Assembly (NCBI GenBank): GCA_021161465.1
Contig: JAGHAM010000004.1
Coordinates: forward strand, 1 to 64,000
DNA from: Candidatus Iainarchaeum sp.
GTDB lineage: Archaea > B1Sed10-29 > WALL01 > JAGHAM01
Direction of reading: 5' to 3'
Length of the DNA: 64,000 nucleotides
Shown: positions 1 through 64,000 of the stretch, in pieces
Numbering within the stretch: the first letter of the stretch is position 1
Layout: each line of letters begins with the position of its first letter
Made by a program: the position numbers and the translations under genes
The notes under the pieces: generated by a model
Databases searched by the model: none
The model's input: the letters and a program-made list of their open reading frames with translations, nothing else
What the model was told of the DNA's origin: nothing

Positions 1-2
1 AG

Positions 3-1559
3 TGCTGCGTTGATGTCAACAGCGATGGCCAGATAACTCTTGAGGACTCTGAGCTCATAGCAAATTACACTTTGGGAAGAACCAACTGCTTCCCAGCTGG
101 CTACTCCTGCAGCGCGAGGGAGAACTGCGACAACAACAAAGATGACGATTGTGACGGGCTTATTGACTGTTCTGACGATGACTGTGAAAGCAGTTCTTCT
201 TGTGTTTCTGTGACTGAGTATAATTGTGTTGATGGTTTGCCTGCTCCCCCAAGGAGGATTGGTGACGTTAATGGTGATGGGAGCATTACTGTTGAGGATG
301 CTCAGATAATAACTGCAGTGAGTTCGGGTGATGCTGTTATAACTGATGATAATTGTTGTGCTGACGTGGATGCTGACGGAGATGTTGACGATGATGATGC
401 ACTCCTTGTATCTAACTTTGGGTCGAGTGGCTGTTTCCCTGCAGGTTATTCTTGCGCGGTTAAAGAGCTTTGTTTTGATGGCATTGACAATGACTGTGAT
501 AACTTTACGGACACGGTAGATTCAGATTGTTGTTCAAATTACGGATGTGCTGATTTAAATGGTGATGGGATTGTAGATGGAGCTGACTATTCCTTGCTTC
601 AAAGTAAAATGGGACAAGATGCCTCTGTTTATGACATCAATGCTGATGGTGTTGTTGATAATACTGATTTGAATTTTGTTAGTTCCCACATTGGTGACTC
701 AACACAGTGCTCACAGATGAAAAAGTGCCCTGATGTGCGGCCTGATGGGACTATTGACCTTTTTGATGTGACTACCCTTGCGAGTCACTATCCCAGCTGT
801 GCAACTCATGGCCCATACAGCAGTGCAGTTGACATAACCAATGATGGTAACATAGACAATGGTGATTTCTTAGCTTTGTTTGAAGCTTTGGGTAAAGATA
901 GGTGTTCTATTTCTCAATGTATAGAGTCAACTGAAACAAATTGTACCGATGGCATCGACAACGATTGTGATACCTTTATTGATTGCAACTCAGAAAACGA
1001 AGACCCAGACTGTAATTGTCCCCCCGGGCCTACATCATCTATTTGTCTCTATACATCTGTGAATCAGGTGACTTATGATACTTCTAACCAAGAGTATTCT
1101 ATCAGTCCTGAGCCCCCAAGTATATCGGTTGGTAACCTTGGTGGTGTGCAAATAATCAGGGGGTTCATACGATGGGATATCTCTTCTATACCCGATGATG
1201 CTACAATCACCAATGTTAATTTCACTTATTATTGCCCTAGGCGCTCTGGTGTTTGGGGGTTCATCAAAGAGATGACTAATGACCCGGCATATGCCCTTGA
1301 TGAAGATGTGTTCAATGATTGTGGAGATGGGCCTACTTATGGAGGTGGCGCGAATATCTTTCCAATAGAAGGAGCTAATAACCAAATCGTACTAAATAGC
1401 GATGCAGTTTCAAAACTTCAATCTCAGTTAAGATATAATTGGTTTGCCATTGGTTTAATATCCTCAGATGAAAGTTTGGCTGATAATGGATATACCATAG
1501 AAAGAGATAGTGGTCATGGAGATCTTACATCTAAATTATGTGTTGGGTATGTTGCTTAA
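3..1559 (+). CDS. Secreted dockerin-repeat / MopE-motif protein with C-terminal DNRLRE-like domain (5' end outside window)
   Basis: The frame is open from the first bases of the window, so the N terminus is missing; the TTG at 72 is internal. About 518 residues are visible. They hold at least six dockerin-like calcium loops (for example DVNGDGSITVEDA, DLNGDGIVDGADY, DITNDGNIDNGDF). Between them lie three Cys-rich DGIDNDCD-type motifs of the putative metal-binding MopE class. The last ~170 residues (RGFIRWDISSIPDDATIT onward) resemble DNRLRE/CBM96-type beta-sandwich domains seen in extracellular proteins. The role is probably cell-surface or secreted, with Ca2+-dependent folding. No cohesin is visible nearby, so a cellulosome role is not implied. 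The domain calls rest on motif recognition. Confidence 0.8.
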   Translation, partial: CCVDVNSDGQITLEDSELIANYTLGRTNCFPAGYSCSARENCDNNKDDDCDGLIDCSDDDCESSSSCVSVTEYNCVDGLPAPPRRIGDVNGDGSITVEDAQIITAVSSGDAVITDDNCCADVDADGDVDDDDALLVSNFGSSGCFPAGYSCAVKELCFDGIDNDCDNFTDTVDSDCCSNYGCADLNGDGIVDGADYSLLQSKMGQDASVYDINADGVVDNTDLNFVSSHIGDSTQCSQMKKCPDVRPDGTIDLFDVTTLASHYPSCATHGPYSSAVDITNDGNIDNGDFLALFEALGKDRCSISQCIESTETNCTDGIDNDCDTFIDCNSENEDPDCNCPPGPTSSICLYTSVNQVTYDTSNQEYSISPEPPSISVGNLGGVQIIRGFIRWDISSIPDDATITNVNFTYYCPRRSGVWGFIKEMTNDPAYALDEDVFNDCGDGPTYGGGANIFPIEGANNQIVLNSDAVSKLQSQLRYNWFAIGLISSDESLADNGYTIERDSGHGDLTSKLCVGYVA

Positions 1560-1610
1560 GGCCTACTGTAAACCAATAGTTATTTATTCGGTTTTTCTGT
1601 ATGTTTTTCC

Positions 1611-1970
1611 ATGCAAAAAGCAATATCAGAGATAGTATCTTTTGTAGTCATAATAACAATTGTGCTTGCTAGTGCGGTTTCTATTTACTATTGGATTGAG
1701 GGCAGGAAAACCCCACACCTTGATGAGGAGGAATTGGAGATAAGCGCTTATGCCATAAATTCAACAGCAATTAGGGTGATGAATCGAGGCACTGAAAACT
1801 CAACAGAGCTGACAGCGATGAACACCAGTGTTGGACCATGCACGTTTAGTTCTTCAACAATTCTTCAGCCAGGAGTTCCAGTTAGGTGTTCTCTTTCAAG
1901 TCCTGTCCCAGATGGAACCAGTGTGGTTGTTTACGGGCCCGGCATAAAGGCAACACAGGTGAAATTCTAA
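1611..1970 (+). CDS. Archaeal type IV pilin-like protein
   Basis: This is a 119-aa protein with a short polar N terminus (MQKAISEI) running straight into a ~22-residue hydrophobic helix ending IYYWIEG. That is the arrangement of archaeal class III signal peptides processed by PibD/FlaK-type peptidases (PF07790-like pilin N-terminal domain). The remaining ~90 residues are a small Thr/Ser/Asn-rich beta-type domain with two cysteines. An AT-rich promoter (ttatttatt) lies just upstream. No assembly ATPase or platform protein is in the window, so it may be an orphan pilin or a pilin-like anchor. Confidence 0.7.
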   Translation: MQKAISEIVSFVVIITIVLASAVSIYYWIEGRKTPHLDEEELEISAYAINSTAIRVMNRGTENSTELTAMNTSVGPCTFSSSTILQPGVPVRCSLSSPVPDGTSVVVYGPGIKATQVKF

Positions 1971-1973
1971 TCC

Positions 1974-2120
1974 TTATGTTAGCCCTATTATAAGAAGAGT
2001 AATGCCTATCAAAAAGAAGAAGGCTGGAACCACCCAAATCAGACCGAAGAACGTTGTTGAGAACGCCAAGAAAAGCATGGCGAAACCAGATGCAATCATT
2101 GTATCTGTATCTTCTTTCAT
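1974..2120 (-). CDS. Small two-helix membrane protein
   Basis: This is a 48-aa reading frame with an acidic N terminus (MKEDTDTM) followed by two hydrophobic stretches (GFAMLFLAFSTTFFGLIW and PAFFFLIGITLLIIGL) separated by a proline turn. It is divergent from the gene at 2173, with a short inverted repeat (gtgtt...aacac, 2121-2141) between them. It is too short for homology-based naming; the clean hydrophobic pattern is the evidence that it is real. Confidence 0.5.
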   Translation of the reverse strand: MKEDTDTMIASGFAMLFLAFSTTFFGLIWVVPAFFFLIGITLLIIGLT

Positions 2121-2172
2121 GTGTTAAATAACTTGAAACACATTTAAATAACTTTATCCCTTATTGTTAGAT

Positions 2173-2595
2173 ATGTGTAAATTAGTCCTGGACAGCAAGC
2201 TAGTAAGAGCCCTATCAGCGCTTGGCGGGCGGAATCTAGTCAAGACCACTGAGATATTGGCTGGCAGCTTGGCTGCCTTCATGGATGGGAAGTTATCAAG
2301 TGATGGTTCGGAAGTGCACATAATCCTGCCGAAGAAGGATATTGTCTTCAAGCCGAAGCAGGGAAAGCCAGTATTTGATGGAAAGTACTATGTATACCAG
2401 CAGGGTGAGGTGGTTGTCCTTTCAAAGGAAAAGACACTCGAGCAGATTAAGCAGCTTTTATTTGAGATAGCCAGTGAGAGGAAACAGTATTTGCTCTCCA
2501 GGTACACAAGTGAGGATATTGAAAGATATGGAATCTCAACAGATTATGTCTTGAAATTGGATGATGAAGTAAAAAAACTGAAGATAGAAACGTAA
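2173..2595 (+). CDS. Hypothetical protein, 140 aa
   Basis: Unrecognised family. I chose the ATG at 2173 over the TTG at 2164 because the TATA-like tttaaataa at about 2142-2150 suits a near-leaderless start. The protein is soluble. Its N-terminal part is helical (ALSALGGRNLVKTTEILAG), the middle is beta-rich (VHIILPKKDIVFKPK) with a repeated Y/V pattern, and the C terminus is a charged helix rich in Glu/Lys. It is followed after 37 nt by tRNA-Gly on the same strand. Confidence 0.6.
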   Translation: MCKLVLDSKLVRALSALGGRNLVKTTEILAGSLAAFMDGKLSSDGSEVHIILPKKDIVFKPKQGKPVFDGKYYVYQQGEVVVLSKEKTLEQIKQLLFEIASERKQYLLSRYTSEDIERYGISTDYVLKLDDEVKKLKIET

Positions 2596-2747
2596 TCAAC
2601 AAAAATAAGAAGTTTTATAACTGTTAGATTGTGCGCCAGTAGTCTAGTTTGGTAGGACTTAGCCCTCCCAACCACCCCTTTTGCTAACGCAAAAGCGTTG
2701 ACGGAAAAGGGTTGAGGTGAGAGGCTACGACCCGGGTTCAAAAAGAA

Positions 2748-2823
2748 GGGTTGCACCCTTTCTAAACCTGCATGGGGATGGAATATCATCCGTATCCCGA
2801 TTGTAGGAAGATTGGTTGCACCA
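2748..2823 (+). repeat. Intron repeat block A, copy in tRNA-Gly
   Basis: This 76-nt segment, from GGGTTGCACCC to GGTTGCACCA, is identical base for base to the reverse complement of 53033-53108 in the T-loop intron of tRNA-Ile. It contains one complete CCTGCA-hairpin-GTAGG module. Confidence 0.95.
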
Positions 2824-2896
2824 AAGGGGTTTCACCCCCTTTACCCCTGAGAGGACATAGGTAAATCTTATGTCCGCTTGTGGGGAGGGTTGCACG

Positions 2897-2968
2897 CGTT
2901 CTAGACCTACAGTCTAGAACGAATCTCTAAACCTGCAGGGGTGGCATAAAGCCACCCGATACGCAGGA
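2897..2968 (+). repeat. Intron repeat block B, copy in tRNA-Gly
   Basis: This 72-nt segment contains the palindrome GTTCTAGAC...GTCTAGAAC and a CTCTAAACCTGCA module closing in ACGCAGG. It matches the reverse complement of 52948-53019 in tRNA-Ile at 69 of 72 positions. The three differences fall in the tip of the GGTGGC/GCCACC hairpin. Confidence 0.95.
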
Positions 2969-3075
2969 TGGAGGTTGCAAGCATTTGAGCATTTTAGACC
3001 TATGGTCTTGATGACTCTCTAAACCTGCATAGGATTGCTATGCAATCCGTCAGGTGAAATTCCCGGCTGGCGCAC

Positions 3076-3990
3076 TTATCTCATCGCTTTCTTAGCATTA
3101 AGCTTGTTGGGATTGACTAATGTGTATACACTAATTTCTCTGCGTCCCACTGTGCCCCTGAGCCCCTTCCGTGGTTTTTCCTCAAGCACTCTTTCTCTTT
3201 TCAATCCAAAAGAGGAGGGGTTCAGCTTAAATTCAGTAATTAAATCAGTTATCAGAAACCCACCTTTTTTGAGTCCATATACTATGTTAGCTAGAGCTGC
3301 TGCACCAAATTCTCTGGCATGTTGCAGATTTTCAGATAGTTTCCTAGCTTGCTCCTCATTGATTGTTAGCCTAATTGGTTCCCCGGCTTGTATCCTCCTT
3401 ACCTCTTTTGAATACTCCAAGAAATCTTTTTTGCTTTTGAATAAGAAACTCTGATGGAGGTTTATACAAATGGCAAGGTCTGCTTTTTCAAGTGGGGCTG
3501 ATACAACTATGTCCTGCTTACCTGCTCTTATGGGGCCATTTCTATTCGGTAGTAGCTCTGGTGGAATATCCATCGCATAAACAGATACTGCCTTTACCTT
3601 GCCTGCTAGGTTCACCGTTTTCTTGCCTAACTCCTTTTTTTCAATCTCTGGAAAGAAGTTTTTCAAATATTCTTTAGCTTCATCTTCTACAGCTAGTTTG
3701 ATTTTCTTAGCTCTCAGGGATTTTATGTTCTCCGTTTTGATATCGAAAATGTTTATCCTGTAATTTTTACCCTTTAGCACATTCGCTATTTCTAGATGTT
3801 CTGTCGGGTGGAACCCCTCACTTTGGCCTCCAGAACCAAATATATGCACGATTGGCTCTTTTGGAAGCGGAAGTTTTTTTAGTTCTTTTATTACCTTCCT
3901 GTTCCTACCAAAATAAGTGGTTGGAGATGCGAAAGTCTTTCTTCTCACTCTCTCCCGTATACCTTTCTCTATAAGCTCTCCTTCCGGCAT
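3076..3990 (-). CDS. Putative SAM-dependent methyltransferase-like protein, 304 aa
   Basis: Residues ~50-90 read VHIFGSGGQSEGFHPTEH followed by INIFDI. This resembles a Gly-rich nucleotide or SAM-binding loop of a Rossmann fold (CheR-like wording is only a guess). A later stretch (DIVVSAPLEKADLAICINLH) looks like the acidic/hydrophobic strand of such folds, and GFLITDL resembles a post-motif III strand. The ATG at 3990 is preferred to the TTG at 4002, because a tatttaat box lies upstream. The gene ends one base beyond the mature tRNA-Gly 3' end, so the two are convergent and nearly abutting. Confidence 0.55.
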   Translation of the reverse strand: MPEGELIEKGIRERVRRKTFASPTTYFGRNRKVIKELKKLPLPKEPIVHIFGSGGQSEGFHPTEHLEIANVLKGKNYRINIFDIKTENIKSLRAKKIKLAVEDEAKEYLKNFFPEIEKKELGKKTVNLAGKVKAVSVYAMDIPPELLPNRNGPIRAGKQDIVVSAPLEKADLAICINLHQSFLFKSKKDFLEYSKEVRRIQAGEPIRLTINEEQARKLSENLQHAREFGAAALANIVYGLKKGGFLITDLITEFKLNPSSFGLKRERVLEEKPRKGLRGTVGRREISVYTLVNPNKLNAKKAMR

Positions 3991-4035
3991 TGGAACCAAC
4001 AATCATTAAATACTTGCGTTTCTTAATAAAAGGTT

Positions 4036-4563
4036 ATGGGAATTTCAAATCTAATTTATGACTCCTGGATGAAGGATGCGCAATACAAGAAATATAGTGG
4101 GATATTACCAATGCTCAAGCGCGCTGGTGTGCAGTTTGGCAAGATGCTTGATGTTGGCATTGGCACTGGTTTATTTGAGGATTACCTTAAAGGTCAAGGC
4201 GCCAAATTCGATGCGATAGGCATAGAGCCAGACGAGAAGATGAAAAGGGAAGCGGAGAAGAAGGGTTACAAAGTTACCGTTGGGACTTCGGAGAGCTTGC
4301 CATTTGAGGATTCAACTTTTGATTTTGTGGCTTGCATCGATGCTCTCCATCTAGCAAAGGATAAAAGGAGAGCCATAACGGAGATGCTCCGTGTGCTGAG
4401 GCCGAGAGGGTTTTTGCTTGTGTCGCATTTTTGTAACACATTCAACGCTGGGGAAGTCACTAAAACTCTCGAGTCGGCTACTGAAGGGCTGAATATCGTT
4501 GACAAGAAGATGGTCGGCCAGAATGATGCTGAGCTTGCCGTTGCATTTCTCATTAGGAAGTGA
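4036..4563 (+). CDS. Class I SAM-dependent methyltransferase
   Basis: The protein is 175 aa. Motif I is DVGIGTGLFEDYL (about residues 36-48), followed by the acidic residue of motif II (AIGIEPDEKM), motif VACIDALHLAKD and the post-strand LRVLRPRGFLLV. This is the Methyltransf_11 layout. It is compact, and no substrate-recognition domain is seen, so the substrate is unknown. Its TGA overlaps a GTG of the next frame; the following gene most likely starts at ATG 4569, giving a two-gene unit. Confidence 0.8.
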   Translation: MGISNLIYDSWMKDAQYKKYSGILPMLKRAGVQFGKMLDVGIGTGLFEDYLKGQGAKFDAIGIEPDEKMKREAEKKGYKVTVGTSESLPFEDSTFDFVACIDALHLAKDKRRAITEMLRVLRPRGFLLVSHFCNTFNAGEVTKTLESATEGLNIVDKKMVGQNDAELAVAFLIRK

Positions 4564-4568
4564 CACCA

Positions 4569-4988
4569 ATGGGAAGGCCAGTACAAAGAAAGAAACAGGT
4601 AATTCGTGATGGAGTCATAATTTACGATATTCCAGAGCTAAATCTAGATGAGGATACCCGGAAGAAAGTTAAAGAAGTCCTTGAATGGCATGGAAATGAG
4701 CTTCTGAGAATAACACGAGAAATGCACGATGAGATATCTAAAGTTAAGAAAAAGAGTTGGCAGGAGCATATGCGTGTTCAGTCTGAAAAGAGGCTACCAA
4801 GAACGAAAGAAGTTGAACTTCACAACAAGCTTGTGGAGAAACTGAATTCAATTAACCTTGGTGAGGAAAATCTGCGTAGGTTACGGGTTTTTCTAAGGGT
4901 TCATACTAACCATGCCATTGGCGAGGTATATACTATCTTTAAGAGGGGTTACAAAAAGCCAGAAAGATTTGAAATAAGGATGAAATAA
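4569..4988 (+). CDS. Hypothetical protein, 139 aa
   Basis: Unrecognised. It is a basic N terminus (MGRPVQRKKQVIRDGVII) followed by a mainly helical, highly charged protein. It starts 5 nt after the methyltransferase stop, so the two are probably co-transcribed, and it may be a partner or substrate of that enzyme (inference from position only). It is convergent with the M24 peptidase gene. Confidence 0.6.
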   Translation: MGRPVQRKKQVIRDGVIIYDIPELNLDEDTRKKVKEVLEWHGNELLRITREMHDEISKVKKKSWQEHMRVQSEKRLPRTKEVELHNKLVEKLNSINLGEENLRRLRVFLRVHTNHAIGEVYTIFKRGYKKPERFEIRMK

Positions 4989-5008
4989 CTTCTGGTGCTT
5001 AATCCTAC

Positions 5009-6043
5009 TCACCATAGAATCCTGAAACCCTTGGAGGTTAACACACCAGTGTGCTCCAGCCTTGCTCCCCCAATACCAGGTATAGCGAGACCTGGCTCAA
5101 TTGTGAAGACCATACCTTTCTCTAGAATGTCTTTGCTTTCACTGCTTAAGCTTGGGTATTCGTGGATGTCAAGTCCAACACCATGACCAAGTCCATAGGG
5201 CCAGTATTTTGCGTATTTCCCGAAGAACTTGTTGGTTGCTTCGTAGAGTTCTCCTGCAGTCATCCCAGGCTCTACTATGTCGCGACCAAGCGCGTTTGCT
5301 TGCTCGACTAGCTCAAGGAGCTCTTTTTTCTTTGCGTTGGGCTTGAGACAGTAACTACGTGTAAAATCAGAGCAATAACCGTTCCAGCGCGAGCCCGTGT
5401 CAACTATAACGGTGTCCGTTGGCTTTATCCTCTTCTCAGTTGCTCCAGTATGCACCAGCAAGGTGTTCCTTCCTGAGGCGACTATTGGTTCAAATGCCAG
5501 CCCCGCGCCCTTGCGATAGTAAAAACTTGTGATGTCTGCGAAGATATCGCGTTCACGCTTTCCCTCCTGTATGCCATCTTCCGCAATTCTAAATGCTCTT
5601 TTGGTTATCGCGGCTGCCTTTCTCACAGCCTTCAGTTCTGTCTGGGTTTTAATTGCCCTAATCAACGAAAGCTCCTTGCTGACATCAACCAGCTTTGCAC
5701 CAGGCAGATATTTCCTCAGCCGTTTTCTAACGCGTTTGAGTGCGTTTACACTAAAATAGTCTCCGTTAAATCCTATCCTCTTTCCCCCGGCTTTGCCCAT
5801 AAGCTTGTAAGCTGTTTCCCGTTCTTCTCTTTTGTATTTCCTGACAGATGCTTTCTGGTTGTAGTCCCCTACAACAACAAAAGGAGACGAGTTAAATTGC
5901 CAGTAGAAGACTCCGGAAACAATAGCATCCACACCAGCGTAATACTGGATGTTCCTATCAGGGTTGTCACCACTGCTTGCAATCAGCAGTGCATCACATT
6001 TGCCTTCAAGCTTCTCGCGAGCTTTCTTTAGAGTGGAGTTCAT
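5009..6043 (-). CDS. M24 family metallopeptidase (Xaa-Pro dipeptidase/aminopeptidase type)
   Basis: The 344-aa protein has an N-terminal creatinase-like domain (about 1-130) and a C-terminal pita-bread catalytic domain. All five expected metal ligands are visible: Asp in VDTGSRWNGY and Asp in CSDFTRSY, His in GLGHGVGLDIHEYP, Glu in FTIEPGL and Glu in ARLEHTGV. The length and two-domain form fit Xaa-Pro dipeptidases (PepQ-like) rather than methionine aminopeptidase. It probably acts in cytoplasmic turnover of proline peptides. It is divergent from the malic enzyme gene. Confidence 0.88.
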   Translation of the reverse strand: MNSTLKKAREKLEGKCDALLIASSGDNPDRNIQYYAGVDAIVSGVFYWQFNSSPFVVVGDYNQKASVRKYKREERETAYKLMGKAGGKRIGFNGDYFSVNALKRVRKRLRKYLPGAKLVDVSKELSLIRAIKTQTELKAVRKAAAITKRAFRIAEDGIQEGKRERDIFADITSFYYRKGAGLAFEPIVASGRNTLLVHTGATEKRIKPTDTVIVDTGSRWNGYCSDFTRSYCLKPNAKKKELLELVEQANALGRDIVEPGMTAGELYEATNKFFGKYAKYWPYGLGHGVGLDIHEYPSLSSESKDILEKGMVFTIEPGLAIPGIGGARLEHTGVLTSKGFRILW

Positions 6044-6121
6044 AGTCTTTTTTTAGTGCTGGATGTTATTAGTCTTTTCGTTAGGCATAAGAATAAAATT
6101 ATGGTTGTCCACAATACAGCC

Positions 6122-7381
6122 ATGGCAGCTATAGCAAAATTTACCAAAGAGGAGGCACTTGATTACCACAAGAACAATTTTCCTGGGAACGGGAAGATAG
6201 AGGTAAGGAGCAAGGTGCCAGTCCAGACTTTCAAGGATTTGACTTTAGCTTATACGCCTGGTGTTGCAGAGCCGTGCAAGGAGATTCACGCTAACCCAGA
6301 TTTAGTTCACGACTACACGACAAAGGATAACATGGTGGCAGTTGTCACTGATGGAACTGCAATACTTGGGCTTGGTGATATTGGTCCAGAGGCTGGTCTT
6401 CCTGTTATGGAGGGAAAATCCGTCCTGTTTAAGAGCCTGGCTGGCGTTGATGCATTCCCTATTTGTCTTTCAACTAAAGACCCCGATAAGATTATCGAAA
6501 CTGTTGAGTATCTCGCCCCATCGTTTGGTGGGATAAACCTGGAAGATATATCAGCTCCGAGATGCTTCTATGTTGAGGAAGAGCTCAAGAAGAGGATGGA
6601 TATACCTGTATTCCATGACGACCAACATGGCACTGCCGTGGTTACTCTCTCAGGGCTCTTAAACGCGCTGAAGCTTGTTGGGAAGAAGATTAATGAAATA
6701 AAGGTTGTATTTAGTGGGGCTGGAGCCGCGGGAATTGCGTGCTCAGAATTCTACATGAGCGCTGGTGTGAAGGACCTGATAATCTGTGACAGCAAGGGCA
6801 CAATCTATGATGGAAGAGAGGAAGGTATGAATCCATATAAGGAGAAGATAGCCAAGGTAACGAACAAGGAGGACGTTAGAGGAAACCTTGCGGATGCTAT
6901 GAAGGGGGCAGATGTGTTTGTTGGTGTTTCCGCGCCGGGAATAGTGACCGAAGATATGGTCAGGTCCATGGCTGACGACCCGATTATTTTTGCATGCGCG
7001 AATCCCGTTCCTGAAATCATGCCAGAGAAAGCATTGAAGGCAGGGGCCAAAGTTGTCGCCACAGGCAGGTCTGACTATCCAAACCAGATAAACAACGTGC
7101 TTGGCTTTCCTGGAATCTTCCGTGGGGCCTTAGATGTCAGAGCCAGTGACATCAATGAGGAGATGAAGTTTGCTGCAGCCAGGGCTATAGCTTCATTGGT
7201 GTCCGAAGACGAGCTGAGGCCAGATTATATAATCACCACTCCAATAGATAAGCGAGCAATGCCAGCTGAGGCAGCGGCAGTTGCTGAGGCAGCTATGAGA
7301 ACCGGTGTGGCACGGCTAAAGGTTGACCCGGAGGAAGTTGCTGAGAGAACCAGGAAGTGGAGAACCCTGGAGCTGGAATGA
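6122..7381 (+). CDS. Malic enzyme (NAD(P)-dependent, oxaloacetate-decarboxylating)
   Basis: This enzyme carries out oxidative decarboxylation of malate to pyruvate. It is ~419 aa, the short prokaryotic form without the phosphotransacetylase domain of MaeB. The substrate domain contains LAYTPGVAEPC, VTDGTAILGLGDIG and the metal-binding FHDDQHGTAVV. The nucleotide domain has VFSGAGAAGIA and later CANPVPEIMPE. ATG 6122 is preferred because a TATA-like aataaaatt at ~6092 would give a leaderless message; ATG 6101 is possible. The product would feed pyruvate and reduced cofactor into central metabolism. Confidence 0.92.
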   Translation: MAAIAKFTKEEALDYHKNNFPGNGKIEVRSKVPVQTFKDLTLAYTPGVAEPCKEIHANPDLVHDYTTKDNMVAVVTDGTAILGLGDIGPEAGLPVMEGKSVLFKSLAGVDAFPICLSTKDPDKIIETVEYLAPSFGGINLEDISAPRCFYVEEELKKRMDIPVFHDDQHGTAVVTLSGLLNALKLVGKKINEIKVVFSGAGAAGIACSEFYMSAGVKDLIICDSKGTIYDGREEGMNPYKEKIAKVTNKEDVRGNLADAMKGADVFVGVSAPGIVTEDMVRSMADDPIIFACANPVPEIMPEKALKAGAKVVATGRSDYPNQINNVLGFPGIFRGALDVRASDINEEMKFAAARAIASLVSEDELRPDYIITTPIDKRAMPAEAAAVAEAAMRTGVARLKVDPEEVAERTRKWRTLELE

Positions 7382-7440
7382 GGATGGCTTGAACCCTTAA
7401 AGAGCTTGGCAAAAACAGAAGTACTAAATTTATTCCAAAA

Positions 7441-7735
7441 ATGCTTAACGGAATTGAGCTACAGATAGAGCATTATCTCGATGAATTCCCAGGAGATGAG
7501 CCAATAGAGAAACCATGGGAAGCTGTAAAAAAAGCCTTTATCGATCCAATTTACAAAACAAAGAGTGAAGGAAATAAGAAAGGTATGGAGAGAATATACT
7601 AAAGACAGTAATTGGAAAGGGCTAATTAAAAAATTAAGTGATTTTTCACTCGAAAAGGGCGTACATAAGAAAACCCCAATTGAGCCTTTTGATAAAACAA
7701 AATTAAAATTGGTGGCAATTGACTTCATTTCTTGA
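7441..7735 (+). pseudogene. Small orphan gene interrupted by a frameshift
   Basis: From ATG 7441 the frame reads about 38 codons of good coding sequence (MLNGIELQIEHYLDEF...). It then leaves frame near the A-rich run at 7553-7565. The next frame continues as ...VKEIRKVWREYTKDSNWKG... to a stop at 7733-7735. The total length is 295 nt, one more than a multiple of three, so a single-base change would restore a ~97-aa protein. It could be true decay, an assembly error in the A run, or programmed slippage. The family is unrecognised. Confidence 0.5.
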
Positions 7736-7788
7736 ATTCAGGATCCTGTTTCACTCAAACTTTAAAAGGATAAGTTAAATGTAAAATT

Positions 7789-7992
7789 ATGGTCCAATAC
7801 GAATTCTGTTTGAATTTCAATGGCATAAGGCGTATAGAACCAAAAGGTGTCAAATATGGCAGGCCTATCGAAGACTCGTTTGAAGAGATAAATTGTCCTT
7901 ATTATTTGGAGAAAGGAGTTGCTGGATTAATGGGAATGAACCTGGACTTTCTCACTCTCGACGGTGAGAAAACCAACAGGACAACAATCTAA
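7789..7992 (+). CDS. Hypothetical protein, 67 aa
   Basis: Unrecognised small soluble protein (MVQYEFCLNFNGIRRIEP...). A TATA-like tttaaaagga about 25-30 nt upstream of the ATG fits a leaderless message. It contains two cysteines. It lies between the frameshifted orphan and the DUF4382 lipoprotein. Confidence 0.45.
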   Translation: MVQYEFCLNFNGIRRIEPKGVKYGRPIEDSFEEINCPYYLEKGVAGLMGMNLDFLTLDGEKTNRTTI

Positions 7993-8063
7993 CGAAAAGA
8001 TATTTAAACCCCATATACCCAACTAAATATGGCTCAAGTTAAGTTACAAAAAGGTGAATCAAT

Positions 8064-9644
8064 ATGAAAAAACTTTTGACTCTCTCAATACTAACATTGT
8101 TCGCAATTGTTCTTATTGGCTGCGTGGAAGATCAGGGCCCCGGTCCTGGGTCTACGGGACAGGCGACCTTTGAAGTACTGGTTTCTGATCAGCCTTCAAA
8201 CATATCTGACTTTGACTTACTTGAAGTAACTCTCTCGAAAATAAGGGTTTTCAAGTCCGGAGACAACACCGGCTTCGAAGAATTTTCTCCTGCAGTCGAA
8301 ACATTTGATTTAACTCAGTTGCAGGGAGGCAATGCTTTAAGTCTTATCAACACAACCCTTCCCCAAGGAAACTACACCAAAATAGAATTTCATGTAACCA
8401 ACATCACTGGAATCGTTGACAACGAGACCGTGGAAGTGAAAGTCCCATCAGAGAAACTTATGATAACCCAGGACTTCGAACTAACCGGCAACCAGACAAC
8501 CTCTTTCGTCTTCGACATGACTGTTATCAAGAAAGGCACCGGTGACTACAATCTGCTCCCAGTAATCTCGGAGAGCGGCGTGGTCGGAAAGCAGGTTCAG
8601 AATGTCAAGAGAGTTAAAGCAACTGAAATGATTCAGAAGATGCAGGAAAAGAGAGAGAAACACGGACTGGCAAAGCAGAAGGAAAAACCGGAGACCCCAG
8701 GTAAAAATGAAACAACTCCCCCTGAAACTCCCAGGCCGAAAAAAGGTTCTTTCGAACTCCTGATTTCAGATGAGAACAATGCCATCGGAGAATTCGAGAC
8801 CCTGACTGTCGACCTGAGTAAAGCCAGGGTTTTCATGGCGGGAAACGATGATTCAGGAAACCAGACCAACACCAATGGAACCGGAGTTAACGGTAGCCAA
8901 AACAACAAGACTGGTGGACAGGGCTTCTCTGAAATCGCTCTTGATGTTACAAGTCTTGATCTGACCACTCTCCAGGGCGACAACGCCCTCAGCGTTCTCA
9001 ACACCACCCTAGAGACAGGAAAGTACACTAAAATGGCACTCTATGTGGACAGCGCCTCTGGAACGGTCGACAACGAGACGGTAGATGTTAAAGTACCATC
9101 CGGAAAGCTTATGATAACTAAGAACTTCGAGGTAATGGAGGGGGAGACAACCTCTTTCGTCTTCGACATAACGGTTATCAAGAAAGGTAACGGAGACTAC
9201 AACCTCCTTCCAGTAATCTCAAAGAGTGGAGTCCTTGGAAAAGACGTTATGAGCGTTAATAGGACCAGAATCCGCAATGAGACTGAGGCTGGAAAGCCCA
9301 ACGAGAAAGGCAACCAAACCCGTAACGAGACCGAGCAAATGGGCAAGGAAGAACGCTGCACTGAAAGCGGTGGAAATGTTACCACAGCAATGTGCTGCCT
9401 CTCATCAGAAGACTTCCCGAACACCTGTGTCATAGGTGCTTGTGGTTGCTCACCTGAAAACAGCCACGAAGTCGAGTTCTGTGACTGCGGTGAGGAAAAG
9501 TGCTTTAACGGTTCAGCGTGTGTGCCAATCGAGACGGGCAATCAGACAGAACCCGGAAACGAAACTGTTCCCCCAGGCAACCAAACTGAATCAGGAAACG
9601 ATACCGAACCGGGCAACCAGACCAATGGTAATCAGACTGCCTGA
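8064..9644 (+). CDS. DUF4382 lipoprotein with two DUF4382 domains and an Asn-Gln-Thr-rich tail
   Basis: This 526-aa protein begins with a lipoprotein signal (MKKLLTLSILTLFAIVLIGC, lipobox LIGC) and is preceded by an aaggtga ribosome-binding site. Two DUF4382-type domains follow (about 33-185 and 225-400). Each contains the FEVLVSDQPSNISDFD / FELLISDENNAIGEFE opening, a DLT.LQG motif and a TTSFVFDxTVIKKG strand. They are strongly similar, so they arose by internal duplication. A Cys-rich segment (~430-485, ten or more cysteines) and a low-complexity tail of NQT sequons follow; the tail would be densely N-glycosylated. It sits on the outer face of the membrane; its function is unknown. Confidence 0.85.
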   Translation: MKKLLTLSILTLFAIVLIGCVEDQGPGPGSTGQATFEVLVSDQPSNISDFDLLEVTLSKIRVFKSGDNTGFEEFSPAVETFDLTQLQGGNALSLINTTLPQGNYTKIEFHVTNITGIVDNETVEVKVPSEKLMITQDFELTGNQTTSFVFDMTVIKKGTGDYNLLPVISESGVVGKQVQNVKRVKATEMIQKMQEKREKHGLAKQKEKPETPGKNETTPPETPRPKKGSFELLISDENNAIGEFETLTVDLSKARVFMAGNDDSGNQTNTNGTGVNGSQNNKTGGQGFSEIALDVTSLDLTTLQGDNALSVLNTTLETGKYTKMALYVDSASGTVDNETVDVKVPSGKLMITKNFEVMEGETTSFVFDITVIKKGNGDYNLLPVISKSGVLGKDVMSVNRTRIRNETEAGKPNEKGNQTRNETEQMGKEERCTESGGNVTTAMCCLSSEDFPNTCVIGACGCSPENSHEVEFCDCGEEKCFNGSACVPIETGNQTEPGNETVPPGNQTESGNDTEPGNQTNGNQTA

Positions 9645-9649
9645 CTAAG

Positions 9650-10144
9650 GTGAGTCCAATACCTGAAGAGTTTTCCAGGGGATATCTTGGTGAGATAACT
9701 GTTAAGAAGGGACCCGTAAAAATCCCTTTGTCTGTTTACAGGAGAGGGTCCCTTCCCAGAGTAATTAAAGGAAAGCCCCCCTTGGAGAAAATACAGGAGC
9801 TCCTCCACAAACCCCCTCCATCTGAGGTTCACGCGGAGCCGAAAACCGCTGATGAGATATCTTCACTCATTCATAACCAACTTGCTATTCACCTGAAAGC
9901 ACATCGTTTCATAGGTGAGAACTGGATTAAGACGCCTGTAGGTGAGTCTAAGGAAAAGCTGGCGGAGGAGCTTAACAAAAAGTTTCCAGATGCTGAGTTC
10001 GTGCATAAGGGCTACTGCGATGTGGACTTGTCTGGTAAGATTGTGAAGCTTAGCTTTCATGAGAGGACTAAACCTGAGAAGAAGACTCTCTCTGAACTAA
10101 TAAGGTCCATCTCAGAGAGTGAATGGGAAATAGTTAAGGATTAG
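9650..10144 (+). CDS. Hypothetical protein, 164 aa
   Basis: Unrecognised. It starts at a GTG six bases after the lipoprotein stop, with taagg as a possible ribosome-binding site. It is soluble. A Pro-rich linker region (KPPLEKIQELLHKPPPSE) is followed by a more conserved-looking alpha/beta C-terminal part (KKFPDAEFVHKGYCDVDLSG). It is probably co-transcribed with the lipoprotein gene. Confidence 0.6.
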   Translation: MSPIPEEFSRGYLGEITVKKGPVKIPLSVYRRGSLPRVIKGKPPLEKIQELLHKPPPSEVHAEPKTADEISSLIHNQLAIHLKAHRFIGENWIKTPVGESKEKLAEELNKKFPDAEFVHKGYCDVDLSGKIVKLSFHERTKPEKKTLSELIRSISESEWEIVKD

Positions 10145-10158
10145 CAGCATTTGTTGCT

Positions 10159-11094
10159 TTATACCAATGTCTTTCCTTTATCCATTATCAGCTTGTCATC
10201 AAACCAGATAGTTGGTTTATCTATTACAAAATCTTGATGGATATCAGCATCGATGTTGCCACTAAGGCTCTTTGAGTCGCCAATGGCTACATGGCAGGTG
10301 CCAAACACCTTCTCGTCCTCTATCACCTTTCCGCTTAACCTTGCACCGGGGTTTGTCCCTATTGCGAATTCTGCTAGGTATCTGCCGTTTCTTATACTCC
10401 AGAAATAATTCTTGACTTTTGGGTCAGTTATATTGGTCACGTAATTATTTCTGGCTATGAACTTGGTGCCTTTCATGCATTTGAACGTTGGGAACTGTGT
10501 GTTGTATGGCGACCAGTGGCCATTGAGGTTTTTAGGCACAAAAGCAGTTTCACCAGCTGGCAGGTTTGACAGCGAGCCTTTTTTGCTTATGTCCCCATCA
10601 TCCAGTAAGAACCTCTTCCCACCAATTTCAGTGGTAAACTCGGTATTTTTTGCTTTTACTTTCACAACTTTGGTTTTATTCAGTAGACGCGCGAGCTTTT
10701 GGTTTTCCTTTTTTATCCAGCTGTAGTCTGCACTCATTCCACGAACGAACATCTCTTCTGTCATTTCGGGGAGGGTTGCGATTCGCGCTCCTCTCCTCTT
10801 AGCGGCTCTCACAGCATTGGTGTGCGTCAATGAGTACTTGGTTGGGCAGTAAAGAATGTCAGCTTTCCTCATGGTTTCTGCAACAAGTTTTGGTGGCTCA
10901 AGGCCATGCTGTCCAGTTGGTTGGATTACAAGCATAAGTGCGTTGCAACTCTCACTCGCTGCTTTGAACAGCGCGTTGCCAACGTCTAGGGTTAGCTCGT
11001 CAGTTACAACTAATAGGAGTTCCTTCTTTCTGGGTTTTGATAGCAGAATTGCCTTGCGCGCTGCCTTCATCAGGGAATTAGATACAGATGCCAT
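10159..11094 (-). CDS. M29-type leucyl aminopeptidase-like protein
   Basis: The 311-aa protein has C-terminal half motifs LSNLPAGETAFVPKN, AEFAIGTNPGARLSG, FGTCHVAIGDS and NIDADIHQDFVI. These match the metal-site region of thermophilic aminopeptidase (M29/AmpS, also NicX-like) proteins, with Glu, His and Asp ligands. The N-terminal half is an alpha/beta domain. It is somewhat shorter than classical M29 (~400 aa) but resembles the archaeal short form. It probably acts in cytoplasmic peptide breakdown. It is convergent with the gene at 9650. Confidence 0.75.
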   Translation of the reverse strand: MASVSNSLMKAARKAILLSKPRKKELLLVVTDELTLDVGNALFKAASESCNALMLVIQPTGQHGLEPPKLVAETMRKADILYCPTKYSLTHTNAVRAAKRRGARIATLPEMTEEMFVRGMSADYSWIKKENQKLARLLNKTKVVKVKAKNTEFTTEIGGKRFLLDDGDISKKGSLSNLPAGETAFVPKNLNGHWSPYNTQFPTFKCMKGTKFIARNNYVTNITDPKVKNYFWSIRNGRYLAEFAIGTNPGARLSGKVIEDEKVFGTCHVAIGDSKSLSGNIDADIHQDFVIDKPTIWFDDKLIMDKGKTLV

Positions 11095-11183
11095 AGTTCT
11101 CTTACGAGTTAGTTATATTTATTTCATATGGAAACTCTGGAGAACCACCTATTCTTTTATATCTTCCCGTCAAAACACCATGC

Positions 11184-11939
11184 ATGAAAAACTATCTGTT
11201 TGTTCTTGTGATAGCTGCTTTCCTAACTATGGGCTGTGTCAACAATGGAGAGCAGACTAATCCATCTTTAGGAAAGGGATATATAGCAGTTTATAACTTC
11301 AGCTCGCGTGTTGACTTGAACATGAATGGCACTTTTGTCCCATCAGCTTCCAGTGTGCACCCTATGACAGTAAGGCACTCAGGGGATAGGACGAAGGTGA
11401 GTATCGGCATAATGGGTTCTAATACGTCTCTGCTTGATAGTTATATAACCCCAGATGGGAACTTTACGTGCAGGAATTTCCCAATACAACAGTGTGTGAA
11501 AGATGAAATCACAGCAAGACCTCCAACGGAGATGGGCGTATATATGAAAGAACTCAAGGACAAAGGATTTTTAACGGTTTTGGCAACTAACACCCGAAAG
11601 GTAAATGGTTTCGATTGCAAGGAAGAGATTTACACTGTCAACGATGTACCTGCTTATCTGAATTATATTAATTTCAATAAATCACAGGCGATTCCAATTG
11701 ATGTTAAAATAGATGAGGTAAAAATGACCTACTGTGAGAAAGATGGTTTGACTGTTTCATATTCATCAGCATTAAATGCCGTTGTGAACAAGACATCCGC
11801 GCGGAGCTATCTCCTTAGCACAGGCACAAATGAGTCTGCTAATCCCATACCCGATTCCATAGTCTCAAATGTTTCTTATACTCTAATCTCACTTGATAAA
11901 GATGTTGAGATAGCTAATATGGAACTAACCCCGCCGTGA
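11184..11939 (+). CDS. Lipoprotein, 251 aa
   Basis: N-terminal signal MKNYLFVLVIAAFLTMGC with a lipobox Cys at residue 18. The mature part is a Ser/Thr/Asn-rich extracellular domain with a few cysteines (FTCRNF, QQCVKDE, FDCKEE, TYCEKD) that could form disulfides. The family is not recognised; the pattern resembles periplasmic LolA/outer-surface beta-sandwich proteins only loosely. A TATA-like tttatatctt lies ~25 nt before the ATG. Confidence 0.65.
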   Translation: MKNYLFVLVIAAFLTMGCVNNGEQTNPSLGKGYIAVYNFSSRVDLNMNGTFVPSASSVHPMTVRHSGDRTKVSIGIMGSNTSLLDSYITPDGNFTCRNFPIQQCVKDEITARPPTEMGVYMKELKDKGFLTVLATNTRKVNGFDCKEEIYTVNDVPAYLNYINFNKSQAIPIDVKIDEVKMTYCEKDGLTVSYSSALNAVVNKTSARSYLLSTGTNESANPIPDSIVSNVSYTLISLDKDVEIANMELTPP

Positions 11940-11955
11940 TAGCCATTACAGAAAA

Positions 11956-12177
11956 CTAGTGTTTGATATCTTTTGGGCTTACTGTTGTGGGTTTCGCGCT
12001 CTCAGGGATTATTAGCTCAGAGGCAGGTCCAGAGGTTGGTTTTTTCTTGCTTGCACAGATGGTGCACAATCCTTCAGCGGTGTAGTGCTCTGCACAGACA
12101 TGACGCCCGCATTTTGAGCAGGTGTATAAATGCTTTGCTGGCTTCCCACAGATGTCGCAGGTACCTGCTATTTCCAT
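11956..12177 (-). CDS. Small zinc-binding protein, 73 aa
   Basis: The N-terminal ~45 residues have paired CxxC knuckles (CDICGK, CSKCGRHVC, CTICAS) plus a histidine in AEHYTAEGLC. This is a two-zinc, B-box/FYVE-like treble-clef arrangement. The C-terminal 30 residues are a Pro/Ser-rich tail. Such small zinc proteins are common in archaea and often bind nucleic acid or protein; the role here is unknown. It is divergent from the site-2 protease gene 44 nt away. Confidence 0.7.
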   Translation of the reverse strand: MEIAGTCDICGKPAKHLYTCSKCGRHVCAEHYTAEGLCTICASKKKPTSGPASELIIPESAKPTTVSPKDIKH

Positions 12178-12221
12178 ACTTACCTTTATAAAAGCAAAAC
12201 AATAAAACTTTGTTGGTTTTT

Positions 12222-13307
12222 ATGGTCTCCTGGAAGCTTTTCAGCATCGCTGGAATCGATATAAAACTGCATTGGACAACTTTGCTTCTCCTTGGATTGT
12301 TTCTTGTCCTCAGCGTTAACTCATTCTTGATACTCCTTCTCTTGTTTATTTCAATAACTTTCCATGAGCTTTCGCATTCGCTGGTTGCAAAAGGCAACGG
12401 AGTCAAAATCAGCCAGATAATACTTCTGCCTATCGGTGGGATGGCCGTGATGAAGAATGCAGTGATAGACCCAAAAGTGGAGTTCAAGATGGCCATAGCG
12501 GGGCCTTTGTTCAACTTTGCAGTTTGTGGCTTAATCCTAATCGCAGCATATCTGTCCGGCAGCAGCAACCTGATTTACTCCATGGGTTACTGGAACGAGA
12601 GGCTGGCAGGCGATATACTACAGGACATTGGACCGATGATGGTTTCATCATTGTTCTGGCTCAACTTCTTGCTGGGTGCATTCAATCTATTCTTCCCTGC
12701 GCTGCCCTTGGATGGAGGCAGGGTGTTGAGGGCACTGCTGGCGATGGTTATGGACTATGTCAAGGCAACCAGGATTGCAACAGTTATATCAATGTTCCTT
12801 ACTATACTGCTATTCTTGGTGTCTTTAGTGAGCATGAACCTGATACTGCTCTTGATATCTATTTTCATATTCTTTGGAGCAAGGTCTGAGATGGAGTTTG
12901 CTGTATCCCACCGGTTGCTTAGAAAGATTCCAGTTTCAAACTTAATGAGAAAAAATTTTCTCATGGTTGATGAGAACACGCCTTTGGATGCTCTGGTTGC
13001 CGATATGATTGCGTCGAGGTCACTGGTGGCTTTCTCAAAGGAGGGGAAGAACATAACTGCAGTTTCGATATACAAGATAGGAGAGGTTCCAAAACAAAGA
13101 TGGGGGCGGATGAAGTTCAAGGACCTGGCTGTGGTGATAAAACCTGTAAGCCCTGGTACGCAGGTGGTGACGGCTCTGACACGTATGGGTAAAGAGGGTT
13201 TTGAGGCTTTGCCTGTGGTTGATAACTATCATGAAGTAGTTGGCTGCCTTTACAAGAGAGATATTGACACAATTCTGGAACTCCTGAAAGTGACAAAGCT
13301 TTCTTAG
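12222..13307 (+). CDS. Site-2 protease family M50 metalloprotease with CBS domains
   Basis: The protein is ~361 aa from ATG 12222. It has several membrane helices, the zinc motif FHELSHS (HExxH) in an early helix and the second ligand motif ALPLDGGRVLRAL. After the membrane part, two CBS-type repeats (about residues 235-355, PVSNLMRKNFLMVDENTPL and ALPVVDNYHEVVG) form a likely nucleotide-sensing module. This is the archaeal S2P-CBS architecture of intramembrane proteases. The substrate is unknown. Confidence 0.9.
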   Translation: MVSWKLFSIAGIDIKLHWTTLLLLGLFLVLSVNSFLILLLLFISITFHELSHSLVAKGNGVKISQIILLPIGGMAVMKNAVIDPKVEFKMAIAGPLFNFAVCGLILIAAYLSGSSNLIYSMGYWNERLAGDILQDIGPMMVSSLFWLNFLLGAFNLFFPALPLDGGRVLRALLAMVMDYVKATRIATVISMFLTILLFLVSLVSMNLILLLISIFIFFGARSEMEFAVSHRLLRKIPVSNLMRKNFLMVDENTPLDALVADMIASRSLVAFSKEGKNITAVSIYKIGEVPKQRWGRMKFKDLAVVIKPVSPGTQVVTALTRMGKEGFEALPVVDNYHEVVGCLYKRDIDTILELLKVTKLS

Positions 13308-13376
13308 GCTTCTGCACGACAGACAGTTTTTTTAATCCTGATTCTCACTAATAACTGGCAAGCTGGGGTGGCGGAA

Positions 13377-13431
13377 GTTCACGAGCAGGCAAGCTCGAGA
13401 AGTTCAGTTCACGAGCAGGCAAGCTCGAGAA
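13377..13431 (+). repeat. 25-nt direct repeat in the D-loop intron of tRNA-Ser
   Basis: A 25-nt unit starting GTTCACGAGCAGG and ending GCTCGAGAA occurs at 13377-13401 and again at 13407-13431. The copies are identical, with a 5-nt spacer. Each contains a CGAGC...GCTCG hairpin. Confidence 0.95.
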
Positions 13432-13458
13432 ACGCAATCCGGTTCAACGCGCCGGCCT

Positions 13459-13692
13459 CGAGTAGCCGCAAAATCGGCTAGCGCTTTAGGCGTCTCACGC
13501 TCCGCGTGAGAGCACCAGGTGTGGCCGTAAAATCGGTTCACGCGAACCGTAAAATCGGTTCACGCTTTGGGTGTTGCGCTACGCGCAAGCACCAGGCGGA
13601 TGATTAAGGACTTAGTCTAAACCTAAGTGAAAAATAACAGGTGCTAGACTTTGTCCAAGTGCCTTACGCTATATGTAAGGCAGGCATCCTGA
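13459..13692 (+). other. Long, repeat-built anticodon-loop intron region of tRNA-Ser
   Basis: The region holds a chain of hairpins: TAGCCG/CGGCTA, CTCACGC/GCGTGAG, TTGCGC/GCGCAA, AGTCTA/TAGACT and GCCTTAC/GTAAGGC. A 19-nt unit (CCGTAAAATCGGTTCACGC) occurs at 13525-13543 and 13547-13565. Two longer related segments (from about 13482 and 13563) share CGCTTT.GG.GT, then a hairpin, then AGCACCAGG. This is consistent with introns inserted into introns. No protein frame is apparent. Confidence 0.75.
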
Positions 13693-13791
13693 AAGCCGGT
13701 GGGCGCAAGCCCGTGCAGGTTCAAACTGTTTCGTCTCCGTATGAAACAGGAAATTCCTGCCCCCAGCGTACCCTTCAACAAACATGTATAC

Positions 13792-13820
13792 ACTATAGTA
13801 ACTATATAATTGGCTATAGT
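13792..13820 (+). promoter_or_regulatory. Inverted repeat over the antitoxin promoter
   Basis: ACTATAG (13792-13798) and CTATAGT (13814-13820) form a 7-bp inverted repeat flanking a TATA-like tatataatt. It lies 14 nt before the antitoxin ATG. Ribbon-helix-helix antitoxins usually repress their own promoter through such sites, so this is a probable operator (inference). Confidence 0.5.
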
Positions 13821-13833
13821 TAAGGTGTTCTGT

Positions 13834-14052
13834 ATGGCGACGACTATACAGATAAGCGAAAAACTTAGAGAGGAATTAGCAGCTAGGAAGCTCTACGAAA
13901 AAGAGAGTTATGAAGAGGTCATCAATGACCTGCTTGAGGACACTATGGAACTTTCAGAAGAAACCAAAAGAGAGATAGAGCAAGCGAGGAAGGAGATAAA
14001 AGAAGGAAAAGTTTACGCCATGGCAGAGATTAAAAAGGAGCTAGGGTTGTAA
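13834..14052 (+). CDS. Ribbon-helix-helix / VapB-RelB-type antitoxin
   Basis: This 72-aa protein opens with a ribbon-helix-helix pattern (MATTIQISEKLREELAARKL then ESYEEVINDLL) like archaeal DUF217/VapB-type antitoxins. An acidic/basic helical C-terminal tail that would bind the toxin follows. The ATG at 13834 is preferred over the upstream TTG because it begins exactly at the RHH strand. The toxin frame starts at once downstream (stop TAA 14050-14052, ATG 14053), but it is broken, so this is an orphaned antitoxin. Confidence 0.75.
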   Translation: MATTIQISEKLREELAARKLYEKESYEEVINDLLEDTMELSEETKREIEQARKEIKEGKVYAMAEIKKELGL

Positions 14053-14172
14053 ATGTATGAGATAATTTTCTCTGCCACCTCAAGAAAGAAATTGAAAAAG
14101 TTGGATAAGAACACTCAATCTAGAATCTTATCCTCTTTGGAGCGAATAAGAATTAGACCGGAATTTTTGTAA
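14053..14172 (+). pseudogene. Truncated RelE-family toxin
   Basis: The frame MYEIIFSATSRKKLKKLDKN...RIRIRPEFL is the N-terminal half of a RelE/ParE toxin (normally 85-95 aa) and stops after 39 codons. A one-base shift at the T run (14165-14169) would continue FVRRLG, matching the family pattern EFxVKRLxG. Beyond that the sequence is unrelated, so the active-site half is gone. It was probably inactivated by a frameshift and 3' replacement. Confidence 0.7.
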
Positions 14173-14503
14173 GACGCTTGGTCTTGAAGTTTCTCCAAAA
14201 GCAAAGCAATCACAAACCATGCCACTCTTGTTTCCATCGTTGTAATACCTAACATAAAATCCCTTTGGGCTTAAGTCATATGCTACAAATATATGTGGCT
14301 TCCAGACAATCTTGGGTGTAGGCTTGACTTTTGGGCTACTGGCTTCATGGGTTATATTTGCATCGTATACTTTGCCAACAACTTTTTCTGTAATTCCCTA
14401 GAGTGTTCACATCGAGAATGCTTGACAGACCCGCTACTAGGACAAACAAAATTAGGATAGTCAGAGCACCAATCACCAGAAACTGCTTTTTGCCTACCAG
14501 CAT
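14128..14503 (-). pseudogene. Frameshifted membrane-anchored orphan gene
   Basis: From ATG 14503 the frame gives a basic start, one strong hydrophobic helix (LVIGALTILILFVLVAGL) and a short linker. It then leaves frame near 14380-14400. The neighbouring frame continues with plausible extracellular coding (EKVVGKVYDANITHEASS, then WKPHIFVAYDLSPKGFYVRY and two cysteines) to a stop at 14128. The length of 376 nt is not a multiple of three. The 3' end overlaps the truncated toxin on the other strand, so both probably mark a rearrangement scar. Confidence 0.45.
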
Positions 14504-14578
14504 AAACCTTTAGTAGACACCTCAATAATAAGTTTTCTCTCCATCATGTTTTTAGTGTTAGTTAGCTATAAGCTGTGT

Positions 14579-14857
14579 ATGTCCTCCAAGAGCGCAAGGA
14601 TAACAGTGAAGGCTACGCCAGGGGCGAAAAACTTTAGCATTACCGGCTTTAACGAGTGGACAGGTGAGCTTGAGGTAAAACTGAAAAACCCGCCTCTAAA
14701 AGGGAAAGCTAACCAAGAGCTTATTCACGAGCTTGAGAAAGTGCTGAATGCTGAGGTCAGGTTGCTTTCCGGTGAAAAAAGCCGGAGGAAGCAAGTTGAG
14801 GTTTTAGGCAAGAGCCAGGATGAAGTGCGTGTCTTAATCAAGAGTTTTAAAGTATGA
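14579..14857 (+). CDS. DUF167 / YggU family protein
   Basis: The 92-aa protein has the DUF167 signature: VKATPGAKNFSITG, then LEVKLKNPPLKGKAN and the LLSGEKSRRKQV segment. This is a small alpha/beta fold found widely in bacteria and archaea, with no settled function. ATG 14579 is chosen because the family starts just before the RITVKATPGAK strand; ATG 14546 would add 11 residues. Confidence 0.88.
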   Translation: MSSKSARITVKATPGAKNFSITGFNEWTGELEVKLKNPPLKGKANQELIHELEKVLNAEVRLLSGEKSRRKQVEVLGKSQDEVRVLIKSFKV

Positions 14858-14883
14858 GGGGTATAATCATATAGGGTGGGTTC

Positions 14884-15840
14884 ATGGAAAAACAGTTCAT
14901 AAGTGAGCTTAAGACTAATGACACAGTTAACTCTTACTTTGCCGTCAAATACAAGCGCCCGGTTAAACCTTACAAAAAAGGTAATATGTTCAAAGTTGGT
15001 TTGTCTGACAAGACTGGTGAGATTGACCTAACTTACTGGGGTGGCACCAACCAGGATAAGGTTAAGCAGCTGTGGAGTTCTTTTGATATTGATGACGTGG
15101 TTCTCGTGAATGGTGTTGTTAGCGAGTATCAGGGAGAGAGCAAGATAGATGTTAATGAAGGTGTCGGGAAAATATCAAAAACCAGCGAGTATAATATCGC
15201 TGATTTGGTTGCAGTCTCGGAGAGAGACCTTGATGAGATGGCTTCAGAGCTAATGAGTAAAGTTGAGGAAGTGAAGGACCCTTATTTAAGCAAGCTTTTG
15301 CGCGCTTTCTTTGAAGACGCAAAGTTCATGGAAAAGTTCAAGAAAGCCCCTGCAGCCATGTATATGCACCATGCTTATGTTGGTGGGCTCCTGGAGCATA
15401 CTCTACACGTCCTTAGCCTATGTGAGGCAATATACAAGATATATCCCAAGATGGACCATGATTTGCTTGTGACTGGGGCAATCCTCCATGATATAGGGAA
15501 AACTAGGGAGTTTATGGTTGGAACCAGCATAAAAGTTACCGAGGAGGGGATGCTGAGGGGACACCTGGTTATAGGCGAGGAGATGGTTATAGAAAAAATG
15601 AAGGGCATCCTTGGATTCCCAGAGACGCTTATGATGAAGGTCGCGCATATAATTTTAAGCCACCATGGCAATGGTGAGTTTGGTTCGCCTAAGAACCCAC
15701 AGTTCCCAGAAGCAGCTGCAGTGCACTATGCTGACGAAATGGATTCAAAGATTGATCAATATGTTAGCATAAAGGAGGATACTGACAGCACGGACTTTAG
15801 GATATACACAAAGAGGCTTGGCGAGCTTTACTTGAAGTGA
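14884..15840 (+). CDS. OB-fold + HD-domain 3'-5' exoribonuclease, YhaM-like
   Basis: The 318-aa protein has an N-terminal OB-fold nucleic-acid-binding domain (about 5-105; GEIDLTYWGGTNQDKV, VNGVVSEYQGE). A C-terminal HD domain (about 155-300) follows with MYMHHAYVGGLLEHT, TGAILHDIGKTREF and ILSHHGNGEFG, supplying the His/Asp metal ligands. This order and size match YhaM/CBF1-type 3'-to-5' exonucleases. It probably acts in RNA or DNA 3'-end processing or decay. Confidence 0.88.
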   Translation: MEKQFISELKTNDTVNSYFAVKYKRPVKPYKKGNMFKVGLSDKTGEIDLTYWGGTNQDKVKQLWSSFDIDDVVLVNGVVSEYQGESKIDVNEGVGKISKTSEYNIADLVAVSERDLDEMASELMSKVEEVKDPYLSKLLRAFFEDAKFMEKFKKAPAAMYMHHAYVGGLLEHTLHVLSLCEAIYKIYPKMDHDLLVTGAILHDIGKTREFMVGTSIKVTEEGMLRGHLVIGEEMVIEKMKGILGFPETLMMKVAHIILSHHGNGEFGSPKNPQFPEAAAVHYADEMDSKIDQYVSIKEDTDSTDFRIYTKRLGELYLK

Positions 15841-15930
15841 ATTGCTTGTTTAATAGCCCACTAGCTACACATAAAATTTTATATTCTGTAGCACTTAATT
15901 CAACAAATCCGGTGCGAGAGTTGTAACGAT

Positions 15931-18621
15931 ATGCCAAAAAACAAGAAGGATGTCATGGAACTTCTTAGAAAGAAACCAGACGAGTACTGGAAAGTGGACC
16001 TATTCGAAGAAAGGGGATTTAAGCGCCAGAAATGCCCTTCCTGTGGGACCTACTTCTGGAGCATTAACGAGAGGGAGAACTGCAGCAGCCCGCCGTGTGG
16101 AGACTACGAGTTCATAGGAAAGCCGCCAACCAAAAAGAGCTTCGACCTGATTAAGGCTTGGCGCGCGATAGAAAAATTCTTCGTCAAGAATGGCCATACC
16201 TCAATAAACCGTTATCCGATAATATGCAGATGGTTTCCCGGACTTTTCTTCACTGTGGCAAGTATAGTTGATTTCCAGCGCTCTGTTGGCGGGAAGCCAG
16301 TTTTTGAGTTTCCAGTTGACCCATTGGTCGTTCCTCAACCGTGCCTGCGTTTTAATGACATACCAAACATAGGCGTGTCCGGAAGGCATATGAGCAGCTT
16401 TACCATGGTTGGACAGCATACAAAGAAATACTGGAAGGACAGGTGCATTGAGCTCGACTATGAACTAATGACCAAAGTTTTTGGAATCCCAGAAGACAAA
16501 ATTGTCTTCACTGAGGACATCTGGGTTGGACCAAGCGCATTTGGGTCATCACTGGAGTATCTGGTGGACGGTCTTGAGCTGGGCACGTCAGTATTTACAT
16601 CGTTTTGGGGGACTCCTGATAATTTCAAGCCAATGGATGAGAAAGTGATTGACATGGGTGCAGGCCTGGAGCGGTTTACCTGGATTTCACAAGGTACCCC
16701 AACTATATATGATGCTTCATACGGGCCCGTGATAGCAAAGCTGAAGAAGACTGTAGACTACGACAAAGAGCTTTTTACCAGGTATTCAAGGTTAAGCGGC
16801 AGGATAGATGCAGATAAGATGAACCCGCGGAAGGCATTTGAGGGGGTTGCAGGCAAGCTTGGTGTTTCAGTAAAAGAATTAGAGACGAGCATAGGACCAC
16901 TACAGGCTGTGTATGCAATAACAGACCATGCTAAGGCGCTAACGTTTGCCATAGCGGATTCTGGGTTGCCGAGCAATGTTGGCGGTGGCTATAACCTTCG
17001 TGTCCTCTTAAGAAGAGCCTTGAACCTGATAAGCAAATATAATTTGGATTTCACGCTGAATGATGTTTGTGAGAAACATGCTAAATACCTAAAGCCGGTG
17101 TATCCATCCCTTGCAGAGAACCTTGATGAAATAAATGAAATCCTTGATGTCGAGAAGAAGAAGTATGAAAGGTCTCTTGACAGGGCCAGGCGGGTCGCAA
17201 GGACGATAGTGTCTAAGTCAAGAAAAGTCCCCAAGGACAGGATGATACAGCTTTATGAGTCTCAGGGGGTCACTCCTGAGTTGCTGAAACAGGTTGCTGA
17301 GAGTGAAGGGAAGGACATAGAAATAGCTGAGGACTTTTATTCAAGCTTGACTGCAAAACATTCGAAGGATGCTAGCGCTGAGTTCGTTGAGGTCGATGCT
17401 CCAAAGACTGTGAACCTGTATTATAGCCAGCCAGAGGCAAAGGAGTTTACTGCTAAGGTCTTGAAGAATTTCAAATACCAGGGCAAAAACTGGGTCATAC
17501 TGGACAGGACATTATTCTATGCTGAGAAGGGTGGCCAGGACCATGACACTGGCTGGCTTGATGGGAAAAGAGTCATAGATGTTCAGGATATTGGTGGGGT
17601 TGTTCTTCACCAAGCTGAACCATTACCGGAAGGAAAAACTGTCAAGGGCCAAATAGATTGGGATAGGCGTATTATCCTTAGAAACCATCACTCTGCAACA
17701 CACATAATCAACGGTGCGTGCCGCCGTGTGCTTGGTAACCATATCTGGCAGGCTGGTGCGTGGAAGGGGATAGACAAGGCCCATCTTGATATAACCCACT
17801 ATGAGAACCTCTCACAGGAGCAGATAGACAGGATTGAGAAGCTGGCGAATAAAGTAGTGCAGGAGAATAGACCTGTGACACAGAATCTAATGCCAAGGAC
17901 AGAGGCTGAGAGCAAATATGGGTTTAGGCTTTATCAGGGAGGAGCTGTACCTGCTGCAGAGCTTTACATAGTTGAGGTTAAGGACTGGGATGTTGAAGCT
18001 TGTGGGGGGACTCATGTCAGCAGGACCGGCGTTATAAAGAAAATAGTGATTTCAGGAACAGAGAAAATCCAGGATGGCATTGTAAGGGTTCATTTCCTAG
18101 CTGGTGAACCAGCTTTGGAGTATCTAAAGAAAATGGATTCTCTGCTTAAGGAAACTGCAGGCCTGCTTGGTGTTAAGGAGAGTAAAGTTCCAGAATCAGT
18201 TAAAAAGCTGTTGAGCAAGTGGAAGTCAAAGCGTAAGGAGTTTGAGAGGTTTTTGAAGAAGACGGCAGAGGAGAAGTCAAATGATATAAATCCAATTGAG
18301 TTAGATGGAGTCAAGGCGTATGTTTCTGTTGTTGAAGGGGTAGACATGCTTGGTTTAAGGGAGGTCTCCAAAAAGTTAGGCAACGATGACTCGTTTGTTT
18401 TCCTTGTAAGCGACAGGGGTTTTGTATTTGCAGCTGCTGGAAAGAATGTTATAGAGAGAGGCATAAATGCGGGGAAGATTGTTAGGGAAATAACTGGTTC
18501 CTATGGAGGAGGGGGTGGAGGACCACCCGAGAAAGGGGAAGGTATGATAAAGGATAGCACCTCTTTGGAGCAGTTGGTTGATGATGTAAAGGGTAAGCTT
18601 AGGAGGGCTTTGAATGGTTAG
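15931..18621 (+). CDS. alaS: Alanyl-tRNA synthetase (archaeal type)
   Basis: This enzyme charges tRNA-Ala. The 896-aa length fits the archaeal family. An N-terminal zinc-type Cys cluster (KCPSCGTYFWS) precedes the class II catalytic core (motif 2 region near FTMVGQHT; motif 3 near GAGLERFTW). The editing domain follows, with HHSATHI and EACGGTHV metal ligands at about 590-700, and a C-terminal DHHA1-like segment ends in GGGGGGPPEKGEG. A TATA-like attttatatt lies upstream. The last codons overlap a small frame that encodes a second copy of the linker helix. Confidence 0.97.
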   Translation: MPKNKKDVMELLRKKPDEYWKVDLFEERGFKRQKCPSCGTYFWSINERENCSSPPCGDYEFIGKPPTKKSFDLIKAWRAIEKFFVKNGHTSINRYPIICRWFPGLFFTVASIVDFQRSVGGKPVFEFPVDPLVVPQPCLRFNDIPNIGVSGRHMSSFTMVGQHTKKYWKDRCIELDYELMTKVFGIPEDKIVFTEDIWVGPSAFGSSLEYLVDGLELGTSVFTSFWGTPDNFKPMDEKVIDMGAGLERFTWISQGTPTIYDASYGPVIAKLKKTVDYDKELFTRYSRLSGRIDADKMNPRKAFEGVAGKLGVSVKELETSIGPLQAVYAITDHAKALTFAIADSGLPSNVGGGYNLRVLLRRALNLISKYNLDFTLNDVCEKHAKYLKPVYPSLAENLDEINEILDVEKKKYERSLDRARRVARTIVSKSRKVPKDRMIQLYESQGVTPELLKQVAESEGKDIEIAEDFYSSLTAKHSKDASAEFVEVDAPKTVNLYYSQPEAKEFTAKVLKNFKYQGKNWVILDRTLFYAEKGGQDHDTGWLDGKRVIDVQDIGGVVLHQAEPLPEGKTVKGQIDWDRRIILRNHHSATHIINGACRRVLGNHIWQAGAWKGIDKAHLDITHYENLSQEQIDRIEKLANKVVQENRPVTQNLMPRTEAESKYGFRLYQGGAVPAAELYIVEVKDWDVEACGGTHVSRTGVIKKIVISGTEKIQDGIVRVHFLAGEPALEYLKKMDSLLKETAGLLGVKESKVPESVKKLLSKWKSKRKEFERFLKKTAEEKSNDINPIELDGVKAYVSVVEGVDMLGLREVSKKLGNDDSFVFLVSDRGFVFAAAGKNVIERGINAGKIVREITGSYGGGGGGPPEKGEGMIKDSTSLEQLVDDVKGKLRRALNG

Positions 18622-18760
18622 TGTGAGAAGTTCTGATTCGAGGAAAATTCTAAAGGAAGCCGGAGCAATCTTAGGAGTCAGCCCAGAAGAAGTCCCAAGG
18701 ACTGTGAAGAAGCTATTGGAAGAAACCCACAAATTAGAAAAAAGTATAAGACACCTTTAA
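18614..18760 (+). CDS. 48-aa mini-protein resembling the AlaRS inter-domain helix
   Basis: It starts at an ATG inside the end of alaS (overlap 18614-18621) and encodes ILGVSPEEVPRTVKKLLEE plus a charged helix. This resembles AlaRS residues ~745-765 of the same window (LLGVKESKVPESVKKLLSKW). The sequence therefore looks like a detached copy of the AlaRS editing/C-terminal linker. The frame is open, ends in TAA and could be translationally coupled to alaS. It could be a functional helper or the remnant of a duplicated 3' end. Confidence 0.5.
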   Translation: MVSVRSSDSRKILKEAGAILGVSPEEVPRTVKKLLEETHKLEKSIRHL

Positions 18761-18810
18761 ATAACATAATATTTAAATAAATCAGCCCCTTATTCTATTT
18801 TGGTGAGTTG

Positions 18811-21264
18811 ATGAAACACAAGATACTTTTTGGTATCCTCATAGGACTATCAATCATGTTTTTGGTTGGTTGTGTTGGAGAACAAGGCGCTCCGAGTCAC
18901 CAGAGCTTGGAGGTTTCTGTTTATGATTCCAACTCAAGTTCCCCTCTTGCTGGGACTCCTGTCATTCTTTATAATTCCTCCAACAAGGTGATTGCCACTA
19001 GTGTTACAGATTCTAGTGGCCATGCCTCGTTCGATGTTTCTCCTGGCGACTATTATATCAAAGTAAATACAACAGGGTTCAATGAGAAGAGAAAAAGCGT
19101 TTCTATTGGCCCTATAGAAACCACCGTTGTTGATGTGGGTGTCAGGAAACTTGGTGAATGCCTCGAGAAGTGGTCTTGCACTGACTGGGGCCCATGCACT
19201 AACGGGAAACAAACTCGTATGTGTATGGATGTCAACGACTGTAATACAACATATAATAAGCCATCTGAGGAGCAGGCATGCAATTCTTTGGAGTGCTCTG
19301 CAAATTCAGAGTGTGATGATGATAACCCGTGCACAACTGATAGCTGTACAGATGGCAAGTGTATCTACTCCCCCATAAAGTCATGCACCAGTGGTGATGG
19401 TTGTTGCCCATTTGGTTGTTCATATAACAACGATAAGGATTGCCCAGAAGCTGACCAGTGTTCAACCAATACAGACTGCAACGACAATAACCCTTGCACT
19501 TTTGACAGTTGTGCTGGCTCACCAAAGGTTTGCATTCATTCAACCATAATAAGTTGTTCTGACAACGATGATTGTTGCCCATCTGGCTGTAGTTATGTGG
19601 ATGACAACGATTGCATGCCTGTTGATAAGTGTAAGCTCGATTCTGACTGCGATGATAATAATGCATGCACAGTGGACACCTGTTCAGGTATCCCAAAGGT
19701 TTGCCGTCATTCAACATTAACAGCATGTATTTCTGGTGATGGTTGTTGCCCAAGCGGTTGTAACCCGGCTGATGACGCTGACTGCAGGGAATGTGAGACA
19801 GACGGGAACTGCGATGATGGTAATCCCTGCACTAACGACACCTGTGTATCCTGGGTCTGCGAGCACACAGTTTCTAGTGAGGGTTTATCGTGTGGTGAAG
19901 GGAAAGTTTGTTGTGGAGGAGAATGCAGGAGGGCATGCTCTTCTGCCCAGGATTGTGCTGACTGGTTCGAGGATAACAATGAAAGCTTTGACTCCAACTG
20001 TACTGAATTCTCCTGTACCGACCCCGGCAACTGCTGTTATGCTAATTGCATTATAAGTGTTTCCCCGTGTGGTCCAGAGGACGGATGTTGTCCTTCTAAC
20101 TGCAATTCTGAGGAGGACCCTGATTGTGAGACTTGTACTGATGAGTGCGATACTGAAGGCACGACCCAATGCAACGGTAACACCTTGGAGTCCTGCGGTA
20201 ACTGTGATGGAGATTCCTGCCTTGAATGGTGCAATCCTGACGACTGCAGTGACTGCTCCTGCGATTGCGGTAATTACTCCTCTGACCAGGATGAATCAGC
20301 GGTAAACTGCAGTGATGGAATAGACAATGACTGTGATGGCCTAATAGACTGTGATGACGTTGATTGTGTTTCTTATTGCGGTGAGTGTGAGCCTGGAGAA
20401 ACCAAGGTTTGTGATAACCAGGAGGGAGTTTGTAAGGGTTCGGAGCAAACCTGCACTCATGAAGGAGACTGGCCCGGCTGTGTCTACACGTCAATTAATG
20501 GTTATGAGTCAGCAGAAGCCACCTGTGATGATGGGCTGGACAATGACTGTGATGGCCTGACTGACTGCGACGACCCTGACTGCAGTAATTCACCGGAATG
20601 CCAGGAGGACAGTTCTGTCAACTTTAAGGCGCGTTGCATAATGACTTATCCACCGGCGGGAGGTAATCAGTGTGATTTCTACTTTGACAATGTTGGAGAA
20701 GGTCATGTGCTCGAACCCTTCAAAGTAGATATGAAGACCAATGGAACTGCCAGACCATGGGGCCTAGGTAGTATTACTGTTAATCTGAAAGATGAAACCG
20801 GAGCCGGATGGACAAAACTCTTGAGATTGCCCTTAAACTCTTCTTACTGGACTGCTGAGGGAATATGCAGCAAAAACTCAGGCATAGAAAAAGTCGCGAA
20901 ATGTGATTCGAGTGGTGAAGTACTGGAGGAACATGTGTGCGGAGAAGGAAACGACTTTTCGGTTGGAATGGAAGACTATTTGAAGATAAAGCTTTCTGTT
21001 GACAGCCTAACGCTTTCCATTGAGGACGGTCTGATGTATGAGTATGGTGGTTTCTTTGCTGGAGGGTCACAGTCCTTAGATGCTGAGATGGTTATACCAG
21101 GTAATTCTTATGTCATGGTAACTTGCGACTGGTTGGACACAGGCGAACTTCCATTGCTCTTGGAGATGGTTGTGGACCCTGATAACAGAATTTTGGAATC
21201 GGATGAAAGTGATAATGTCGATTCACTCTTCTTGACAAGCGTAGGACAGACAAATTGCTTTTGA
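18811..21264 (+). CDS. Large Cys-rich lipoprotein with tandem 10-Cys modules and MopE-like motifs
   Basis: This ~817-aa protein starts with a lipoprotein signal (MKHKILFGILIGL..., lipobox LVGC). A carboxypeptidase-regulatory/PEGA-like beta domain (~35-115) and a thrombospondin-like WSCTDWGPCTNGKQTR segment follow. Then come about three and a half ~55-aa modules of the form ECxxxxDCDDxNxCTxDxC...GDGCCPxGC...DxDC. Two MopE-like DGIDNDCDGLIDCDD motifs (~490-600) and a C-terminal CARDB-like domain (~615-815) complete it. It is membrane-anchored and extracellular, with many disulfides or metal sites. It is a paralogue of the protein at 27706. The start is at ATG 18811 after a ggtgag ribosome-binding site. 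Confidence 0.88.
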   Translation: MKHKILFGILIGLSIMFLVGCVGEQGAPSHQSLEVSVYDSNSSSPLAGTPVILYNSSNKVIATSVTDSSGHASFDVSPGDYYIKVNTTGFNEKRKSVSIGPIETTVVDVGVRKLGECLEKWSCTDWGPCTNGKQTRMCMDVNDCNTTYNKPSEEQACNSLECSANSECDDDNPCTTDSCTDGKCIYSPIKSCTSGDGCCPFGCSYNNDKDCPEADQCSTNTDCNDNNPCTFDSCAGSPKVCIHSTIISCSDNDDCCPSGCSYVDDNDCMPVDKCKLDSDCDDNNACTVDTCSGIPKVCRHSTLTACISGDGCCPSGCNPADDADCRECETDGNCDDGNPCTNDTCVSWVCEHTVSSEGLSCGEGKVCCGGECRRACSSAQDCADWFEDNNESFDSNCTEFSCTDPGNCCYANCIISVSPCGPEDGCCPSNCNSEEDPDCETCTDECDTEGTTQCNGNTLESCGNCDGDSCLEWCNPDDCSDCSCDCGNYSSDQDESAVNCSDGIDNDCDGLIDCDDVDCVSYCGECEPGETKVCDNQEGVCKGSEQTCTHEGDWPGCVYTSINGYESAEATCDDGLDNDCDGLTDCDDPDCSNSPECQEDSSVNFKARCIMTYPPAGGNQCDFYFDNVGEGHVLEPFKVDMKTNGTARPWGLGSITVNLKDETGAGWTKLLRLPLNSSYWTAEGICSKNSGIEKVAKCDSSGEVLEEHVCGEGNDFSVGMEDYLKIKLSVDSLTLSIEDGLMYEYGGFFAGGSQSLDAEMVIPGNSYVMVTCDWLDTGELPLLLEMVVDPDNRILESDESDNVDSLFLTSVGQTNCF

Positions 21265-21323
21265 TACCAACTAAACTTTTAAATAAACTCCCACACTAAT
21301 AAAAGGAAATCTAAGTGTTATCT

Positions 21324-24149
21324 ATGCCAGCCTACAAACACGAAAAGGTAGAGTTAAAATGGCAGAAAGAATGGGAAAACGCCGGGCTTAGCCAAGCCGA
21401 TGCAGATCCAGAGAGAGAAAAGTACTTCTTGATATTTGCCTATCCAGGAATCTCGGGCTTCCTTCATGTTGGCCATATGCGAGGCTACTCCTATTCTGAC
21501 ATCATCACTAGGTACAAGCGAATGCGCGGATTCAACGTGCTCTTCCCAGCTGGCTTTCACGCCACTGGTATTCACGCTGTGGCGATAGCCGAGAAAATCA
21601 AGCGTGGCGATAAAAAATTAATCCAATATTTCAAGGACAATGGGGTTTCTGATAAGCAGATAGAGAAGTTCAAGGATTACAATGAGGTTGTAAAGTTTTT
21701 CTCAAAGGTTTACGTTGACGAGTACTGGAAACGCTTTGGGTTTCTCATAGACTGGAGGAGGCTTACGAGTACACTGCACCCAGGCTACCATAAGTTCATC
21801 CAGTGGCAGTTCAGGAAGCTGATGCAGCAGGGCTTACTAGTGCAGAAGGAGTACTATGGAGCTTTCTGTCCTCATTGTGGGCCGGTGGCAGTTGATGCAA
21901 CTGAGACAGACTTGCAGAGGGGCGGAAATGCAGAGAAACTAGAGTTCACATTGTTGAAGTTCAAGTACGGAGATTCTTACCTAGTGGCTGCAACCTTAAG
22001 GCCTGAAACCATCTATGGCCAGACTAACATGTGGGTAAGGCCGGATATCAACTACGTGAAAGTTGAGGTAGATGGGGAGAAATGGATAGTTAGTGAGGAA
22101 TGTTCTAAGGCTTTAACCGAGCAGGGAAAGAAAGTAAAGGTTCTGGAGGAAGTGCCTGGAAAAAGCATGATAGGAAAATACTGCCACGCGCCTGGCATAG
22201 ATGGGGATATAATCATATTACCTTCTGATTTCCCCGACCCAAAGATAGGGACGGGCCTTGTTACTAGTGTACCTTCTGATGCACCTTACGATTACATCGC
22301 CTTGAAGGACCTACAGGGAAATCCAGGAGAGTGCAGAAAGTATGGGATTGACCCAGAGAAGGTTAAGGCGATAAAGCTGATACCAATAATCAAGTCCAAG
22401 GGCTATGGAGAATTCCCCGCAGAGGAAATTGTTGAGAGGATGGGTATAAAGAGCCAGCGCGAGACTGAGAAATTAGAGGAGGCTACCAAGGAGATATACA
22501 AATTGGGCTACCACACAGGGGTAATGCGCGAGAACTGTGGGCCTTACGCAGGTATGCGAGTTGAAGAAGCCAAGGATGCTATGAAGGAGGACCTAATCAA
22601 GAAAGGTCTTGCCGACGTGTTCTATGCTTTCTCTGAGCCCGTGGTGTGCAGGTGTGGGAGAGATGTCGTCATAAGGAAGATAACTGACCAGTGGTTCATA
22701 AAATACAGTGATGAGTCTTTAACGGAGAAGTCAAAGCTGCATGCTGAAGGCATGAACATCTTCCCGGAGGATTACAAGAGGGAGATACCTGCGGTTCTGG
22801 ATTGGTTCCAGGATAGGCCTTGTGTCAGACAGGGCTCTTGGCTCGGGACAAAGTTCCCATTCGATGAGAAATGGATTATAGAACCTATTTCAGACTCGAC
22901 ACTTTATCCAGCTTATTATGTTGTTTCTATCTATGAGAACAATGGAGTAATCAAGCCAGAGGAGATGACCGAGGAATTCTTCGATTATGTTTTCTTGGGG
23001 AAAGGGGAACCAAAGAAACCAATCTGGAAGAGGATAAGGGAGGATTTTGAATACTGGTACCCTCTTGATGTAAATTTGGGCGGCAAGGAGCACAAAACCG
23101 TTCACTTCCCTGCTTTCCTTATGAACCATGTTGCTATCCTACCTGGAACCTACTGGCCGAGGGGAATATTCGTGAACTGGTGGGTTTTGGGAAAGGCCGG
23201 TTCTAAAATAAGTAAGAGCAAGGGCGGGGCCGAGGCAATACCCGATATACTTGAAACTTACTCAGCTGACTCTATCAGGCTTTACTATTCTCATGTGGCT
23301 TCTCCGTTCCAGGACATCTATTGGGATGCTGACACAGCCTTCAAGTACAAGAATGCTCTGGAACGTGCCTATGTAATATGTGAAACCCTCTCTGGACTGA
23401 AAGGCGGGAAATCAAGAATAGATAGCTGGCTGGAATACAATTTCAATGAAAGCCTGAGGGAAGCAACTGACGCTATGGAGAACTATGACCTGAGAGTCGC
23501 CTCCGATGTAATTTTTTATGCCATACCGCGTATCCTCAACTGGTACCAGAGGAGAGGGGGAGAAAACACTAAGATGCTATCTTGGGTGTTGAGGGATTGG
23601 GTCAGATTGATGACTCCCTTCACCCCTCACCTTGCTGAGGAGATATGGCACTCGGTGCTTGGTGAGAAGAACCTAGTTTCGGTTGAGTCCTGGCCAAAAG
23701 CACGCGAGGTAGAAGCTGATGAGAGAGTGAATGAAGAAGAGGAGCTGCTTAGGGATATCCTAAGCGATACGCGTGATATATTCAAGCTGGTTGGTGGGAA
23801 GCCTTCAAAAGTTTTCATCTACACACCAGCTAAATGGAAGTGGCAGGTTATTGGGAAGGTTAGGGGTAAAGAACGCGACTTCAAAGCATGCATACAGGCG
23901 GTAGCGGCTGACCAGGAGCTAAAGAAGGATGGGCCACGATTCATTAAGGCGATATTCAAGAAACTTCCTGGCTATTCGAGCAAACCCCAGATAGATGAGT
24001 ATGATGGCCTAAAGAGCGCTGAGCTATTCCTCTCCGAGGAGCTTGGAGTTCCTGTAAAGGTTTTCAGAGAGGAGGACCCCAAGAAATACGACCCTACTGG
24101 GAAAGCATCTAAAGCGCTACCACTTTACCCTGCAATATATGTAGAATAA
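21324..24149 (+). CDS. leuS: Leucyl-tRNA synthetase (archaeal type)
   Basis: This enzyme charges tRNA-Leu. It is ~941 aa from ATG 21324 (MPAYKHEKVELKWQKEW is the usual family start). Its class I motifs are FLHVGHMRGY (HIGH) and GSKISKSKGG (KMSKS, about residue 635). An inserted CP1 editing domain (~200-450) and the archaeal C-terminal extension are present. A TATA-like tttaaataaa is upstream. It is convergent with the basic orphan gene at 24173. Confidence 0.97.
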   Translation: MPAYKHEKVELKWQKEWENAGLSQADADPEREKYFLIFAYPGISGFLHVGHMRGYSYSDIITRYKRMRGFNVLFPAGFHATGIHAVAIAEKIKRGDKKLIQYFKDNGVSDKQIEKFKDYNEVVKFFSKVYVDEYWKRFGFLIDWRRLTSTLHPGYHKFIQWQFRKLMQQGLLVQKEYYGAFCPHCGPVAVDATETDLQRGGNAEKLEFTLLKFKYGDSYLVAATLRPETIYGQTNMWVRPDINYVKVEVDGEKWIVSEECSKALTEQGKKVKVLEEVPGKSMIGKYCHAPGIDGDIIILPSDFPDPKIGTGLVTSVPSDAPYDYIALKDLQGNPGECRKYGIDPEKVKAIKLIPIIKSKGYGEFPAEEIVERMGIKSQRETEKLEEATKEIYKLGYHTGVMRENCGPYAGMRVEEAKDAMKEDLIKKGLADVFYAFSEPVVCRCGRDVVIRKITDQWFIKYSDESLTEKSKLHAEGMNIFPEDYKREIPAVLDWFQDRPCVRQGSWLGTKFPFDEKWIIEPISDSTLYPAYYVVSIYENNGVIKPEEMTEEFFDYVFLGKGEPKKPIWKRIREDFEYWYPLDVNLGGKEHKTVHFPAFLMNHVAILPGTYWPRGIFVNWWVLGKAGSKISKSKGGAEAIPDILETYSADSIRLYYSHVASPFQDIYWDADTAFKYKNALERAYVICETLSGLKGGKSRIDSWLEYNFNESLREATDAMENYDLRVASDVIFYAIPRILNWYQRRGGENTKMLSWVLRDWVRLMTPFTPHLAEEIWHSVLGEKNLVSVESWPKAREVEADERVNEEEELLRDILSDTRDIFKLVGGKPSKVFIYTPAKWKWQVIGKVRGKERDFKACIQAVAADQELKKDGPRFIKAIFKKLPGYSSKPQIDEYDGLKSAELFLSEELGVPVKVFREEDPKKYDPTGKASKALPLYPAIYVE

Positions 24150-24172
24150 GATTGCCTAGAGTATACTAGCTA

Positions 24173-25360
24173 TCAGCGCGTTCGCTTTCTTTTTGGTTTA
24201 GCTATCTTAGCAAGGCGCTTTGCTAGGAGTTTTGTTTCACCGCTATATAATATATCTGAGGCACGGGTGGTTAGGTCCCTTAGCTCTTTTGTCCTTCCTG
24301 TTCTACCACCGCGGAATATCTCATGGACTACTCTATCTAGTTCTCTCATTTCTGTGGTGCTTTTTGGCAACTTAAGTCCGGTTTTCTCCTCGATTTCTCT
24401 TGCCTGTCCACCAGCTATCTTCTTGCCAAGGACATCTGTTAGCCCTCTTTTATACAGCCTTCTCACAGCGCTGAACATCTGTGGCCGTGTGCTTTTGGTT
24501 GCTATATATGTTGGTTCTTTGTGGCTGTCCAGCCTGGAGTTCATATTGTTTATCGCGTTTCTCATAGCCTCTATATCAATCATTTCAGATGGCGTTAGCA
24601 GTTTGTCCCTGTGCTTCTCAAGTATCTTCCTGGCTTCATTGATGTCTTTCCCATCAAGGTTTTGGAGGTACCCACTGTGGGAGGTTATCTTTCTCAGTTT
24701 TTTCATTTCGGTCTCTGATAAAACTATACCTTCTGTTTTCCTTGGTTTTCTGCGTGGTTTCCCTTGTGCTTTCTTCTTGCTTGGTTTCTTTCTGCTCGGC
24801 TTCTTAGTGCTTTTGGTTTTCTTCTTTTTAGGTTTTGAAACCTTAGGGGTTGGTTCAGGGGTGGCTAGTTGTTCCTTCTCTTTGAGTTTTTCTTCCAACT
24901 CTCTTATCTTATTAGTGAGGCTTTCTCTCTCCCTTTCGTGCTCTTCCATAAGTTCAGTCAGGCGTCTTTCTGCAAGTTTCATGATGGTTTCATTTTTAAG
25001 TTTGTCATGTCCCCTGTCAAGCATCCATCCCCATGCAAACTGGCCTATTTTCTTCTCTTTTCCGGTTTGCAGCTGGTAGGCACGCTGGTCTTCTTCAGTC
25101 CTTATCCTGCTGAAAATGGGCCTATGGCTCCTGAAATAAGTTATGCCCTCTTCCGTTATCACTTCGCGCTCGTGTGGCCGCAGCACCTTGGCCATTACCC
25201 TTCCCCAAATATCTTTTCCAGAAACACGCTTAGCTCTTTTTTCAATGATTCTTGACATCCTTCTTTCAGGACTGAAAAATGAATATTTCTTTTTAATGAT
25301 TTTACTATGCTCTCTAGCCTTGCCGGCATCATATAATTCTATCTCCCCAGACCTTGCCAT
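24173..25360 (-). CDS. Orphan protein with a Lys/Arg-rich linker, 395 aa
   Basis: Unrecognised. Three parts are visible: an N-terminal ~145-aa domain (SFFSPERRMSRIIEKRAKR; FAWGWMLDRGH), a coiled-coil segment (~150-185, EHERERESLTNKIRELEEKL), and a very basic Pro/Lys linker (~190-230) of the kind that binds nucleic acid. A helical C-terminal domain ends in IAKPKRKRTR. It starts three bases after the stop of the upstream gene at 25364 on the same strand, so the two form an operon. It might be a DNA/RNA- or chromatin-associated protein (inference from charge). Confidence 0.7.
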   Translation of the reverse strand: MARSGEIELYDAGKAREHSKIIKKKYSFFSPERRMSRIIEKRAKRVSGKDIWGRVMAKVLRPHEREVITEEGITYFRSHRPIFSRIRTEEDQRAYQLQTGKEKKIGQFAWGWMLDRGHDKLKNETIMKLAERRLTELMEEHERERESLTNKIRELEEKLKEKEQLATPEPTPKVSKPKKKKTKSTKKPSRKKPSKKKAQGKPRRKPRKTEGIVLSETEMKKLRKITSHSGYLQNLDGKDINEARKILEKHRDKLLTPSEMIDIEAMRNAINNMNSRLDSHKEPTYIATKSTRPQMFSAVRRLYKRGLTDVLGKKIAGGQAREIEEKTGLKLPKSTTEMRELDRVVHEIFRGGRTGRTKELRDLTTRASDILYSGETKLLAKRLAKIAKPKRKRTR

Positions 25361-25363
25361 CTT

Positions 25364-26098
25364 CTAGGACCTCCTCCTGGTAGTTAAGAGCTCTCTTGGT
25401 ATCGGCTCTACCATATACTCGCTTAATTTTTTCAACTTGGCAAAGCTTTGAATCTCTCTTGGTATGTCCGCCTCTGGGAACTTAGTATAGAGTTGTTTCA
25501 TAAACTCAGCGGATATGAACCCTTTTGATATCCATTCTTCCTTGATGGTTTTTTGTATTGGAGTTTCAATTGGTGTTACAACTTTAAGTGATGGGCTCAC
25601 AGGCTTGTCAGACGCGCTCTCAATCTTTTTCAGGGCTTTGTCTATCGTGTAATTGAATACAACTGTAGAATACTCATTGCTTATTGAAATTCCCCAGAGT
25701 TTTGAAATCTCGGGTGCCAGCCTTTCCTTTACGTTCTTTGGTAGCTCTTCAAATTTTTCTCTAATACTTATGAATTCTGGTTCATTGAATTCTTCCGGGT
25801 GCAATCCCTTAAGCTTCTTGAGAGCCATATAATACTCTGCTGTGGATTTCCCACTTTCTAACTTTTTCGCGTATTCCAGATACTCAGAACGATTCTTTAT
25901 GTTTTTTATAACATCACTAACGCTAACTCCTCTTCTTACTATTGGCGGGATGAACCGAAAATCTTCTTTTGTTATGGCTTCCTGTGGTTTCAATGATTTG
26001 TAGCTTCTGATGGCCCTAGCTGCCATCAACCTATTGTCTAATTCGCTAATTTTCTCATCAAGCTCAACAAGCTTTGCATGGAGGTTATCCTTTTTCAT
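25364..26098 (-). CDS. Orphan helical protein, 244 aa
   Basis: Unrecognised. It has a coiled-coil N terminus (LHAKLVELDEKISELDNRLM) followed by a mixed helical body (SVSDVIKNIKNRSEYLEYAKKL) and a basic end (LLTTRRRS). It is the first gene of a two-gene unit with 24173. TATA-like tatttaat / attaaata elements lie upstream near 26126-26150. Confidence 0.65.
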   Translation of the reverse strand: MKKDNLHAKLVELDEKISELDNRLMAARAIRSYKSLKPQEAITKEDFRFIPPIVRRGVSVSDVIKNIKNRSEYLEYAKKLESGKSTAEYYMALKKLKGLHPEEFNEPEFISIREKFEELPKNVKERLAPEISKLWGISISNEYSTVVFNYTIDKALKKIESASDKPVSPSLKVVTPIETPIQKTIKEEWISKGFISAEFMKQLYTKFPEADIPREIQSFAKLKKLSEYMVEPIPRELLTTRRRS

Positions 26099-26202
26099 TT
26101 AAATCCCTTAACTCGGTATGCATTATTAAATATACACGTTCTCATTTAAATATCTTTGCAATAATATTACATATGTATTCTTCCATTCTCCTATGCCATA
26201 CT

Positions 26203-26263
26203 AAATCAGTCTGCCCGTCTGTCATCACAGCGTTAGCTCAGAACTCATAGGGCTCATCATCTG
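26203..26263 (-). ncRNA. Box C/D guide sRNA
   Basis: On the minus strand all four boxes occur in order with archaeal spacing. Box C ATGATGA is at 26260-26254, followed by a 12-nt guide (GCCCTATGAGTT) and D' box CTGA (26241-26238). A 9-nt spacer, C' box GTGATGA (26228-26222), a second 12-nt guide (CAGACGGGCAGA) and D box CTGA (26209-26206) complete it. The 12-nt inter-box lengths are the norm for archaeal dual guides that direct 2'-O-methylation. The targets are not determined here. The protein partners Nop5 and fibrillarin are encoded at 50333-51809. Confidence 0.85.
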
Positions 26264-26266
26264 ATG

Positions 26267-26326
26267 TTGATTGTCCCATAATTGGAATAAAAGGCTTCTG
26301 GTGATGTATCAGTTATTGACAATCAA
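26267..26326 (-). terminator. 9-bp inverted repeat between an orphan gene and the sRNA
   Basis: TTGATTGTC (26267-26275) and GACAATCAA (26318-26326) are exact inverted repeats enclosing 42 nt. The outer arm covers the last codon of the minus-strand gene at 26323. It could terminate that transcript or help process the downstream box C/D sRNA. The function is inferred from position only. Confidence 0.3.
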
Positions 26327-26871
26327 TCCTTCCTATGCTGTGTCTTCATCCCTCTGGTCCTGAAGAATCCTTTGTCATAAACTTTGCCATACTTTTCGTA
26401 AATTTGTTTTCCGCCATCTCTAAGCCAACCACCACTAATCGGTAGCCCGTGTTTCTTGGCAGCATACCTAAGAAGTTTGGCTGCGAGGAACAGTGGCTTC
26501 TCCCTTTTCTTCTTGTATACACCTTCTTCAGTAACATGACCACTGATAATTTTTGTATCTCTGAATTTTGGCCTGACGAATATTTCATGAACGAATAGTG
26601 TTTTACCTGCATTGCGGTTGATATCTTTTTTAGCGATGGGCTTGACTGTTATGAACCCTGAATACTCTCCCTTTGTTCTTTGCAGATAAGTAAAAATTTC
26701 GCCTTTGGTTTGAGATTCAGTTTTATTCTTAAGCCAGCCTTCCACTGCTTTTCTTGTAGTTGCATATCCTTTGTTTTCAACCCATTCCCGGCGCATCTTC
26801 TTTAGGGTTTCAATGTGTTCTGCATCTTCAGGATCGAACAAGATATGCTCTACTTTACCTTTTCCACCCAT
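26323..26871 (-). CDS. GNAT-like orphan protein (paralogue of 35548)
   Basis: The 182-aa protein shares with the 35548 protein the pattern EYSGFITV.P, then FVHEIFVRPKFRDT, LAAKLLRYAAKKHG, YEKYGKVYDKGF and RGMKxxHRK. The order strand VHxIFVRPxFR, helix LLxYAxKHG and YEKYGxxxxGFxxxRGM matches the late part of GNAT acetyltransferases. No N-terminal acceptor specificity is evident. Modification of a protein or RNA substrate is a guess. Confidence is in the gene and paralogy, less in the fold. Confidence 0.6.
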   Translation of the reverse strand: MGGKGKVEHILFDPEDAEHIETLKKMRREWVENKGYATTRKAVEGWLKNKTESQTKGEIFTYLQRTKGEYSGFITVKPIAKKDINRNAGKTLFVHEIFVRPKFRDTKIISGHVTEEGVYKKKREKPLFLAAKLLRYAAKKHGLPISGGWLRDGGKQIYEKYGKVYDKGFFRTRGMKTQHRKD

Positions 26872-26905
26872 CTATATGCTTTATGAAGCAATGATATAAA
26901 ATTGG

Positions 26906-27589
26906 TTACTCTGTTTTTCCAAAATCTGTTTTCATCAGCTCATTTTTTGGTTTTCCCATTGCAATCATCCCAGCCAACACTGCAATCAACCCACCTTCTA
27001 TCACACTAGCTACTAGTACGCCAAGTGCAAGACCAACTAGCCATCCAAGGAAACCTAGGATACCTGCATCCAATCCGAAGGAGTTAACAACAGCGCTAAA
27101 AGCTTTCCCTAAAGCCCTTCCTAGTTTATCAATTGAAAATCCACTGTATTGGAAAAACGTGTGGATGGCATTTATGAAGACAAAAATTATACTAAGCGCC
27201 TTACTAATCAAACCAATTATGAGTCCGAACAGAGAACCTGCAAAAAATGCTTGCTTGAGCGTTTCTCCATAATTTTTTACTGTGGTCCATCCTATCCAAA
27301 GCGTCAGCACCATGCACATGCTAGTGTAAAACCCAAGAGCTGAGCTACCTAACCAATCTCCTTGGAATATCGAGACACCTTCTCTCCACCCGCTGACTGG
27401 GACCACCAAGTTAACTACTCCCATAAAGATTGCAAAAGTTGCCCAAACAACAACTAAGAGCAAGGGAAGTTTCATTCTTCCGAATAGCTTGCCTATGTTT
27501 CCAGAGGATTTCTTAGGTTGAGTAGGGACATTGGGAGCAGTCTCTGTAACCATGACCTGAGGTTTTTTTATTTCAGTTTCTCCAACCAT
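26906..27589 (-). CDS. Polytopic membrane protein, 227 aa
   Basis: Unrecognised. A cytoplasmic, Pro/Lys-rich N terminus (~1-40) is followed by about four or five membrane segments (LPLLLVVVWATFAIFMGVV; TSMCMVLTLWIGW; AFFAGSLFGLIIGLI; GILGFLGWLVGLALGVLVAS; LIAVLAGMIAMG). ATG 27589 is preferred because ggtgaatgta gives a ribosome-binding site. It is divergent from the large lipoprotein at 27706. Confidence 0.65.
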   Translation of the reverse strand: MVGETEIKKPQVMVTETAPNVPTQPKKSSGNIGKLFGRMKLPLLLVVVWATFAIFMGVVNLVVPVSGWREGVSIFQGDWLGSSALGFYTSMCMVLTLWIGWTTVKNYGETLKQAFFAGSLFGLIIGLISKALSIIFVFINAIHTFFQYSGFSIDKLGRALGKAFSAVVNSFGLDAGILGFLGWLVGLALGVLVASVIEGGLIAVLAGMIAMGKPKNELMKTDFGKTE

Positions 27590-27705
27590 TACATTCACCA
27601 ACTAACTAAAAACCAAGCTAATTTTTAAATTTTTTGGGTCATAGCCAAGGCAACTGTGAGATTCTTAACGTTATCTTTTTAAATTCAAAATACGTTTAGG
27701 TGATT

Positions 27706-30678
27706 ATGATAACCCGAAATCTATGTGTTTTGCTGTTTTTCACCACTCTTTTGCTCTTTGTAGGATGTCTTGAGCCTCAGGAAACTGATAAAAATGTTCA
27801 GTTTTTAGTTTATGATACAACTCCAAGCAACGTTCTTGAGGGAGCTTCAATAACCATTTCAAATAGTTCTGGTGTATTTACCTCTCTCACAACAGATACA
27901 TCTGGGGTTGTTTTTCTCCGACTTCCTCCAGGTGAGTACAGAGCCGAAGTTTCAAAGGAAGGATATCAAGGAAGACAGTTTAAATTCACAGTTTCTGGAA
28001 ATACTTTCGTTACCTTGGATGCACCATTAGAAAGGATGAAACCATGTGTTGAAAACTGGTCCTGCTCAGAGTGGAGTTTATGTATCAATGGGACTCAAAC
28101 TAGGAGTTGTATAGACAGTAATCACTGCAATACAACTGAGAATAAGACTATTGAAGAGCAATCATGCACTCCACCTGAGTGCCAGATAAATTCTGACTGC
28201 AATGACAGTAATCCATGCACTACTGACTCTTGTGTAGATGGAACTTGCAAGCATGAAACGATAACCAAGTGTAAGTCCGGAGACAAATGCTGTCCAAGTG
28301 GGTGCACTCATGATAAAGACAGTGATTGCCTACAATTAGTTCGATGCAACTCTACGTCTGACTGTGACGATGGAGATTCGTGTACACTTGACATTTGCTC
28401 AGGGAATCCAAGAGCATGTTCACATGTGAAGGTAACTGCCTGTTCTGACAATGATGGTTGTTGTCCAGCGGGGTGTACTTACAAGGCCGATGATGATTGT
28501 GAACCAGTGGACGAATGTCAAACAGATGCTGACTGTGATGATAGCATACCCTGTACAAAGGATACTTGTTCAGGCGCTCCAAAAACATGTTCTCATGCCA
28601 TGGTTACTCAATGCGTAGACAATGACAGTTGCTGCCCTGAGGGTTGTAGTTATCTCAACGACACAGATTGTCCTGAAACAGATGAGTGCTCAACGGATTC
28701 TGACTGTGATGATGGTGTGAACTGTACTCTAGATACATGTTCTGGAACTCCAAAGGCATGCCACCACACTCACATCACTACTTGTCAGTCTGGCGATGGC
28801 TGCTGCCCAGAAGGGTGCAACTATCTCAACGATACGGACTGTCCAAATCTTGACCAGTGCTTAACCAATGCTGATTGCGATGACAACAACGTTTGCACTA
28901 TGGATGTATGTAATGGAACTCCAAAGATGTGTTACAACCTTCCTATTACTGAATGTCGGGATAATGATGGCTGTTGTCCATCTGGGTGTTCGTATGTGAC
29001 CGATAACGATTGTAGTCAACAGGAGGTCACGGAGACGCTTTATGTGGGAGACTTTGCTGTTGTTGGAGGCCTACCCATTTACCTACAATCAGTAACAAGA
29101 TCATATATGCCCGGTGTGATTGGTAGTGCAACCATGCTGGTTGGTGGGAAGAAACTTTCACTTAATGATGGTGATGCATTCCCTGGGGATGAGAACTGGA
29201 AAGTTAAAGTGACTACCGGTGCAACAGGCCAATGCCCGTCAGGTATGACCTGCAGCAATGGCTACATAGACTACATAACTCTGTACTATGATAAAACCCT
29301 CCAGCCATCGGATAAGGTAACAAAGATTGTTGGTCCAAATCCAAATCATTATTTCGAGTTGTCCTATGATGGTGATGAAGTTTCAAGAGGTGTATGGGAC
29401 TCTGAAAGTGTGAGTTTGAAAGCAATGAACTATGGGTGCTTAGACAAACTTACATACACAGATGGAACGTATGAAAAGGCTTATGCGGTCGACATGAACT
29501 CCAATGATGGTCTTACCACAGCATTCCTTGCTGATGGAAACGGCGGTGTTAGTGATGGTTCTAACCCACTAGATTTGCAAGAAGGAGATATCTTCTTCGT
29601 GGAGAACACGCCTGTTTATATAAACTCAATAGCTATGTCTACTTCCCCATACAACTCCAAGGTAACCTTTACGGTCGGCTACGGAGCAACTGACGGCAAG
29701 ACCTCTACCAAAGATGTTACTGGCGATGGGTGTACAACTTCTGGTGGATGGGTATACTGTACCCCAACAATACTGGCGACGACCGTTGGCTTGAACTGGA
29801 CCTTTAACATTTCGCAGTACTCTGAACCCATCCTCCATGTCCTAAGCGGAGCAGACAACGTACTCAACACAAAGTATGGTTCTTTGACTTGGCAGTCCGA
29901 TAATCATGTCTTGTTTTCCAGCATGACTTTTAAGGATTCTTATAACCAAGAGTTCCTCGTTAAGCGACCGAGCTGTATGAGTACAGGATTGAAAGTTACA
30001 GATACGAGCGAAACTATGATATATGTTGACCAATCTGGCACACATCCAGAATATGAATACAATAAATTCCATGAAACAGCTGGGGCTTGGATCGAGTCTG
30101 TAGATGATGACACGATAAAATTCGTTAATCCAGAACATGCTCCAAGGACCGAGAGAGTTACGCTGTGTAAATTGGAGAGTGGCTCCTCTGGTTGCGAAAT
30201 TAAAGATTTAGATTGGAATTATGGCATTACTCCCTCAAACAAGTTAGTCATTGACCACGATCAGGGTTTAGTTTTATCATCTTTCCCGTACAACGGTTCT
30301 GATTATGACTACAGCGAAACAGTCGTTGCGGGCGATTCAACGATTCCCCTCTACTATGAGGAAGGAACCGATTTCCATGGTGTTTACTTCTCTGATCTCA
30401 AACCACAGAAGTATTATTATCGATTAGATTTCCTGGATAACTTCCCCATTGGTTTGGAGGCACATTCGCCAGAATTAAAATTTTTAGGTAGTGATTATAC
30501 ACTAACCAAAGTTGGTTCGACGGAGGTTGATCTAGTGGATGGTGCTAACTTGCTTTTGGGTGTTGGCTCTTGTCAGGATGTACCTTATCAAGGGCATACC
30601 TACAATCTATGTGTGATTAGTATAGGGTTTAATGATGAAACTGAAACTGGATTTGCATCTATACGAGTTATTCAATAA
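27706..30678 (+). CDS. Giant Cys-rich lipoprotein with five tandem 10-Cys modules and a surface-protein C-terminal half
   Basis: This ~990-aa protein has a lipobox signal (FTTLLLFVGC). A PEGA/CarboxypepD_reg-like domain (~30-110) and a WSCSEWSLCINGTQTRSC thrombospondin-like segment follow. Five ~57-aa modules (~155-440), each with ten cysteines (..C..DC...C..D.C......C.....C....CC..GC......DC), come next. The last ~550 residues (TLYVGDFAVVGGLPIYL...) repeat a beta-rich S-layer-like unit at least twice. The start ATG 27706 follows taggtgatt. It shares its N-terminal half plan with 18811. It is extracellular, probably structural or adhesive; enzymatic activity is not indicated. Confidence 0.87.
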   Translation: MITRNLCVLLFFTTLLLFVGCLEPQETDKNVQFLVYDTTPSNVLEGASITISNSSGVFTSLTTDTSGVVFLRLPPGEYRAEVSKEGYQGRQFKFTVSGNTFVTLDAPLERMKPCVENWSCSEWSLCINGTQTRSCIDSNHCNTTENKTIEEQSCTPPECQINSDCNDSNPCTTDSCVDGTCKHETITKCKSGDKCCPSGCTHDKDSDCLQLVRCNSTSDCDDGDSCTLDICSGNPRACSHVKVTACSDNDGCCPAGCTYKADDDCEPVDECQTDADCDDSIPCTKDTCSGAPKTCSHAMVTQCVDNDSCCPEGCSYLNDTDCPETDECSTDSDCDDGVNCTLDTCSGTPKACHHTHITTCQSGDGCCPEGCNYLNDTDCPNLDQCLTNADCDDNNVCTMDVCNGTPKMCYNLPITECRDNDGCCPSGCSYVTDNDCSQQEVTETLYVGDFAVVGGLPIYLQSVTRSYMPGVIGSATMLVGGKKLSLNDGDAFPGDENWKVKVTTGATGQCPSGMTCSNGYIDYITLYYDKTLQPSDKVTKIVGPNPNHYFELSYDGDEVSRGVWDSESVSLKAMNYGCLDKLTYTDGTYEKAYAVDMNSNDGLTTAFLADGNGGVSDGSNPLDLQEGDIFFVENTPVYINSIAMSTSPYNSKVTFTVGYGATDGKTSTKDVTGDGCTTSGGWVYCTPTILATTVGLNWTFNISQYSEPILHVLSGADNVLNTKYGSLTWQSDNHVLFSSMTFKDSYNQEFLVKRPSCMSTGLKVTDTSETMIYVDQSGTHPEYEYNKFHETAGAWIESVDDDTIKFVNPEHAPRTERVTLCKLESGSSGCEIKDLDWNYGITPSNKLVIDHDQGLVLSSFPYNGSDYDYSETVVAGDSTIPLYYEEGTDFHGVYFSDLKPQKYYYRLDFLDNFPIGLEAHSPELKFLGSDYTLTKVGSTEVDLVDGANLLLGVGSCQDVPYQGHTYNLCVISIGFNDETETGFASIRVIQ

Positions 30679-30699
30679 AAAGAAAGGAGGAGGTTAAAA

Positions 30700-31158
30700 T
30701 TAACCTCCCTTGGCGCAACCATGTGACATTTCCGTACCGGTGTTCAAGTCGGTCATTATATAACACACTTTTTCATTGTTCTTGTCAAAGTAGTAATCCC
30801 ACTTCATCTTCTGTCCGCCTTGCTCATACATCCCAACAGCATGACACATTTGTTGCCCATCATACTCTCCAAATCCTTTGATTTCGAAGGACATGCTCTC
30901 GGTTTCTCCGCCTGCTCCACCGGCATAGTTCCACTGTGCCCCTGGTGCACACCAATCACCTGTTCCGCTAGAGGTTCCACCAGTTTCCTGTTGCCCTCCA
31001 GTTCCTTCAGAAACAGTTTCTCCATTTGTACTGGTGTTCTGAGCATTCTCATTGTTGGACATTGATGGCTCTTGTGTTGTTCCTTTTGTGGATGTTCCAA
31101 TGCAGCCCATCATGACTACTGCAAACAGTAGGATAGTTATTGCTAAAATTGTTTTCAT
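30700..31158 (-). CDS. Small lipoprotein, 152 aa
   Basis: The signal MKTILAITILLFAVVMMGC carries a lipobox Cys at residue 19. A ~50-residue Ser/Thr/Gly/Asn linker follows, then a compact domain with four cysteines (DWCAPGAQW, QMCHAVGM, KVCYIMT, SHGCAKGG) likely to form two disulfides. It is convergent with the giant lipoprotein. The family is unrecognised. Confidence 0.7.
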   Translation of the reverse strand: MKTILAITILLFAVVMMGCIGTSTKGTTQEPSMSNNENAQNTSTNGETVSEGTGGQQETGGTSSGTGDWCAPGAQWNYAGGAGGETESMSFEIKGFGEYDGQQMCHAVGMYEQGGQKMKWDYYFDKNNEKVCYIMTDLNTGTEMSHGCAKGG

Positions 31159-31246
31159 AAAGAAATCACCATTTGTTCCAAATTTTGCAGTTTATTCTTA
31201 ATAAACCTGCTTCGCTTACACGTAGTAAAAAGGGCCGCGGCCGGGA

Positions 31247-31301
31247 ATTTCCTACCCAACTCACAATCGTGTGTGGGGTTAGGAGGGGCGCAGCCCCTCT
31301 T
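31247..31301 (-). other. T-loop (59/60) intron of tRNA-His
   Basis: This 55-nt intron opens with the GGGGCTGCGCCCC hairpin followed by TCCTAACCCCA. It closes with TTGGGTAGG, which can pair back with the CCTAACCC strand. The opening ~29 nt differ by about one base from the start of the anticodon intron of the same tRNA. Confidence 0.8.
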
Positions 31302-31322
31302 TTTGAACCCGGGCCAGGGGAT

Positions 31323-31409
31323 TTCTGCAAGATGCAGGATTATCGTCTACCCCCCATAGATGGATTGCGTAGCAATCCTCTGGGGTTAGAAGGGGCGCAG
31401 CCCCTCTTT
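31323..31409 (-). other. Anticodon-loop (37/38) intron of tRNA-His
   Basis: This 87-nt intron has the same opening hairpin (GGGGCTGCGCCCC), then TTCTAACCCCAGAGGATTGC, with a GGATTGC/GCAATCC hairpin and a closing CTGCA...TGCAG hairpin. The opening resembles the TCTAAACC modules of the Gly and Ile T-loop introns. Confidence 0.8.
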
Positions 31410-31481
31410 CCACAGTCCCCTATACTAGCCAGGCTATACAACCGCAGCCATAGGTTAATTTTTAGAACAAGGTTGTTTAAA

Positions 31482-31733
31482 TTATTTCTTAAGTTTCTTG
31501 TAGCTGTATTCTACTTCATAGTGTTTCATCAACTTTTCAGCAATTTTTTGACCAGATTCTATCAGAGGTTGCCCGTACCTTTTGCCTATCCTTGTGCGAA
31601 ATTCAACTTTACCAATAAATCTATAATGTTCTGGAGCAACTTTAAGGGCTTCCTCTTTAGATAATCCCAGTTCTACCCTTTTTCCGAACATTCTTGCTGC
31701 TTTAAAATCGTGTTCTTTAATCTTGGATTTCAC
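31482..31733 (-). CDS. Hypothetical protein, 83 aa
   Basis: Unrecognised, small and basic (MKSKIKEHDFKAARMFGKRV...YSYKKLKK), predicted helical, with no membrane segment. It is on the same strand as the aminotransferase, 28 nt downstream of its stop, and may be co-transcribed with it. Confidence 0.5.
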   Translation of the reverse strand: MKSKIKEHDFKAARMFGKRVELGLSKEEALKVAPEHYRFIGKVEFRTRIGKRYGQPLIESGQKIAEKLMKHYEVEYSYKKLKK

Positions 31734-31761
31734 AGTTGCTTTATGTTAGTGAGGTTTAAGT

Positions 31762-32931
31762 TTATTTACGGGTTTTCATGAAATCTTCTATTCTGCTGAA
31801 TGCTTCCTCTAGAACACCCTCTGGTGGCAGTGTGACTATCCTAAAGTGGCCTCTTCCATACTCACCAAAGCCAGAACCAAAAACAGTTAGCACGTATTTC
31901 TCCTTCAACAAATCGAGAACCCATTTTTTGTCATCAATGTTTCCATCCCCTATCTTAGGGAATGCATAGAAGGCTCCTTTTGGCTTAACACAAGGGAGCC
32001 CTATCTCATTGCATCTTTCATAGCAGTAGTTTGCCCTTTTCATTATCTTCCTTTTATTTTCTTCTAGGAAATCTCTTGGGCCATTTAACACTTCAGCCAT
32101 CGCAAATTGAGCAGGCGTTGGGGCACAGAGATGGTTCCTAGCCTCCGCCGCGCAGGCATTGTAGAGCTCATCGCTGTTGTAAAATATACCATACCCTATC
32201 CTCCACCCAGTGGCGAAGAAGTTCTTGGACATACCGTTCATTTGAACCACACTTGCACCAGCATCTACGGCTATCCTTGTTAGACAAGTGTATTTCTCAA
32301 ACGTGAGTTCATCGTAAATCTCATCAGAAGTTATGGTTAATTCGTTGTCAACAGCCAAATCAACTATTCCTTTAAGGGTTTCCTTTGAGTATACTGCTCC
32401 AGTTGGGTTGTTGGGGTTTATCACAGATATAATTTTAGTTTTAGGTGTAATCTTCTCTTTAATATCCTCCAAGTCAGGGTTCCACCCATTTCCTTCATCA
32501 CATTTGTACTCTATGGACTTCCCACCAAAATATTTTGGGAAGGATAAATAAAGTGGATATGATGGGCTTGGTACTAGGGCCTCATCTCCTTTTTCGATGA
32601 GTGCACCAAAAACATACTGGATGAGCGGGCTTACACCATCGCCAACTATAACTCTTTCTTCGTCTACATCCAAATCATTTAACCTTTTTTCTCTTTTGGC
32701 AATTTCCCGTCTTGCTTCTGGTGTGCCACCACTGTCAGCATAGTAATTTTTACCTTCTCTTATCGCCTTTATGTATGCATCTTTGGCATATCCTGGAGCA
32801 TCAAAGTCATATCCTCCCGGGTCGCCTATGTTTAATTTTAGTATCTTGTGGCCCCCCTTTTCAAGCTCTCTCGCTGGGAGGACAACGTCTCTTATGGCGT
32901 ATTCAAGTGTTGAAATCCTTTTGGCAATCAT
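31762..32931 (-). CDS. Class I/II aminotransferase (alanine/aspartate aminotransferase type)
   Basis: This PLP-dependent enzyme is 389 aa. Family motifs include KLNIGDPGGYDF at the N terminus, INPNNPTGAVYS, TSDEIYDELTF (Asp and Tyr that contact PLP), the catalytic lysine in MNGMSKNFFATGWRIGYG, and a C-terminal Arg in GRGHFRIVTLP. Length and motifs fit the AspC/AlaA fold type I group of archaea. The amino donor cannot be settled from sequence. Confidence 0.9.
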   Translation of the reverse strand: MIAKRISTLEYAIRDVVLPARELEKGGHKILKLNIGDPGGYDFDAPGYAKDAYIKAIREGKNYYADSGGTPEARREIAKREKRLNDLDVDEERVIVGDGVSPLIQYVFGALIEKGDEALVPSPSYPLYLSFPKYFGGKSIEYKCDEGNGWNPDLEDIKEKITPKTKIISVINPNNPTGAVYSKETLKGIVDLAVDNELTITSDEIYDELTFEKYTCLTRIAVDAGASVVQMNGMSKNFFATGWRIGYGIFYNSDELYNACAAEARNHLCAPTPAQFAMAEVLNGPRDFLEENKRKIMKRANYCYERCNEIGLPCVKPKGAFYAFPKIGDGNIDDKKWVLDLLKEKYVLTVFGSGFGEYGRGHFRIVTLPPEGVLEEAFSRIEDFMKTRK

Positions 32932-33011
32932 ATGACCACCAGTTCTCCATTTTTACATTTGGCCCTTAATAACTTATTGGTTTTTATATTGGATTTTCTT
33001 AAGCCCTATTT

Positions 33012-33941
33012 ATGTTTTGGAGATTGTCAAGTTGGATAGCAATCCTAATGCTTGGGTTGGTTGTTGGGATATTCCTAAATGAAGAGAAGAACAGGTTTGT
33101 GTTTAAGTTTTTGTTGGGTCTGGTCTTCGCAGTTATCCTAAATCTATCTCTAAAATTCATCTTCAATATACCAAGATATATTGGCTTTGGGCCCGCCTTC
33201 CCCTCATTTCATGCACAGATGGCTTTTTTTATAGCTGTTATGGCATCGCTTGAAAAACCGAGGCTTGGATGGTTCCTGCTACCTTTAGCTGGCCTCATAT
33301 CTTTTTCAAGAGTGGCTCTTGGCTTTCACTTGCTCGGTGAGGTAGTTGCGGGGGCTTTCCTTGGAACTTTAGTGGCTTATTGGTTTTTTAAGGTGAAGTT
33401 ATCGGCTGTTTATCGTAAGGAGTTGGCAAGGCAGTTGGTTCATCTCTCTGGTATCCTGCTGGTGCCTTTGGCGATAATCTTGCCTGAAAAAATTGCCGGG
33501 GCGCTTTGCTTTCTTGCAGCACTTTTTATAATCTTTGCTCCATGGACACCAGTAGCCAGAATAGCAAAAGCCTTCCAGCGATTCAGGGAGAGAGGGTATA
33601 GGGGTGCATTCTACTTCTTCCTTGCTTCAGGGTTTGTCTTATTTGTTTTTCCATTTGAGGCTGCAGCTGCTGGCATAATTGCTTTAAGTGTTGGAGATTC
33701 TATTGCGACGATTTATGGAAGACACATTGGGAAGATACATCTGTTCAAACATAAATCACTGGAAGGGAGCCTTGCTTGTTTTCTATTCGTTTATGCTGCA
33801 GTAGTGTTTATTTTGGGGCGTGAGCTAGCATTACCCATTGCACTTACAGGCACCTTTGTAGAACTTTTTCCATGGTTTGATGATAATCTTTTGATACCTC
33901 CTGGTGTTGCCCTTGTCACCTACCTTGTACGTTTAATTTAG
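33012..33941 (+). CDS. PAP2-like phosphatase fused to polyprenol (dolichol) kinase-like domain
   Basis: This 309-aa membrane protein has two parts. The N-terminal ~130 residues carry PAP2-like motifs: K-x6-R in KFIFNIPR, PSFHAQMA (PSxH) and SRVALGFHLLGE (SR-x5-H-x3-E, where the usual last residue is D). The C-terminal ~170 residues have ELARQLVHLSG, ALSVGDSIATIYGRHIG and HKSLEGSLAC, the pattern of SEC59/DGK1-type CTP-dependent polyprenol kinases. The fusion would join a lipid-phosphate phosphatase and a lipid kinase in one membrane protein, presumably acting on the polyprenol carrier for glycosylation. Reading is continuous, with no frameshift. Confidence 0.72.
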   Translation: MFWRLSSWIAILMLGLVVGIFLNEEKNRFVFKFLLGLVFAVILNLSLKFIFNIPRYIGFGPAFPSFHAQMAFFIAVMASLEKPRLGWFLLPLAGLISFSRVALGFHLLGEVVAGAFLGTLVAYWFFKVKLSAVYRKELARQLVHLSGILLVPLAIILPEKIAGALCFLAALFIIFAPWTPVARIAKAFQRFRERGYRGAFYFFLASGFVLFVFPFEAAAAGIIALSVGDSIATIYGRHIGKIHLFKHKSLEGSLACFLFVYAAVVFILGRELALPIALTGTFVELFPWFDDNLLIPPGVALVTYLVRLI

Positions 33942-33980
33942 CCCTGCAAAAGCTTAAATACCGCTTTTGAGTAGCATTTC

Positions 33981-34940
33981 ATGATGTTATCCTTGGGCAA
34001 CGGGGTGCAGTATAAGGATTTGCTCTTTGACCCTACCAGAAAGGCAGCTGATGGATTAGTGCTCATATCGCATGCACATTCAGACCACGCTAGGCAACAT
34101 GATACGACTACAATTATGACACCAGAAACCTCAAAGATTACAGGGATAACAGGTAAGGTGTTGTCTTATGGGAAAACACACCAATTTGGGGAATTTAGGA
34201 TAACGCCATACCCGGCTGGGCACATAATTGGTTCAGCACAGTATCTAGTTGAGGATGGCAAAACTATAGTTTATACTGGAGATTTCAGACTAAAGGATAG
34301 CATACTCTTTCCAGGGGCTGAACCCCTTAACTGCGATGAGCTTGTCATAGAGTCCACATTTGGCTCGCCAGAGTATACCTTTCCTGACCCATATGATGTT
34401 TACAAAGATATGTCAGGTTGGGTGTCTAAAAACCACTCTAGGGGGCGGATAGTGCTAATTGGGGCATACTCCATTGGGAAGGCTCAAGAGATAACCCGAA
34501 TGCTGAACGAATATACGGCTATAACCCCTCTGGTTCACCCGAAAATAAAAGCAGTGAATGATACGAGTGTGTTATCTGGTGTCAAATTAGGGGACTACCT
34601 GTCATTGGATTCTGAGGAAGCAAGGGAGATTTCAAGAGAGCCATTTGTTGCCTTGCTACCCCACAGGATGATTTCTAGAAATACTATCGAAAGTGTCATG
34701 CTACAGACAGGGCGAGATGTGGTTGCATGTGTCGCGACTGGGTGGGCCGGGCGTTTCAGCAGGTTTAAGGCATTTCCATTAAGCGACCATGCTGACTTCA
34801 ATCAGCTCGTTGACTATGTAGAACACGCAGAACCCAAGAAGGTTTATACTACCCACGGTTTCGCAAAAACACTTGCAAGCCAGCTTAGTCATAAAGGATT
34901 CAATGCAAAGCCACTTGAAAAAGCCAACAGGCAGAGTTAG
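33981..34940 (+). CDS. Metallo-beta-lactamase fold nuclease-like protein
   Basis: The 319-aa protein has the MBL signature SHAHSDHARQHD (HxHxDH), then PAGHIIGSAQYLV (His) and YTGDFRLKD (Asp), and near the C terminus YTTHGFA (His). The order resembles the exonuclease-type MBL proteins related to the DNA-ligase-associated exonuclease and CPSF/Artemis group. No KH or full beta-CASP domain is evident. It is likely an RNA or DNA processing nuclease. A leaderless TATA (gcttaaata) lies upstream. Confidence 0.82.
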   Translation: MMLSLGNGVQYKDLLFDPTRKAADGLVLISHAHSDHARQHDTTTIMTPETSKITGITGKVLSYGKTHQFGEFRITPYPAGHIIGSAQYLVEDGKTIVYTGDFRLKDSILFPGAEPLNCDELVIESTFGSPEYTFPDPYDVYKDMSGWVSKNHSRGRIVLIGAYSIGKAQEITRMLNEYTAITPLVHPKIKAVNDTSVLSGVKLGDYLSLDSEEAREISREPFVALLPHRMISRNTIESVMLQTGRDVVACVATGWAGRFSRFKAFPLSDHADFNQLVDYVEHAEPKKVYTTHGFAKTLASQLSHKGFNAKPLEKANRQS

Positions 34941-35008
34941 GCAGCTTCCTTCAGGGGTGTAGTTTTTTATACCAGAACAAGATAACTCTTAATATTGAGG
35001 CGGTAGTT

Positions 35009-35512
35009 ATGGCTGAACTTAAGAAACAAGCGCATTTCAAGGATATCCCCAAGATTGTTGTATTGCATGCTATTGAATCTATATCGGCAGCATTGATACA
35101 GGATGCGAAATACAATTATGGGAGAGAGTTTGGATTTGATTCCAGCCTTGAGATGAAAGAGGCACAAGGCTTGGTTGAGTCATCAGTTAAATTTTTTCCA
35201 TACACCTACAATTTCAGGTGGTTGGTTGCCCCTGATGAAGGTGGTTATCTAGTTACGTTTATAGGCAAGACTCCTGGCAGCTGGTGGGAGTTTCTGTACT
35301 CAATGGACAAAAAGCTTGATAACCTCATGGAGACACAGTGGGCTGCCTTGATAAACTTTGGTATTGGCTATCTAACGGCTAAGTATTACACTAAGAGTGT
35401 TAAGTCGCCTGGCCCAACATCTCCACCAAAAGAGCACATAAAGAAGGCTAGAAACAAGCTGGTTCAGAAGATTGGTAAAGAACAAAAGAAGACACCCATC
35501 GATAAGAGATAG
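35009..35512 (+). CDS. Hypothetical protein, 167 aa
   Basis: Unrecognised. It contains a mildly hydrophobic segment (WAALINFGIGYLTAKYY, ~110-128) preceded by Trp-rich SWWEFLYSMDKK, and ends in a basic Pro/Lys tail (~130-167). It could be peripherally membrane-associated. It is followed after ~35 nt by the GNAT-like paralogue on the same strand. Confidence 0.6.
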   Translation: MAELKKQAHFKDIPKIVVLHAIESISAALIQDAKYNYGREFGFDSSLEMKEAQGLVESSVKFFPYTYNFRWLVAPDEGGYLVTFIGKTPGSWWEFLYSMDKKLDNLMETQWAALINFGIGYLTAKYYTKSVKSPGPTSPPKEHIKKARNKLVQKIGKEQKKTPIDKR

Positions 35513-35547
35513 AAACATATTAATAGTTTTTATTAATCAATCTTCTC

Positions 35548-36111
35548 ATGGTTTCTAAGAAGAGGATACACATTTTCAAGTTTAATCCAGATAGCAAAGA
35601 ACATCTGCAAGCTTTAAGGGAACTAGTTGAGGACAGCATGATGGACAGTGTTTTTGAAGATTACTTAACCAATGGTAAATCAGATAGACTGAATGGGCAT
35701 TCGTCATGGGTAACGAGTATGAAGGCTCACCTACAAAAGAAAGGCAAGGTAATAACCTATCTACAAAAGGTTGATGAAGAATACTCTGGTTTTATTACGG
35801 TTGAGCCAAAGAAGAAGGAGAAGAAGACGTTCGTTCATGACATATTTGTGCGACCAGAGTTCAGAGAAACATATGTTGAGGAATACCCAAAAGAGCTTGG
35901 CGGCCCACTCAAGAAAAGGCGTGAGCAGCCATTGATGCTTGCAGCGAAACTTTTACGGTATGTGGCAAAAACCCATGGATTCCCACTTGATGGGATATGG
36001 CTCCCGCCACACGGTGAAAGGGCTAACGAGAAGTATGGTGAAAAATATAACGCTGGCTATTTTAGATTACGGGGGATGAAAGCCAGACACAGAAAGAAAA
36101 GAGAAATCTAG
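35548..36111 (+). CDS. GNAT-like orphan protein (paralogue of 26323)
   Basis: This 187-aa protein aligns with the 26323 protein over most of its length. Shared elements are EYSGFITVEP, FVHDIFVRPEFRET, LMLAAKLLRYVAKTHG, EKYGEKYNAGYF and LRGMKARHRK. Conserved basic C-terminal residues (RHRKKR) suggest contact with nucleic acid or an acidic partner. The start is at ATG 35548 after TATA-like attaatagttttta. The 3' end overlaps the convergent gene at 36108 by four bases. Confidence 0.62.
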   Translation: MVSKKRIHIFKFNPDSKEHLQALRELVEDSMMDSVFEDYLTNGKSDRLNGHSSWVTSMKAHLQKKGKVITYLQKVDEEYSGFITVEPKKKEKKTFVHDIFVRPEFRETYVEEYPKELGGPLKKRREQPLMLAAKLLRYVAKTHGFPLDGIWLPPHGERANEKYGEKYNAGYFRLRGMKARHRKKREI

Positions 36112-36548
36112 TTTGAGAGGTCTATGGTGTGGCTTAGTCTCTCTCCTGTTTTTGGGTGGAACCCAAACAACACAAACTTGGCATTTTTCAAACCCTTTAA
36201 ATCAACCTTGCCCTTCAGCTCTTTTAGGACTTCTTTTGGGTTTATCTTGGACGGTTCTTCAATATACCTAAGGAATAGGCTGCCATAAGCGACTCTCGGC
36301 TTTAGTGGTTTCTTTGACATAGCGGTTTCTTTTATACCCTCAAAATAAGCTATGAAATATGGGTTGTCTTTTGTTGGCTCGTGACTGTATCTATTTATAG
36401 CTATTCTCTTGTCTCCAGTGTATCCTCTTGATGGGTCATTTATGAATTTGGATAGCTCAGAGGCTCTGCGCCAGCCTGGTCTCTTTCTCTCAAGCCTCTT
36501 TAGGTTTTCGAATACTACGCGCGTTTGTCCTCTGGGCTTTCCTGGCAT
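36108..36548 (-). CDS. Basic orphan protein, 146 aa
   Basis: Unrecognised. It has a highly basic N terminus (MPGKPRGQTRVVFENLKRLERKRPGWRR begins it) and a beta-rich C-terminal part (KFVLFGFHPKTGERLSH). It resembles the other Lys/Arg-rich orphans of this window in composition but not obviously in sequence. Confidence 0.6.
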   Translation of the reverse strand: MPGKPRGQTRVVFENLKRLERKRPGWRRASELSKFINDPSRGYTGDKRIAINRYSHEPTKDNPYFIAYFEGIKETAMSKKPLKPRVAYGSLFLRYIEEPSKINPKEVLKELKGKVDLKGLKNAKFVLFGFHPKTGERLSHTIDLSN

Positions 36549-36600
36549 AGTTTAAAGTTGTGCTCAGTGATTTAAAAGCATTTGTGTTTTTAGGAGGTTT

Positions 36601-36978
36601 TCATCGTCTGTTTTTGGACCTTGTTATCTCGCTAATCTCGACCAGGAGCGCGCCTTTGCATGCCAACCCTTTCTTTGCTTTCAGCTTTTTGCAAAGCTGG
36701 AACCATTTTCCCTCACTGAAGTATTTGCATTTTCCTGAGAATTGGTATCCCTCATAGTTCTTATCCCATGCAACTAAGGCCACATTGCTGTTGTCTTGGA
36801 TATTCTCCAAGGTTGTTTTCATGTAGGTGTCACACAAAAGTATCTTGTTTTTGCCTATTACTTTGTAGCAGGTAATTGCGATAACATGGGGCTTGCCTTT
36901 TTTCGTAGTAGCAAGAGCAATGGGTTTACCCTCTATGAGTTCTTTAATGTGAGGGCTAATTTCTTTCATGACTACCAT
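36601..36978 (-). CDS. Pyridoxamine 5'-phosphate oxidase-like FMN-binding protein
   Basis: A ~125-aa split-barrel protein. KPIALATTKKGKPHVIAI is the first flavin-binding hairpin, followed by NKILLCDTYMKTTLENIQDN and NVALVAWD. This matches the small PNPOx-like flavoprotein family of archaea. The PLP-oxidase active-site residues cannot be judged, so the activity (flavin reductase, heme or pyridoxamine related) is open. ATG 36978 was chosen; ATG 36969 is also possible. Confidence 0.75.
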   Translation of the reverse strand: MVVMKEISPHIKELIEGKPIALATTKKGKPHVIAITCYKVIGKNKILLCDTYMKTTLENIQDNSNVALVAWDKNYEGYQFSGKCKYFSEGKWFQLCKKLKAKKGLACKGALLVEISEITRSKNRR

Positions 36979-37097
36979 AACTAAAGGCACATATATAAAT
37001 CTTCTCGAGGCTGGTATGGTTAGTTCTATGCGTGCGGAGATGAGCTGGTGAGCTGCATTCGAAATGCTTAATTAGTTTCCTTTCTAAAAGTCAACAT

Positions 37098-38279
37098 ATG
37101 CTTGGAGAGGATTTTATTGATGTCGGGAAGAGAGTTAAGGAGGAAGGGCTCTCTAGGCTTAAAAAAATCCATAGTTATTATTTCCAATGCCTCAAGTTGG
37201 TTGATACAATTGAGGACCAGAAGTATAAAGCAGAGCAGCTGAAGGGGAGAGATTTAGTCATTAGGAATAAGCATGCTAAGAGGACAGCAAAAACCATAAA
37301 GAGGATAAACCAATTGTTTGGCGTGATAAATCAGTCATTCCTGAGGGGTGAGCTAAAAGATTTTGAGGGGAAAGCATTTGCTGTTGCAATCCAACAGTCA
37401 CTGAAGGAAGGGGTTTCATCAATTTCTAGGCCAACCTGTGCTACGTGCCACATACAAAGGCTTGAGCCCATGGCTGGAACCACGAGTGAAGCGAGGAAAG
37501 CCTTAAGCCAGCTGGATAAATTGGTTCTTTTGTATGAAGACTACGAGAAGAAAAGGCAGGCTCTGGATAAGAGGATAAAGGGGCTTAAGGGAGATATACA
37601 TAACATTGAGAATAAAATGAGGGAACTACAGAAAGTTAGCGAAACTCTAAAGGAAATAAAAGACAGTGATAAGCTGATTAAAGACTACGAGCAGTTGGGG
37701 CAGCTCTTGGAGAACTATGAGTCTATCAGAAGGAAGCGTTTGTCACTCCTTGCAACCAAACCTGTGCCGGATTTGGTGAAAGCATTTTATAGCGATAAAA
37801 AATCTGGTGAGATTGGTTTTCCTATACCAAATGACGAGAAAGCTTTAAAGGAACTTTCTGCTGTTGCCAGTCACGACTGCCCCAACTTTTCTGCAGGACA
37901 GCTACTTGAGTGTCTAACTTACAATGATAAAAAGCTATCTCATATGACCCCAGAACCAACAAAACTAAAGCAACTAGTCTTGGATAACCATAACTGGCTT
38001 TCAAGCGTAGATGGGCTACCCAATTCTGACTTCCTAAAGTTAACTATGGAGAGCTCAAAGGCAGATGTGGAAAAGGCCGGAGAGTTTCTGAGGGTTGACA
38101 AGGAGCTAATCGATGAAATAAAGAATCTGGTAGAAACTGTTGATGCTAAAGAAGCTGTAAGGGCTAAAAGTTTAATCTTAAAATCAAAGCAGGAGTCTAT
38201 GAGCCAGCTTAGGGAAAAATGGGAGAGCGCCAGCAAGGAGTTAGCTAATCTACTGAAGATAAAACAAAACTATTTCTAA
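37098..38279 (+). CDS. Coiled-coil orphan protein, 393 aa
   Basis: Unrecognised and almost entirely helical. Long heptad regions occur at ~145-230 (YEKKRQALDKRIKGLKGDIH; MRELQKVSETLKEIKD) and at the C terminus. A single CxxC-H motif (TCATCHIQRL) near residue 115 could bind a metal. There is no signal peptide or membrane span. It may be a cytoskeletal or scaffolding protein (inference). Confidence 0.62.
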   Translation: MLGEDFIDVGKRVKEEGLSRLKKIHSYYFQCLKLVDTIEDQKYKAEQLKGRDLVIRNKHAKRTAKTIKRINQLFGVINQSFLRGELKDFEGKAFAVAIQQSLKEGVSSISRPTCATCHIQRLEPMAGTTSEARKALSQLDKLVLLYEDYEKKRQALDKRIKGLKGDIHNIENKMRELQKVSETLKEIKDSDKLIKDYEQLGQLLENYESIRRKRLSLLATKPVPDLVKAFYSDKKSGEIGFPIPNDEKALKELSAVASHDCPNFSAGQLLECLTYNDKKLSHMTPEPTKLKQLVLDNHNWLSSVDGLPNSDFLKLTMESSKADVEKAGEFLRVDKELIDEIKNLVETVDAKEAVRAKSLILKSKQESMSQLREKWESASKELANLLKIKQNYF

Positions 38280-38281
38280 CC

Positions 38282-38815
38282 TCAAAGTTCTTTGACCACG
38301 AATTTTTTACCTTGCATTCCTTGTTTTGGGAACCCTAGGCAGATGGTCAGGTCCGCGTCAACCTCCAATTCTGTGCCAATACCCGTTGGCACATCGACAC
38401 TTACGATGAATACGCCTGCTTTCTTCCTGGCGTTTATTTCATTGACCAAACCCCTTATTGGTTCTCGCAGTTCCCCTTTGATGCCTATCCCAAGCAGGCA
38501 GTCGACTATGCAGTCAAAGCCATCTATAGAATCCACAAACCTATCTGGAGATAGCTTTTCTCTATTAATCTCGGCCTCTGTGGTTTTGGTTTCAAAAGGA
38601 GCATACACTTTCGAATCTGGCAGGTGTCGTGCAGCCGTGAAGCAATCACCCCCATTGTTGCCTGAGCCGCATATAAACACAATATTACTGCATACACCTT
38701 GTTTCATAAGCTTCTTTAGTTCCTCTGCCACAGCCTTCCCTGCGTGTTCCATAAGCTGTAGGTGGTCCTTGCCTTTCTCCCAGGCGCGCATCTCTTCAAC
38801 TGTAACGAATTTCAT
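38282..38815 (-). CDS. nnr: NAD(P)H-hydrate epimerase (YjeF N-terminal domain)
   Basis: The 177-aa protein carries the YjeF_N motifs VTVEEMRAWEK, LMEHAGKAVAEE, VFICGSGNNGGDCFTAARHL, DCIVDCLLGIG and VSVDVPTGIG. It repairs damaged NAD(P)H by epimerising NAD(P)HX. The C-terminal dehydratase domain usually fused to it is absent here. The start codon overlaps the stop of the upstream small gene by four bases (ATGA type), indicating translational coupling. Confidence 0.88.
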   Translation of the reverse strand: MKFVTVEEMRAWEKGKDHLQLMEHAGKAVAEELKKLMKQGVCSNIVFICGSGNNGGDCFTAARHLPDSKVYAPFETKTTEAEINREKLSPDRFVDSIDGFDCIVDCLLGIGIKGELREPIRGLVNEINARKKAGVFIVSVDVPTGIGTELEVDADLTICLGFPKQGMQGKKFVVKEL

Positions 38816-39009
38816 TTTTCTCCCTTCTGTAACATTCTAACCAATTCACTGAATTTTAGCATTCTGTGTTTTGGAAGTTCCTCCTCAAACTTACCTAAGT
38901 CCGCTTCTATGCTATTTGGTGATAGAAAGTGAATCATACCTACTTTATAGTCAATCTTACCAGCCCGCATTCCATCTACCATAAGTTTTGCAGTTGGCTC
39001 CTCGGGCAT
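38812..39009 (-). CDS. Hypothetical protein, 65 aa, coupled to NAD(P)HX epimerase
   Basis: Unrecognised small soluble protein (MPEEPTAKLMVDGMRAGKID...). ATG 39009 is preferred because an A/T-rich box (ttagataaat) about 20 nt upstream fits a leaderless message; an upstream start at 39057 is possible. It overlaps the epimerase start by four bases. Confidence 0.5.
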   Translation of the reverse strand: MPEEPTAKLMVDGMRAGKIDYKVGMIHFLSPNSIEADLGKFEEELPKHRMLKFSELVRMLQKGEK

Positions 39010-39158
39010 GTGATTTATTGATTTATCTAATTTAAAACTTTTGCACAGATAATACAAGTTGTAATGGTGTACCTACCATCCCTGTTTCATCTGCAGGATT
39101 TATTAATGATAGCTGTGTAACTAACACTTAGTGGTCAGGGATTAAAGGAGTTATAAAA

Positions 39159-39818
39159 ATGGCTGATATAGATTTAGAGGCTGCGAAGGAGAGGATTAGG
39201 AAAGCAGCACGTGGTGAGCGTAGTGAAACCACTGTTAAGCTATGGTTCGATATCCTGCCCAAAGATGTTCAGGAAAAACTTAGGAAGGATGATGAAATAA
39301 GGGATCTCCTACCGAAGTTATTTGAGGCCAAGCCAAAGGCGAGGCGCAGGTCTCCAAAAATCAAATTAGAGCCTGGCGAATTCTCATCGTTTATAGGTAA
39401 ACATGCTGATGATATAGTGCAATCCTATGATGCTCTGGTTGAAAAGATAAAAGAGCGTGGTAGGGGCTACAAGTATCGGAAGCCAACATGGTCGGAGTTT
39501 ATGGAAGAAATGGCCAATAGGGGTGTTCCTAAGGATGTACTTAGTCGTATGCAGAAGAGTTTCGGAAATCAGGAGAGGTATACCGGTAGGAAACTAAAGT
39601 TCATGTTCCAAAAATCCGCGGAAATCAGTGATGCTATACTGGAAGTAGCCTATAAACATGAGGCTAAGGACTTTAGGGTGGAAAGAATGTCATTGAGAGA
39701 ACTATCAAGGCACCCCCGCATAAAAACAGATATCACTACGCTAAAAAGGAATCTAAGAAAGATGAAAGAGGTTCCCGTTGTAAAGAAGTTTATACAACAC
39801 CATAAATACAGAGTGTAA
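39159..39818 (+). CDS. Basic orphan protein, 219 aa
   Basis: Unrecognised, helical and basic (RIRKAARGERSETTVKLWFD; AKPKARRRSPKIKL). It has a ribosome-binding-like aggag before the ATG. It is similar in composition to the orphans at 24173, 47285 and 61384, suggesting a lineage-specific set of DNA/RNA- or partner-binding proteins. No domain is recognised. Confidence 0.6.
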   Translation: MADIDLEAAKERIRKAARGERSETTVKLWFDILPKDVQEKLRKDDEIRDLLPKLFEAKPKARRRSPKIKLEPGEFSSFIGKHADDIVQSYDALVEKIKERGRGYKYRKPTWSEFMEEMANRGVPKDVLSRMQKSFGNQERYTGRKLKFMFQKSAEISDAILEVAYKHEAKDFRVERMSLRELSRHPRIKTDITTLKRNLRKMKEVPVVKKFIQHHKYRV

Positions 39819-40073
39819 TTGTTCTGCTTATCTTCTAACTCTCTTCCTGTGCCCTAGACATTTCTGTCATCAATACCCAACGTTCTTGATAGTTTTGAGA
39901 ACTTCTTCTCAACGTGTTTTTATCTATTCTTTGTATCTATATACGTGCTCTCTTGCTAATTCCTGGGATTCACAGGTTAGTATTACTGAGGCAGACATTT
40001 TAAGTTGGTAAATGAAAAATCTAAGAGGCTATCCCTTCAGATGCAAGGTAAAAGACTATTTGTTCATAAATTA

Positions 40074-41003
40074 TTAAGGCAGGCTTGAAAAGTTACCAAT
40101 CCCTGTCTTATCCATCCCTTTCACAAGTTCAACTAGACTCTTAATATCCCTTTCAACCTCTTCTGGTTTTGGTTTGCCGGCACTGATTACCGTGTATTTT
40201 CCTATACCTCTATCCGTAAGCTTTAGCTTAAAGCTTCGATTCACTAATGGTAAAATTGTCCTTCTTGTTCTTGAATCTAAGTAGCCTTTACATTTCACTT
40301 CATCGTTTGTTAAGACTAAAACTCTTGAATCAAACTTTGCATCCCCCGTTTTAGCTTCATTAAATCCAGAAGGTTTCTTGATAAATGACTCTATTAATGG
40401 TTTTGGTTTCATGTGTATTAAGAAATCACCATCTGGTTCTTCGTCCTCCTCATACTTTGTTACAAGTATAGATGTTTCATATATATCCATAAGCTCCCCA
40501 TAAGATATCCTACAGGGAAGCCTGCACAGTATATTATAGTTATCTATCCTTCCAGTTAGGATGTTAACACTTTCATCTTTGCCTTTAATCCTATCCCTCA
40601 AGCTTGATTTCTTTTTGTACACATATACTGTTCCACCAAAGTCTCTTGCAATCCTAATCAATCTTTTTATGACCCTCCAATCATTTTCAATGCCTACGGT
40701 AAGAGTCCATGGGAAAACGATAATGAGTATTGATAAGAGTAACAACCAAAAAACAATCTGTAGGCCTTCATTGCTCAAAAGTTTTGAACCATGAGCTATA
40801 CTGTTGTAAACTACTAGAGACCCGAAGGAAACCAAAAAAATGAAAATCAGCGTAAGCTTTATTCTTGATTTCATTTTTTCTTTCTTTGAAACAGTTCTAA
40901 ATACGTAGTCGCCTCTAAGGTCATATAATTTTGAGTCATCTGGAATCTCTATATAAACATTCCCAGCTAATACTCTCTTCATGGAATAATAGGAAACGTC
41001 CAT
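40074..41003 (-). CDS. Membrane protein with two central helices, 309 aa
   Basis: Unrecognised. A short N-terminal soluble part is followed by two membrane helices (ITLIFIFLVSFGSLVVYN-like segment near residue 50 and FWLLLLSILIIVFPWTLTV near 90) and a ~200-residue C-terminal soluble domain with basic and acidic patches. It begins eight bases after the stop of the upstream membrane-protein gene at 41012, so the two form a unit. Confidence 0.62.
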   Translation of the reverse strand: MDVSYYSMKRVLAGNVYIEIPDDSKLYDLRGDYVFRTVSKKEKMKSRIKLTLIFIFLVSFGSLVVYNSIAHGSKLLSNEGLQIVFWLLLLSILIIVFPWTLTVGIENDWRVIKRLIRIARDFGGTVYVYKKKSSLRDRIKGKDESVNILTGRIDNYNILCRLPCRISYGELMDIYETSILVTKYEEDEEPDGDFLIHMKPKPLIESFIKKPSGFNEAKTGDAKFDSRVLVLTNDEVKCKGYLDSRTRRTILPLVNRSFKLKLTDRGIGKYTVISAGKPKPEEVERDIKSLVELVKGMDKTGIGNFSSLP

Positions 41004-41011
41004 ACTTTAAA

Positions 41012-41800
41012 TTATTTAGTCCTCTTTCCAACATTTTTAATGGTTTCGAAAGCCCTGTTTGCGAATTCATCGCTTACCTGAATCCAGTGTGTTAGCCACT
41101 CACCAACACTCATAGCTGGCTGGACTACAGTTTTAACAGCTTTGCTACTGTTTATGCCTTTAATAGTTTTGGCTGTTTTTGATATCTCTCCACCACGCGA
41201 GGCAACCCTCCCTGTAGCAGACAATCCTCTTGCTGATACTCCCTGACCTTTAACCAAAGCGCCTTGTGTTTTTGCTAGAGCACTTTCAGTCCTAACAGCA
41301 AGGCCTTCAACTCTGGTTACCATACCCTGAAGTCTTGCCAGCCTTGTTATAACAGCAAGGCCACCAAGGATAGGAAGTAGTTCAGTCACAAGTATAAACC
41401 CATCTATGCCGTCAGCCGTGTTTTCGTTTCCATGGTAAAATTCAACCGAGCGCCAGAGCAGGTATGCAATACCTGACGCGCTGAGTAAGATTGTGCCTAC
41501 CATTATTACTTGCTCATCTTCCAGAAAACTTGCCCAGACTAAAACAAAGGCGCCAGAAACAGCTAAAGTAGTCATAGCCTTGTATGGCTCATAAAGTGAT
41601 TCTTTCAAGAAATTTCCCATGCGGTGCAGTTTAAAGACAACTCGTAATGCACCAAGAACAAGCATTAAAATCCTGCTGATAGTCCTCAAGGGGTGTCTTA
41701 TCACCCAGAAGATACCCTTAACTAGCTCAATGAGGGACTTCCCCCATCCTTTAAAGACGCGAACCACGCCACGCGCGAATCGCCCCAAAACTTTTTGCAT
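41012..41800 (-). CDS. Polytopic membrane protein, 262 aa
   Basis: Unrecognised. Membrane segments lie around LRTISRILMLVLGALRVVF, MTTLAVSGAFVLVWASFL, VIMVGTILLSASGIAYLLW and ILVTELLPILGGLAVITRL. A Gly/Ala/Ser/Val-rich soluble region with short repeats (ALAKTQGALVKGQGVSARG) follows. It is first gene of a two-gene unit with 40074. Confidence 0.62.
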   Translation of the reverse strand: MQKVLGRFARGVVRVFKGWGKSLIELVKGIFWVIRHPLRTISRILMLVLGALRVVFKLHRMGNFLKESLYEPYKAMTTLAVSGAFVLVWASFLEDEQVIMVGTILLSASGIAYLLWRSVEFYHGNENTADGIDGFILVTELLPILGGLAVITRLARLQGMVTRVEGLAVRTESALAKTQGALVKGQGVSARGLSATGRVASRGGEISKTAKTIKGINSSKAVKTVVQPAMSVGEWLTHWIQVSDEFANRAFETIKNVGKRTK

Positions 41801-41936
41801 TCAATATTATTGCATAGTTTGCCTATAAAAAGATTATCTCCGTTGAGAGGAATCATCGAAGTAGGCTTATAAGGACCATGAGAAACTGCAACATTGACGG
41901 AAGATTTATATTGTTACATAAAATAGGACTTGATCT

Positions 41937-41996
41937 AAGTTGAGGGCGTAGATCTTCACGTGCGTGAGTAGGTTCCTTCTCTATTAAATTCAACTT
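41937..41996 (+). other. Possible structured RNA or stem-loop in an intergenic gap
   Basis: AAGTTGA (41937-41943) and TCAACTT (41990-41996) pair across a 46-nt interior that includes a CACGTGCGTG hairpin. A TATA-like element (acataaaatagg) lies just upstream. The gap (41801-42014) otherwise shows no gene. This may be a small RNA or the 5' leader of the protease gene; support is weak. Confidence 0.25.
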
Positions 41997-42014
41997 CGAA
42001 TAAAATTAGGGTAT

Positions 42015-42641
42015 ATGTCTTCCAGTATCCGTTCTGAAAAACGAAGAAGATTTGAATTTGCCAGTTTCCTGTTCTTCTTTCTCTCTAGTGCTTTATTGGC
42101 GATGCCAGTATACCCTATATCCCACGAGCTCGGTCACTACATAATTGCTTGCTCGTTCGATTGTTCCAAGGTTGAAAAGTTGAACATACTTTTAACATGG
42201 AATTCGCTCTTTACACCAAGAGGCAATATGTATGTTAAATTCAGGGAGGATTATCCTTTTGGGTATCCCACATGGCAATCGATTTTAATAGCAATAGGGG
42301 GATTCTTAGCAGAAGCAACGGTGATACTCTTAGGTTCGCTTGCTTTTCTGCTCATTCGAAATTTCAGACTCCGTCAGTTTTTATTTGGCTTCATCTTCTG
42401 GGGAATGCTTGAGACCACCTTGGTTTCTCCTTTGACACTCCCAAGTGCATTAGTGGATTTTGCTGTGGTGCTTAAGACAGATTTTGGTCTTAGTGGGATT
42501 ACCCTCTCTGGAGCATTATTACTTATCTTCACGGCTATACTAGTTCTCTGGCTTATACTTGCAGTTAGGTTGATAGAGAAAACTAAGCTTGAGCCATTAG
42601 CGACTTTGCTGTCAAAAATAAAGAAGAAAGCACGTTGGTAG
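42015..42641 (+). CDS. M50-like membrane metalloprotease, 208 aa
   Basis: The protein has about five membrane helices. The first contains or ends in PISHELGHYIIAC, giving HELGH (HExxH) at about residue 38 as in site-2-protease-type M50 enzymes. A second ligand (normally an NxxPxxxLDG-type motif) is not obvious; LPSALVDFAV is the nearest candidate. It may be a minimal or divergent peptidase. Confidence 0.55.
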   Translation: MSSSIRSEKRRRFEFASFLFFFLSSALLAMPVYPISHELGHYIIACSFDCSKVEKLNILLTWNSLFTPRGNMYVKFREDYPFGYPTWQSILIAIGGFLAEATVILLGSLAFLLIRNFRLRQFLFGFIFWGMLETTLVSPLTLPSALVDFAVVLKTDFGLSGITLSGALLLIFTAILVLWLILAVRLIEKTKLEPLATLLSKIKKKARW

Positions 42642-42681
42642 TACTGTGTCAAATCTATCCTGCAGTACCATTTGAGACTTT

Positions 42682-44172
42682 CTAGTTTCCTTTCATTTCC
42701 CACAGCTTCGTGCAGATGTCTTGAACCTTGACGCGCACTTGTTCAGTGGAGTCGCGCATGCGGATTGTTACCGTGTTATCCTTTAAAGTGTCAAAGTCGA
42801 TGGTTATGCCAAATGGAACCCCTATCTCGTCAGCTCGCGCGTATCTCCTGCCAATGCTACCCGTGCCATCGTAAAACACTCTGAACCCAACACTACCGAG
42901 CATATTGTAAACTTCCCTGGCCTTTTCTGGCAATCCGCCCTTATTGACTAGTGGATAGACGCTAACGTCATATGGCGCTACAACACTTGGTAGCTTAAGG
43001 TAATTATATTTGTGCTTCTCATCTGGCTCTGCGAGGGAGTTGTCTAAAATCAAGAAAACATTTCTGTCGACACCAAAAGAAAGTTCCAACACGTGTGGCA
43101 GGCACTTTTGGCCATCTCCATAACTAACTTCCATAGTTTCGCCAGTGATCTCCTGATGGCCTTTTAAATCGTGGTCAGTCCTATAATGGAACCCAGCAAC
43201 CTCAACCCACTTGTCTAGTGACGGCGAGTAGCACTCAAGGTCGATGTGATACTTGTTGTAAAATGCTTTCTCTTTCTCACTGAGCTGGTGAAGTCTGAAG
43301 TTGTCCTTATTGAAACCCATGGACTCCATAAACTGGCACATTTTGGCTAGATGGAACACAAAGAAAGGTTCCATCCCAAGCTTCTTGGTAGCTTCCTTTC
43401 CAGTTATCATTATAGGATTCTTTGTCCCTTCCAGTAAGATGTTCATCTCCTGTTTCTCCACATGGTCAAAAGGAACTTCTGGTAACTTGTCAGGGTCGAA
43501 GAAGATTTGTAGTTCAGCCTGGGTGAATTCCCTGGCGCGCAACACCCCCTGCCTTGGACTTATCTCATTCCTGTAAGCCCTGCCAACCACGGCAAGGCCT
43601 AGGGGCAGCCTCTGGCGGTTCACCCTGAACTCGCGCTTGAATGCGGCATATGCTCCCTGGGCAGTTTCAGGTCTAAGATATGCAGTAACTATGTCATCTC
43701 CAGTTCCAACCTGAACTGGGAACATCAGCGTAAAAGTTTTTATCTCCTTGAACTCTCCCCCACATTTTGGGCAACGGATGTTGTGCTTTTTTATGAGCTT
43801 GCTAAGTTCTTCGGCAGTGACGCCTTCAAAGGTTTCGTGAAGCACATCCTCAACTATATGGTCGGCCCGCACGCGCTCACCGCATTTAGAACACTCAGCC
43901 ACCGGGTCGAAGAAATGTTCTAAATGACCACTGCCCTTAAAAACCTTTTCAGGCATTATGGTGGTTGGTTCTATCTCATGGAAATTGTCGTTTAGAGCAA
44001 GGAAAAAAGTTCTCCAGTAGTTCTCCCATCTATGCTTTATCTCACTCCCAATACTGCCGTAATCATAAAATCCGGATATGTTGCCATGGAATTCACTATT
44101 TGGGTAAATTACTCCTCTTTGTAGCAGGATTTTGTTCAGAAGCTCAATGCGATTTATGTCCTTGTTGGGCAT
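42682..44172 (-). CDS. glyS: Glycyl-tRNA synthetase (archaeal/eukaryotic alpha2 type)
   Basis: This 496-aa class II enzyme charges tRNA-Gly, including the intron-bearing tRNA at 2633. Diagnostic segments are the N-terminal GFYDYGSIGSEIKHRW, zinc-type cysteine pairs (ECSKCGER, IRCPKCGGEF), motif 2 (VGRAYRNEISPRQG), ARADEIGVPFG and motif 3 (LSFGVDRNVF). The length is shorter than typical archaeal GlyRS (~570), so inserts are reduced. It is convergent with the protease gene. Confidence 0.96.
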   Translation of the reverse strand: MPNKDINRIELLNKILLQRGVIYPNSEFHGNISGFYDYGSIGSEIKHRWENYWRTFFLALNDNFHEIEPTTIMPEKVFKGSGHLEHFFDPVAECSKCGERVRADHIVEDVLHETFEGVTAEELSKLIKKHNIRCPKCGGEFKEIKTFTLMFPVQVGTGDDIVTAYLRPETAQGAYAAFKREFRVNRQRLPLGLAVVGRAYRNEISPRQGVLRAREFTQAELQIFFDPDKLPEVPFDHVEKQEMNILLEGTKNPIMITGKEATKKLGMEPFFVFHLAKMCQFMESMGFNKDNFRLHQLSEKEKAFYNKYHIDLECYSPSLDKWVEVAGFHYRTDHDLKGHQEITGETMEVSYGDGQKCLPHVLELSFGVDRNVFLILDNSLAEPDEKHKYNYLKLPSVVAPYDVSVYPLVNKGGLPEKAREVYNMLGSVGFRVFYDGTGSIGRRYARADEIGVPFGITIDFDTLKDNTVTIRMRDSTEQVRVKVQDICTKLWEMKGN

Positions 44173-44321
44173 GAAAACCCCCTGCTTAGAATAAGGAAGG
44201 AGAATTATTTAAGGATGGTGGTGGAGTTAGAAGTGTTGGATAATCATTTTATCAATACTATACTTAGATGGGATATCCTAATTCATATAGAAGTCGCGAA
44301 TATAGATGAGCACATCTAATC

Positions 44322-45221
44322 CTATTTAATTCGTCGTTCAGATTTGGTGCTCCTATTCTTCAGGATAATAATAATTATTACTATAATCAATACTAGGAAT
44401 GCAAGTGAGAACAAGATACCAATCACTAGGACATATACCCAAATACCCGAGAGCCAGTCGTTGTTGGTTGTTACATCATTTGGCATTGGTTTTTCAGGAT
44501 ACCAGCCACTGTTTGAGTAATCCTCCTCAGACCAACTACTGCTGGAATATGTGTCATACGAATCATTAACAATACTGTACTCAACTCTATCTATGTACAA
44601 GGGTTTTCCCATAGAATGTATTCCCTTGCAAGATCCTTGTGCGTTTGAGAAGGTATCCCAATGGTCTGTCCCACCTCCAAGCCAAAATCGAAATCCACCA
44701 TAGTAATCAGTAAAATCAGATTCTAAACTTACATTTTCTACTTCTCCATCAATACTTATACATCCCACACCCTTACTAATCCATACCCTAATATCATAAG
44801 TTCTCCCTGTTTCAATCTCTTCATAAGCGGTATACCTTGTCTTATATCGATTTCCAGCTCCATCATAGAAACCAGCCCTGATGCCATTTTCACTTACGCT
44901 GTCTGTGTCCCAGCTATATTGCATGAACACTTCTTTTCCATTTCTTCCTAGCAAACCAAATTTGGCTGATGTAGCATATACTTCTGGGGTAGAGTTATCC
45001 ACTTTGAAGGAGAAAGAAAATGAGGGTTCGTTTGTTTGAATCATATTTACTGGTGGCACATATGCTTGAATGTTATATGGGGCCCTTGTACACTTCCAGT
45101 TCCAGTTATACTGTTTATATCCTACCTTAACCCAATTATATTCGGATGTATTGCCTTTTAGGACTGCAGCATAGCTAGTTGCTACCAGAAATATTGCAAG
45201 GAGAAAGGCAAGCTTTTTCAC
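44322..45221 (-). CDS. Secreted, C-terminally membrane-anchored protein, 299 aa
   Basis: It has a cleavable-type signal peptide (MKKLAFLLAIFLVATSYAA). The ~200-residue extracellular domain (FSFSFKVDNSTPEVYATSAK, GGFRFWLGGGTDHWD) has a LamG/concanavalin-like beta pattern. A single C-terminal helix (YVLVIGILFSLAFLVLIIVI) and a short basic tail follow. This is a type I surface anchor. The ligand is unknown. Confidence 0.65.
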   Translation of the reverse strand: MKKLAFLLAIFLVATSYAAVLKGNTSEYNWVKVGYKQYNWNWKCTRAPYNIQAYVPPVNMIQTNEPSFSFSFKVDNSTPEVYATSAKFGLLGRNGKEVFMQYSWDTDSVSENGIRAGFYDGAGNRYKTRYTAYEEIETGRTYDIRVWISKGVGCISIDGEVENVSLESDFTDYYGGFRFWLGGGTDHWDTFSNAQGSCKGIHSMGKPLYIDRVEYSIVNDSYDTYSSSSWSEEDYSNSGWYPEKPMPNDVTTNNDWLSGIWVYVLVIGILFSLAFLVLIIVIIIIILKNRSTKSERRIK

Positions 45222-45355
45222 CAGTTAAAAAATAACAATACAATATTTAAACTTTCCCCTTTTATCCTTTGATGGATGATAGTTCTAACTACAAATAAGT
45301 GGAAACAGTTAAAAAGCTTGCTCTACATAACCCCTGCACTATAAAGGGGATAAAA

Positions 45356-47242
45356 ATGCGAGTTAGTGTTGTTGCTATTCTTATGATTTTTTTTGCTGTC
45401 ATTATGGCAGGTTGTGTTAACGACAATGGAGGAAGTACTGTAGGAAATAATGTTTCATGCGACCCTCCATTGAGAGTAATTGGCGGCCATTGCTGCCTTG
45501 ACCAGGATAACGATGGTGTGTGTGATACCAATATTTCCAATCCTGTAAGCACACCTGTTGCCAATGAGAGTCCTATCAGCAATGGAAGCGCCCCTAATGT
45601 AACCCAACCAGTTGAAAACCATACAGGAAACCAGACAATTAATGGAACAGGCCCTGGGAACAATACACACCAGCCAAATGGGACAGTTCCATCTGTTGCA
45701 AATAACACTGGGAATGAATCGAATGCGAGTATCAATGGAACTATAGGGAATACAACAAATGGAACGAGTGCACAAGAAACGCCAGCATTCAGCGTTCGAT
45801 GCCATCTACCTTATATAACTGATAATGATGGCTGCTGCCTGGATGCAAATGAGGATGGAGCCTGTGACGAGATAGAAGATGCTGCACCATGTGGAGATGG
45901 TGTCTGCACTGAAGATGAGATGGATAGTTGCTGTACTGATTGTGGTTGCCCTGAAAACCAAACATGTATAGATGATGAGTGCATATCCACCATTAATATA
46001 TCAGTAACTGCCATCAATCTCTTCAAGACTCCAAAAATACCACCTAGTTTTTGTGGAGATGGCATCTGTGGCAGTGGGGAGACGACAGATAATTGCTGCA
46101 CTGACTGTGGGTGCCCAACAGGTATGTTCTGCAGCAGTGATGGTTGTAAAGTTTTCACCATCCCCAACCAAATACACGGATTCATCCCCTTAGGCCCGAC
46201 AAACACGACAAACGACACGGGAACTCCATGGATTGTTGTTACGATTGATGAAATACAGATGCACACATCTGGTGATGGCAGTGGTCCAGGGGAGTTGATG
46301 TTCTACAGCCAGACGAAGAGTGGTAATGTTACCCAACTAGTGAAATGGCCAGTTGGTGGTTATAAAGCCATCTGGAAGGACAGTGTTCTCCTTGCCGGGA
46401 AGAGAGAAGCAGTTCCTCTTTTTGCACTTCCGGAGGCAAGCATGGGTGATTCACTTGATATACACATGTTGTTTGGAGAATCAGATTTGCCTAGCGTTTT
46501 GCCATTTATTGGCTGCGACCTTACTATCCCTCAGGTAAAATCTTTGTTCCATCTAAGTGATTGCAATAAGGATTCTGATGACCCCATATGGGTCGTGCTG
46601 CTTTCCAACACAATATTCAAGCCATTCCTTGCCTTGGTGGATGCGATAGGTGGTAACCACTGCCACACAAATGATTTCCTTGGTGAGTTGCACACTACAG
46701 TTACTAGCCCAAGTTGGAGCATTGGTCAGCAACATGTTGATATGAATGATCTTTCAGTCAATTATACCATCAGGCGGGTGTATGTGCACCCAGATGATAA
46801 ATTGACACTTAAACTTAAAGGTGTGAAGATAATTGATGATGCTGATAGTGGCAATAATCCCGGCGAAATCTTAGGATGGGGCCGTTTCGCTTCTGCCCTC
46901 ACTGCAAGCTCCTTTGGAACAGGCATGTACGAAGACTATCAGAAAATCTTCGACTTGGGGCAACGTCAGGTGGAAGGTCCGGCTAATCTGAATGTGGACT
47001 TATCTGGGGATAGCTATACAGCTGTGGGCAAACCATTCCTGTATGCAGAACTAGACCTGTTTGACAGAGATTCTAGATGTTCCCAACCAAATGGCATGAA
47101 GTACACTTGCTATTACTCACCGAAGGTGGAGGAAGTTGGTATAACAAGCTTGTTGCTATTCCAGAATGATAGTTCAGGTGAATTCACCATTGATAGTGGT
47201 GGGGTTGGAAGCGCTGAGACGACTTGGGAACTGAGCAAATAA
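45356..47242 (+). CDS. Large Cys-rich lipoprotein, ~628 aa
   Basis: The lipoprotein signal starts at ATG 45356 (VVAILMIFFAVIMAGC). A Thr/Asn/Gly-rich, NGT/NQT sequon-rich stalk (~60-145) follows. Cys-rich calcium/EF-like motifs occur (CCLDQDNDGVCD; CCLDANEDGACD; CGDGVCTEDEMDSCCTDCGC; CGDGICGSGETTDNCCTDCGC). A ~350-residue C-terminal beta domain completes it. The CGDGxC...CC.DCGC units are tandem and resemble surface proteins of other uncultivated archaea. It is extracellular; no enzyme motif was found. Confidence 0.8.
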   Translation: MRVSVVAILMIFFAVIMAGCVNDNGGSTVGNNVSCDPPLRVIGGHCCLDQDNDGVCDTNISNPVSTPVANESPISNGSAPNVTQPVENHTGNQTINGTGPGNNTHQPNGTVPSVANNTGNESNASINGTIGNTTNGTSAQETPAFSVRCHLPYITDNDGCCLDANEDGACDEIEDAAPCGDGVCTEDEMDSCCTDCGCPENQTCIDDECISTINISVTAINLFKTPKIPPSFCGDGICGSGETTDNCCTDCGCPTGMFCSSDGCKVFTIPNQIHGFIPLGPTNTTNDTGTPWIVVTIDEIQMHTSGDGSGPGELMFYSQTKSGNVTQLVKWPVGGYKAIWKDSVLLAGKREAVPLFALPEASMGDSLDIHMLFGESDLPSVLPFIGCDLTIPQVKSLFHLSDCNKDSDDPIWVVLLSNTIFKPFLALVDAIGGNHCHTNDFLGELHTTVTSPSWSIGQQHVDMNDLSVNYTIRRVYVHPDDKLTLKLKGVKIIDDADSGNNPGEILGWGRFASALTASSFGTGMYEDYQKIFDLGQRQVEGPANLNVDLSGDSYTAVGKPFLYAELDLFDRDSRCSQPNGMKYTCYYSPKVEEVGITSLLLFQNDSSGEFTIDSGGVGSAETTWELSK

Positions 47243-47284
47243 AACCAATGTGGAGGATGGGGGGCAAACGTAGTGTTTTGGGAA

Positions 47285-48397
47285 CTACCTTCCCCTCCCT
47301 TTATTTTTAATCAAGGCGCGGTAAACCTGACTTAGCTTCAAGGGCCTTCCAGCTATTGGATTCTCCCTATGAACCTTATACTTTTTCGATAGCCTCTCAA
47401 GCTCTGGGATTTCAAAACCTTGCGCGGTTGTACCCTCAAGTATTAATTTTCCAGTGTTTACGTTTATTTTTCCAAGAAGCCATCCATCGATATGTATTTC
47501 GGCCTCAATACTGTCTGCTAGGTCTTTGTAATCTTTAATATTCCTGATGCTGTCTTCAGTCCCGGCACTGAAGAGCTCCACTTTCCCATACCTCTCTAAC
47601 GCTGGCTTTATATCATCAAAGAATATTTTGGATACTCCTCTTGCATGCTTTTTAAGCTCTTTCATTGTTTCGTTATGGCTTTTCTTGGCTTCCTCAACGT
47701 CTGGAAGGTTAAATAGTTCAATCCCTCTTACCTCAGTTGGGTACTCCTCAATTCTCTTTACCCTGCCCCTTTTGGTTGATATGGCTGTTTTCCTCATAGT
47801 TATAGATGAATCTTCTCCGATGGGCCAGAAGTCCGGTACCCCTTCAAGCTCGCGCATTCTTCTCTGCAGTTTTGTAAGTGCTTTCTCAAGTTTTTTGCTT
47901 CCCTTATACTTCTTGAACAAAGGGTAGTTGTGTTTTGTAACCGCTGCAAGATAAGCTATTGGCCTTAACTCTTTTTTTATCTCTTTTATCTCGTTTATGA
48001 GACTCTTCTCTAGTTCTTTGTCTCTTGGTTTTGGTAGGAAACTACCTTCGGTGTAGAGCCAGAGGCGAGGGTTAGTTGGCGAGAATGAGAAGACTTTCCT
48101 AACTTTTGATTCCCAGCTGCGTTTCTTTTTATTTATGTATTCCAAGCTGAAAAGAGATAAATCCAAGTCATGGTGCTCTATTGGCTCTTTCAGCGTTTCA
48201 ATGGTTACCATCCTGTGCGTGGCTTTCTTTGCTTCTTTCAGTACATCTGGAGAGAGCTCTTTCTTGTTCTCTTCAATTGCCTTCTTAATTATCCCAACCC
48301 TATAATGGCTAATAGTGTACCTATTCTTGTCCCAAAGATGCTCTAAAGACTTCTCATGGGTCTTTAGCTTCTTATGGACTTCACGCCTGTAAGCCAT
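47285..48397 (-). CDS. Orphan helical basic protein, 370 aa
   Basis: Unrecognised. It has a charged helical N terminus (MAYRREVHKKLKTHEKSLEH), a central region with FWPIGEDSSITMRKTA, and a C-terminal alpha/beta part (AEIHIDGWLLGKINVNTG) ending KNKGRGR. It has no signal or membrane segment. Its composition resembles the orphans at 24173 and 61384. Confidence 0.62.
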   Translation of the reverse strand: MAYRREVHKKLKTHEKSLEHLWDKNRYTISHYRVGIIKKAIEENKKELSPDVLKEAKKATHRMVTIETLKEPIEHHDLDLSLFSLEYINKKKRSWESKVRKVFSFSPTNPRLWLYTEGSFLPKPRDKELEKSLINEIKEIKKELRPIAYLAAVTKHNYPLFKKYKGSKKLEKALTKLQRRMRELEGVPDFWPIGEDSSITMRKTAISTKRGRVKRIEEYPTEVRGIELFNLPDVEEAKKSHNETMKELKKHARGVSKIFFDDIKPALERYGKVELFSAGTEDSIRNIKDYKDLADSIEAEIHIDGWLLGKINVNTGKLILEGTTAQGFEIPELERLSKKYKVHRENPIAGRPLKLSQVYRALIKNKGRGR

Positions 48398-48496
48398 GTA
48401 TATATTTTTGCATACTTCTTTTAAACTACTTTCTCCGCTGCAAGTTTATGGGCCACATAAAAATTTAAATACGCCTTTATGCATAAGTGGAATTCC

Positions 48497-49609
48497 ATGT
48501 TCTCGGGGGGTTTAAAGAAAGCAGTTAAGGTATTTGTTTTTCTTGCTGCAATCTACACCTTCCTTTTAAGTATCCATCTGTTGTCATCTGGGCTTAAGAG
48601 GCTCGGCAGTGGCTTCGTTAAGTCACTTATAAGCTCAACTTCCGACCCATTGACCGGGCTTTTTGTTGGTATCCTAGCGACGAGTGTCATCCAATCTTCT
48701 TCAGCTACAACTTCCATGGTGGTTTCTCTAGTTGCGGCAAATCCTGCGTTCCTACCAAACGCTGTCCCTATAGTTATGGGTGCGAATATTGGCACGACTG
48801 TGACGAATATCCTGGTTTCCTTTGGCCATATGACCAGGAGAAAAGAATTCAAGAAAGCTCTTGCAGGAGCAACCGTTCATGATTTCTTCAATCTAATAGC
48901 GGTGACTATTTTGTTCCCAATTGAATTGTTATTTCATCCTTTGAGAACTATGGCAATTTTCCTTGGCAATGAATTTGCTGGGCTCGGTGGGTTGACTATG
49001 GTTTCTCCATTGAAGCTTGTGCTTTCCCCTGCTTCTGATTTTATAGTTTCGTTTTTGTCCCAGCTTCAACCGCTGTGGTTTGCTAATGCAGCGGTAATAG
49101 CTGCCGCAATAGGTTTGTTGATATTCTCGCTGAATACTATTGTCCAGTTAACGCGTCGCTTTGCTGAGGCAATCCAGGAGAACATATTCGATAAATACCT
49201 CTTTAAAGCAGCGCTCCTTTCGTTCCTTATAGGCTTGCTTCTAACTGCCATAGTGCAGTCTAGTTCTGTCACTACGTCCATGTCTGTTCCACTGGTTGGT
49301 TCTGGTTTGATAACTGTAGAGCAGGTGTTCCCTTATGTGCTTGGGGCAAATGTGGGTACAACTGTGACCGCTCTCCTCGCTGCACTTGGAACTGCTTCAA
49401 AAGAGGCTGTGCAAATAGCTCTTGTACATTTACTTTTTAATGTGGTTGCTATTTGTTTAATTTACCCGTTCAGGTTTGTTCCTATCTCACTTGCGAAACG
49501 GCTTGGAGAGCTAGCATCCGAGAAGAGGAAGTATGCAATAGCTTACGTGGTGACTGCTTTTTATATAATTCCAATCATTTACATAATACTAACAAATTGG
49601 GGTGGTTAA
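48497..49609 (+). CDS. Na/phosphate cotransporter (PF02690 family)
   Basis: This ~370-aa polytopic protein has two inverted family repeats: TSVIQSSSATTSMVVSLV with GANIGTTVTN, and AIVQSSSVTTSMSVPLV with GANVGTTVTA. The QSSS motifs line the Na/Pi binding site in SLC34-like transporters. ATG 48497 is preferred over ATG 48479, because TATA-like atttaaata at ~48463-48471 would make it leaderless. The PhoU gene follows with no gap, so the two should work together in phosphate uptake. Confidence 0.9.
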   Translation: MFSGGLKKAVKVFVFLAAIYTFLLSIHLLSSGLKRLGSGFVKSLISSTSDPLTGLFVGILATSVIQSSSATTSMVVSLVAANPAFLPNAVPIVMGANIGTTVTNILVSFGHMTRRKEFKKALAGATVHDFFNLIAVTILFPIELLFHPLRTMAIFLGNEFAGLGGLTMVSPLKLVLSPASDFIVSFLSQLQPLWFANAAVIAAAIGLLIFSLNTIVQLTRRFAEAIQENIFDKYLFKAALLSFLIGLLLTAIVQSSSVTTSMSVPLVGSGLITVEQVFPYVLGANVGTTVTALLAALGTASKEAVQIALVHLLFNVVAICLIYPFRFVPISLAKRLGELASEKRKYAIAYVVTAFYIIPIIYIILTNWGG

Positions 49610-50275
49610 GTGGTTTTCAAGGATATTGTCGATGCTTTTACCAAGAGCAATATGGTGAAACAGACCTATGAGGAGGTTGGTGAGATGCACCATGAACTTG
49701 AAAGGATGTTTAAGGAGGCAAGGAACTGTCTGGTTGGTGGTGGCACTATCAATAAGGTTGTAGAGGAGGATGTCTTGGTGAACAAAAAACAAATTCATAT
49801 TAGAAAACAGATTATAAACTACTTAGCGATGAATTCTGCCCCAGATGTAACTGCAGCATTAGAGTTAGTTGAAATAGCTAGTGAATATGAGCGCATTGGG
49901 GACTACTGTAAAAATCTATCTCAGCTTGAAACCATATATGGTATAAATTTGTCCAATGATAGTCCAAGCAAGAAAATTATCGAGATGACAGATTTGATAG
50001 AGGAGGAATTCCATTTAGTCCACGATGCTGTGAAATATGAGGATGAAAAACTGGCTAAAAAGTGTGAGAAGCGCCACAAGGAGATGAAAGTCCTTCATCA
50101 GGAACTTATAGAGTGCATAAAAAAACATCCTGAGATGAAGGCTGTCAAAGCCGCAGTGTATTCGTCAGCTGGGACCTACTGCAGGCGAATAAGCGCGCAC
50201 CTTAAGAATGTATCCACAGCTGTGACGAACCCATTCCCAGAGATGGGTTTCAGGCTTGGCAAATATACCGACTAA
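49610..50275 (+). CDS. PhoU-domain protein
   Basis: The 221-aa all-helical protein has two PhoU helical bundles: YEEVGEMHHELERMFKEARNCL in the first and VHDAVKYEDEKLAKKCEKRH in the second. The acidic metal-binding ExxxD-type residues are spread as in PhoU, including EYERIGDYCKNLSQL. A GTG start at 49610 directly abuts the transporter TAA, indicating translational coupling. It likely regulates the preceding Na/Pi transporter. Confidence 0.88.
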   Translation: MVFKDIVDAFTKSNMVKQTYEEVGEMHHELERMFKEARNCLVGGGTINKVVEEDVLVNKKQIHIRKQIINYLAMNSAPDVTAALELVEIASEYERIGDYCKNLSQLETIYGINLSNDSPSKKIIEMTDLIEEEFHLVHDAVKYEDEKLAKKCEKRHKEMKVLHQELIECIKKHPEMKAVKAAVYSSAGTYCRRISAHLKNVSTAVTNPFPEMGFRLGKYTD

Positions 50276-50332
50276 CTTGCAAAACACATAAGCCTTTTTA
50301 TGTTAACAGTGAAAAATATAATGTTGGTATTC

Positions 50333-51160
50333 ATGGACTTTAAAAAACTCAGAGAGAAGGCATTTAAGGAAACTATTAATGAAGTTCGCAAGGAGAAGAA
50401 AGAAACTGATAACCTTGTTGTCCAGGCTGTTGAGGCGATAGATGAGCTTGATGATATCACGAATATCATAGTTGAGAGAGTGAAGAACTGGTATGCCTTC
50501 CACTACCCAGAGCTTGAAAAGCTCGTGAAGGATCCTATGCTATACCTGCTTATAATAAAGGAGATTAAATCGAGAGACCAAATGCTCGCTGAAAAACTCG
50601 AGAGGTTTGTCGGGCCAGAACGGGCAAAAGCTATTGCAGAGAAAGCTGTTGGGTCTATGGGGGCCGAGATTGTAGATAAAGACCTGCAAAGGCTTGTACA
50701 TCTGGCAGAGCTTGGGATTCATGCAAGACAAGAAAGGGATGAGTTGGCCGATTACATAGAAGAGAGGACAAAAGAAATCACACCAAACCTTCATGCTATG
50801 CTTGGTGGTATGCTTGCTGCAAGGCTTATAGCGAGAGCAGGTTCACTTGAGCGGCTAGCTAAAATGCCTGCCAGCACCGTGCAGGTACTGGGCGCGGAGA
50901 AGGCATTGTTTGCACATCTGCGTAGGGGTGTTCCTTCTCCAAAGCATGGTTTGATATTCCAGTTCCCACAGATAATCCAGTCCCCAAAGAAGCAGCGTGG
51001 GAAGATATCCAGGGCGCTGGCTGGGAAGGTTTCCATAGCAGCCAAGGAGGATTTCTTTGGAAATAAGGATATAAGCAAAGAACTAATTCAAAGCTTTGAA
51101 AAGCGGGTTGAGGCTATAAAGGAGGGAGCATCAAAGAAGAAGGGTGGCAAGCATGAATGA
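50333..51160 (+). CDS. nop5: Nop5-like box C/D RNP core protein lacking the N-terminal domain
   Basis: The 275-aa protein contains the coiled coil (~1-120; VVQAVEAIDELDDITNIIVE) and the NOP domain (~130-250; NLHAMLGGMLAARLIARAGS, MPASTVQVLGAEKALFAHLR, PKHGLIFQ). The NOP domain binds the sRNA-L7Ae complex. Archaeal Nop5 usually has ~100-120 more N-terminal residues that form the fibrillarin-binding domain. Here PhoU ends at 50275, so there is no room for it. It overlaps the fibrillarin gene (ATG 51153) by eight bases. Confidence 0.88.
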   Translation: MDFKKLREKAFKETINEVRKEKKETDNLVVQAVEAIDELDDITNIIVERVKNWYAFHYPELEKLVKDPMLYLLIIKEIKSRDQMLAEKLERFVGPERAKAIAEKAVGSMGAEIVDKDLQRLVHLAELGIHARQERDELADYIEERTKEITPNLHAMLGGMLAARLIARAGSLERLAKMPASTVQVLGAEKALFAHLRRGVPSPKHGLIFQFPQIIQSPKKQRGKISRALAGKVSIAAKEDFFGNKDISKELIQSFEKRVEAIKEGASKKKGGKHE

Positions 51161-51809
51161 AATCTTTCATAATGTTTTCCGTGAAGGCAACAAACTTTAC
51201 ACAAAGAACTTAGTTCCTGGGCAACGGGTTTACGGAGAAAAACTTTTGGAAACTGGCCGGGGAGAGCTGAGGGAATGGAACCCAAACAGGTCCAAGCTGG
51301 CTGCGGTGATACTAAAGGGCTTGAAAACGTTTCCACTCAAGCAAGATTCAAAGGTGCTCTATCTCGGTGCTGCCCAGGGAACCACTGCATCACACGTTAG
51401 CGATGTAGTGGACAAAGGTTATGTTATCTGTGTTGATGTATCCTCTAAGGCTATGGAGGAGCTGATACCTCTGTGCGAATCCCGCCAGAATATGCTTCCG
51501 GTTCTTGGAGATGCTAACAGGCCTGGAGAGTATGCTAAGTATACTCTTGGAATTAATATGATTTATCAGGATGTTGCCCAACCAAACCAAGCTAAAATAC
51601 TGCTAAAGAACGCTTCACTGCTTGATCCAGGGGAGTACGCTATCTTATGTATTAAAAGTAGGTCAATAGATGTTGCAGAAGACCCAAAGAAAATCATCAA
51701 AAAAGAGTTGGAATCCGTTTCTGATGGTTTTTTTGTGAGAGAGGTGATTGACCTCGAGCCATACCACATGGACCATGCACTAGCTGTGTGTGAGAAAAAA
51801 CTTAGTTAG
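51153..51809 (+). CDS. flpA: Fibrillarin-like rRNA/tRNA 2'-O-methyltransferase
   Basis: This 218-aa class I methyltransferase is the catalytic subunit of box C/D sRNPs. Features are VYGEKLLETGRGELREWNP near the N terminus, motif I VLYLGAAQGTTASHVSD, VICVDVSSKAMEEL, the catalytic Asp region MIYQDVAQPNQAKIL and the conserved YAILCIKSRSIDV lysine region. It starts inside the end of nop5, so the two are translationally coupled, the usual archaeal arrangement. Confidence 0.95.
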   Translation: MNEIFHNVFREGNKLYTKNLVPGQRVYGEKLLETGRGELREWNPNRSKLAAVILKGLKTFPLKQDSKVLYLGAAQGTTASHVSDVVDKGYVICVDVSSKAMEELIPLCESRQNMLPVLGDANRPGEYAKYTLGINMIYQDVAQPNQAKILLKNASLLDPGEYAILCIKSRSIDVAEDPKKIIKKELESVSDGFFVREVIDLEPYHMDHALAVCEKKLS

Positions 51810-52771
51810 GCCAGGTTATAGTCAATTATGCGCTTCATCATCACGAAGGGCTGTGCTCCACCAATCAAGCTATCACCGATGTAAAAGGAGGGGGCTACTA
51901 TGGCTCCTTCTTTTATTGCCAGCTGGTAGTCTCCCTGTACTGTGCTTACCTTTTCCCCGTTTCCAAAGCATGTGTTGAACTCTTCCATATCGAGACCAAC
52001 CTTCATAGCATAGCTCTTTAAGTCTTCGTCAGACAGTGCATCCTTCAAAGATTCTGGATCCCAGTTATCATAAAGCACATCATGATATTCCCAGAATTTA
52101 CCTTGGTCATAAGCGCATTCTGCTGCCTCTGCTGCCCTTTCTGACCTAGGGTGTATGCTTGTGAGCGGGAAGTTGATGAATACATATTTTGCCTTGCCAG
52201 TGTCAACATAATCTTTTATGATTTTCTTGTAGGTTGTTCTGTAGAAGTTCCTGCAGTATGCACAGTCGAAATCACCAAATTCAACTATCGTGAGCTTTGC
52301 TGACATATTTCCCTTTATGGGCTGTCCATCAAGGTTTATCTTCGATGGCGACAGTTCAGGTGTCATTAAAACAAAGTATATCTTTTCTATCTTTAGGGTT
52401 CTGTCATCCACCCTGACTTCTATAATCTTTAGGCCTTCGTTTGTTTTAGCTTCATAGTCTACAAGCCATTTGCCATTAGCGAAATTGTATCTGGTATTTT
52501 TTATTGAACCGCCGTATCTAAGGCGTGTCAGAGTACTTAGCACAAGATGGTTCACATCATTATTTGTCCTTATTGGAAGGATTATGTTGGAAACAGACGA
52601 GGAGGGCACATTCATGTTGCATACCCTCTCCTCTTTTAGCACTTGACTGGTTCCAGCAAGTATGCCAATCATCAGGGTTGCTGAGATAAATACAATTATC
52701 AAATACCATGTTCCCGGAGGTATATCCCATGGACATTCTTCGCTCAGCAACTTCTTGAGCTTTTCCATCAT
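51806..52771 (-). CDS. Membrane-anchored DsbA-family thiol oxidoreductase
   Basis: The protein is ~321 aa from ATG 52771. One N-terminal membrane helix (WYLIIVFISATLMIGILAG) is followed by a ~100-residue extracellular linker and then a DsbA/thioredoxin domain with the active site FDCAYCRNFY (CxxC) and a cis-Pro region GAIVAPSFYIGD. It should form or shuffle disulfides outside the membrane, relevant to the many Cys-rich lipoproteins encoded here. It lies 20 nt downstream of the mature tRNA-Ile 3' end on the same strand. Upstream in-frame codons run into the tRNA and are not used. Confidence 0.88.
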   Translation of the reverse strand: MMEKLKKLLSEECPWDIPPGTWYLIIVFISATLMIGILAGTSQVLKEERVCNMNVPSSSVSNIILPIRTNNDVNHLVLSTLTRLRYGGSIKNTRYNFANGKWLVDYEAKTNEGLKIIEVRVDDRTLKIEKIYFVLMTPELSPSKINLDGQPIKGNMSAKLTIVEFGDFDCAYCRNFYRTTYKKIIKDYVDTGKAKYVFINFPLTSIHPRSERAAEAAECAYDQGKFWEYHDVLYDNWDPESLKDALSDEDLKSYAMKVGLDMEEFNTCFGNGEKVSTVQGDYQLAIKEGAIVAPSFYIGDSLIGGAQPFVMMKRIIDYNLA

Positions 52772-52805
52772 GTTATTACTCCATTTGTAGGTGGGCGCGA
52801 AGGGA

Positions 52806-53126
52806 CTTTCCACCCCAATAGGGGGTTTGAGGCGCACCAACCTTCCCTGCACACATGGATTTGATAACCTTCTATCTCCATGCAGGTACCCTCTGCAGGG
52901 TTAGAGGTTCGTCCAGACCATAAGTCTAAACGTGTGCACCCTTTTCTTCCTGCGTATCGGGTGGCCTCGTGCCACCCCTGCAGGTTTAGAGATTCGTTCT
53001 AGACTGTAGGTCTAGAACGGGTGCAACCCTCCTGGTGCAACCAATCTTCCTACAATCGGGATACGGATGATATTCCATCCCCATGCAGGTTTAGAAAGGG
53101 TGCAACCCTCCTGGTGCAACCAATCT
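52806..53126 (-). other. T-loop (59/60) intron of tRNA-Ile, 321 nt, modular
   Basis: It is built from the same hairpin modules as the tRNA-Gly T-loop intron: CTAAACCTGCA-hairpin-GTAGG, CTCTAAACCTGCA-hairpin-ACGCAGG, and a degenerate CTCTAACCCTGCAGAGGGTACCTGCA unit. Two copies of a 30-nt link occur (53098-53127 and 53019-53048). There is no protein-coding frame of note. Confidence 0.85.
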
Positions 53127-53127
53127 T
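53019..53127 (-). repeat. 30-nt direct repeat bounding a module in the tRNA-Ile intron
   Basis: The 30 nt reading AAGATTGGTTGCACCAGG and then AGGGTTGCACCC on the minus strand occur at 53127-53098 and identically at 53048-53019. They bracket one hairpin module. The first copy starts at A59 of the tRNA T-loop, so the inserted module may have duplicated its target. Confidence 0.9.
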
Positions 53128-53330
53128 TCGAACCCTCGGCCTCAGGTTATCCTCAGCCACGCTGAGTGTACCAGAACGGGCCTTATAAGACCTGCGCTCT
53201 GACCTGGCTAAGCTACGCGCCCACATTTATGGTTTAGCGCTTTATATATTTAAAACCTACTTTAGTGATTATCTCCTTTATATTCGTTTTACCAGCACTT
53301 TTTTAATGTAGTTAATCTTAATTTTCCCCT

Positions 53331-53966
53331 ATGGTGTTTTGGGATCTTGAATCAAAACGTCAGTCAATACATCTGGTTTTTGGGGTATTGTTTGCATTTA
53401 TTGTGTACATGTTGAAACCCGAGCAGAGCTTTGCATTTTTACTTGGTGGGGCAGCTTTGACTCTCCTGTTATCGTTGGAGATATCTGAGGGTAGGAAGGT
53501 TCCTGTGTTTTACTGGGTTGTTAGGCATACAGAAAGGGCGAACAATAAACCAGGCAGTGGGGTGACGTGGTACTTCTTTGGAGTTTTGCTGACATTCTCA
53601 ATATTTTATTTCTATTTCAATGTGCCGAAGGAGATAATTGTAGCATCCATGTTGATTCTCGCTATTGGGGACTCAGTTTGCACAGGGCTTGGGAGAAAGC
53701 TTGGCAGAAGGCTCCTACCCAAGACACAGACAAAATCATGGGCGGGTAGTGGGCTCGGATTCTTATTTTCATTCTTAGGCGCGTCTGTGCCCCTGGCTAA
53801 TATTTTCCCGCCAGAGCAAACAGTGACCATCGCACTGATTGGTGCAGCTGTTGGGATGCTAACAGAAGCATATCTAAGGAAGCTCAATGATAACTTAACT
53901 ATCCCAGTAGTTTCATGTGCTGCGATGAGCTTAGCAGCTTATTGGCTTGGTTGGATTGCAATTTAA
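53331..53966 (+). CDS. Polyprenol (dolichol) kinase-like membrane protein
   Basis: This 211-aa polytopic protein has SEC59/DGK1-type motifs: SKRQSIHLVFGVL at the start, LEISEGRKVPVF, LAIGDSVCTGLGRKLGRRL and TKSWAGSGLGFLF. These are the CTP-binding and GD...G..G...KS..G features of this kinase family. It phosphorylates polyprenol lipids for glycan carriers (family knowledge). It is the unfused counterpart of the kinase half at 33012. Confidence 0.78.
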   Translation: MVFWDLESKRQSIHLVFGVLFAFIVYMLKPEQSFAFLLGGAALTLLLSLEISEGRKVPVFYWVVRHTERANNKPGSGVTWYFFGVLLTFSIFYFYFNVPKEIIVASMLILAIGDSVCTGLGRKLGRRLLPKTQTKSWAGSGLGFLFSFLGASVPLANIFPPEQTVTIALIGAAVGMLTEAYLRKLNDNLTIPVVSCAAMSLAAYWLGWIAI

Positions 53967-54029
53967 GATAATAGTGTCTTAGCCGCCACCTTGACAGCCC
54001 TCATCATAAAGGCGCCACAAGATTGCACT

Positions 54030-54494
54030 CTAAGGTAATGGTGTCTTAGTGAGATCAGCCCGGGTTACCAATCCTAGCAGTTTGCCATTCTCCACCACAG
54101 GCAGATGTGTTAACTTCTTTTTGGACATTATATCAGCTGCTTCAGTAACATGCATCTCAGGCTTTGCGGTTACTGGACTTTTGTCCATAATGTCTTTCAC
54201 TCTATTGTGTTTCAGTTTGCTGAATTCATTTTCCGCTTCATCTATCTCCGCCCACAGGTCTTCAGCTACTTCAATTACATCGAACGGTGAAGGCAGAATA
54301 AGCTCGGCTCCAAACTCATGGACTTCCATGAACTTTAGAATTTGTTCGTTTGTCAGCAGCCCTACGAGTTTGCCTTCCTCAACCACTGGTGCCCCGCTTA
54401 TTTTTTCTTTCTTAAACTTTCTTATTGCATCAACTATAGGCTCATTTGGGCTTAGCGTTATTGGTTCTTTTATCATTACATCCTTGACCAGCAT
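54030..54494 (-). CDS. CBS-domain pair protein
   Basis: The protein is 154 aa from ATG 54494 (MLVKDVMIKEPITL). Two CBS repeats are clear: DAIRKFKKEKISGAPVVEEG with LVGLLTNEQIL, and EAADIMSKKKLTHLPVVENG with LLGLVTRADL. Stand-alone CBS pairs bind adenine nucleotides. Its partner is unknown. Confidence 0.88.
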   Translation of the reverse strand: MLVKDVMIKEPITLSPNEPIVDAIRKFKKEKISGAPVVEEGKLVGLLTNEQILKFMEVHEFGAELILPSPFDVIEVAEDLWAEIDEAENEFSKLKHNRVKDIMDKSPVTAKPEMHVTEAADIMSKKKLTHLPVVENGKLLGLVTRADLTKTPLP

Positions 54495-54748
54495 GAAGAA
54501 TATAACGCAGCACAACTATTAAAAACTTTTGGGGAGAAAGAGCAGACGATTTTTATGAAGCGGAGCTGTCCTCCTGATCATACTATCACCCTCTTGCTTA
54601 CTATAATGGGGGCAAATCAATTGTGACATGATAAGGACAGAACATATAAAGGAAAATTGCATCGAAGACGTTAGGTCAGCGAAAAGGTAAGAAACACTTA
54701 AAAAGCATGGAGTCTAAAATATATGAGTAATTCTGTAAAGGTGTTCAA

Positions 54749-55039
54749 ATGAAGGTTAAAGACTTACAGGTTAGAAAATCTGTTGATTCTATCGAATTGG
54801 AGATAGTTAGTATTGATGAGCCGAGGACTTGGTCGAACCCACGTGGTTCTGGAAGGGTTGCTTCTGCAACGGCTAAAGATGATACTGGTGAGGTTAAACT
54901 GACTCTCTGGAATGATGACATTGACAAGGTCAAGAAAGGAGATACAATAGTCATAGAAAATGGATGGGTTGGAGAGTTCCAGGGAGAGAAGCAGTTATCC
55001 ACAGGAAGGTACGGGAAGCTCACGGTTAACCCAAAATAA
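54749..55039 (+). CDS. Single OB-fold nucleic-acid-binding protein (RPA-like)
   Basis: The 96-aa protein has the five-strand OB-fold pattern of archaeal RPA/ssDNA-binding domains: SIELEIVSIDEPRTW, ATAKDDTGEVKLTLWNDD, GDTIVIENGWVGEFQGE and LSTGRYGKLTV. It consists of one OB fold only, without zinc finger or second domain, so it may act alone or with a partner. The upstream gap 54516-54748 shows no gene or clear RNA. Confidence 0.82.
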   Translation: MKVKDLQVRKSVDSIELEIVSIDEPRTWSNPRGSGRVASATAKDDTGEVKLTLWNDDIDKVKKGDTIVIENGWVGEFQGEKQLSTGRYGKLTVNPK

Positions 55040-55067
55040 TAAAAAACATCACCGGTAAAACAATCTT

Positions 55068-56735
55068 ATGCTTGAGTTTAGAAAGCAGGTAGCTGTTGCC
55101 TTGTCAAAGGCCTCTGGCGTTGAAGTCAAGCCCAGGGAATTGACCATACCACCAAATCCAGAGTTAGGTGACTTATCTTCTAATGTGGCTTTTCAGCTTC
55201 CTGGGAACCCGAAGGAAAACTCGGAGAAGATAGCTGGGAGGATAAAACCGAGAGGGCTTATTTCTAAAGTTGAAACCAAGGGACCTTACATAAACTTCTT
55301 TCTAAACTGGGCCGAATTCAATCGATTGACCATAGCTACTGCACTGAAACACAATTATGGTAAAAACACGGACTACACAGGGAAGACAGCAATGGTTGAA
55401 TACAGCCAACCAAATCCAAATAAGCCTCAGCATGTTGGGCATTTGAGAAATAACCTTCTAGGCATGGCAGTTTCAAATATACTGGAAGCTAACGGTTGGG
55501 AGGTTGTTAAAGCTAATCTTATAAACGACCGTGGCATCCACATATGCAAGGCCATGCTTGGATACCTCAAGTGGGGGGAGGGCAAAGAGCCCAATGAAAA
55601 GCCAGACCACTTCGTTGCTAAGTTTTACCAGCGCTTTGTCATGGAGGAGGCTAAGGACCCTGAGCTAACTAAGGAAGCCCAGGAGATGTTGAGGAAGTGG
55701 GAAGCAGGTGACCCACAGGTAAGGGCGCTATGGAGGAAGATAGTAGATTGGGCCTATAAAGGCTGGAACGAGACTTACTCCATGACAGGGACTGAGTTTG
55801 ACGTTTGGTTCTACGAAAGCGAGACGTATCTGGATGGAAAGAGGATTGTTGATAGTGGTTTGAAGAGAGGGGTGTTCAAGAAGGCTGATGATGGGAGTGT
55901 TTATGCAGAACTTGAACCAGAGTTGCCGAATAAAACAGTGCTCCGTTCAGATGGAACTTCTATTTACATAACTAACGATTTAGCTCTTGCAAAGAGAAAG
56001 TTTGAGAGCTATCCGTTGGATAAGAGTATTTATGTGATTGGCTCCGCTCAAAATACTTATATGAAACAGCTTTTCAGGATTCTAAAGCTGCTTGGTTTTG
56101 AGTGGTCGGATAAGTGTTGTCATTTATCCTATGGTATGGTTTCATTGCCAGAAGGGAAGATGTCTTCAAGGCTTGGCAGGATGATTTACGCTGATGACTT
56201 GCTGGATGAAGTTATCAACCTGGCGGAGAAGGAAGCCGAGAAAAAGGGTATCAGCGAGGATGTTAAGGAGACGGCTAAGCACGTTGGGCTGGCTGCTATC
56301 AAATTTAACTTTCTGAAGGTTAACCATAGGAAAGACATATTGTTTGAGAAGGAAAAGGCAGTTTCGTTTGAGGGAGATACCGGGCCTTATGTGCAGTATG
56401 CCCATGCTAGGTGCAATCAAATAATTGAAAAACTTGGCAGCTATGGAAAGCCAAATTACTCCAAGCTGACAACACTCCACGAGCGCGAACTCGTGAAGAA
56501 GATAAGTGAGTTCCCTGAGATTGTGAGGGAGTGTGGGGAAACTCTTGAGACACACCCTATAGCTAATTATCTGCTTGAGCTGACGCACACGTTCTCTGAT
56601 TTCTATGCTAATTGCCCCGTGATACAGTCCAGAGGCTCTTTAAGGGCAGCTCGTGCTGATTTGGTGAAAGCAACTAAGGGAGTTCTATCTACTGGATTAA
56701 GCTTGCTTGGTATAAAACCATTGGAGAAGATGTGA
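55068..56735 (+). CDS. argS: Arginyl-tRNA synthetase
   Basis: This 555-aa class I enzyme charges tRNA-Arg, including the tRNA at 57699. It has an N-terminal Arg-S additional domain (~1-95), PNKPQHVGHLRNNLLG (HIGH), the LINDRGIHICKA segment, GKMSSRLGRMIY (KMSKS-like) and a C-terminal DALR anticodon-binding domain with YVQYAHARCNQI. It is directly followed by thiL with no gap (stop TGA 56733-56735, GTG 56736). Confidence 0.96.
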   Translation: MLEFRKQVAVALSKASGVEVKPRELTIPPNPELGDLSSNVAFQLPGNPKENSEKIAGRIKPRGLISKVETKGPYINFFLNWAEFNRLTIATALKHNYGKNTDYTGKTAMVEYSQPNPNKPQHVGHLRNNLLGMAVSNILEANGWEVVKANLINDRGIHICKAMLGYLKWGEGKEPNEKPDHFVAKFYQRFVMEEAKDPELTKEAQEMLRKWEAGDPQVRALWRKIVDWAYKGWNETYSMTGTEFDVWFYESETYLDGKRIVDSGLKRGVFKKADDGSVYAELEPELPNKTVLRSDGTSIYITNDLALAKRKFESYPLDKSIYVIGSAQNTYMKQLFRILKLLGFEWSDKCCHLSYGMVSLPEGKMSSRLGRMIYADDLLDEVINLAEKEAEKKGISEDVKETAKHVGLAAIKFNFLKVNHRKDILFEKEKAVSFEGDTGPYVQYAHARCNQIIEKLGSYGKPNYSKLTTLHERELVKKISEFPEIVRECGETLETHPIANYLLELTHTFSDFYANCPVIQSRGSLRAARADLVKATKGVLSTGLSLLGIKPLEKM

Positions 56736-57668
56736 GTGCCAAAGCTGTCCGATTTAGGTGAACGTGAGGTCATCAGAAGGGTTCGGAGACTTCTGAAGAG
56801 GCCAGGCATATTGACTCAGCTTGATGAGGATGCTGAGATATTCAAAACAAAAGGCTTTTTAGCGGTGACAACGGAGTTGCATGTTGCAGGCACGCACTTT
56901 AGAAGTTCAAGTCCTGTTAGTGTAGGAAAGCGCGTTGTAGTTTCAACACTCACTGACCTGCTGGCCAAGGGCGCGCTACCACTTTATTTCATGACTAGCA
57001 TCGGCTTGTCTAGTGATACCGACTATGAGTTTGTGAGAAAGTTATACAAGTCTATGTCCGACTCTTTGAAAGAATTTAACGCGTTTTTAATCGGTGGTGA
57101 CACAGTTGAATCCAACCAGTTGGTCATCGGCACCACAGCGATAGGCAGGGTGAAAGGGAAACCCTTGTTGAGAAAAAATGCCCGGGTGGGGGATAAGGTG
57201 GTGGTTACAGGCGAGATAGGTAACGGCGCGCTTGGCTATCTGCTCTTGAAAAAAGGGCTGGCAGGACCCAGGAAGTTTGTGAGGGCACAGCTTGAGCCGA
57301 GTGTGGACTTTAGGCTCTGCAAACGTTTGATGTCCAGGGCTAATGCTGGCATAGACATCTCAGACGGTCTCGCTTTTCAACTGGCAGAGGTTGCGAAACA
57401 ATCGGAGAAGAGAATAACTATTTTCGAGGATGAATTACCAGTGGACTCACACTTGCCAAAGCTTTGCAAAGAAAACAACTTCAACTTGGACGAGGTGCTT
57501 TTTCACATAGGAGATGATTACCAGGTGCTTTACACGATGCCTAACCCACCGAAGGGCGCGCTTGTTATAGGAGAAGTTGAGCGCGGGAGTGGATTGTTCA
57601 TAAAAAGAAAGACAGGTGAAATCCAGCCGTTGAATGGTGAAGGCTGGGAGAGTTTCAAGCGTCATTGA
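56736..57668 (+). CDS. thiL: Thiamine-monophosphate kinase
   Basis: The 310-aa protein makes thiamine diphosphate from thiamine monophosphate with ATP. Family motifs are LSDLGEREVIRRV at the start, STLTDLLAKGALPLYF, FLIGGDTVES, VVVTGEIGNGALG, NAGIDISDGLAFQL and FHIGDDYQVLYTM. A GTG start directly abuts the argS stop, so the two are co-transcribed and translationally coupled, although their pathways are unrelated. Confidence 0.93.
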   Translation: MPKLSDLGEREVIRRVRRLLKRPGILTQLDEDAEIFKTKGFLAVTTELHVAGTHFRSSSPVSVGKRVVVSTLTDLLAKGALPLYFMTSIGLSSDTDYEFVRKLYKSMSDSLKEFNAFLIGGDTVESNQLVIGTTAIGRVKGKPLLRKNARVGDKVVVTGEIGNGALGYLLLKKGLAGPRKFVRAQLEPSVDFRLCKRLMSRANAGIDISDGLAFQLAEVAKQSEKRITIFEDELPVDSHLPKLCKENNFNLDEVLFHIGDDYQVLYTMPNPPKGALVIGEVERGSGLFIKRKTGEIQPLNGEGWESFKRH

Positions 57669-57698
57669 TTTAAACTACATATACTAAAATTTTAGGGC

Positions 57699-57865
57699 GG
57701 ACGCGTAGCCTAGCCAGGATTGTTCCGTGGCAACAGCTCATGGAATCCTGATAGGGCACCGGCCTTCTAAGCCGGCTATCGGGGGTTCAAAATAAGGAGG
57801 AGGGACACGTTCCCTCCTCCCTTATAAGCCCTTCTCCTTTGCGAGTGAGTTTCCCTCCGCGTCCG
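57699..57865 (+). tRNA. tRNA-Arg (UCU) with D-loop and T-loop introns
   Basis: GGACGCG (57699-57705) pairs with CGCGTCC (57858-57864), and G73 is at 57865. D-stem GCCT/GGGC encloses a ~32-nt intron (about 57719-57750) closed by AGGATT/AATCCT. The anticodon stem CCGGC/GCCGG is intact, with loop CT-TCT-AA and anticodon TCT at 57766-57768. T-stem GGGGG/CCCTC is split by a 60-nt intron (57792-57851) after position 59. That intron is a GGAGGAGGGA/TCCCTCCTCC hairpin plus a tail. The mature tRNA is 75 nt. A TATA-like tttaaac lies upstream. Confidence 0.9.
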
Positions 57866-57906
57866 CTTCTTATTGTTATTTAAGTTACAATGAACAAAAT
57901 AACATT

Positions 57907-58647
57907 ATGCCCGGGAAGCTTGGTCATTCGATTTATACAGGTGAAATGAAGCTTAGGGAAAGTTTGATAGAGCATTTTGGGAAGCCTGATGATTACAGTG
58001 GAAGCTTGGTCGACTACAACAAGCTTCATGAGAAGACTATACAACTAAAAATAGACAATCTTTTGAAGAGGCTGAAGTCAAAGGGAGTTCTAAATGAGGA
58101 CAAGACTGTGAGAATCTTGGATATAGGCTGCTGGAAGGGCCAGGCGCTTTCTGAAGTAAAAGATTACATAGAAAAGAAAGGTTTTAATGTGGAAGCTTAT
58201 GGTGTAACACTCGTTAAGCATGACAAGCAGTCAGCAATGAAAAATGGCTTGAAGATAGTGACTGCGGATGCTGAGAGATTGCCGTTTCCAGATAACTATT
58301 TCCACTTGGTCTTATCAGTACATTCTATAGAGCATATGTATGACAAGCTTAAGGTTATTGAGGAGGCCCATAGGGTTTTAGCACCGGAAGGGCTTGCCAC
58401 ACTCCACGTGAGAACTCGAAGTTTTGCTACGGACGAAGGAAAGCCAATAAGCTTGCGCGTGCTGGCAGAGCGCATACCATCTGGAAAGTTGGTGAATCTG
58501 CAAAAGGGTTATTCAAACTTAATTGAATTTACCAAGAGAAGGGGAGAGAAGCTTAACTTCCATCTTAAAATGGTCAAGTTCGCTAGGAAATCGCCTTCCG
58601 GGGGCAGTGTTTCCTTCTATGGACCAGACCGAAAAGAATTTAAATGA
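57907..58647 (+). CDS. Class I SAM-dependent methyltransferase, 246 aa
   Basis: Motif I is RILDIGCWKGQALSEV (about residue 70). An AYGVTLVKHD strand with a basic insert, IVTADAERLPFPDNYFHLV, LSVHSIEHMYDK and LAPEGLATLHVRTR follow. This is the Methyltransf_11 group. A ~60-residue N-terminal part and a ~70-residue C-terminal extension may define the substrate. The target is unknown. Confidence 0.82.
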   Translation: MPGKLGHSIYTGEMKLRESLIEHFGKPDDYSGSLVDYNKLHEKTIQLKIDNLLKRLKSKGVLNEDKTVRILDIGCWKGQALSEVKDYIEKKGFNVEAYGVTLVKHDKQSAMKNGLKIVTADAERLPFPDNYFHLVLSVHSIEHMYDKLKVIEEAHRVLAPEGLATLHVRTRSFATDEGKPISLRVLAERIPSGKLVNLQKGYSNLIEFTKRRGEKLNFHLKMVKFARKSPSGGSVSFYGPDRKEFK

Positions 58648-58666
58648 TTTTTGCTTTATTGATGGT

Positions 58667-58963
58667 ATGGGAATTGGTAGGTTCGAGAAAAGGCTAATAG
58701 CTTCAGCTAAGCTAGCCAGCATGGAGAAGTACGGTTATTGCTATTCTGAGGATTTGGCTGTAGTTAAGGAGTACTTGCGCGATGAGGTAGAGATTGAAGA
58801 GTCTGAAGGCAACAGGGTTACTGTAACACGAAATGGGATTTCATTTGAAATTGACGTAAGGGGCATGGTGCCTAAGAAAACAGAGGTTGCCAGTTGGGCT
58901 ATCCAACCTGCAGAGGAAAGAAGAGGTAAATGGGTTTCAGTTTTTGACCCCGCAAACCACTGA
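58667..58963 (+). CDS. Hypothetical protein, ~98 aa
   Basis: Unrecognised. ATG 58667 is preferred because the TATA-like tttaaatga box at ~58639 lies about 27 nt upstream; ATG 58619 would overlap the methyltransferase gene. It is small and acidic/basic mixed, with a beta-rich central part (NRVTVTRNGISFEIDVRG) and a Trp-containing C terminus. There is no signal or membrane segment. Confidence 0.5.
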   Translation: MGIGRFEKRLIASAKLASMEKYGYCYSEDLAVVKEYLRDEVEIEESEGNRVTVTRNGISFEIDVRGMVPKKTEVASWAIQPAEERRGKWVSVFDPANH

Positions 58964-59014
58964 AGGATGCTCTCCTTTGCTAGCAAGGACTGCAGCTTTG
59001 TTTATCTGTAGAGG

Positions 59015-61348
59015 TTAGTCCTTCTCTATTACCTTGCCTGTCATGCTATCTAGAACTAGTTCTCTGTTTCCGCTTTTTGATGAAAATATGGCGTAATAAA
59101 CCGGTTTGTATATGAAGGACTTGTCCCTTATCTTAACCTCACCAAACAGTGCAGGTATGTCCGAAACAGAACTGTCTGGTATGGTTGGCTTTTCTGTGAT
59201 TCCTGTGCTTTTCTCCATTACGAGTTCAGTCTCCAGCGATGTAAACTCAGGTGTTACTAACTTTTCCGGCAGGTTAAAGTCATATTTGAGCGAGTAAACG
59301 CCTTTTTTATCTTTCTTGAGCTTCCCCTCATCAACGAGCTCATCGCTCTCCTTCATAGTGTCTGCTTCGCTTAACCCCGAGAACTTGGACAGGCTCTTAA
59401 CACTTGCCTTCTTGCCTTTCCTGAGTGCGACTATCACCTTTCTTTTTTCGGGAGGCATTTCCAAAAGTTTCTTCACACCTTTGGTTGTTGTTAAGTTGCC
59501 ATTTTTTATCCCGATTATCTCTCCGGTGATACCATCTATATAGCATACACTCCTCCTGAAGCCACCCTTCTCAAAGTAATCGTATTCCAGCTTGTATATT
59601 GGCGAATATCTAACTCCAAACTCCTTCAGGTTCTCCTCATTTCCAACCAACCCAAACAGCTTTTTCCTCCTCTTTGATTCAAGAATCACCCTAGCTTTGT
59701 CTTCATCTATTTTGCCCTTAAGCACAAGCACTTCCTCAACATCAGTTCCCTCAGGAGAGGGTTCATAACTTTTTGGAACAAGGTAATCGCCGTCAAGCTT
59801 GTAGTCTCCAGCTGTGAGCTCTTGGACAAGGTCCTTACTTTCTATCTTGGTTTTATACCTCTTGTTTATTGTCCTTACCAGTTGGTCGACCTGCCTGAGA
59901 TGGACCCTTTTGAAGTCTCCAATCCTTTTGATAAGGGTTTTAATCAGGAAGTCTTTAACTTCCTCTGGCTTTATGCCTTCCTCAAAGCTGACTGACCTAG
60001 CTTCCCTACCCTCATGCTGGGAGAACCTTGGTCTTACTTTCATGACAAAAGCCCTTGAAGTGGAATCGCTTCTGTCGCCGACGAGGCAGTGACCTATCGG
60101 GAGTGACCTTATGAATTTTGAATGCTGATACTCTTTTGGTATCATGGTAGGCATCCTTTTCAAGACTGCTTTCAAGTCATCATCGAAGACAAGCTTATGG
60201 CATAGCAGAATATCTAGTTGTGAGAGCACTTTGGTGTCTATTGCAGATGGTTGCTGGGTTGCAAACACCAGTGAGCAACCAGGCCTCCTGCCTTGTTTTA
60301 CATACTCTATCAGTGGGTCGCTTGCGGGTGTCTTAGCACCGCTTGGTATCAGGGTATGTGCCTCATCTATGAAGAGCCAGGTTGGTGGGATTCCGGTTTC
60401 AAGCATGTCCTCCATCTCCACCGCAAATTTCTTCATGGAGGTCTTCCTGGCAGACAGTTTTCTGGCGTTTAAGATTTTTCTGGCAAGGATTCCTATTACC
60501 AGGGAGGAAACTTTTTCCTCAAGGAAGCTTATGTCTATTATTGATACTTCCCCCTCCCTACATAACTCTATTAGCGGTGTTCCTGTTTCAGTAAACACTC
60601 CCCATGATTTGGCTGCTTCGAACCTTGAGATTATGGCTCTCCTCGAGCTCTTGCTGAAACCTTTCTTCCCGGACACTATCTCCTCGCTTTCACTTAGGCA
60701 GGTTATTATGTCATCTATACTGTAAACCTCCGTCTTTGGAGGCAGCCTTTTCCCATCTTTAGTTGTATAACCCTCCCTAACATTTTCAAGGGTTTTTTCA
60801 AGTAGTAAACCCTTTGGGGAAAACCTGTCAATATCAAAGGTAATGCACCAGTCATCTACAGTTAAGTCTGCTGGCCTGAGTGCAAAGCTTCTGTCGTAAG
60901 TGTCCTCTGGAAGTGTGTTTCTTACACCATGTGGCACAAAGACAGACACGTTGTCCACCCCTTTTGGGGTTTGCCCCATTCTCACAAGCTCGTCAAGCTC
61001 GCGCTCTTCCTGGTTTGGGTGTTTCATCGACCAGTAGATTCCTATTGGATCGATTATGACGCTAGCGACGTTTGGATTTTTGAAAACTAGTTCCTCTGCG
61101 ATTACACCCAATGAATAGCTTTTGCCGGAGCCTCTCGCCCCAACTATGAATACCACGTGTGGTGCTATAGCATCCATATACACAAAGCTGCCGTAGTTCT
61201 CCTGCTCAGCTATCTTTCCCATCAGGAGCGCGCCGTCTCGCTTGTATTTCTCGTGTATGCTCTTATCTCTCCCTATAAAGAAGGCTCTGCCTGAATCATC
61301 TGTTAATGCTTTTAATGGCTCATTTACTCTTGGGCTAAATGTGGGCAT
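59015..61348 (-). CDS. HerA/FtsK-type DUF87 ATPase with C-terminal extension
   Basis: This 777-aa P-loop ATPase has Walker A VGARGSGKSYSL (~residue 70), Walker B PTWLFIDEAHTL (~335) and the sensor/arginine region VFATQQPSAIDTKVL, with RPGCSL just upstream. These match hexameric HerA-type translocases. The last ~330 residues are additional. They include a winged-helix-like piece (ASVKSLSKFSGLSEAD) and a PepSY-like end (LVLDSMTGKVIEKD). No NurA nuclease is adjacent, so this is probably not the canonical end-resection HerA. Confidence 0.85.
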   Translation of the reverse strand: MPTFSPRVNEPLKALTDDSGRAFFIGRDKSIHEKYKRDGALLMGKIAEQENYGSFVYMDAIAPHVVFIVGARGSGKSYSLGVIAEELVFKNPNVASVIIDPIGIYWSMKHPNQEERELDELVRMGQTPKGVDNVSVFVPHGVRNTLPEDTYDRSFALRPADLTVDDWCITFDIDRFSPKGLLLEKTLENVREGYTTKDGKRLPPKTEVYSIDDIITCLSESEEIVSGKKGFSKSSRRAIISRFEAAKSWGVFTETGTPLIELCREGEVSIIDISFLEEKVSSLVIGILARKILNARKLSARKTSMKKFAVEMEDMLETGIPPTWLFIDEAHTLIPSGAKTPASDPLIEYVKQGRRPGCSLVFATQQPSAIDTKVLSQLDILLCHKLVFDDDLKAVLKRMPTMIPKEYQHSKFIRSLPIGHCLVGDRSDSTSRAFVMKVRPRFSQHEGREARSVSFEEGIKPEEVKDFLIKTLIKRIGDFKRVHLRQVDQLVRTINKRYKTKIESKDLVQELTAGDYKLDGDYLVPKSYEPSPEGTDVEEVLVLKGKIDEDKARVILESKRRKKLFGLVGNEENLKEFGVRYSPIYKLEYDYFEKGGFRRSVCYIDGITGEIIGIKNGNLTTTKGVKKLLEMPPEKRKVIVALRKGKKASVKSLSKFSGLSEADTMKESDELVDEGKLKKDKKGVYSLKYDFNLPEKLVTPEFTSLETELVMEKSTGITEKPTIPDSSVSDIPALFGEVKIRDKSFIYKPVYYAIFSSKSGNRELVLDSMTGKVIEKD

Positions 61349-61383
61349 CGCTAATATATACTGAAGGGTAATATAAATAAACT

Positions 61384-62376
61384 ATGGCCTTGAAGAGGAC
61401 TACTATTGAGTTGGCCAATGAGCTTATAGACTGGTATGCTAAATCAGGCAATTTGCACAGGAAGGTTTCGCTTGAGGCTTTCAGGGATGCCTATAATGTT
61501 AGAACAAGCTATGAAGGTCTTAAAGATCTAATGCTACAGCTATCATATGCATCTATCCCACTCGAGGGCGGTAAATTCGATTTGAGGAAGGTTCCAAAGA
61601 CGCACAGGAGAAGGGTTGAGGCATTACGGGAGGAATTAAAAAAAGGCAACATAGACATCAAGCAAGCCGAAGCCGCTGCCCGCAAATTTTTAGCTCATCC
61701 GCTTGGCGAGAGGATGAGGGACTTGAATCCAATGGAGGATGAAGAAATCGAGAGGATGCAAAAGCGGTTTGAACTGAGCATGAATAAGGCAATGTCCATA
61801 TTGACAGAATCTATGAACGCGCATCCTGCTAGGGCATATAGCATAATGTGGAAGGCACTTGGGGGGAAAATACATGATGAAATACCAATTATAATGAGGA
61901 GTTCAAACAAGGGGGAGTTAAGGGATTATTTGAGAAAGTTTTGGAACGTTAGTTATCTCAAGGCTGATGCCTTTGTCCAGTACAAGAAGGCCGACAGCCA
62001 TATAATAGACCTATACAAGAACCATTTGGATGATATCCCAGATGAAGCGTTGAGACACACCGTAGAGAACCTATATCGCAGCGTTAGAAGGTACCCATGG
62101 GGCAAGCGCAAATCTGCAATCCCTACCAAATCTAAGGCCGGGATGTCTAAGAGAGATTTTATCAATGGCTATAAATCCTTTGGCATTGAAATAAGGTTGA
62201 AGCCTGAAGAAGCGAAATTACCAGAATACAAAAAGAAGCTCATATTGTTTGGTAGGCATCTCAATGCTGGAACCGCTATATACAAAGAAGCTATGAAGAA
62301 AAGAAAAGAGATAGGCCCATTAATTAGGGCTAAAGAAAAAATGAAATCTGCCCATAAGCGGGCAGAATTAAAATAA
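61384..62376 (+). CDS. Orphan basic helical protein, 330 aa
   Basis: Unrecognised. It is nearly all helical and Lys/Arg-rich throughout (KVPKTHRRRVEALREELKKG; RSVRRYPWGKRKSA; ends KEKMKSAHKRAELK). It is divergent from the HerA-like ATPase with a 35-nt gap carrying TATA elements for both. It resembles the other basic orphans of the window in composition; shared regulation with the ATPase is possible. Confidence 0.62.
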   Translation: MALKRTTIELANELIDWYAKSGNLHRKVSLEAFRDAYNVRTSYEGLKDLMLQLSYASIPLEGGKFDLRKVPKTHRRRVEALREELKKGNIDIKQAEAAARKFLAHPLGERMRDLNPMEDEEIERMQKRFELSMNKAMSILTESMNAHPARAYSIMWKALGGKIHDEIPIIMRSSNKGELRDYLRKFWNVSYLKADAFVQYKKADSHIIDLYKNHLDDIPDEALRHTVENLYRSVRRYPWGKRKSAIPTKSKAGMSKRDFINGYKSFGIEIRLKPEEAKLPEYKKKLILFGRHLNAGTAIYKEAMKKRKEIGPLIRAKEKMKSAHKRAELK

Positions 62377-62393
62377 AAGAAAAAGAGGAGGGT

Positions 62394-62762
62394 TTAATCT
62401 TCTTCCTCCAAGACTTCCTCTTCAATTTCTAAGGTTTCTTTACCTGTTTCAGGTGATTCTTCCTTTGCTTTTTCCTCCTTCTTCTCAGCTTTCTCTTTTA
62501 TTTCCTTAGCTGAGCTTATCTCTTCAACAGGTTCGCCGCTGTCTTCACTCATTTTTAAAACAGAGTCTGCAAGCGATTTGGCTATTCCACCCTCGTCAGG
62601 GAAACCAAGACCTCTCTTATATCTCCTTTGCCCATCAGGGGTGAAGTATCCCTTGGATAGTGAAATGAAGTAATTTCCATTTACTTCTTTTCTCGCTACT
62701 TCAATGAAGTTGTTCGTTCCATACTTTATTTCTTCTGCCTTAATTGTTGTGTATTCTACCAT
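62394..62762 (-). CDS. PC4/p15-like protein with long acidic tail, 122 aa
   Basis: The N-terminal ~75 residues (FIEVARKEVNGNYFISLSKG, then TPDGQRRYKRGLGFPDE) resemble the PC4/p15 transcription-coactivator fold, which binds single-stranded DNA. The C-terminal ~50 residues are almost entirely Glu/Lys/Asp (EEKAKEESPETGKETLEIEE) and would be disordered. The fold call is by eye and moderate. Confidence 0.5.
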   Translation of the reverse strand: MVEYTTIKAEEIKYGTNNFIEVARKEVNGNYFISLSKGYFTPDGQRRYKRGLGFPDEGGIAKSLADSVLKMSEDSGEPVEEISSAKEIKEKAEKKEEKAKEESPETGKETLEIEEEVLEEED

Positions 62763-62840
62763 TCTGTCTCACCTTGGTTGTTAGTGCGTTGTTTTTGAAT
62801 CTATCTGTTTAAAAAACTTATCTCTAAGGTTTGCCTAGGG

Positions 62841-63905
62841 GTGTTCAACAACATAAATCCTTTTATTCTCGGAAATCTACAAATTCCAAGGGAGTTTATG
62901 TGGGACTACGAACCTAAAATCATTAAAGATGAAAAGCCATTGTTGGAAGCCTTTGTGCCTGAGCATGTGTTGCACAGAGAAGGGCAGAAACAGCTTTTGG
63001 TTAGCGCGCTGAAGCCAGCTTTAGCCGGGCGCAGGGCAGTGGACTCCTTCTTCTATGGGCCCTGCGGAACCGGTAAGACGCTATTGGCAAGGTGGCTTTT
63101 GAACGAGTTAGAGAGCCATTCATCCAAGGTGCAGACTGTATACGTTAACTGCTGGAAAAACAACACGGCGTACACCTGCCTTTCGTCTATACTCAAGGAG
63201 TTGGGGGTTTTTACCACATACAGGCAGGCAACTAGTGAACTGTTAAAACAGCTTGAGGTGGAAGCTAGGGAGAAAGCAACAGTGGTATGTCTTGATGAGG
63301 TGGATTCTTTGGAGGACAAGGAGCTTCTCTATAGCATGTCACGCTCTGGTGTTGCCTTGCTTTTGATATCTAATGACCCCTATGCACTGGTTGACTTGGA
63401 CTTAAGGATAAAGAGCTCTTTAAGACCGGAGCCTGTTGAGTTCCCAGCGTATAAGACTGTTGAGATATTCGATATACTGATGCAGAGGAGGTCATACGCG
63501 TTTGTGCCAGGGACTGTTGATGATATAGTCCTTAAGCTAGTTGCTAGGCTATCTGATGGCGATGCAAGGGTGGCCTTGGAAACATTGAGGCGTGCTGCTT
63601 TGCTTTCCGAAGAGCGCGGTGAAGATAAGGTCACAAGCACAAGTGTGAAGGAAGTGTTTAAGACTACAGGAAACCTTCGCAAGAGTGAAGCCCTAAAGCG
63701 CCTGAACGAGCATGAGAAGGCCTTGTACCAGATAATTGAGGGCAAGAAAAAAATATCCACAAAGAGGTTGTTTGAAGAGTACACAAAGATAGTAGAAAAT
63801 CCTGCTACAGATAGGACTTATCGCAATTATATGAACCATCTGGTCAAGCTTGGGCTGGTTAAAGCTACTGGTGAGCTTACAGGGAGAAAATACGAGCTAG
63901 TTTGA
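62841..63905 (+). CDS. cdc6: Orc1/Cdc6-type replication initiator
   Basis: This 354-aa AAA+ protein has Walker A FYGPCGTGKTLLARWLL (~residue 75), Walker B VVCLDEVDSLEDKEL (~152), sensor 1 LLISNDPYALVDL and sensor 2 LSDGDARVALETLRRAA. A C-terminal winged-helix domain (~285-350) follows. It binds origin DNA and loads MCM. A GTG start at 62841 suits the TATA-like tttaaaaaac upstream; ATG 62898 is an alternative. No origin repeats were recognised in the flanking 50-80 nt. Confidence 0.92.
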   Translation: MFNNINPFILGNLQIPREFMWDYEPKIIKDEKPLLEAFVPEHVLHREGQKQLLVSALKPALAGRRAVDSFFYGPCGTGKTLLARWLLNELESHSSKVQTVYVNCWKNNTAYTCLSSILKELGVFTTYRQATSELLKQLEVEAREKATVVCLDEVDSLEDKELLYSMSRSGVALLLISNDPYALVDLDLRIKSSLRPEPVEFPAYKTVEIFDILMQRRSYAFVPGTVDDIVLKLVARLSDGDARVALETLRRAALLSEERGEDKVTSTSVKEVFKTTGNLRKSEALKRLNEHEKALYQIIEGKKKISTKRLFEEYTKIVENPATDRTYRNYMNHLVKLGLVKATGELTGRKYELV

Positions 63906-63958
63906 TCGATATAGTCAAGTTTTTTAATTCCTTGTTCCCTTAGGTATACTGGTGTGTT

Positions 63959-64000
63959 ATGCCAACGCATGAAAAACCAAAGGAGTTCCGAAAGCCTGAG
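63959..64000 (+). CDS. Start of a gene cut by the window end
   Basis: The ATG at 63959 opens MPTHEKPKEFRKPE and is in frame to the last base. TATA-like ttttttaatt lies about 35-40 nt upstream. Too little is present to name it. Confidence 0.4.
   Translation, partial: MPTHEKPKEFRKPE

Follow-up and report, generated by a model that had tools for sequence, protein, structure and literature searches.

Related introns at T-loop position 59/60 in most tRNA genes of a Diapherotrites-like archaeon with an apparently ordinary splicing endonuclease

Most of the tRNA genes in the genome studied here are interrupted at a single place, between nucleotides 59 and 60 of the T-loop. The host is a Diapherotrites-like DPANN archaeon with a small genome (976 kb in 40 contigs, 93% complete), and its tRNA-splicing endonuclease, EndA, is 55-85% identical to the EndAs of Candidatus Diapherotrites and related archaea. 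About 31 of the 36 tRNAs with a readable T-loop carry the interruption. We consider it highly probable that the inserts are introns of the bulge-helix-bulge (BHB) type, that a match to the T-loop makes them portable, and that they have been copied across tRNAs with no visible change in EndA.

The window, i.e. the whole 64-kb stretch of DNA that was analyzed, contains five tRNA genes, located with a purpose-written, intron-tolerant search of stems and invariant bases. This search requires the acceptor stem, T8, base 14, the D-stem, the anticodon stem, the T-stem and TTCNA, and its loops may hold inserts. Gly(CCC), Ile(UAU), Arg(UCU) and Ser(CGA) were returned by its final version; His(GUG) came from the first version and hand parsing. 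Neither ARAGORN nor Rfam reported any tRNA in the unspliced window. The genes and their inserts are as follows.

2633..3074, + strand: pre-tRNA-Gly(CCC), from the intron-tolerant search
2671-2721, + strand: Gly(CCC) anticodon-loop intron, 51 nt
2743-3060, + strand: Gly(CCC) T-loop (59/60) intron, 318 nt, a family A mosaic
13362..13768, + strand: pre-tRNA-Ser(CGA), from the intron-tolerant search
within 13375-13446, + strand: Ser(CGA) D-loop insert, with a 26-nt duplicate in tandem
13463-13693, + strand: Ser(CGA) anticodon-loop intron, 231 nt
13726-13754, + strand: Ser(CGA) T-loop intron, 29 nt
31233..31448, - strand: pre-tRNA-His(GUG), from the first search version and hand parsing
31323-31409, - strand: His(GUG) anticodon-loop intron, 87 nt
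31247-31301, - strand: His(GUG) T-loop intron, 55 nt
52792..53222, - strand: pre-tRNA-Ile(UAU), from the intron-tolerant search
53149-53183, - strand: Ile(UAU) anticodon-loop intron, 35 nt
52806-53126, - strand: Ile(UAU) T-loop intron, 321 nt, a family A mosaic
57699..57865, + strand: pre-tRNA-Arg(UCU), from the intron-tolerant search
within 57712-57753, + strand: Arg(UCU) D-loop insert
57792-57851, + strand: Arg(UCU) T-loop intron, 60 nt, family B

The initial annotation had placed a 59/60 insert in each of these genes, and all five lengths (318, 29, 55, 321 and 60 nt) proved exact; its assignment of a second insert to every gene, in the anticodon loop and/or the D-loop, was likewise confirmed. 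All four stems are paired in the window tRNAs, beyond what chance would give. Removal of the inserts leaves tRNAs of 73 nt (Gly), 74 nt (His), 75 nt (Ile) and 75 nt (Arg), in agreement with the 73-75 nt first stated for these four, and the spliced Gly, Ser, Ile and Arg genes are assigned the expected anticodon by ARAGORN (His was outside that test).

In a canonical BHB, bases 1-4 of the exon loop pair with the 3' end of the intron, and the cuts fall inside 3-nt bulges. When moved to the T-arm, this geometry predicts a partner for nucleotides 54-57 exactly three positions before C61. Every insert breaks the T-loop before its seventh nucleotide and leaves the T-stem (helix h) intact. Exon nucleotides 54-57 (TTCR) pair with YGRA at the 3' end of the intron to form helix H, and the presumed cut sites lie in the bulges, after AA and before T60 (AA-N and NN-T60). 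Helix H is complete and in the exact register in 12 of 25 T-loop introns, against 1.85% expected from other places within the same introns (p = 7e-15). A register with a four-base 3' bulge suits approximately six further T-loop introns, and three pairs are found in most others. Canonical 37/38 introns are in full register in 7 of 19 cases in the present genome and in 7 of 12 in its nearest relative, G064 (isolate SMBSF43, from a sister genus). Helix H of the T-loop introns is as good as that of the canonical introns.

Departures from this core weigh to some degree against the reading. Some small introns (Ser, Trp) have one inner hairpin, but in the two intron families described below two hairpins take the place of a strict inner helix h'. 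Some introns have a helix H reduced to three pairs or a four-base 3' bulge, and we know of no report that an alpha4 “narrow” enzyme cuts such relaxed motifs. A search for a nested, strict BHB (a twintron) in 12 long inserts found 0, against 0.03 in shuffled sequences; relaxed forms would escape this test, for which a strict inner helix is a requirement.

The pairing between exon and intron also leaves an evolutionary signature. Base 57 covaries with its intron partner: in 33 introns from two genomes, A-T was counted 21 times, G-C five times and crossed combinations three times (p = 0.001, which is only indicative because the sequences are related). The orthologous Arg(CCU) and Arg(UCU) introns have G57-C in G064 and A57-T here, a double change in which the pair is kept. 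The two halves of the T-stem pair even though they are up to 320 nt apart. ARAGORN recognized 26 of 27 genes with the expected identity after splicing and 1 of 27 before it; the exon boundaries in this test were set by us, and the recognition itself was independent. Further, the spliced exons of 16 genes have a mean identity of 91% to their G064 orthologs, with paired changes in the T-stem. From these sequence features, we infer that the inserts are archaeal BHB tRNA introns that are spliced by proteins. Homing introns (group I/II, LAGLIDADG) were considered and rejected; the inserts do not exceed 321 nt, and Rfam found no ribozyme in the window, even at a relaxed threshold.

It could be argued that the inserts are instead retained in mature tRNAs as an expanded T-loop. 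A few short ones (13-29 nt) might be tolerated in this manner, and Val(GAC), with an insert of 13 nt, is still accepted by ARAGORN. This explanation is hardly credible, however, for inserts that reach 321 nt, whose removal yields T-loops like the continuous ones of G064 (TTCAAAT/TTCGAAT), and whose ends covary with base 57 as fits a splice helix.

The proposal that the 59/60 interruption is a genome-wide pattern is borne out by a census that drew on the window, on sampled stretches totaling 390 kb, and on hits from model or BLAST searches. Its extension to every tRNA is not: five T-loops are intact.

Interrupted T-loop: Phe, Gly (three genes), Ile (two), Asp, Pro(CGG), Val (three), Ala (three), Arg (four), Leu(GAG), Leu(UAG), Gln, Glu (two), Thr(GGU), Trp, Ser(CGA), Ser(UGA), His, elongator Met, Lys (two)
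Continuous T-loop: initiator Met, Pro(UGG), Tyr, Asn, Leu(UAA)

Cys is outside the 36-gene count, as are Ser(GGA) and two Thr genes, which run into contig ends; Lys, Ala(CGC), Glu(UUC), Leu(UAG) and the later G064 genes were counted by eye. A scan of the genome with a D-arm pattern gave mostly chance matches. The 28 fully parsed genes contain 53 inserts, or about 1.9 per gene; for comparison, the richest complete genome in the tRNAscan-SE 2.0 assessment, that of Pyrobaculum calidifontis, has 71 introns in 46 genes (PMC8450103). The longest introns measure 321, 318 and 231 nt, and the copy number and length of this class may be underestimated because contigs break within tRNA introns. The Rfam tRNA model reports 6 tRNAs in this genome (8 with laxer filters), the lowest count among 61 archaeal genomes, the other 60 of which have 15-47 each. 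As the model sees so few tRNAs in a genome that is 93% complete, such genomes appear tRNA-deficient.

An all-against-all comparison of the introns yielded 77 related pairs at E < 1e-3, whereas shuffled sequences yielded 0. Sixty-two of these pairs connect T-loop introns of different tRNAs. Another nine connect a T-loop intron to an anticodon intron, and the partner is always the His(GUG) anticodon intron of the window; its nine relatives include the T-loop intron of its own gene, to which it is 96% identical over 28 nt. Most inserts fall into two families common to unrelated tRNAs. Family A (AAGAAGGGTTGCACCCTTTCTAAACCTGC...) is found in Gly, Ile, Phe, Met, Leu, Arg(GCG) and others, and family B (ATAAGG...CCCTTATAAGCCC...) in Arg, Val, Asp, Glu, Ala and Lys. 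Over 60 nt, the introns of Gly(UCC) and Gly(GCC) do not differ. The long inserts are mosaics of modules; that of the Gly(CCC) T-loop contains a 26-nt module four times and, when used as a query, matches 20 further genomic stretches. One module, situated between direct repeats, distinguishes two Ser introns located at contig ends. In the 454 kb searched, the modules are essentially confined to tRNA genes. Two hallmarks of Thermoproteales-type transposition, similarity of introns between non-orthologous tRNAs and exchange between canonical and non-canonical sites, were found, and the sequences in common show that introns have been copied between tRNAs.

Two side observations concern the distribution of these sequences. 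The Gly and Ile inserts of the window are related to each other and to inserts in many other tRNAs, a relationship that the initial annotation was not in a position to see. Modules resembling family A also occur directly after two Ala tRNAs.

Repeat families and long mosaic inserts resemble the traces of a repeat invasion, and the genome is a small one split into 40 contigs. The interrupted genes might thus be taken for decaying pseudogenes struck by small repeats, with functional tRNAs located elsewhere or imported from a host. We regard this as very improbable. For most amino acids, the interrupted genes are the only copies found; their stems are intact, with T-stem changes paired across the insert; all inserts occupy one nucleotide position and keep their splice-helix complementarity; and the spliced forms score as tRNAs.

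The exons were compared as well. Where an intron of family A or B was gained, base 57 went from G to A in all cases (6 of 6 tRNAs), against 0 of 4 other tRNAs (p = 0.005, on counts read by eye). In elongator Met, base 57 is changed and base 59 is still in the state of the relative. Simple co-conversion of the exon flank was therefore not adopted as the explanation of the change, which selection on the splice helix would explain as well.

A strongly permissive endonuclease had been suggested at the outset as a source of the pattern, with the EndA gene and its subunit type as the items to look up. Our search found one EndA gene, which encodes a protein of 170 amino acids with N- and C-terminal domains; the only other weak match, considered as a second subunit, proved to be TruD and was set aside. 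The best structural match of the predicted EndA fold is M. jannaschii EndA (alpha4, 1A79; TM 0.90). In alignment with that enzyme the protein shows no inserted loop, and colinearity extends to the EndAs of ten relatives, which have few or no T-loop introns and mostly lack an expansion of them. As modeled, EndA is of the alpha4 type, and no visible change accompanies the introns; a broad-specificity enzyme of the kind known from Thermoproteales ((alpha-beta)2 or epsilon2, with a specificity loop) was not found in this 93% complete genome. Reviews describe alpha4 enzymes as narrow; in their account, it is (alpha-beta)2 or epsilon2 enzymes with specificity loops that go with multiple and non-canonical introns (PMC6379350, PMC4033280). 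Because the present EndA has no such loops, the idea of a permissive endonuclease is unsupported.

A subtler form of this idea is that a broadened endonuclease enabled the spread, as has been proposed for Thermoproteales and ARMAN, its specificity having been widened by point changes in EndA or by a second subunit that escaped detection. Several introns do have relaxed motifs, and a beta-subunit gene could be missing because the genome is 93% complete. Nonetheless, with a lone EndA that has the fold and the uninterrupted alignment noted above, we deem this explanation unlikely.

We favor a mechanism in which the introns supply the versatility. The T-arm, with its 5-bp stem, its 7-nt loop and an intron before the last loop base, is the exact counterpart of the anticodon arm with its 37/38 intron. 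EndA would cut both bulges, and RtcB, for which a single gene is present, would join the exons. Because TTCR is invariant in nearly every tRNA, an intron that ends in YGRA would fit them all; a 37/38 intron, by contrast, would have to match the anticodon loop of one tRNA. This portability would therefore have let copies of families A and B pass between tRNAs, probably through recombination or gene conversion within the common T-arm sequence. Some introns would have grown beyond 300 nt by gaining repeated modules. The use of a single site, the sharing of introns by unrelated tRNAs and the lack of any visible change in EndA would all follow from the portability of the TTCR/YGRA helix. More tentatively, the 59/60 intron may be a tRNA-restricted selfish element that is spliceable in every tRNA and colonizes the full tRNA set without a change in the endonuclease; we advance this as a possibility short of a favored conclusion.

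Selection for defense offers another rationale. A published model holds that tRNA introns protect attachment sites (PMC3293823), and the T-arm sits in the 3' half of the tRNA, which integrating elements use for attachment. T-loop introns that break this half could have been selected tRNA by tRNA. The near-identical introns in unrelated tRNAs point instead to copying, and two patterns for the element found no exact counterpart among viral contigs; selection of this kind seems distinctly unlikely to us as the explanation. Defense and selfish spread are nevertheless compatible, and one does not exclude the other.

We take the portable 59/60 introns to reflect archaeal tRNA-intron transposition in an extreme form, locked to the T-loop; the process is known in kind; new are the lineage, the enzyme type, the focus on one site and the intron length. 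The parallel with Thermoproteales drawn in the initial annotation holds well as an analogy; the host itself, however, belongs to the DPANN archaea and is related to Diapherotrites. In both, related introns recur across tRNAs at canonical and non-canonical sites, with BHB-type motifs and several introns per tRNA (up to three). In Thermoproteales, however, reviews tie the introns to an (alpha-beta)2 EndA with a specificity loop, and the introns are spread over many positions, whereas an alpha4-type EndA and a dominant 59/60 site are found here; further, archaeal tRNA introns are reviewed as ranging from 11 to 129 nt (PMC4090602), and those of the present genome reach 321 nt. Permuted tRNAs of Thermofilum pendens and Cyanidioschyzon merolae have the same 59/60 junction and a T-loop BHB (PMC3218864, PMC3978253), but those genes are circularly permuted, and the exon order is normal here. 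ARMAN are also small archaea with non-canonical tRNA introns (PMC6379350, PMC12397907); their EndA is a three-unit epsilon protein (epsilon2), in contrast to the 170-residue, MjEndA-type protein of this genome. In the Asgard lineages Atabeyarchaeia and Freyarchaeia, 92-95% of tRNA genes have introns, often non-canonical and multiple per gene; the available part of that source does not describe a single dominant T-loop site or a repeat family (PMC11291895). In the current view, an archaeon with an alpha4 EndA is confined to canonical introns, and an intron explosion comes after the enzyme has been broadened. The present genome suggests another route, in which an exon part that is constant across tRNAs makes introns portable despite an ordinary enzyme.

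Comparison with relatives bears on when this occurred. In G064, 11 of about 41 tRNAs have a T-loop intron (p = 2e-7 against 31 of 36 here); these came from a second search, as an Rfam-derived set of 25 parsed G064 tRNAs, all continuous, misses interrupted genes. The G064 introns are shorter, starting at 15 nt and staying well under 300 nt. Wherever an interrupted G064 tRNA has a readable counterpart here, the counterpart is interrupted too, and about 18 tRNAs are interrupted here and continuous in G064. Among the genes of the window, the T-loop intron of Gly(CCC) measures 45 nt in G064 against 318 nt here, those of the Ser(CGA) and Ile(UAU) orthologs measure 22 and 49 nt, the Arg(UCU) ortholog has one as well, and the His T-loop is continuous. 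G070, from another family of the same class, has several T-loop introns among 11 parsed genes in a 190-kb sample, one of them with the family A motif. Samples from six other class members gave 0 T-loop introns in 28 genes (these are small samples, in which strict parsing may have overlooked some), and the Gly(CCC) insert, as a DNA query, had no match in 60 other genomes. T-loop introns therefore predate the genus, with their expansion, their growth and family B concentrated in the present genome. Gain here is likelier than loss in G064, since the sampled outgroups are without T-loop introns; this judgment comes from the samples and not from a tree. The contrast among near relatives (about 31 of 36, 11 of about 41, and 0 of 28 sampled in six) makes this group a setting in which the spread of tRNA introns can be studied. 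A family A hairpin motif was also seen, by eye, in the anticodon intron of G064 Asp.

The anticodon-loop and D-loop inserts of tRNAs Ser, Ala, Thr and Glu have a further repeat in common, CCGCAAAATCGGTT..CGCTTTAGGTGT-hairpin-GCACCAGG. It occurs at these loci (C, contigs of this assembly; L, sequence stretches sampled from genomes):
C20:257-365 (L147), copy of the repeat
L081 14110-14349, copy of the repeat
window 13463-13693, copy in the anticodon-loop intron of pre-tRNA-Ser(CGA)
L150, copy of the repeat
L152, copy of the repeat

Several contigs of the assembly terminate in tRNA genes or their repeated introns, and the intron repeats have thus fragmented the genome assembly:
C20 start (L147)
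C34 end (L012)
C25, both ends (L013, L149)
C2 start (L150)
C5 start (L152)

Modules resembling family A, one of the repeat families of the T-loop introns, also lie directly 3' of two tRNA-Ala genes, beyond the tRNA itself:
L019, around 1480-1545 (-)
L157, around 200-260 (-)

The T-loop of tRNA-Cys (L004 763-845) is 19 nt long and starts with TGC instead of TTC; an intron of 12 nt may interrupt this loop elsewhere than at 59/60. In tRNA-Trp (L174) of the nearest relative, G064, the insert precedes TTCAAAT, at about position 53/54 rather than 59/60. T-loop introns, along with long D-loop and anticodon inserts, are also present in tRNAs (L198-L209) of G070, a small member of the same class but of another family, in which only 15 tRNAs are detectable with Rfam.

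The window also carries three aminoacyl-tRNA synthetase genes and, between two ORFs, a sequence like a box C/D sRNA, for which several Rfam sR families score just under threshold (sR12, 30.1 bits, E 0.02):
15931-18621, Ala aminoacyl-tRNA synthetase gene
21315-24149, class I aminoacyl-tRNA synthetase gene, Ile/Leu/Val/Met-type
55068-56735, Arg aminoacyl-tRNA synthetase gene
26204-26264 (-), box C/D sRNA-like sequence

Follow-up and report, generated by a model that had tools for sequence, protein, structure and literature searches.

Several tRNA genes in the window, the whole stretch of 64,000 nucleotides analysed here, carry long introns in which a hairpin-bearing unit recurs, and this raises the question of what one such unit represents. 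In a sequence-only reading, each unit was taken to be a possible small bulge-helix-bulge (BHB) intron inserted into an older one and spliced stepwise. The reading preferred here, held at a probability of roughly three in four, is that the module is the body of a transposing T-loop (59/60) tRNA intron, that such bodies stand in tandem arrays, and that EndA cuts at the outer ends of each array, with RtcB joining the exons and the array released in one piece. Position, unit structure, exon-intron pairing with its compensatory change, sharing between tRNAs and the EndA and RtcB genes were computed, while the cutting and joining steps, the release of the array as one piece and the path of spread are what we infer.

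Recurrence of the module in tRNA introns

On the unmodified window, ARAGORN found no tRNA. When the T-loop insert was removed in silico, a tRNA-Gly(ccc) with a 51-nt anticodon intron, i(39,51), was called. The gene and its parts are as follows:

2633..3074 (+): tRNA-Gly(CCC) gene; exons 2633-2670, 2722-2742 and 3061-3074; introns at 37/38 and 59/60
2671..2721 (+): anticodon-loop (37/38) intron, 51 nt (ARAGORN on the spliced gene)
2743..3060 (+): T-loop (59/60) intron, 318 nt, four tandem units (pairing and fold)
2744..2807 (+): unit 1; hairpin A AGAAGGG..CCCUUUCU at 2744-2763, AA joint, helix P4 2766-2771/2803-2807 with apical hairpin
2808..2885 (+): unit 2, diverged; hairpins GGUUGCACC and AAAGGGG..CCCCCUUU, P4 CCCC/GGGG 2844-2847/2882-2885 (sequence and MFE fold)
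2886..2967 (+): unit 3; degenerate UCUAGACCUACA in the hairpin A region, then CUAAACCUGCA, P4 2932-2936/2963-2967 (sequence and fold)
2968..3054 (+): unit 4, terminal; CUAAACCUGCA at 3019, P4 closing at 3051-3054 next to the exon-pairing UGAA (sequence and fold)

The T-stem of this gene (2732-2736/3062-3066) flanks the T-loop intron. Exon UUCA at 2737-2740 pairs with UGAA at 3055-3058, leaving a 3-nt bulge, AUU, at 3059-3061, and the whole insert folds with z = -9.85 relative to dinucleotide shuffles. The three units already recognised in this gene were all found, together with a fourth, diverged one (2808-2885, ACCCC/GGGG) that had been overlooked. The proposed partners of CCTGC were likewise recovered, namely GTAGG at 2803-2807, GCAGG at 2963-2967 and CAGG(T) at 3051-3055.

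Further tRNA genes of the window carry related introns:

52793..53222 (-): tRNA-Ile(UAU); 321-nt T-loop intron (53126-52806) of the same units as in Gly(CCC); reported by ARAGORN as tRNA-Ile(tat) once spliced
31234..31448 (-): tRNA-His; single shorter units in anticodon-loop and T-loop introns (sequence)
57699..57864 (+): tRNA-Arg(UCU)-like; single-unit T-loop intron of a second sequence family (AUAAGG..CCUUAUAAGCCC); anticodon read from sequence, the spliced gene being labelled Ile by ARAGORN

The core motif CTAAACCTGCA occurs exactly on the + strand at starts 2762, 2927 and 3019, and on the - strand, within the tRNA-Ile gene near 53 kb, at 53094-53084 and 52989-52979, with a degenerate copy, CTAACCCTGCA, at 52904-52894 (-), as had been claimed for that gene. 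The shortened relatives ascribed to both tRNA-His introns are also present (31448-31234, -). Allowing at most one mismatch, seven matches to CTAAACCTGCA were found in the window against 1.7 expected, a number reached in none of 100 shuffles, and 26 matches to GGTTGCACC against 10.8 expected. Genome-wide, 19 exact copies of CTAAACCTGCA were counted and none of the reversed control pattern. All 19 lie in tRNA T-loop introns, with none outside tRNA genes. A recurring hairpin module within tRNA introns is thus real, its motif being above chance in both window and genome.

One unit is one intron body

The nature of the unit is clearest where it occurs singly. In tRNA-Gly(UCC), AAGAAGGGUUGCACCCUUUCUAAACCUGCAGGGGAUUGUUACGCAAUCCGUAGGUGGAAU lies between UUCAAA and U, and is made up of hairpin A (AGAAGGG/CCCUUUCU), the joint UAA and, with a hairpin at its tip, P4 (ACCUGC/GUAGGU). 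The general layout is hairpin A, a UMAA joint and helix P4 (ACCUGC/GUAGGU). The segments once regarded as links between units are hairpin A, and those once regarded as the units are P4, the two halves of one intron body. The links do exist, but as the first half of each unit and not as spacers. In the single-unit introns, a unit is seen to correspond to an entire intron body of the T-loop. The long introns are therefore head-to-tail arrays of 1 to about 4 such bodies rather than nested insertions. A second sequence family has the same layout (AUAAGG..CCUUAU, AA, GCCC..) and, in tRNA-Leu, builds tandem arrays that repeat every 54 nt. The P4 pairing was further supported by its energy, true partners averaging -6.25 kcal/mol, whereas exchanging partners among introns gave -5.22 (sd 0.29; 0/500), a statistic that is inflated by relatedness among the introns. 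P4 is missing in some homologous introns (L095, L100 and C35+63318).

Exon-intron pairing and the splice sites

The exon sequence UUCR (positions 54-57) was found to pair with YGRA at the intron 3' end. The full 4-bp helix forms in 29 of 35 introns (random interior positions: mean 2.1, max 10), and a helix of at least 3 bp in 34 of 35 (null mean 8.5, max 18). In 47 of 51 introns from this genome and its relatives, exactly 3 nt are bulged before the T-stem, a bulge that can be read as 4 nt in some introns. Across three genomes, position 57 covaries with its partner, A57 being matched by U and G57 by C: of the 11 introns with G57, six have C opposite that position, as against none of the 40 with A57 (51 introns, three genomes; Fisher p = 2.6e-5, inflated by intron relatedness). 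A clean compensatory change is seen in G012, a genome from another family of the class: of its near-identical introns, those next to an exon with UUCG end in CACGAAA, and those next to one with UUCA end in CAUGAAA.

Measured against a standard BHB intron, these elements lie in tRNA genes and their removal in silico restores a cloverleaf recognised by ARAGORN. In addition, they provide a 4-bp exon-intron central helix with a 3-nt 3' bulge, and the host codes for both EndA and RtcB. A strict 3-nt 5' bulge closed directly by the inner helix was not found. Instead, an A-rich joint, hairpin A and UMAA precede P4 on the 5' side, which gives a three-way junction. In the predicted structure, the T-stem, 3' bulge, central helix and P4 form one stack, with hairpin A held in the 5' bulge. 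The splice-site structure would accordingly be classed as a relaxed BHB shaped as a three-way junction, and not as a strict hBHBh'.

Nested introns or one-piece arrays

If the units were nested or recursive introns, EndA would remove each of them stepwise, ahead of the outer intron or while that is being cut out, and each inner element should bring its own complete splice motif. A strict BHB scan (3-nt bulge, 4 bp, 3-nt bulge) was run on the 13 introns longer than 100 nt and compared with dinucleotide shuffles: the 318-nt Gly intron contains no strict BHB, where its shuffles average 0.9, and the others are mostly at chance level, the sole exception being C6+7952, on best score. Internal units have neither UUCR upstream nor a T-stem strand downstream, which leaves them unable to build the motif of the genuine intron ends. 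Unit boundaries in the single-unit introns, moreover, coincide with the whole intron body and not with an internal insertion. Some features do point towards nesting. In type II internal units the 3'-end motif UGGAAAG, homologous to genuine 3' splice ends, is preserved in full (C6+11937, C39+3028); Gly unit 1 shows in its MFE fold a half-motif, UCU-AAA-CCUGC/GUAGG-A-AGA, with a helix-flanked 3-nt 5' bulge AAA; and close introns with an obligatory order of removal are known from archaeal tRNAs (PMC8450103). With no strict BHB in the Gly intron and no exon partners at its internal units, recursive splicing is nevertheless very unlikely, and relaxed, stepwise cutting of the units is unlikely as well. 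What stands of the sequence-only reading is the structured, intron-derived module with its named pairings; the nesting is not supported.

Spread between tRNAs and relatives

Copies of the element are shared between unrelated hosts. The Gly(CCC) and Ile(UAU) introns have 77 identical nt in common, in non-homologous tRNAs 50 kb apart, and this block includes Gly unit 1, which is identical in tRNA-Ile. A whole 67-nt stretch of Gly(UCC) recurs in a second tRNA gene, which lies on a different contig. The same unit types are reused in the same order across arrays. Position 37/38 is also occupied by the module, in the tRNA-His of this genome, in both tRNA-Asp and tRNA-His of G001 (another genus of the family) and in a tRNA-Ile of G016. 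Near-identical introns are thus present across tRNA identities and at more than one position (37/38 and 59/60), as in transposed introns.

The element was found in G001 and in G012, the latter having kept UUGCA in the loop of hairpin A as well as CCUGCAGG, and more distant forms were found in the Micrarchaeota MAGs CG1_02_47_40 and B9_G16. In a broad scan of named genomes, bacterial matches also appeared, none of them in a tRNA context by eye, and these were treated as chance. Viruses were considered as carriers of the unit, and no exact match was found among 2.9 million viral contigs. The intron family of this genome is young and highly amplified, and its copies, empty sites, single units and arrays can be compared directly.

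How the copies arose admits a more conservative account, in which gene conversion, together with tandem duplication on the spot, enlarged the interior of one ordinary BHB intron; the unit itself would be immobile and would spread only through recombination between tRNA genes. The arrays share blocks in the same order with gain and loss of units, for which recombination alone could suffice, and contigs break inside array-bearing tRNA genes. The occurrence at both 37/38 and 59/60 (tRNA-His, with 37/38 also in G001 and G016), and in tRNAs with unrelated exons, fits poorly with conversion anchored in exons. This account is a serious possibility, if a somewhat doubtful one. At the opposite end lies a minimal mobile element acting at the RNA level, which would be excised by EndA and RtcB, re-enter T-loops including occupied ones, and build arrays by inserting next to itself, an alpha4-like EndA processing the three-way-junction sites, possibly unit by unit; this bolder version is improbable. 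The route by which tRNA introns spread is an open question in archaea, and compensatory changes across host tRNAs can be read directly in this system.

Splicing enzymes and proposed mechanism

An EndA gene of about 170 aa was identified (PF01974, E = 9.7e-32; C16 15155-15634, -), as was an RtcB gene (E = 2.2e-170). The EndA is colinear with that of M. jannaschii, matching it over the whole length, which suggests an alpha4-like type. Genomes of the class with an EndA match have essentially one catalytic-type gene each, with two in G016. No second subunit was found, the search with PF02778 recovering only the same EndA gene. A weak PF01974 match on C38 was rejected as a second subunit, its sequence, judged by eye, being what we take to be a TruD-like pseudouridine synthase. 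A beta subunit may sit in the roughly 7% of the genome missing from the assembly.

According to published work, alpha4 EndA goes with strict BHB, whereas enzymes of the alpha-beta or epsilon2 type go with relaxed introns (PMC12397907, PMC4033280). The 5' bulge that carries a hairpin here does not match the alpha4 rule. This alpha-type EndA may be more tolerant; otherwise a beta subunit has escaped the assembly or the search. A lone alpha4-like EndA gene stands alongside extreme numbers of non-canonical tRNA introns in this genome, which challenges the rule that alpha4 EndA goes with few, strict-BHB introns.

Under the preferred reading of transposed intron bodies in one-piece arrays, exon UUCR (54-57) in the precursor RNA would pair with the intron-end YGRA between T-stem and P4; the 3' splice site would be left with a 3-nt bulge, and the 5' site with an A-rich bulge bearing hairpin A. 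A DNA- or RNA-level process would have copied the intron into most tRNA genes, and in several of them intron bodies would have become arrayed head to tail. EndA most likely cuts each array at its two outer ends only, after which RtcB would join the exons and the array would leave as one piece. Self-splicing by a small ribozyme, whether group I-like or of another kind, was also considered, given the conserved three-way junction, the insertion in tRNA, and the group I introns known in DPANN rRNA (PMC6125680). At gathering threshold, Rfam returned no group I intron or known ribozyme family, and for ten loci searched to E = 1 only tRNA and RNase P, without any intron or self-cleaving family. Furthermore, a body of 60-75 nt is too short for a group I core, and the genes for EndA and RtcB are present, so that self-splicing is extremely improbable.

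Genome-wide extent

The genome comprises 976,286 bases in 40 contigs, all of which were read in stretches, and a custom tRNA finder was run over them. T-loop introns are present in at least 35 of the 39 curated tRNA genes, with lengths from 13 to 321 nt, and extra sequence upstream of the T-arm is also present in 26 of the 30 genes with a resolved 5' half. The intron load is therefore at least about 1.5 per tRNA gene, comparable to the published record of Pyrobaculum calidifontis, with 71 introns in 46 tRNA genes (PMC8450103). Only seven tRNAs passed the Rfam tRNA model in the whole genome. Because standard tools (ARAGORN, the Rfam tRNA model) miss such genes, intron-rich genomes such as this one risk being wrongly scored as having no tRNAs.

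Other repeats were noted in tRNA genes. In a tRNA-Ser-like gene at 13368-13768 (+) of the window, the T-loop holds a hairpin intron, CCG(C/T)AAAATCGG modules recur within an insert in the anticodon region, and close to the D-arm a 25-nt sequence, GTTCACGAGCAGGCAAGCTCGAGAA, is repeated exactly in tandem, its two copies being separated by 5 nt. A second dispersed intron family (CCGCAAAATCGG...) has seven exact copies in the genome, for example at C33 14111-14349 (-), C2 9613-9846 (-) and C28 255-454 (-); in the tRNA genes examined its members are anticodon-loop introns, and in tRNA-Ala(UGC) it occurs twice in tandem. The ends of contigs C2, C5, C20, C25 and C34 lie inside or near tRNA introns with repeats, and some tRNA genes are split because the assembly breaks at repeat elements.

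Comparison with known systems

Twintrons, or nested introns, have mostly been described from organelles. The arrays resemble them in holding intron-derived sequence within an intron, but differ in that no internal splice signals were found and the bodies are arranged head to tail rather than inserted within one another. In Thermoproteales, tRNA introns have been transposed on a large scale, with several per gene (Fujishima et al. 2010, as summarised in PMC4090602 and PMC4033280). Large-scale transposition and several introns per gene are shared with the present system; the differences are that here the host is a DPANN-type archaeon, position 59/60 dominates, an extra conserved hairpin creates a three-way junction, bodies are in tandem, and EndA appears alpha4-like rather than alpha-beta.

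In ARMAN-2, epsilon2 EndA cleaves relaxed BHB or bulge-helix-loop (BHL) tRNA introns (PMC12397907, PMC4033280). These, too, belong to ultra-small archaea, occupy non-canonical positions and have an incomplete BHB; unlike in ARMAN-2, no epsilon2 or alpha-beta enzyme was found here, only a single catalytic subunit of roughly 170 aa. Closely spaced, ordered introns also occur several to a tRNA, and BHB formation may depend on the order of removal (tRNAscan-SE 2.0; PMC8450103), but those lie at different tRNA positions, whereas here there is one insertion point with no exon between units.
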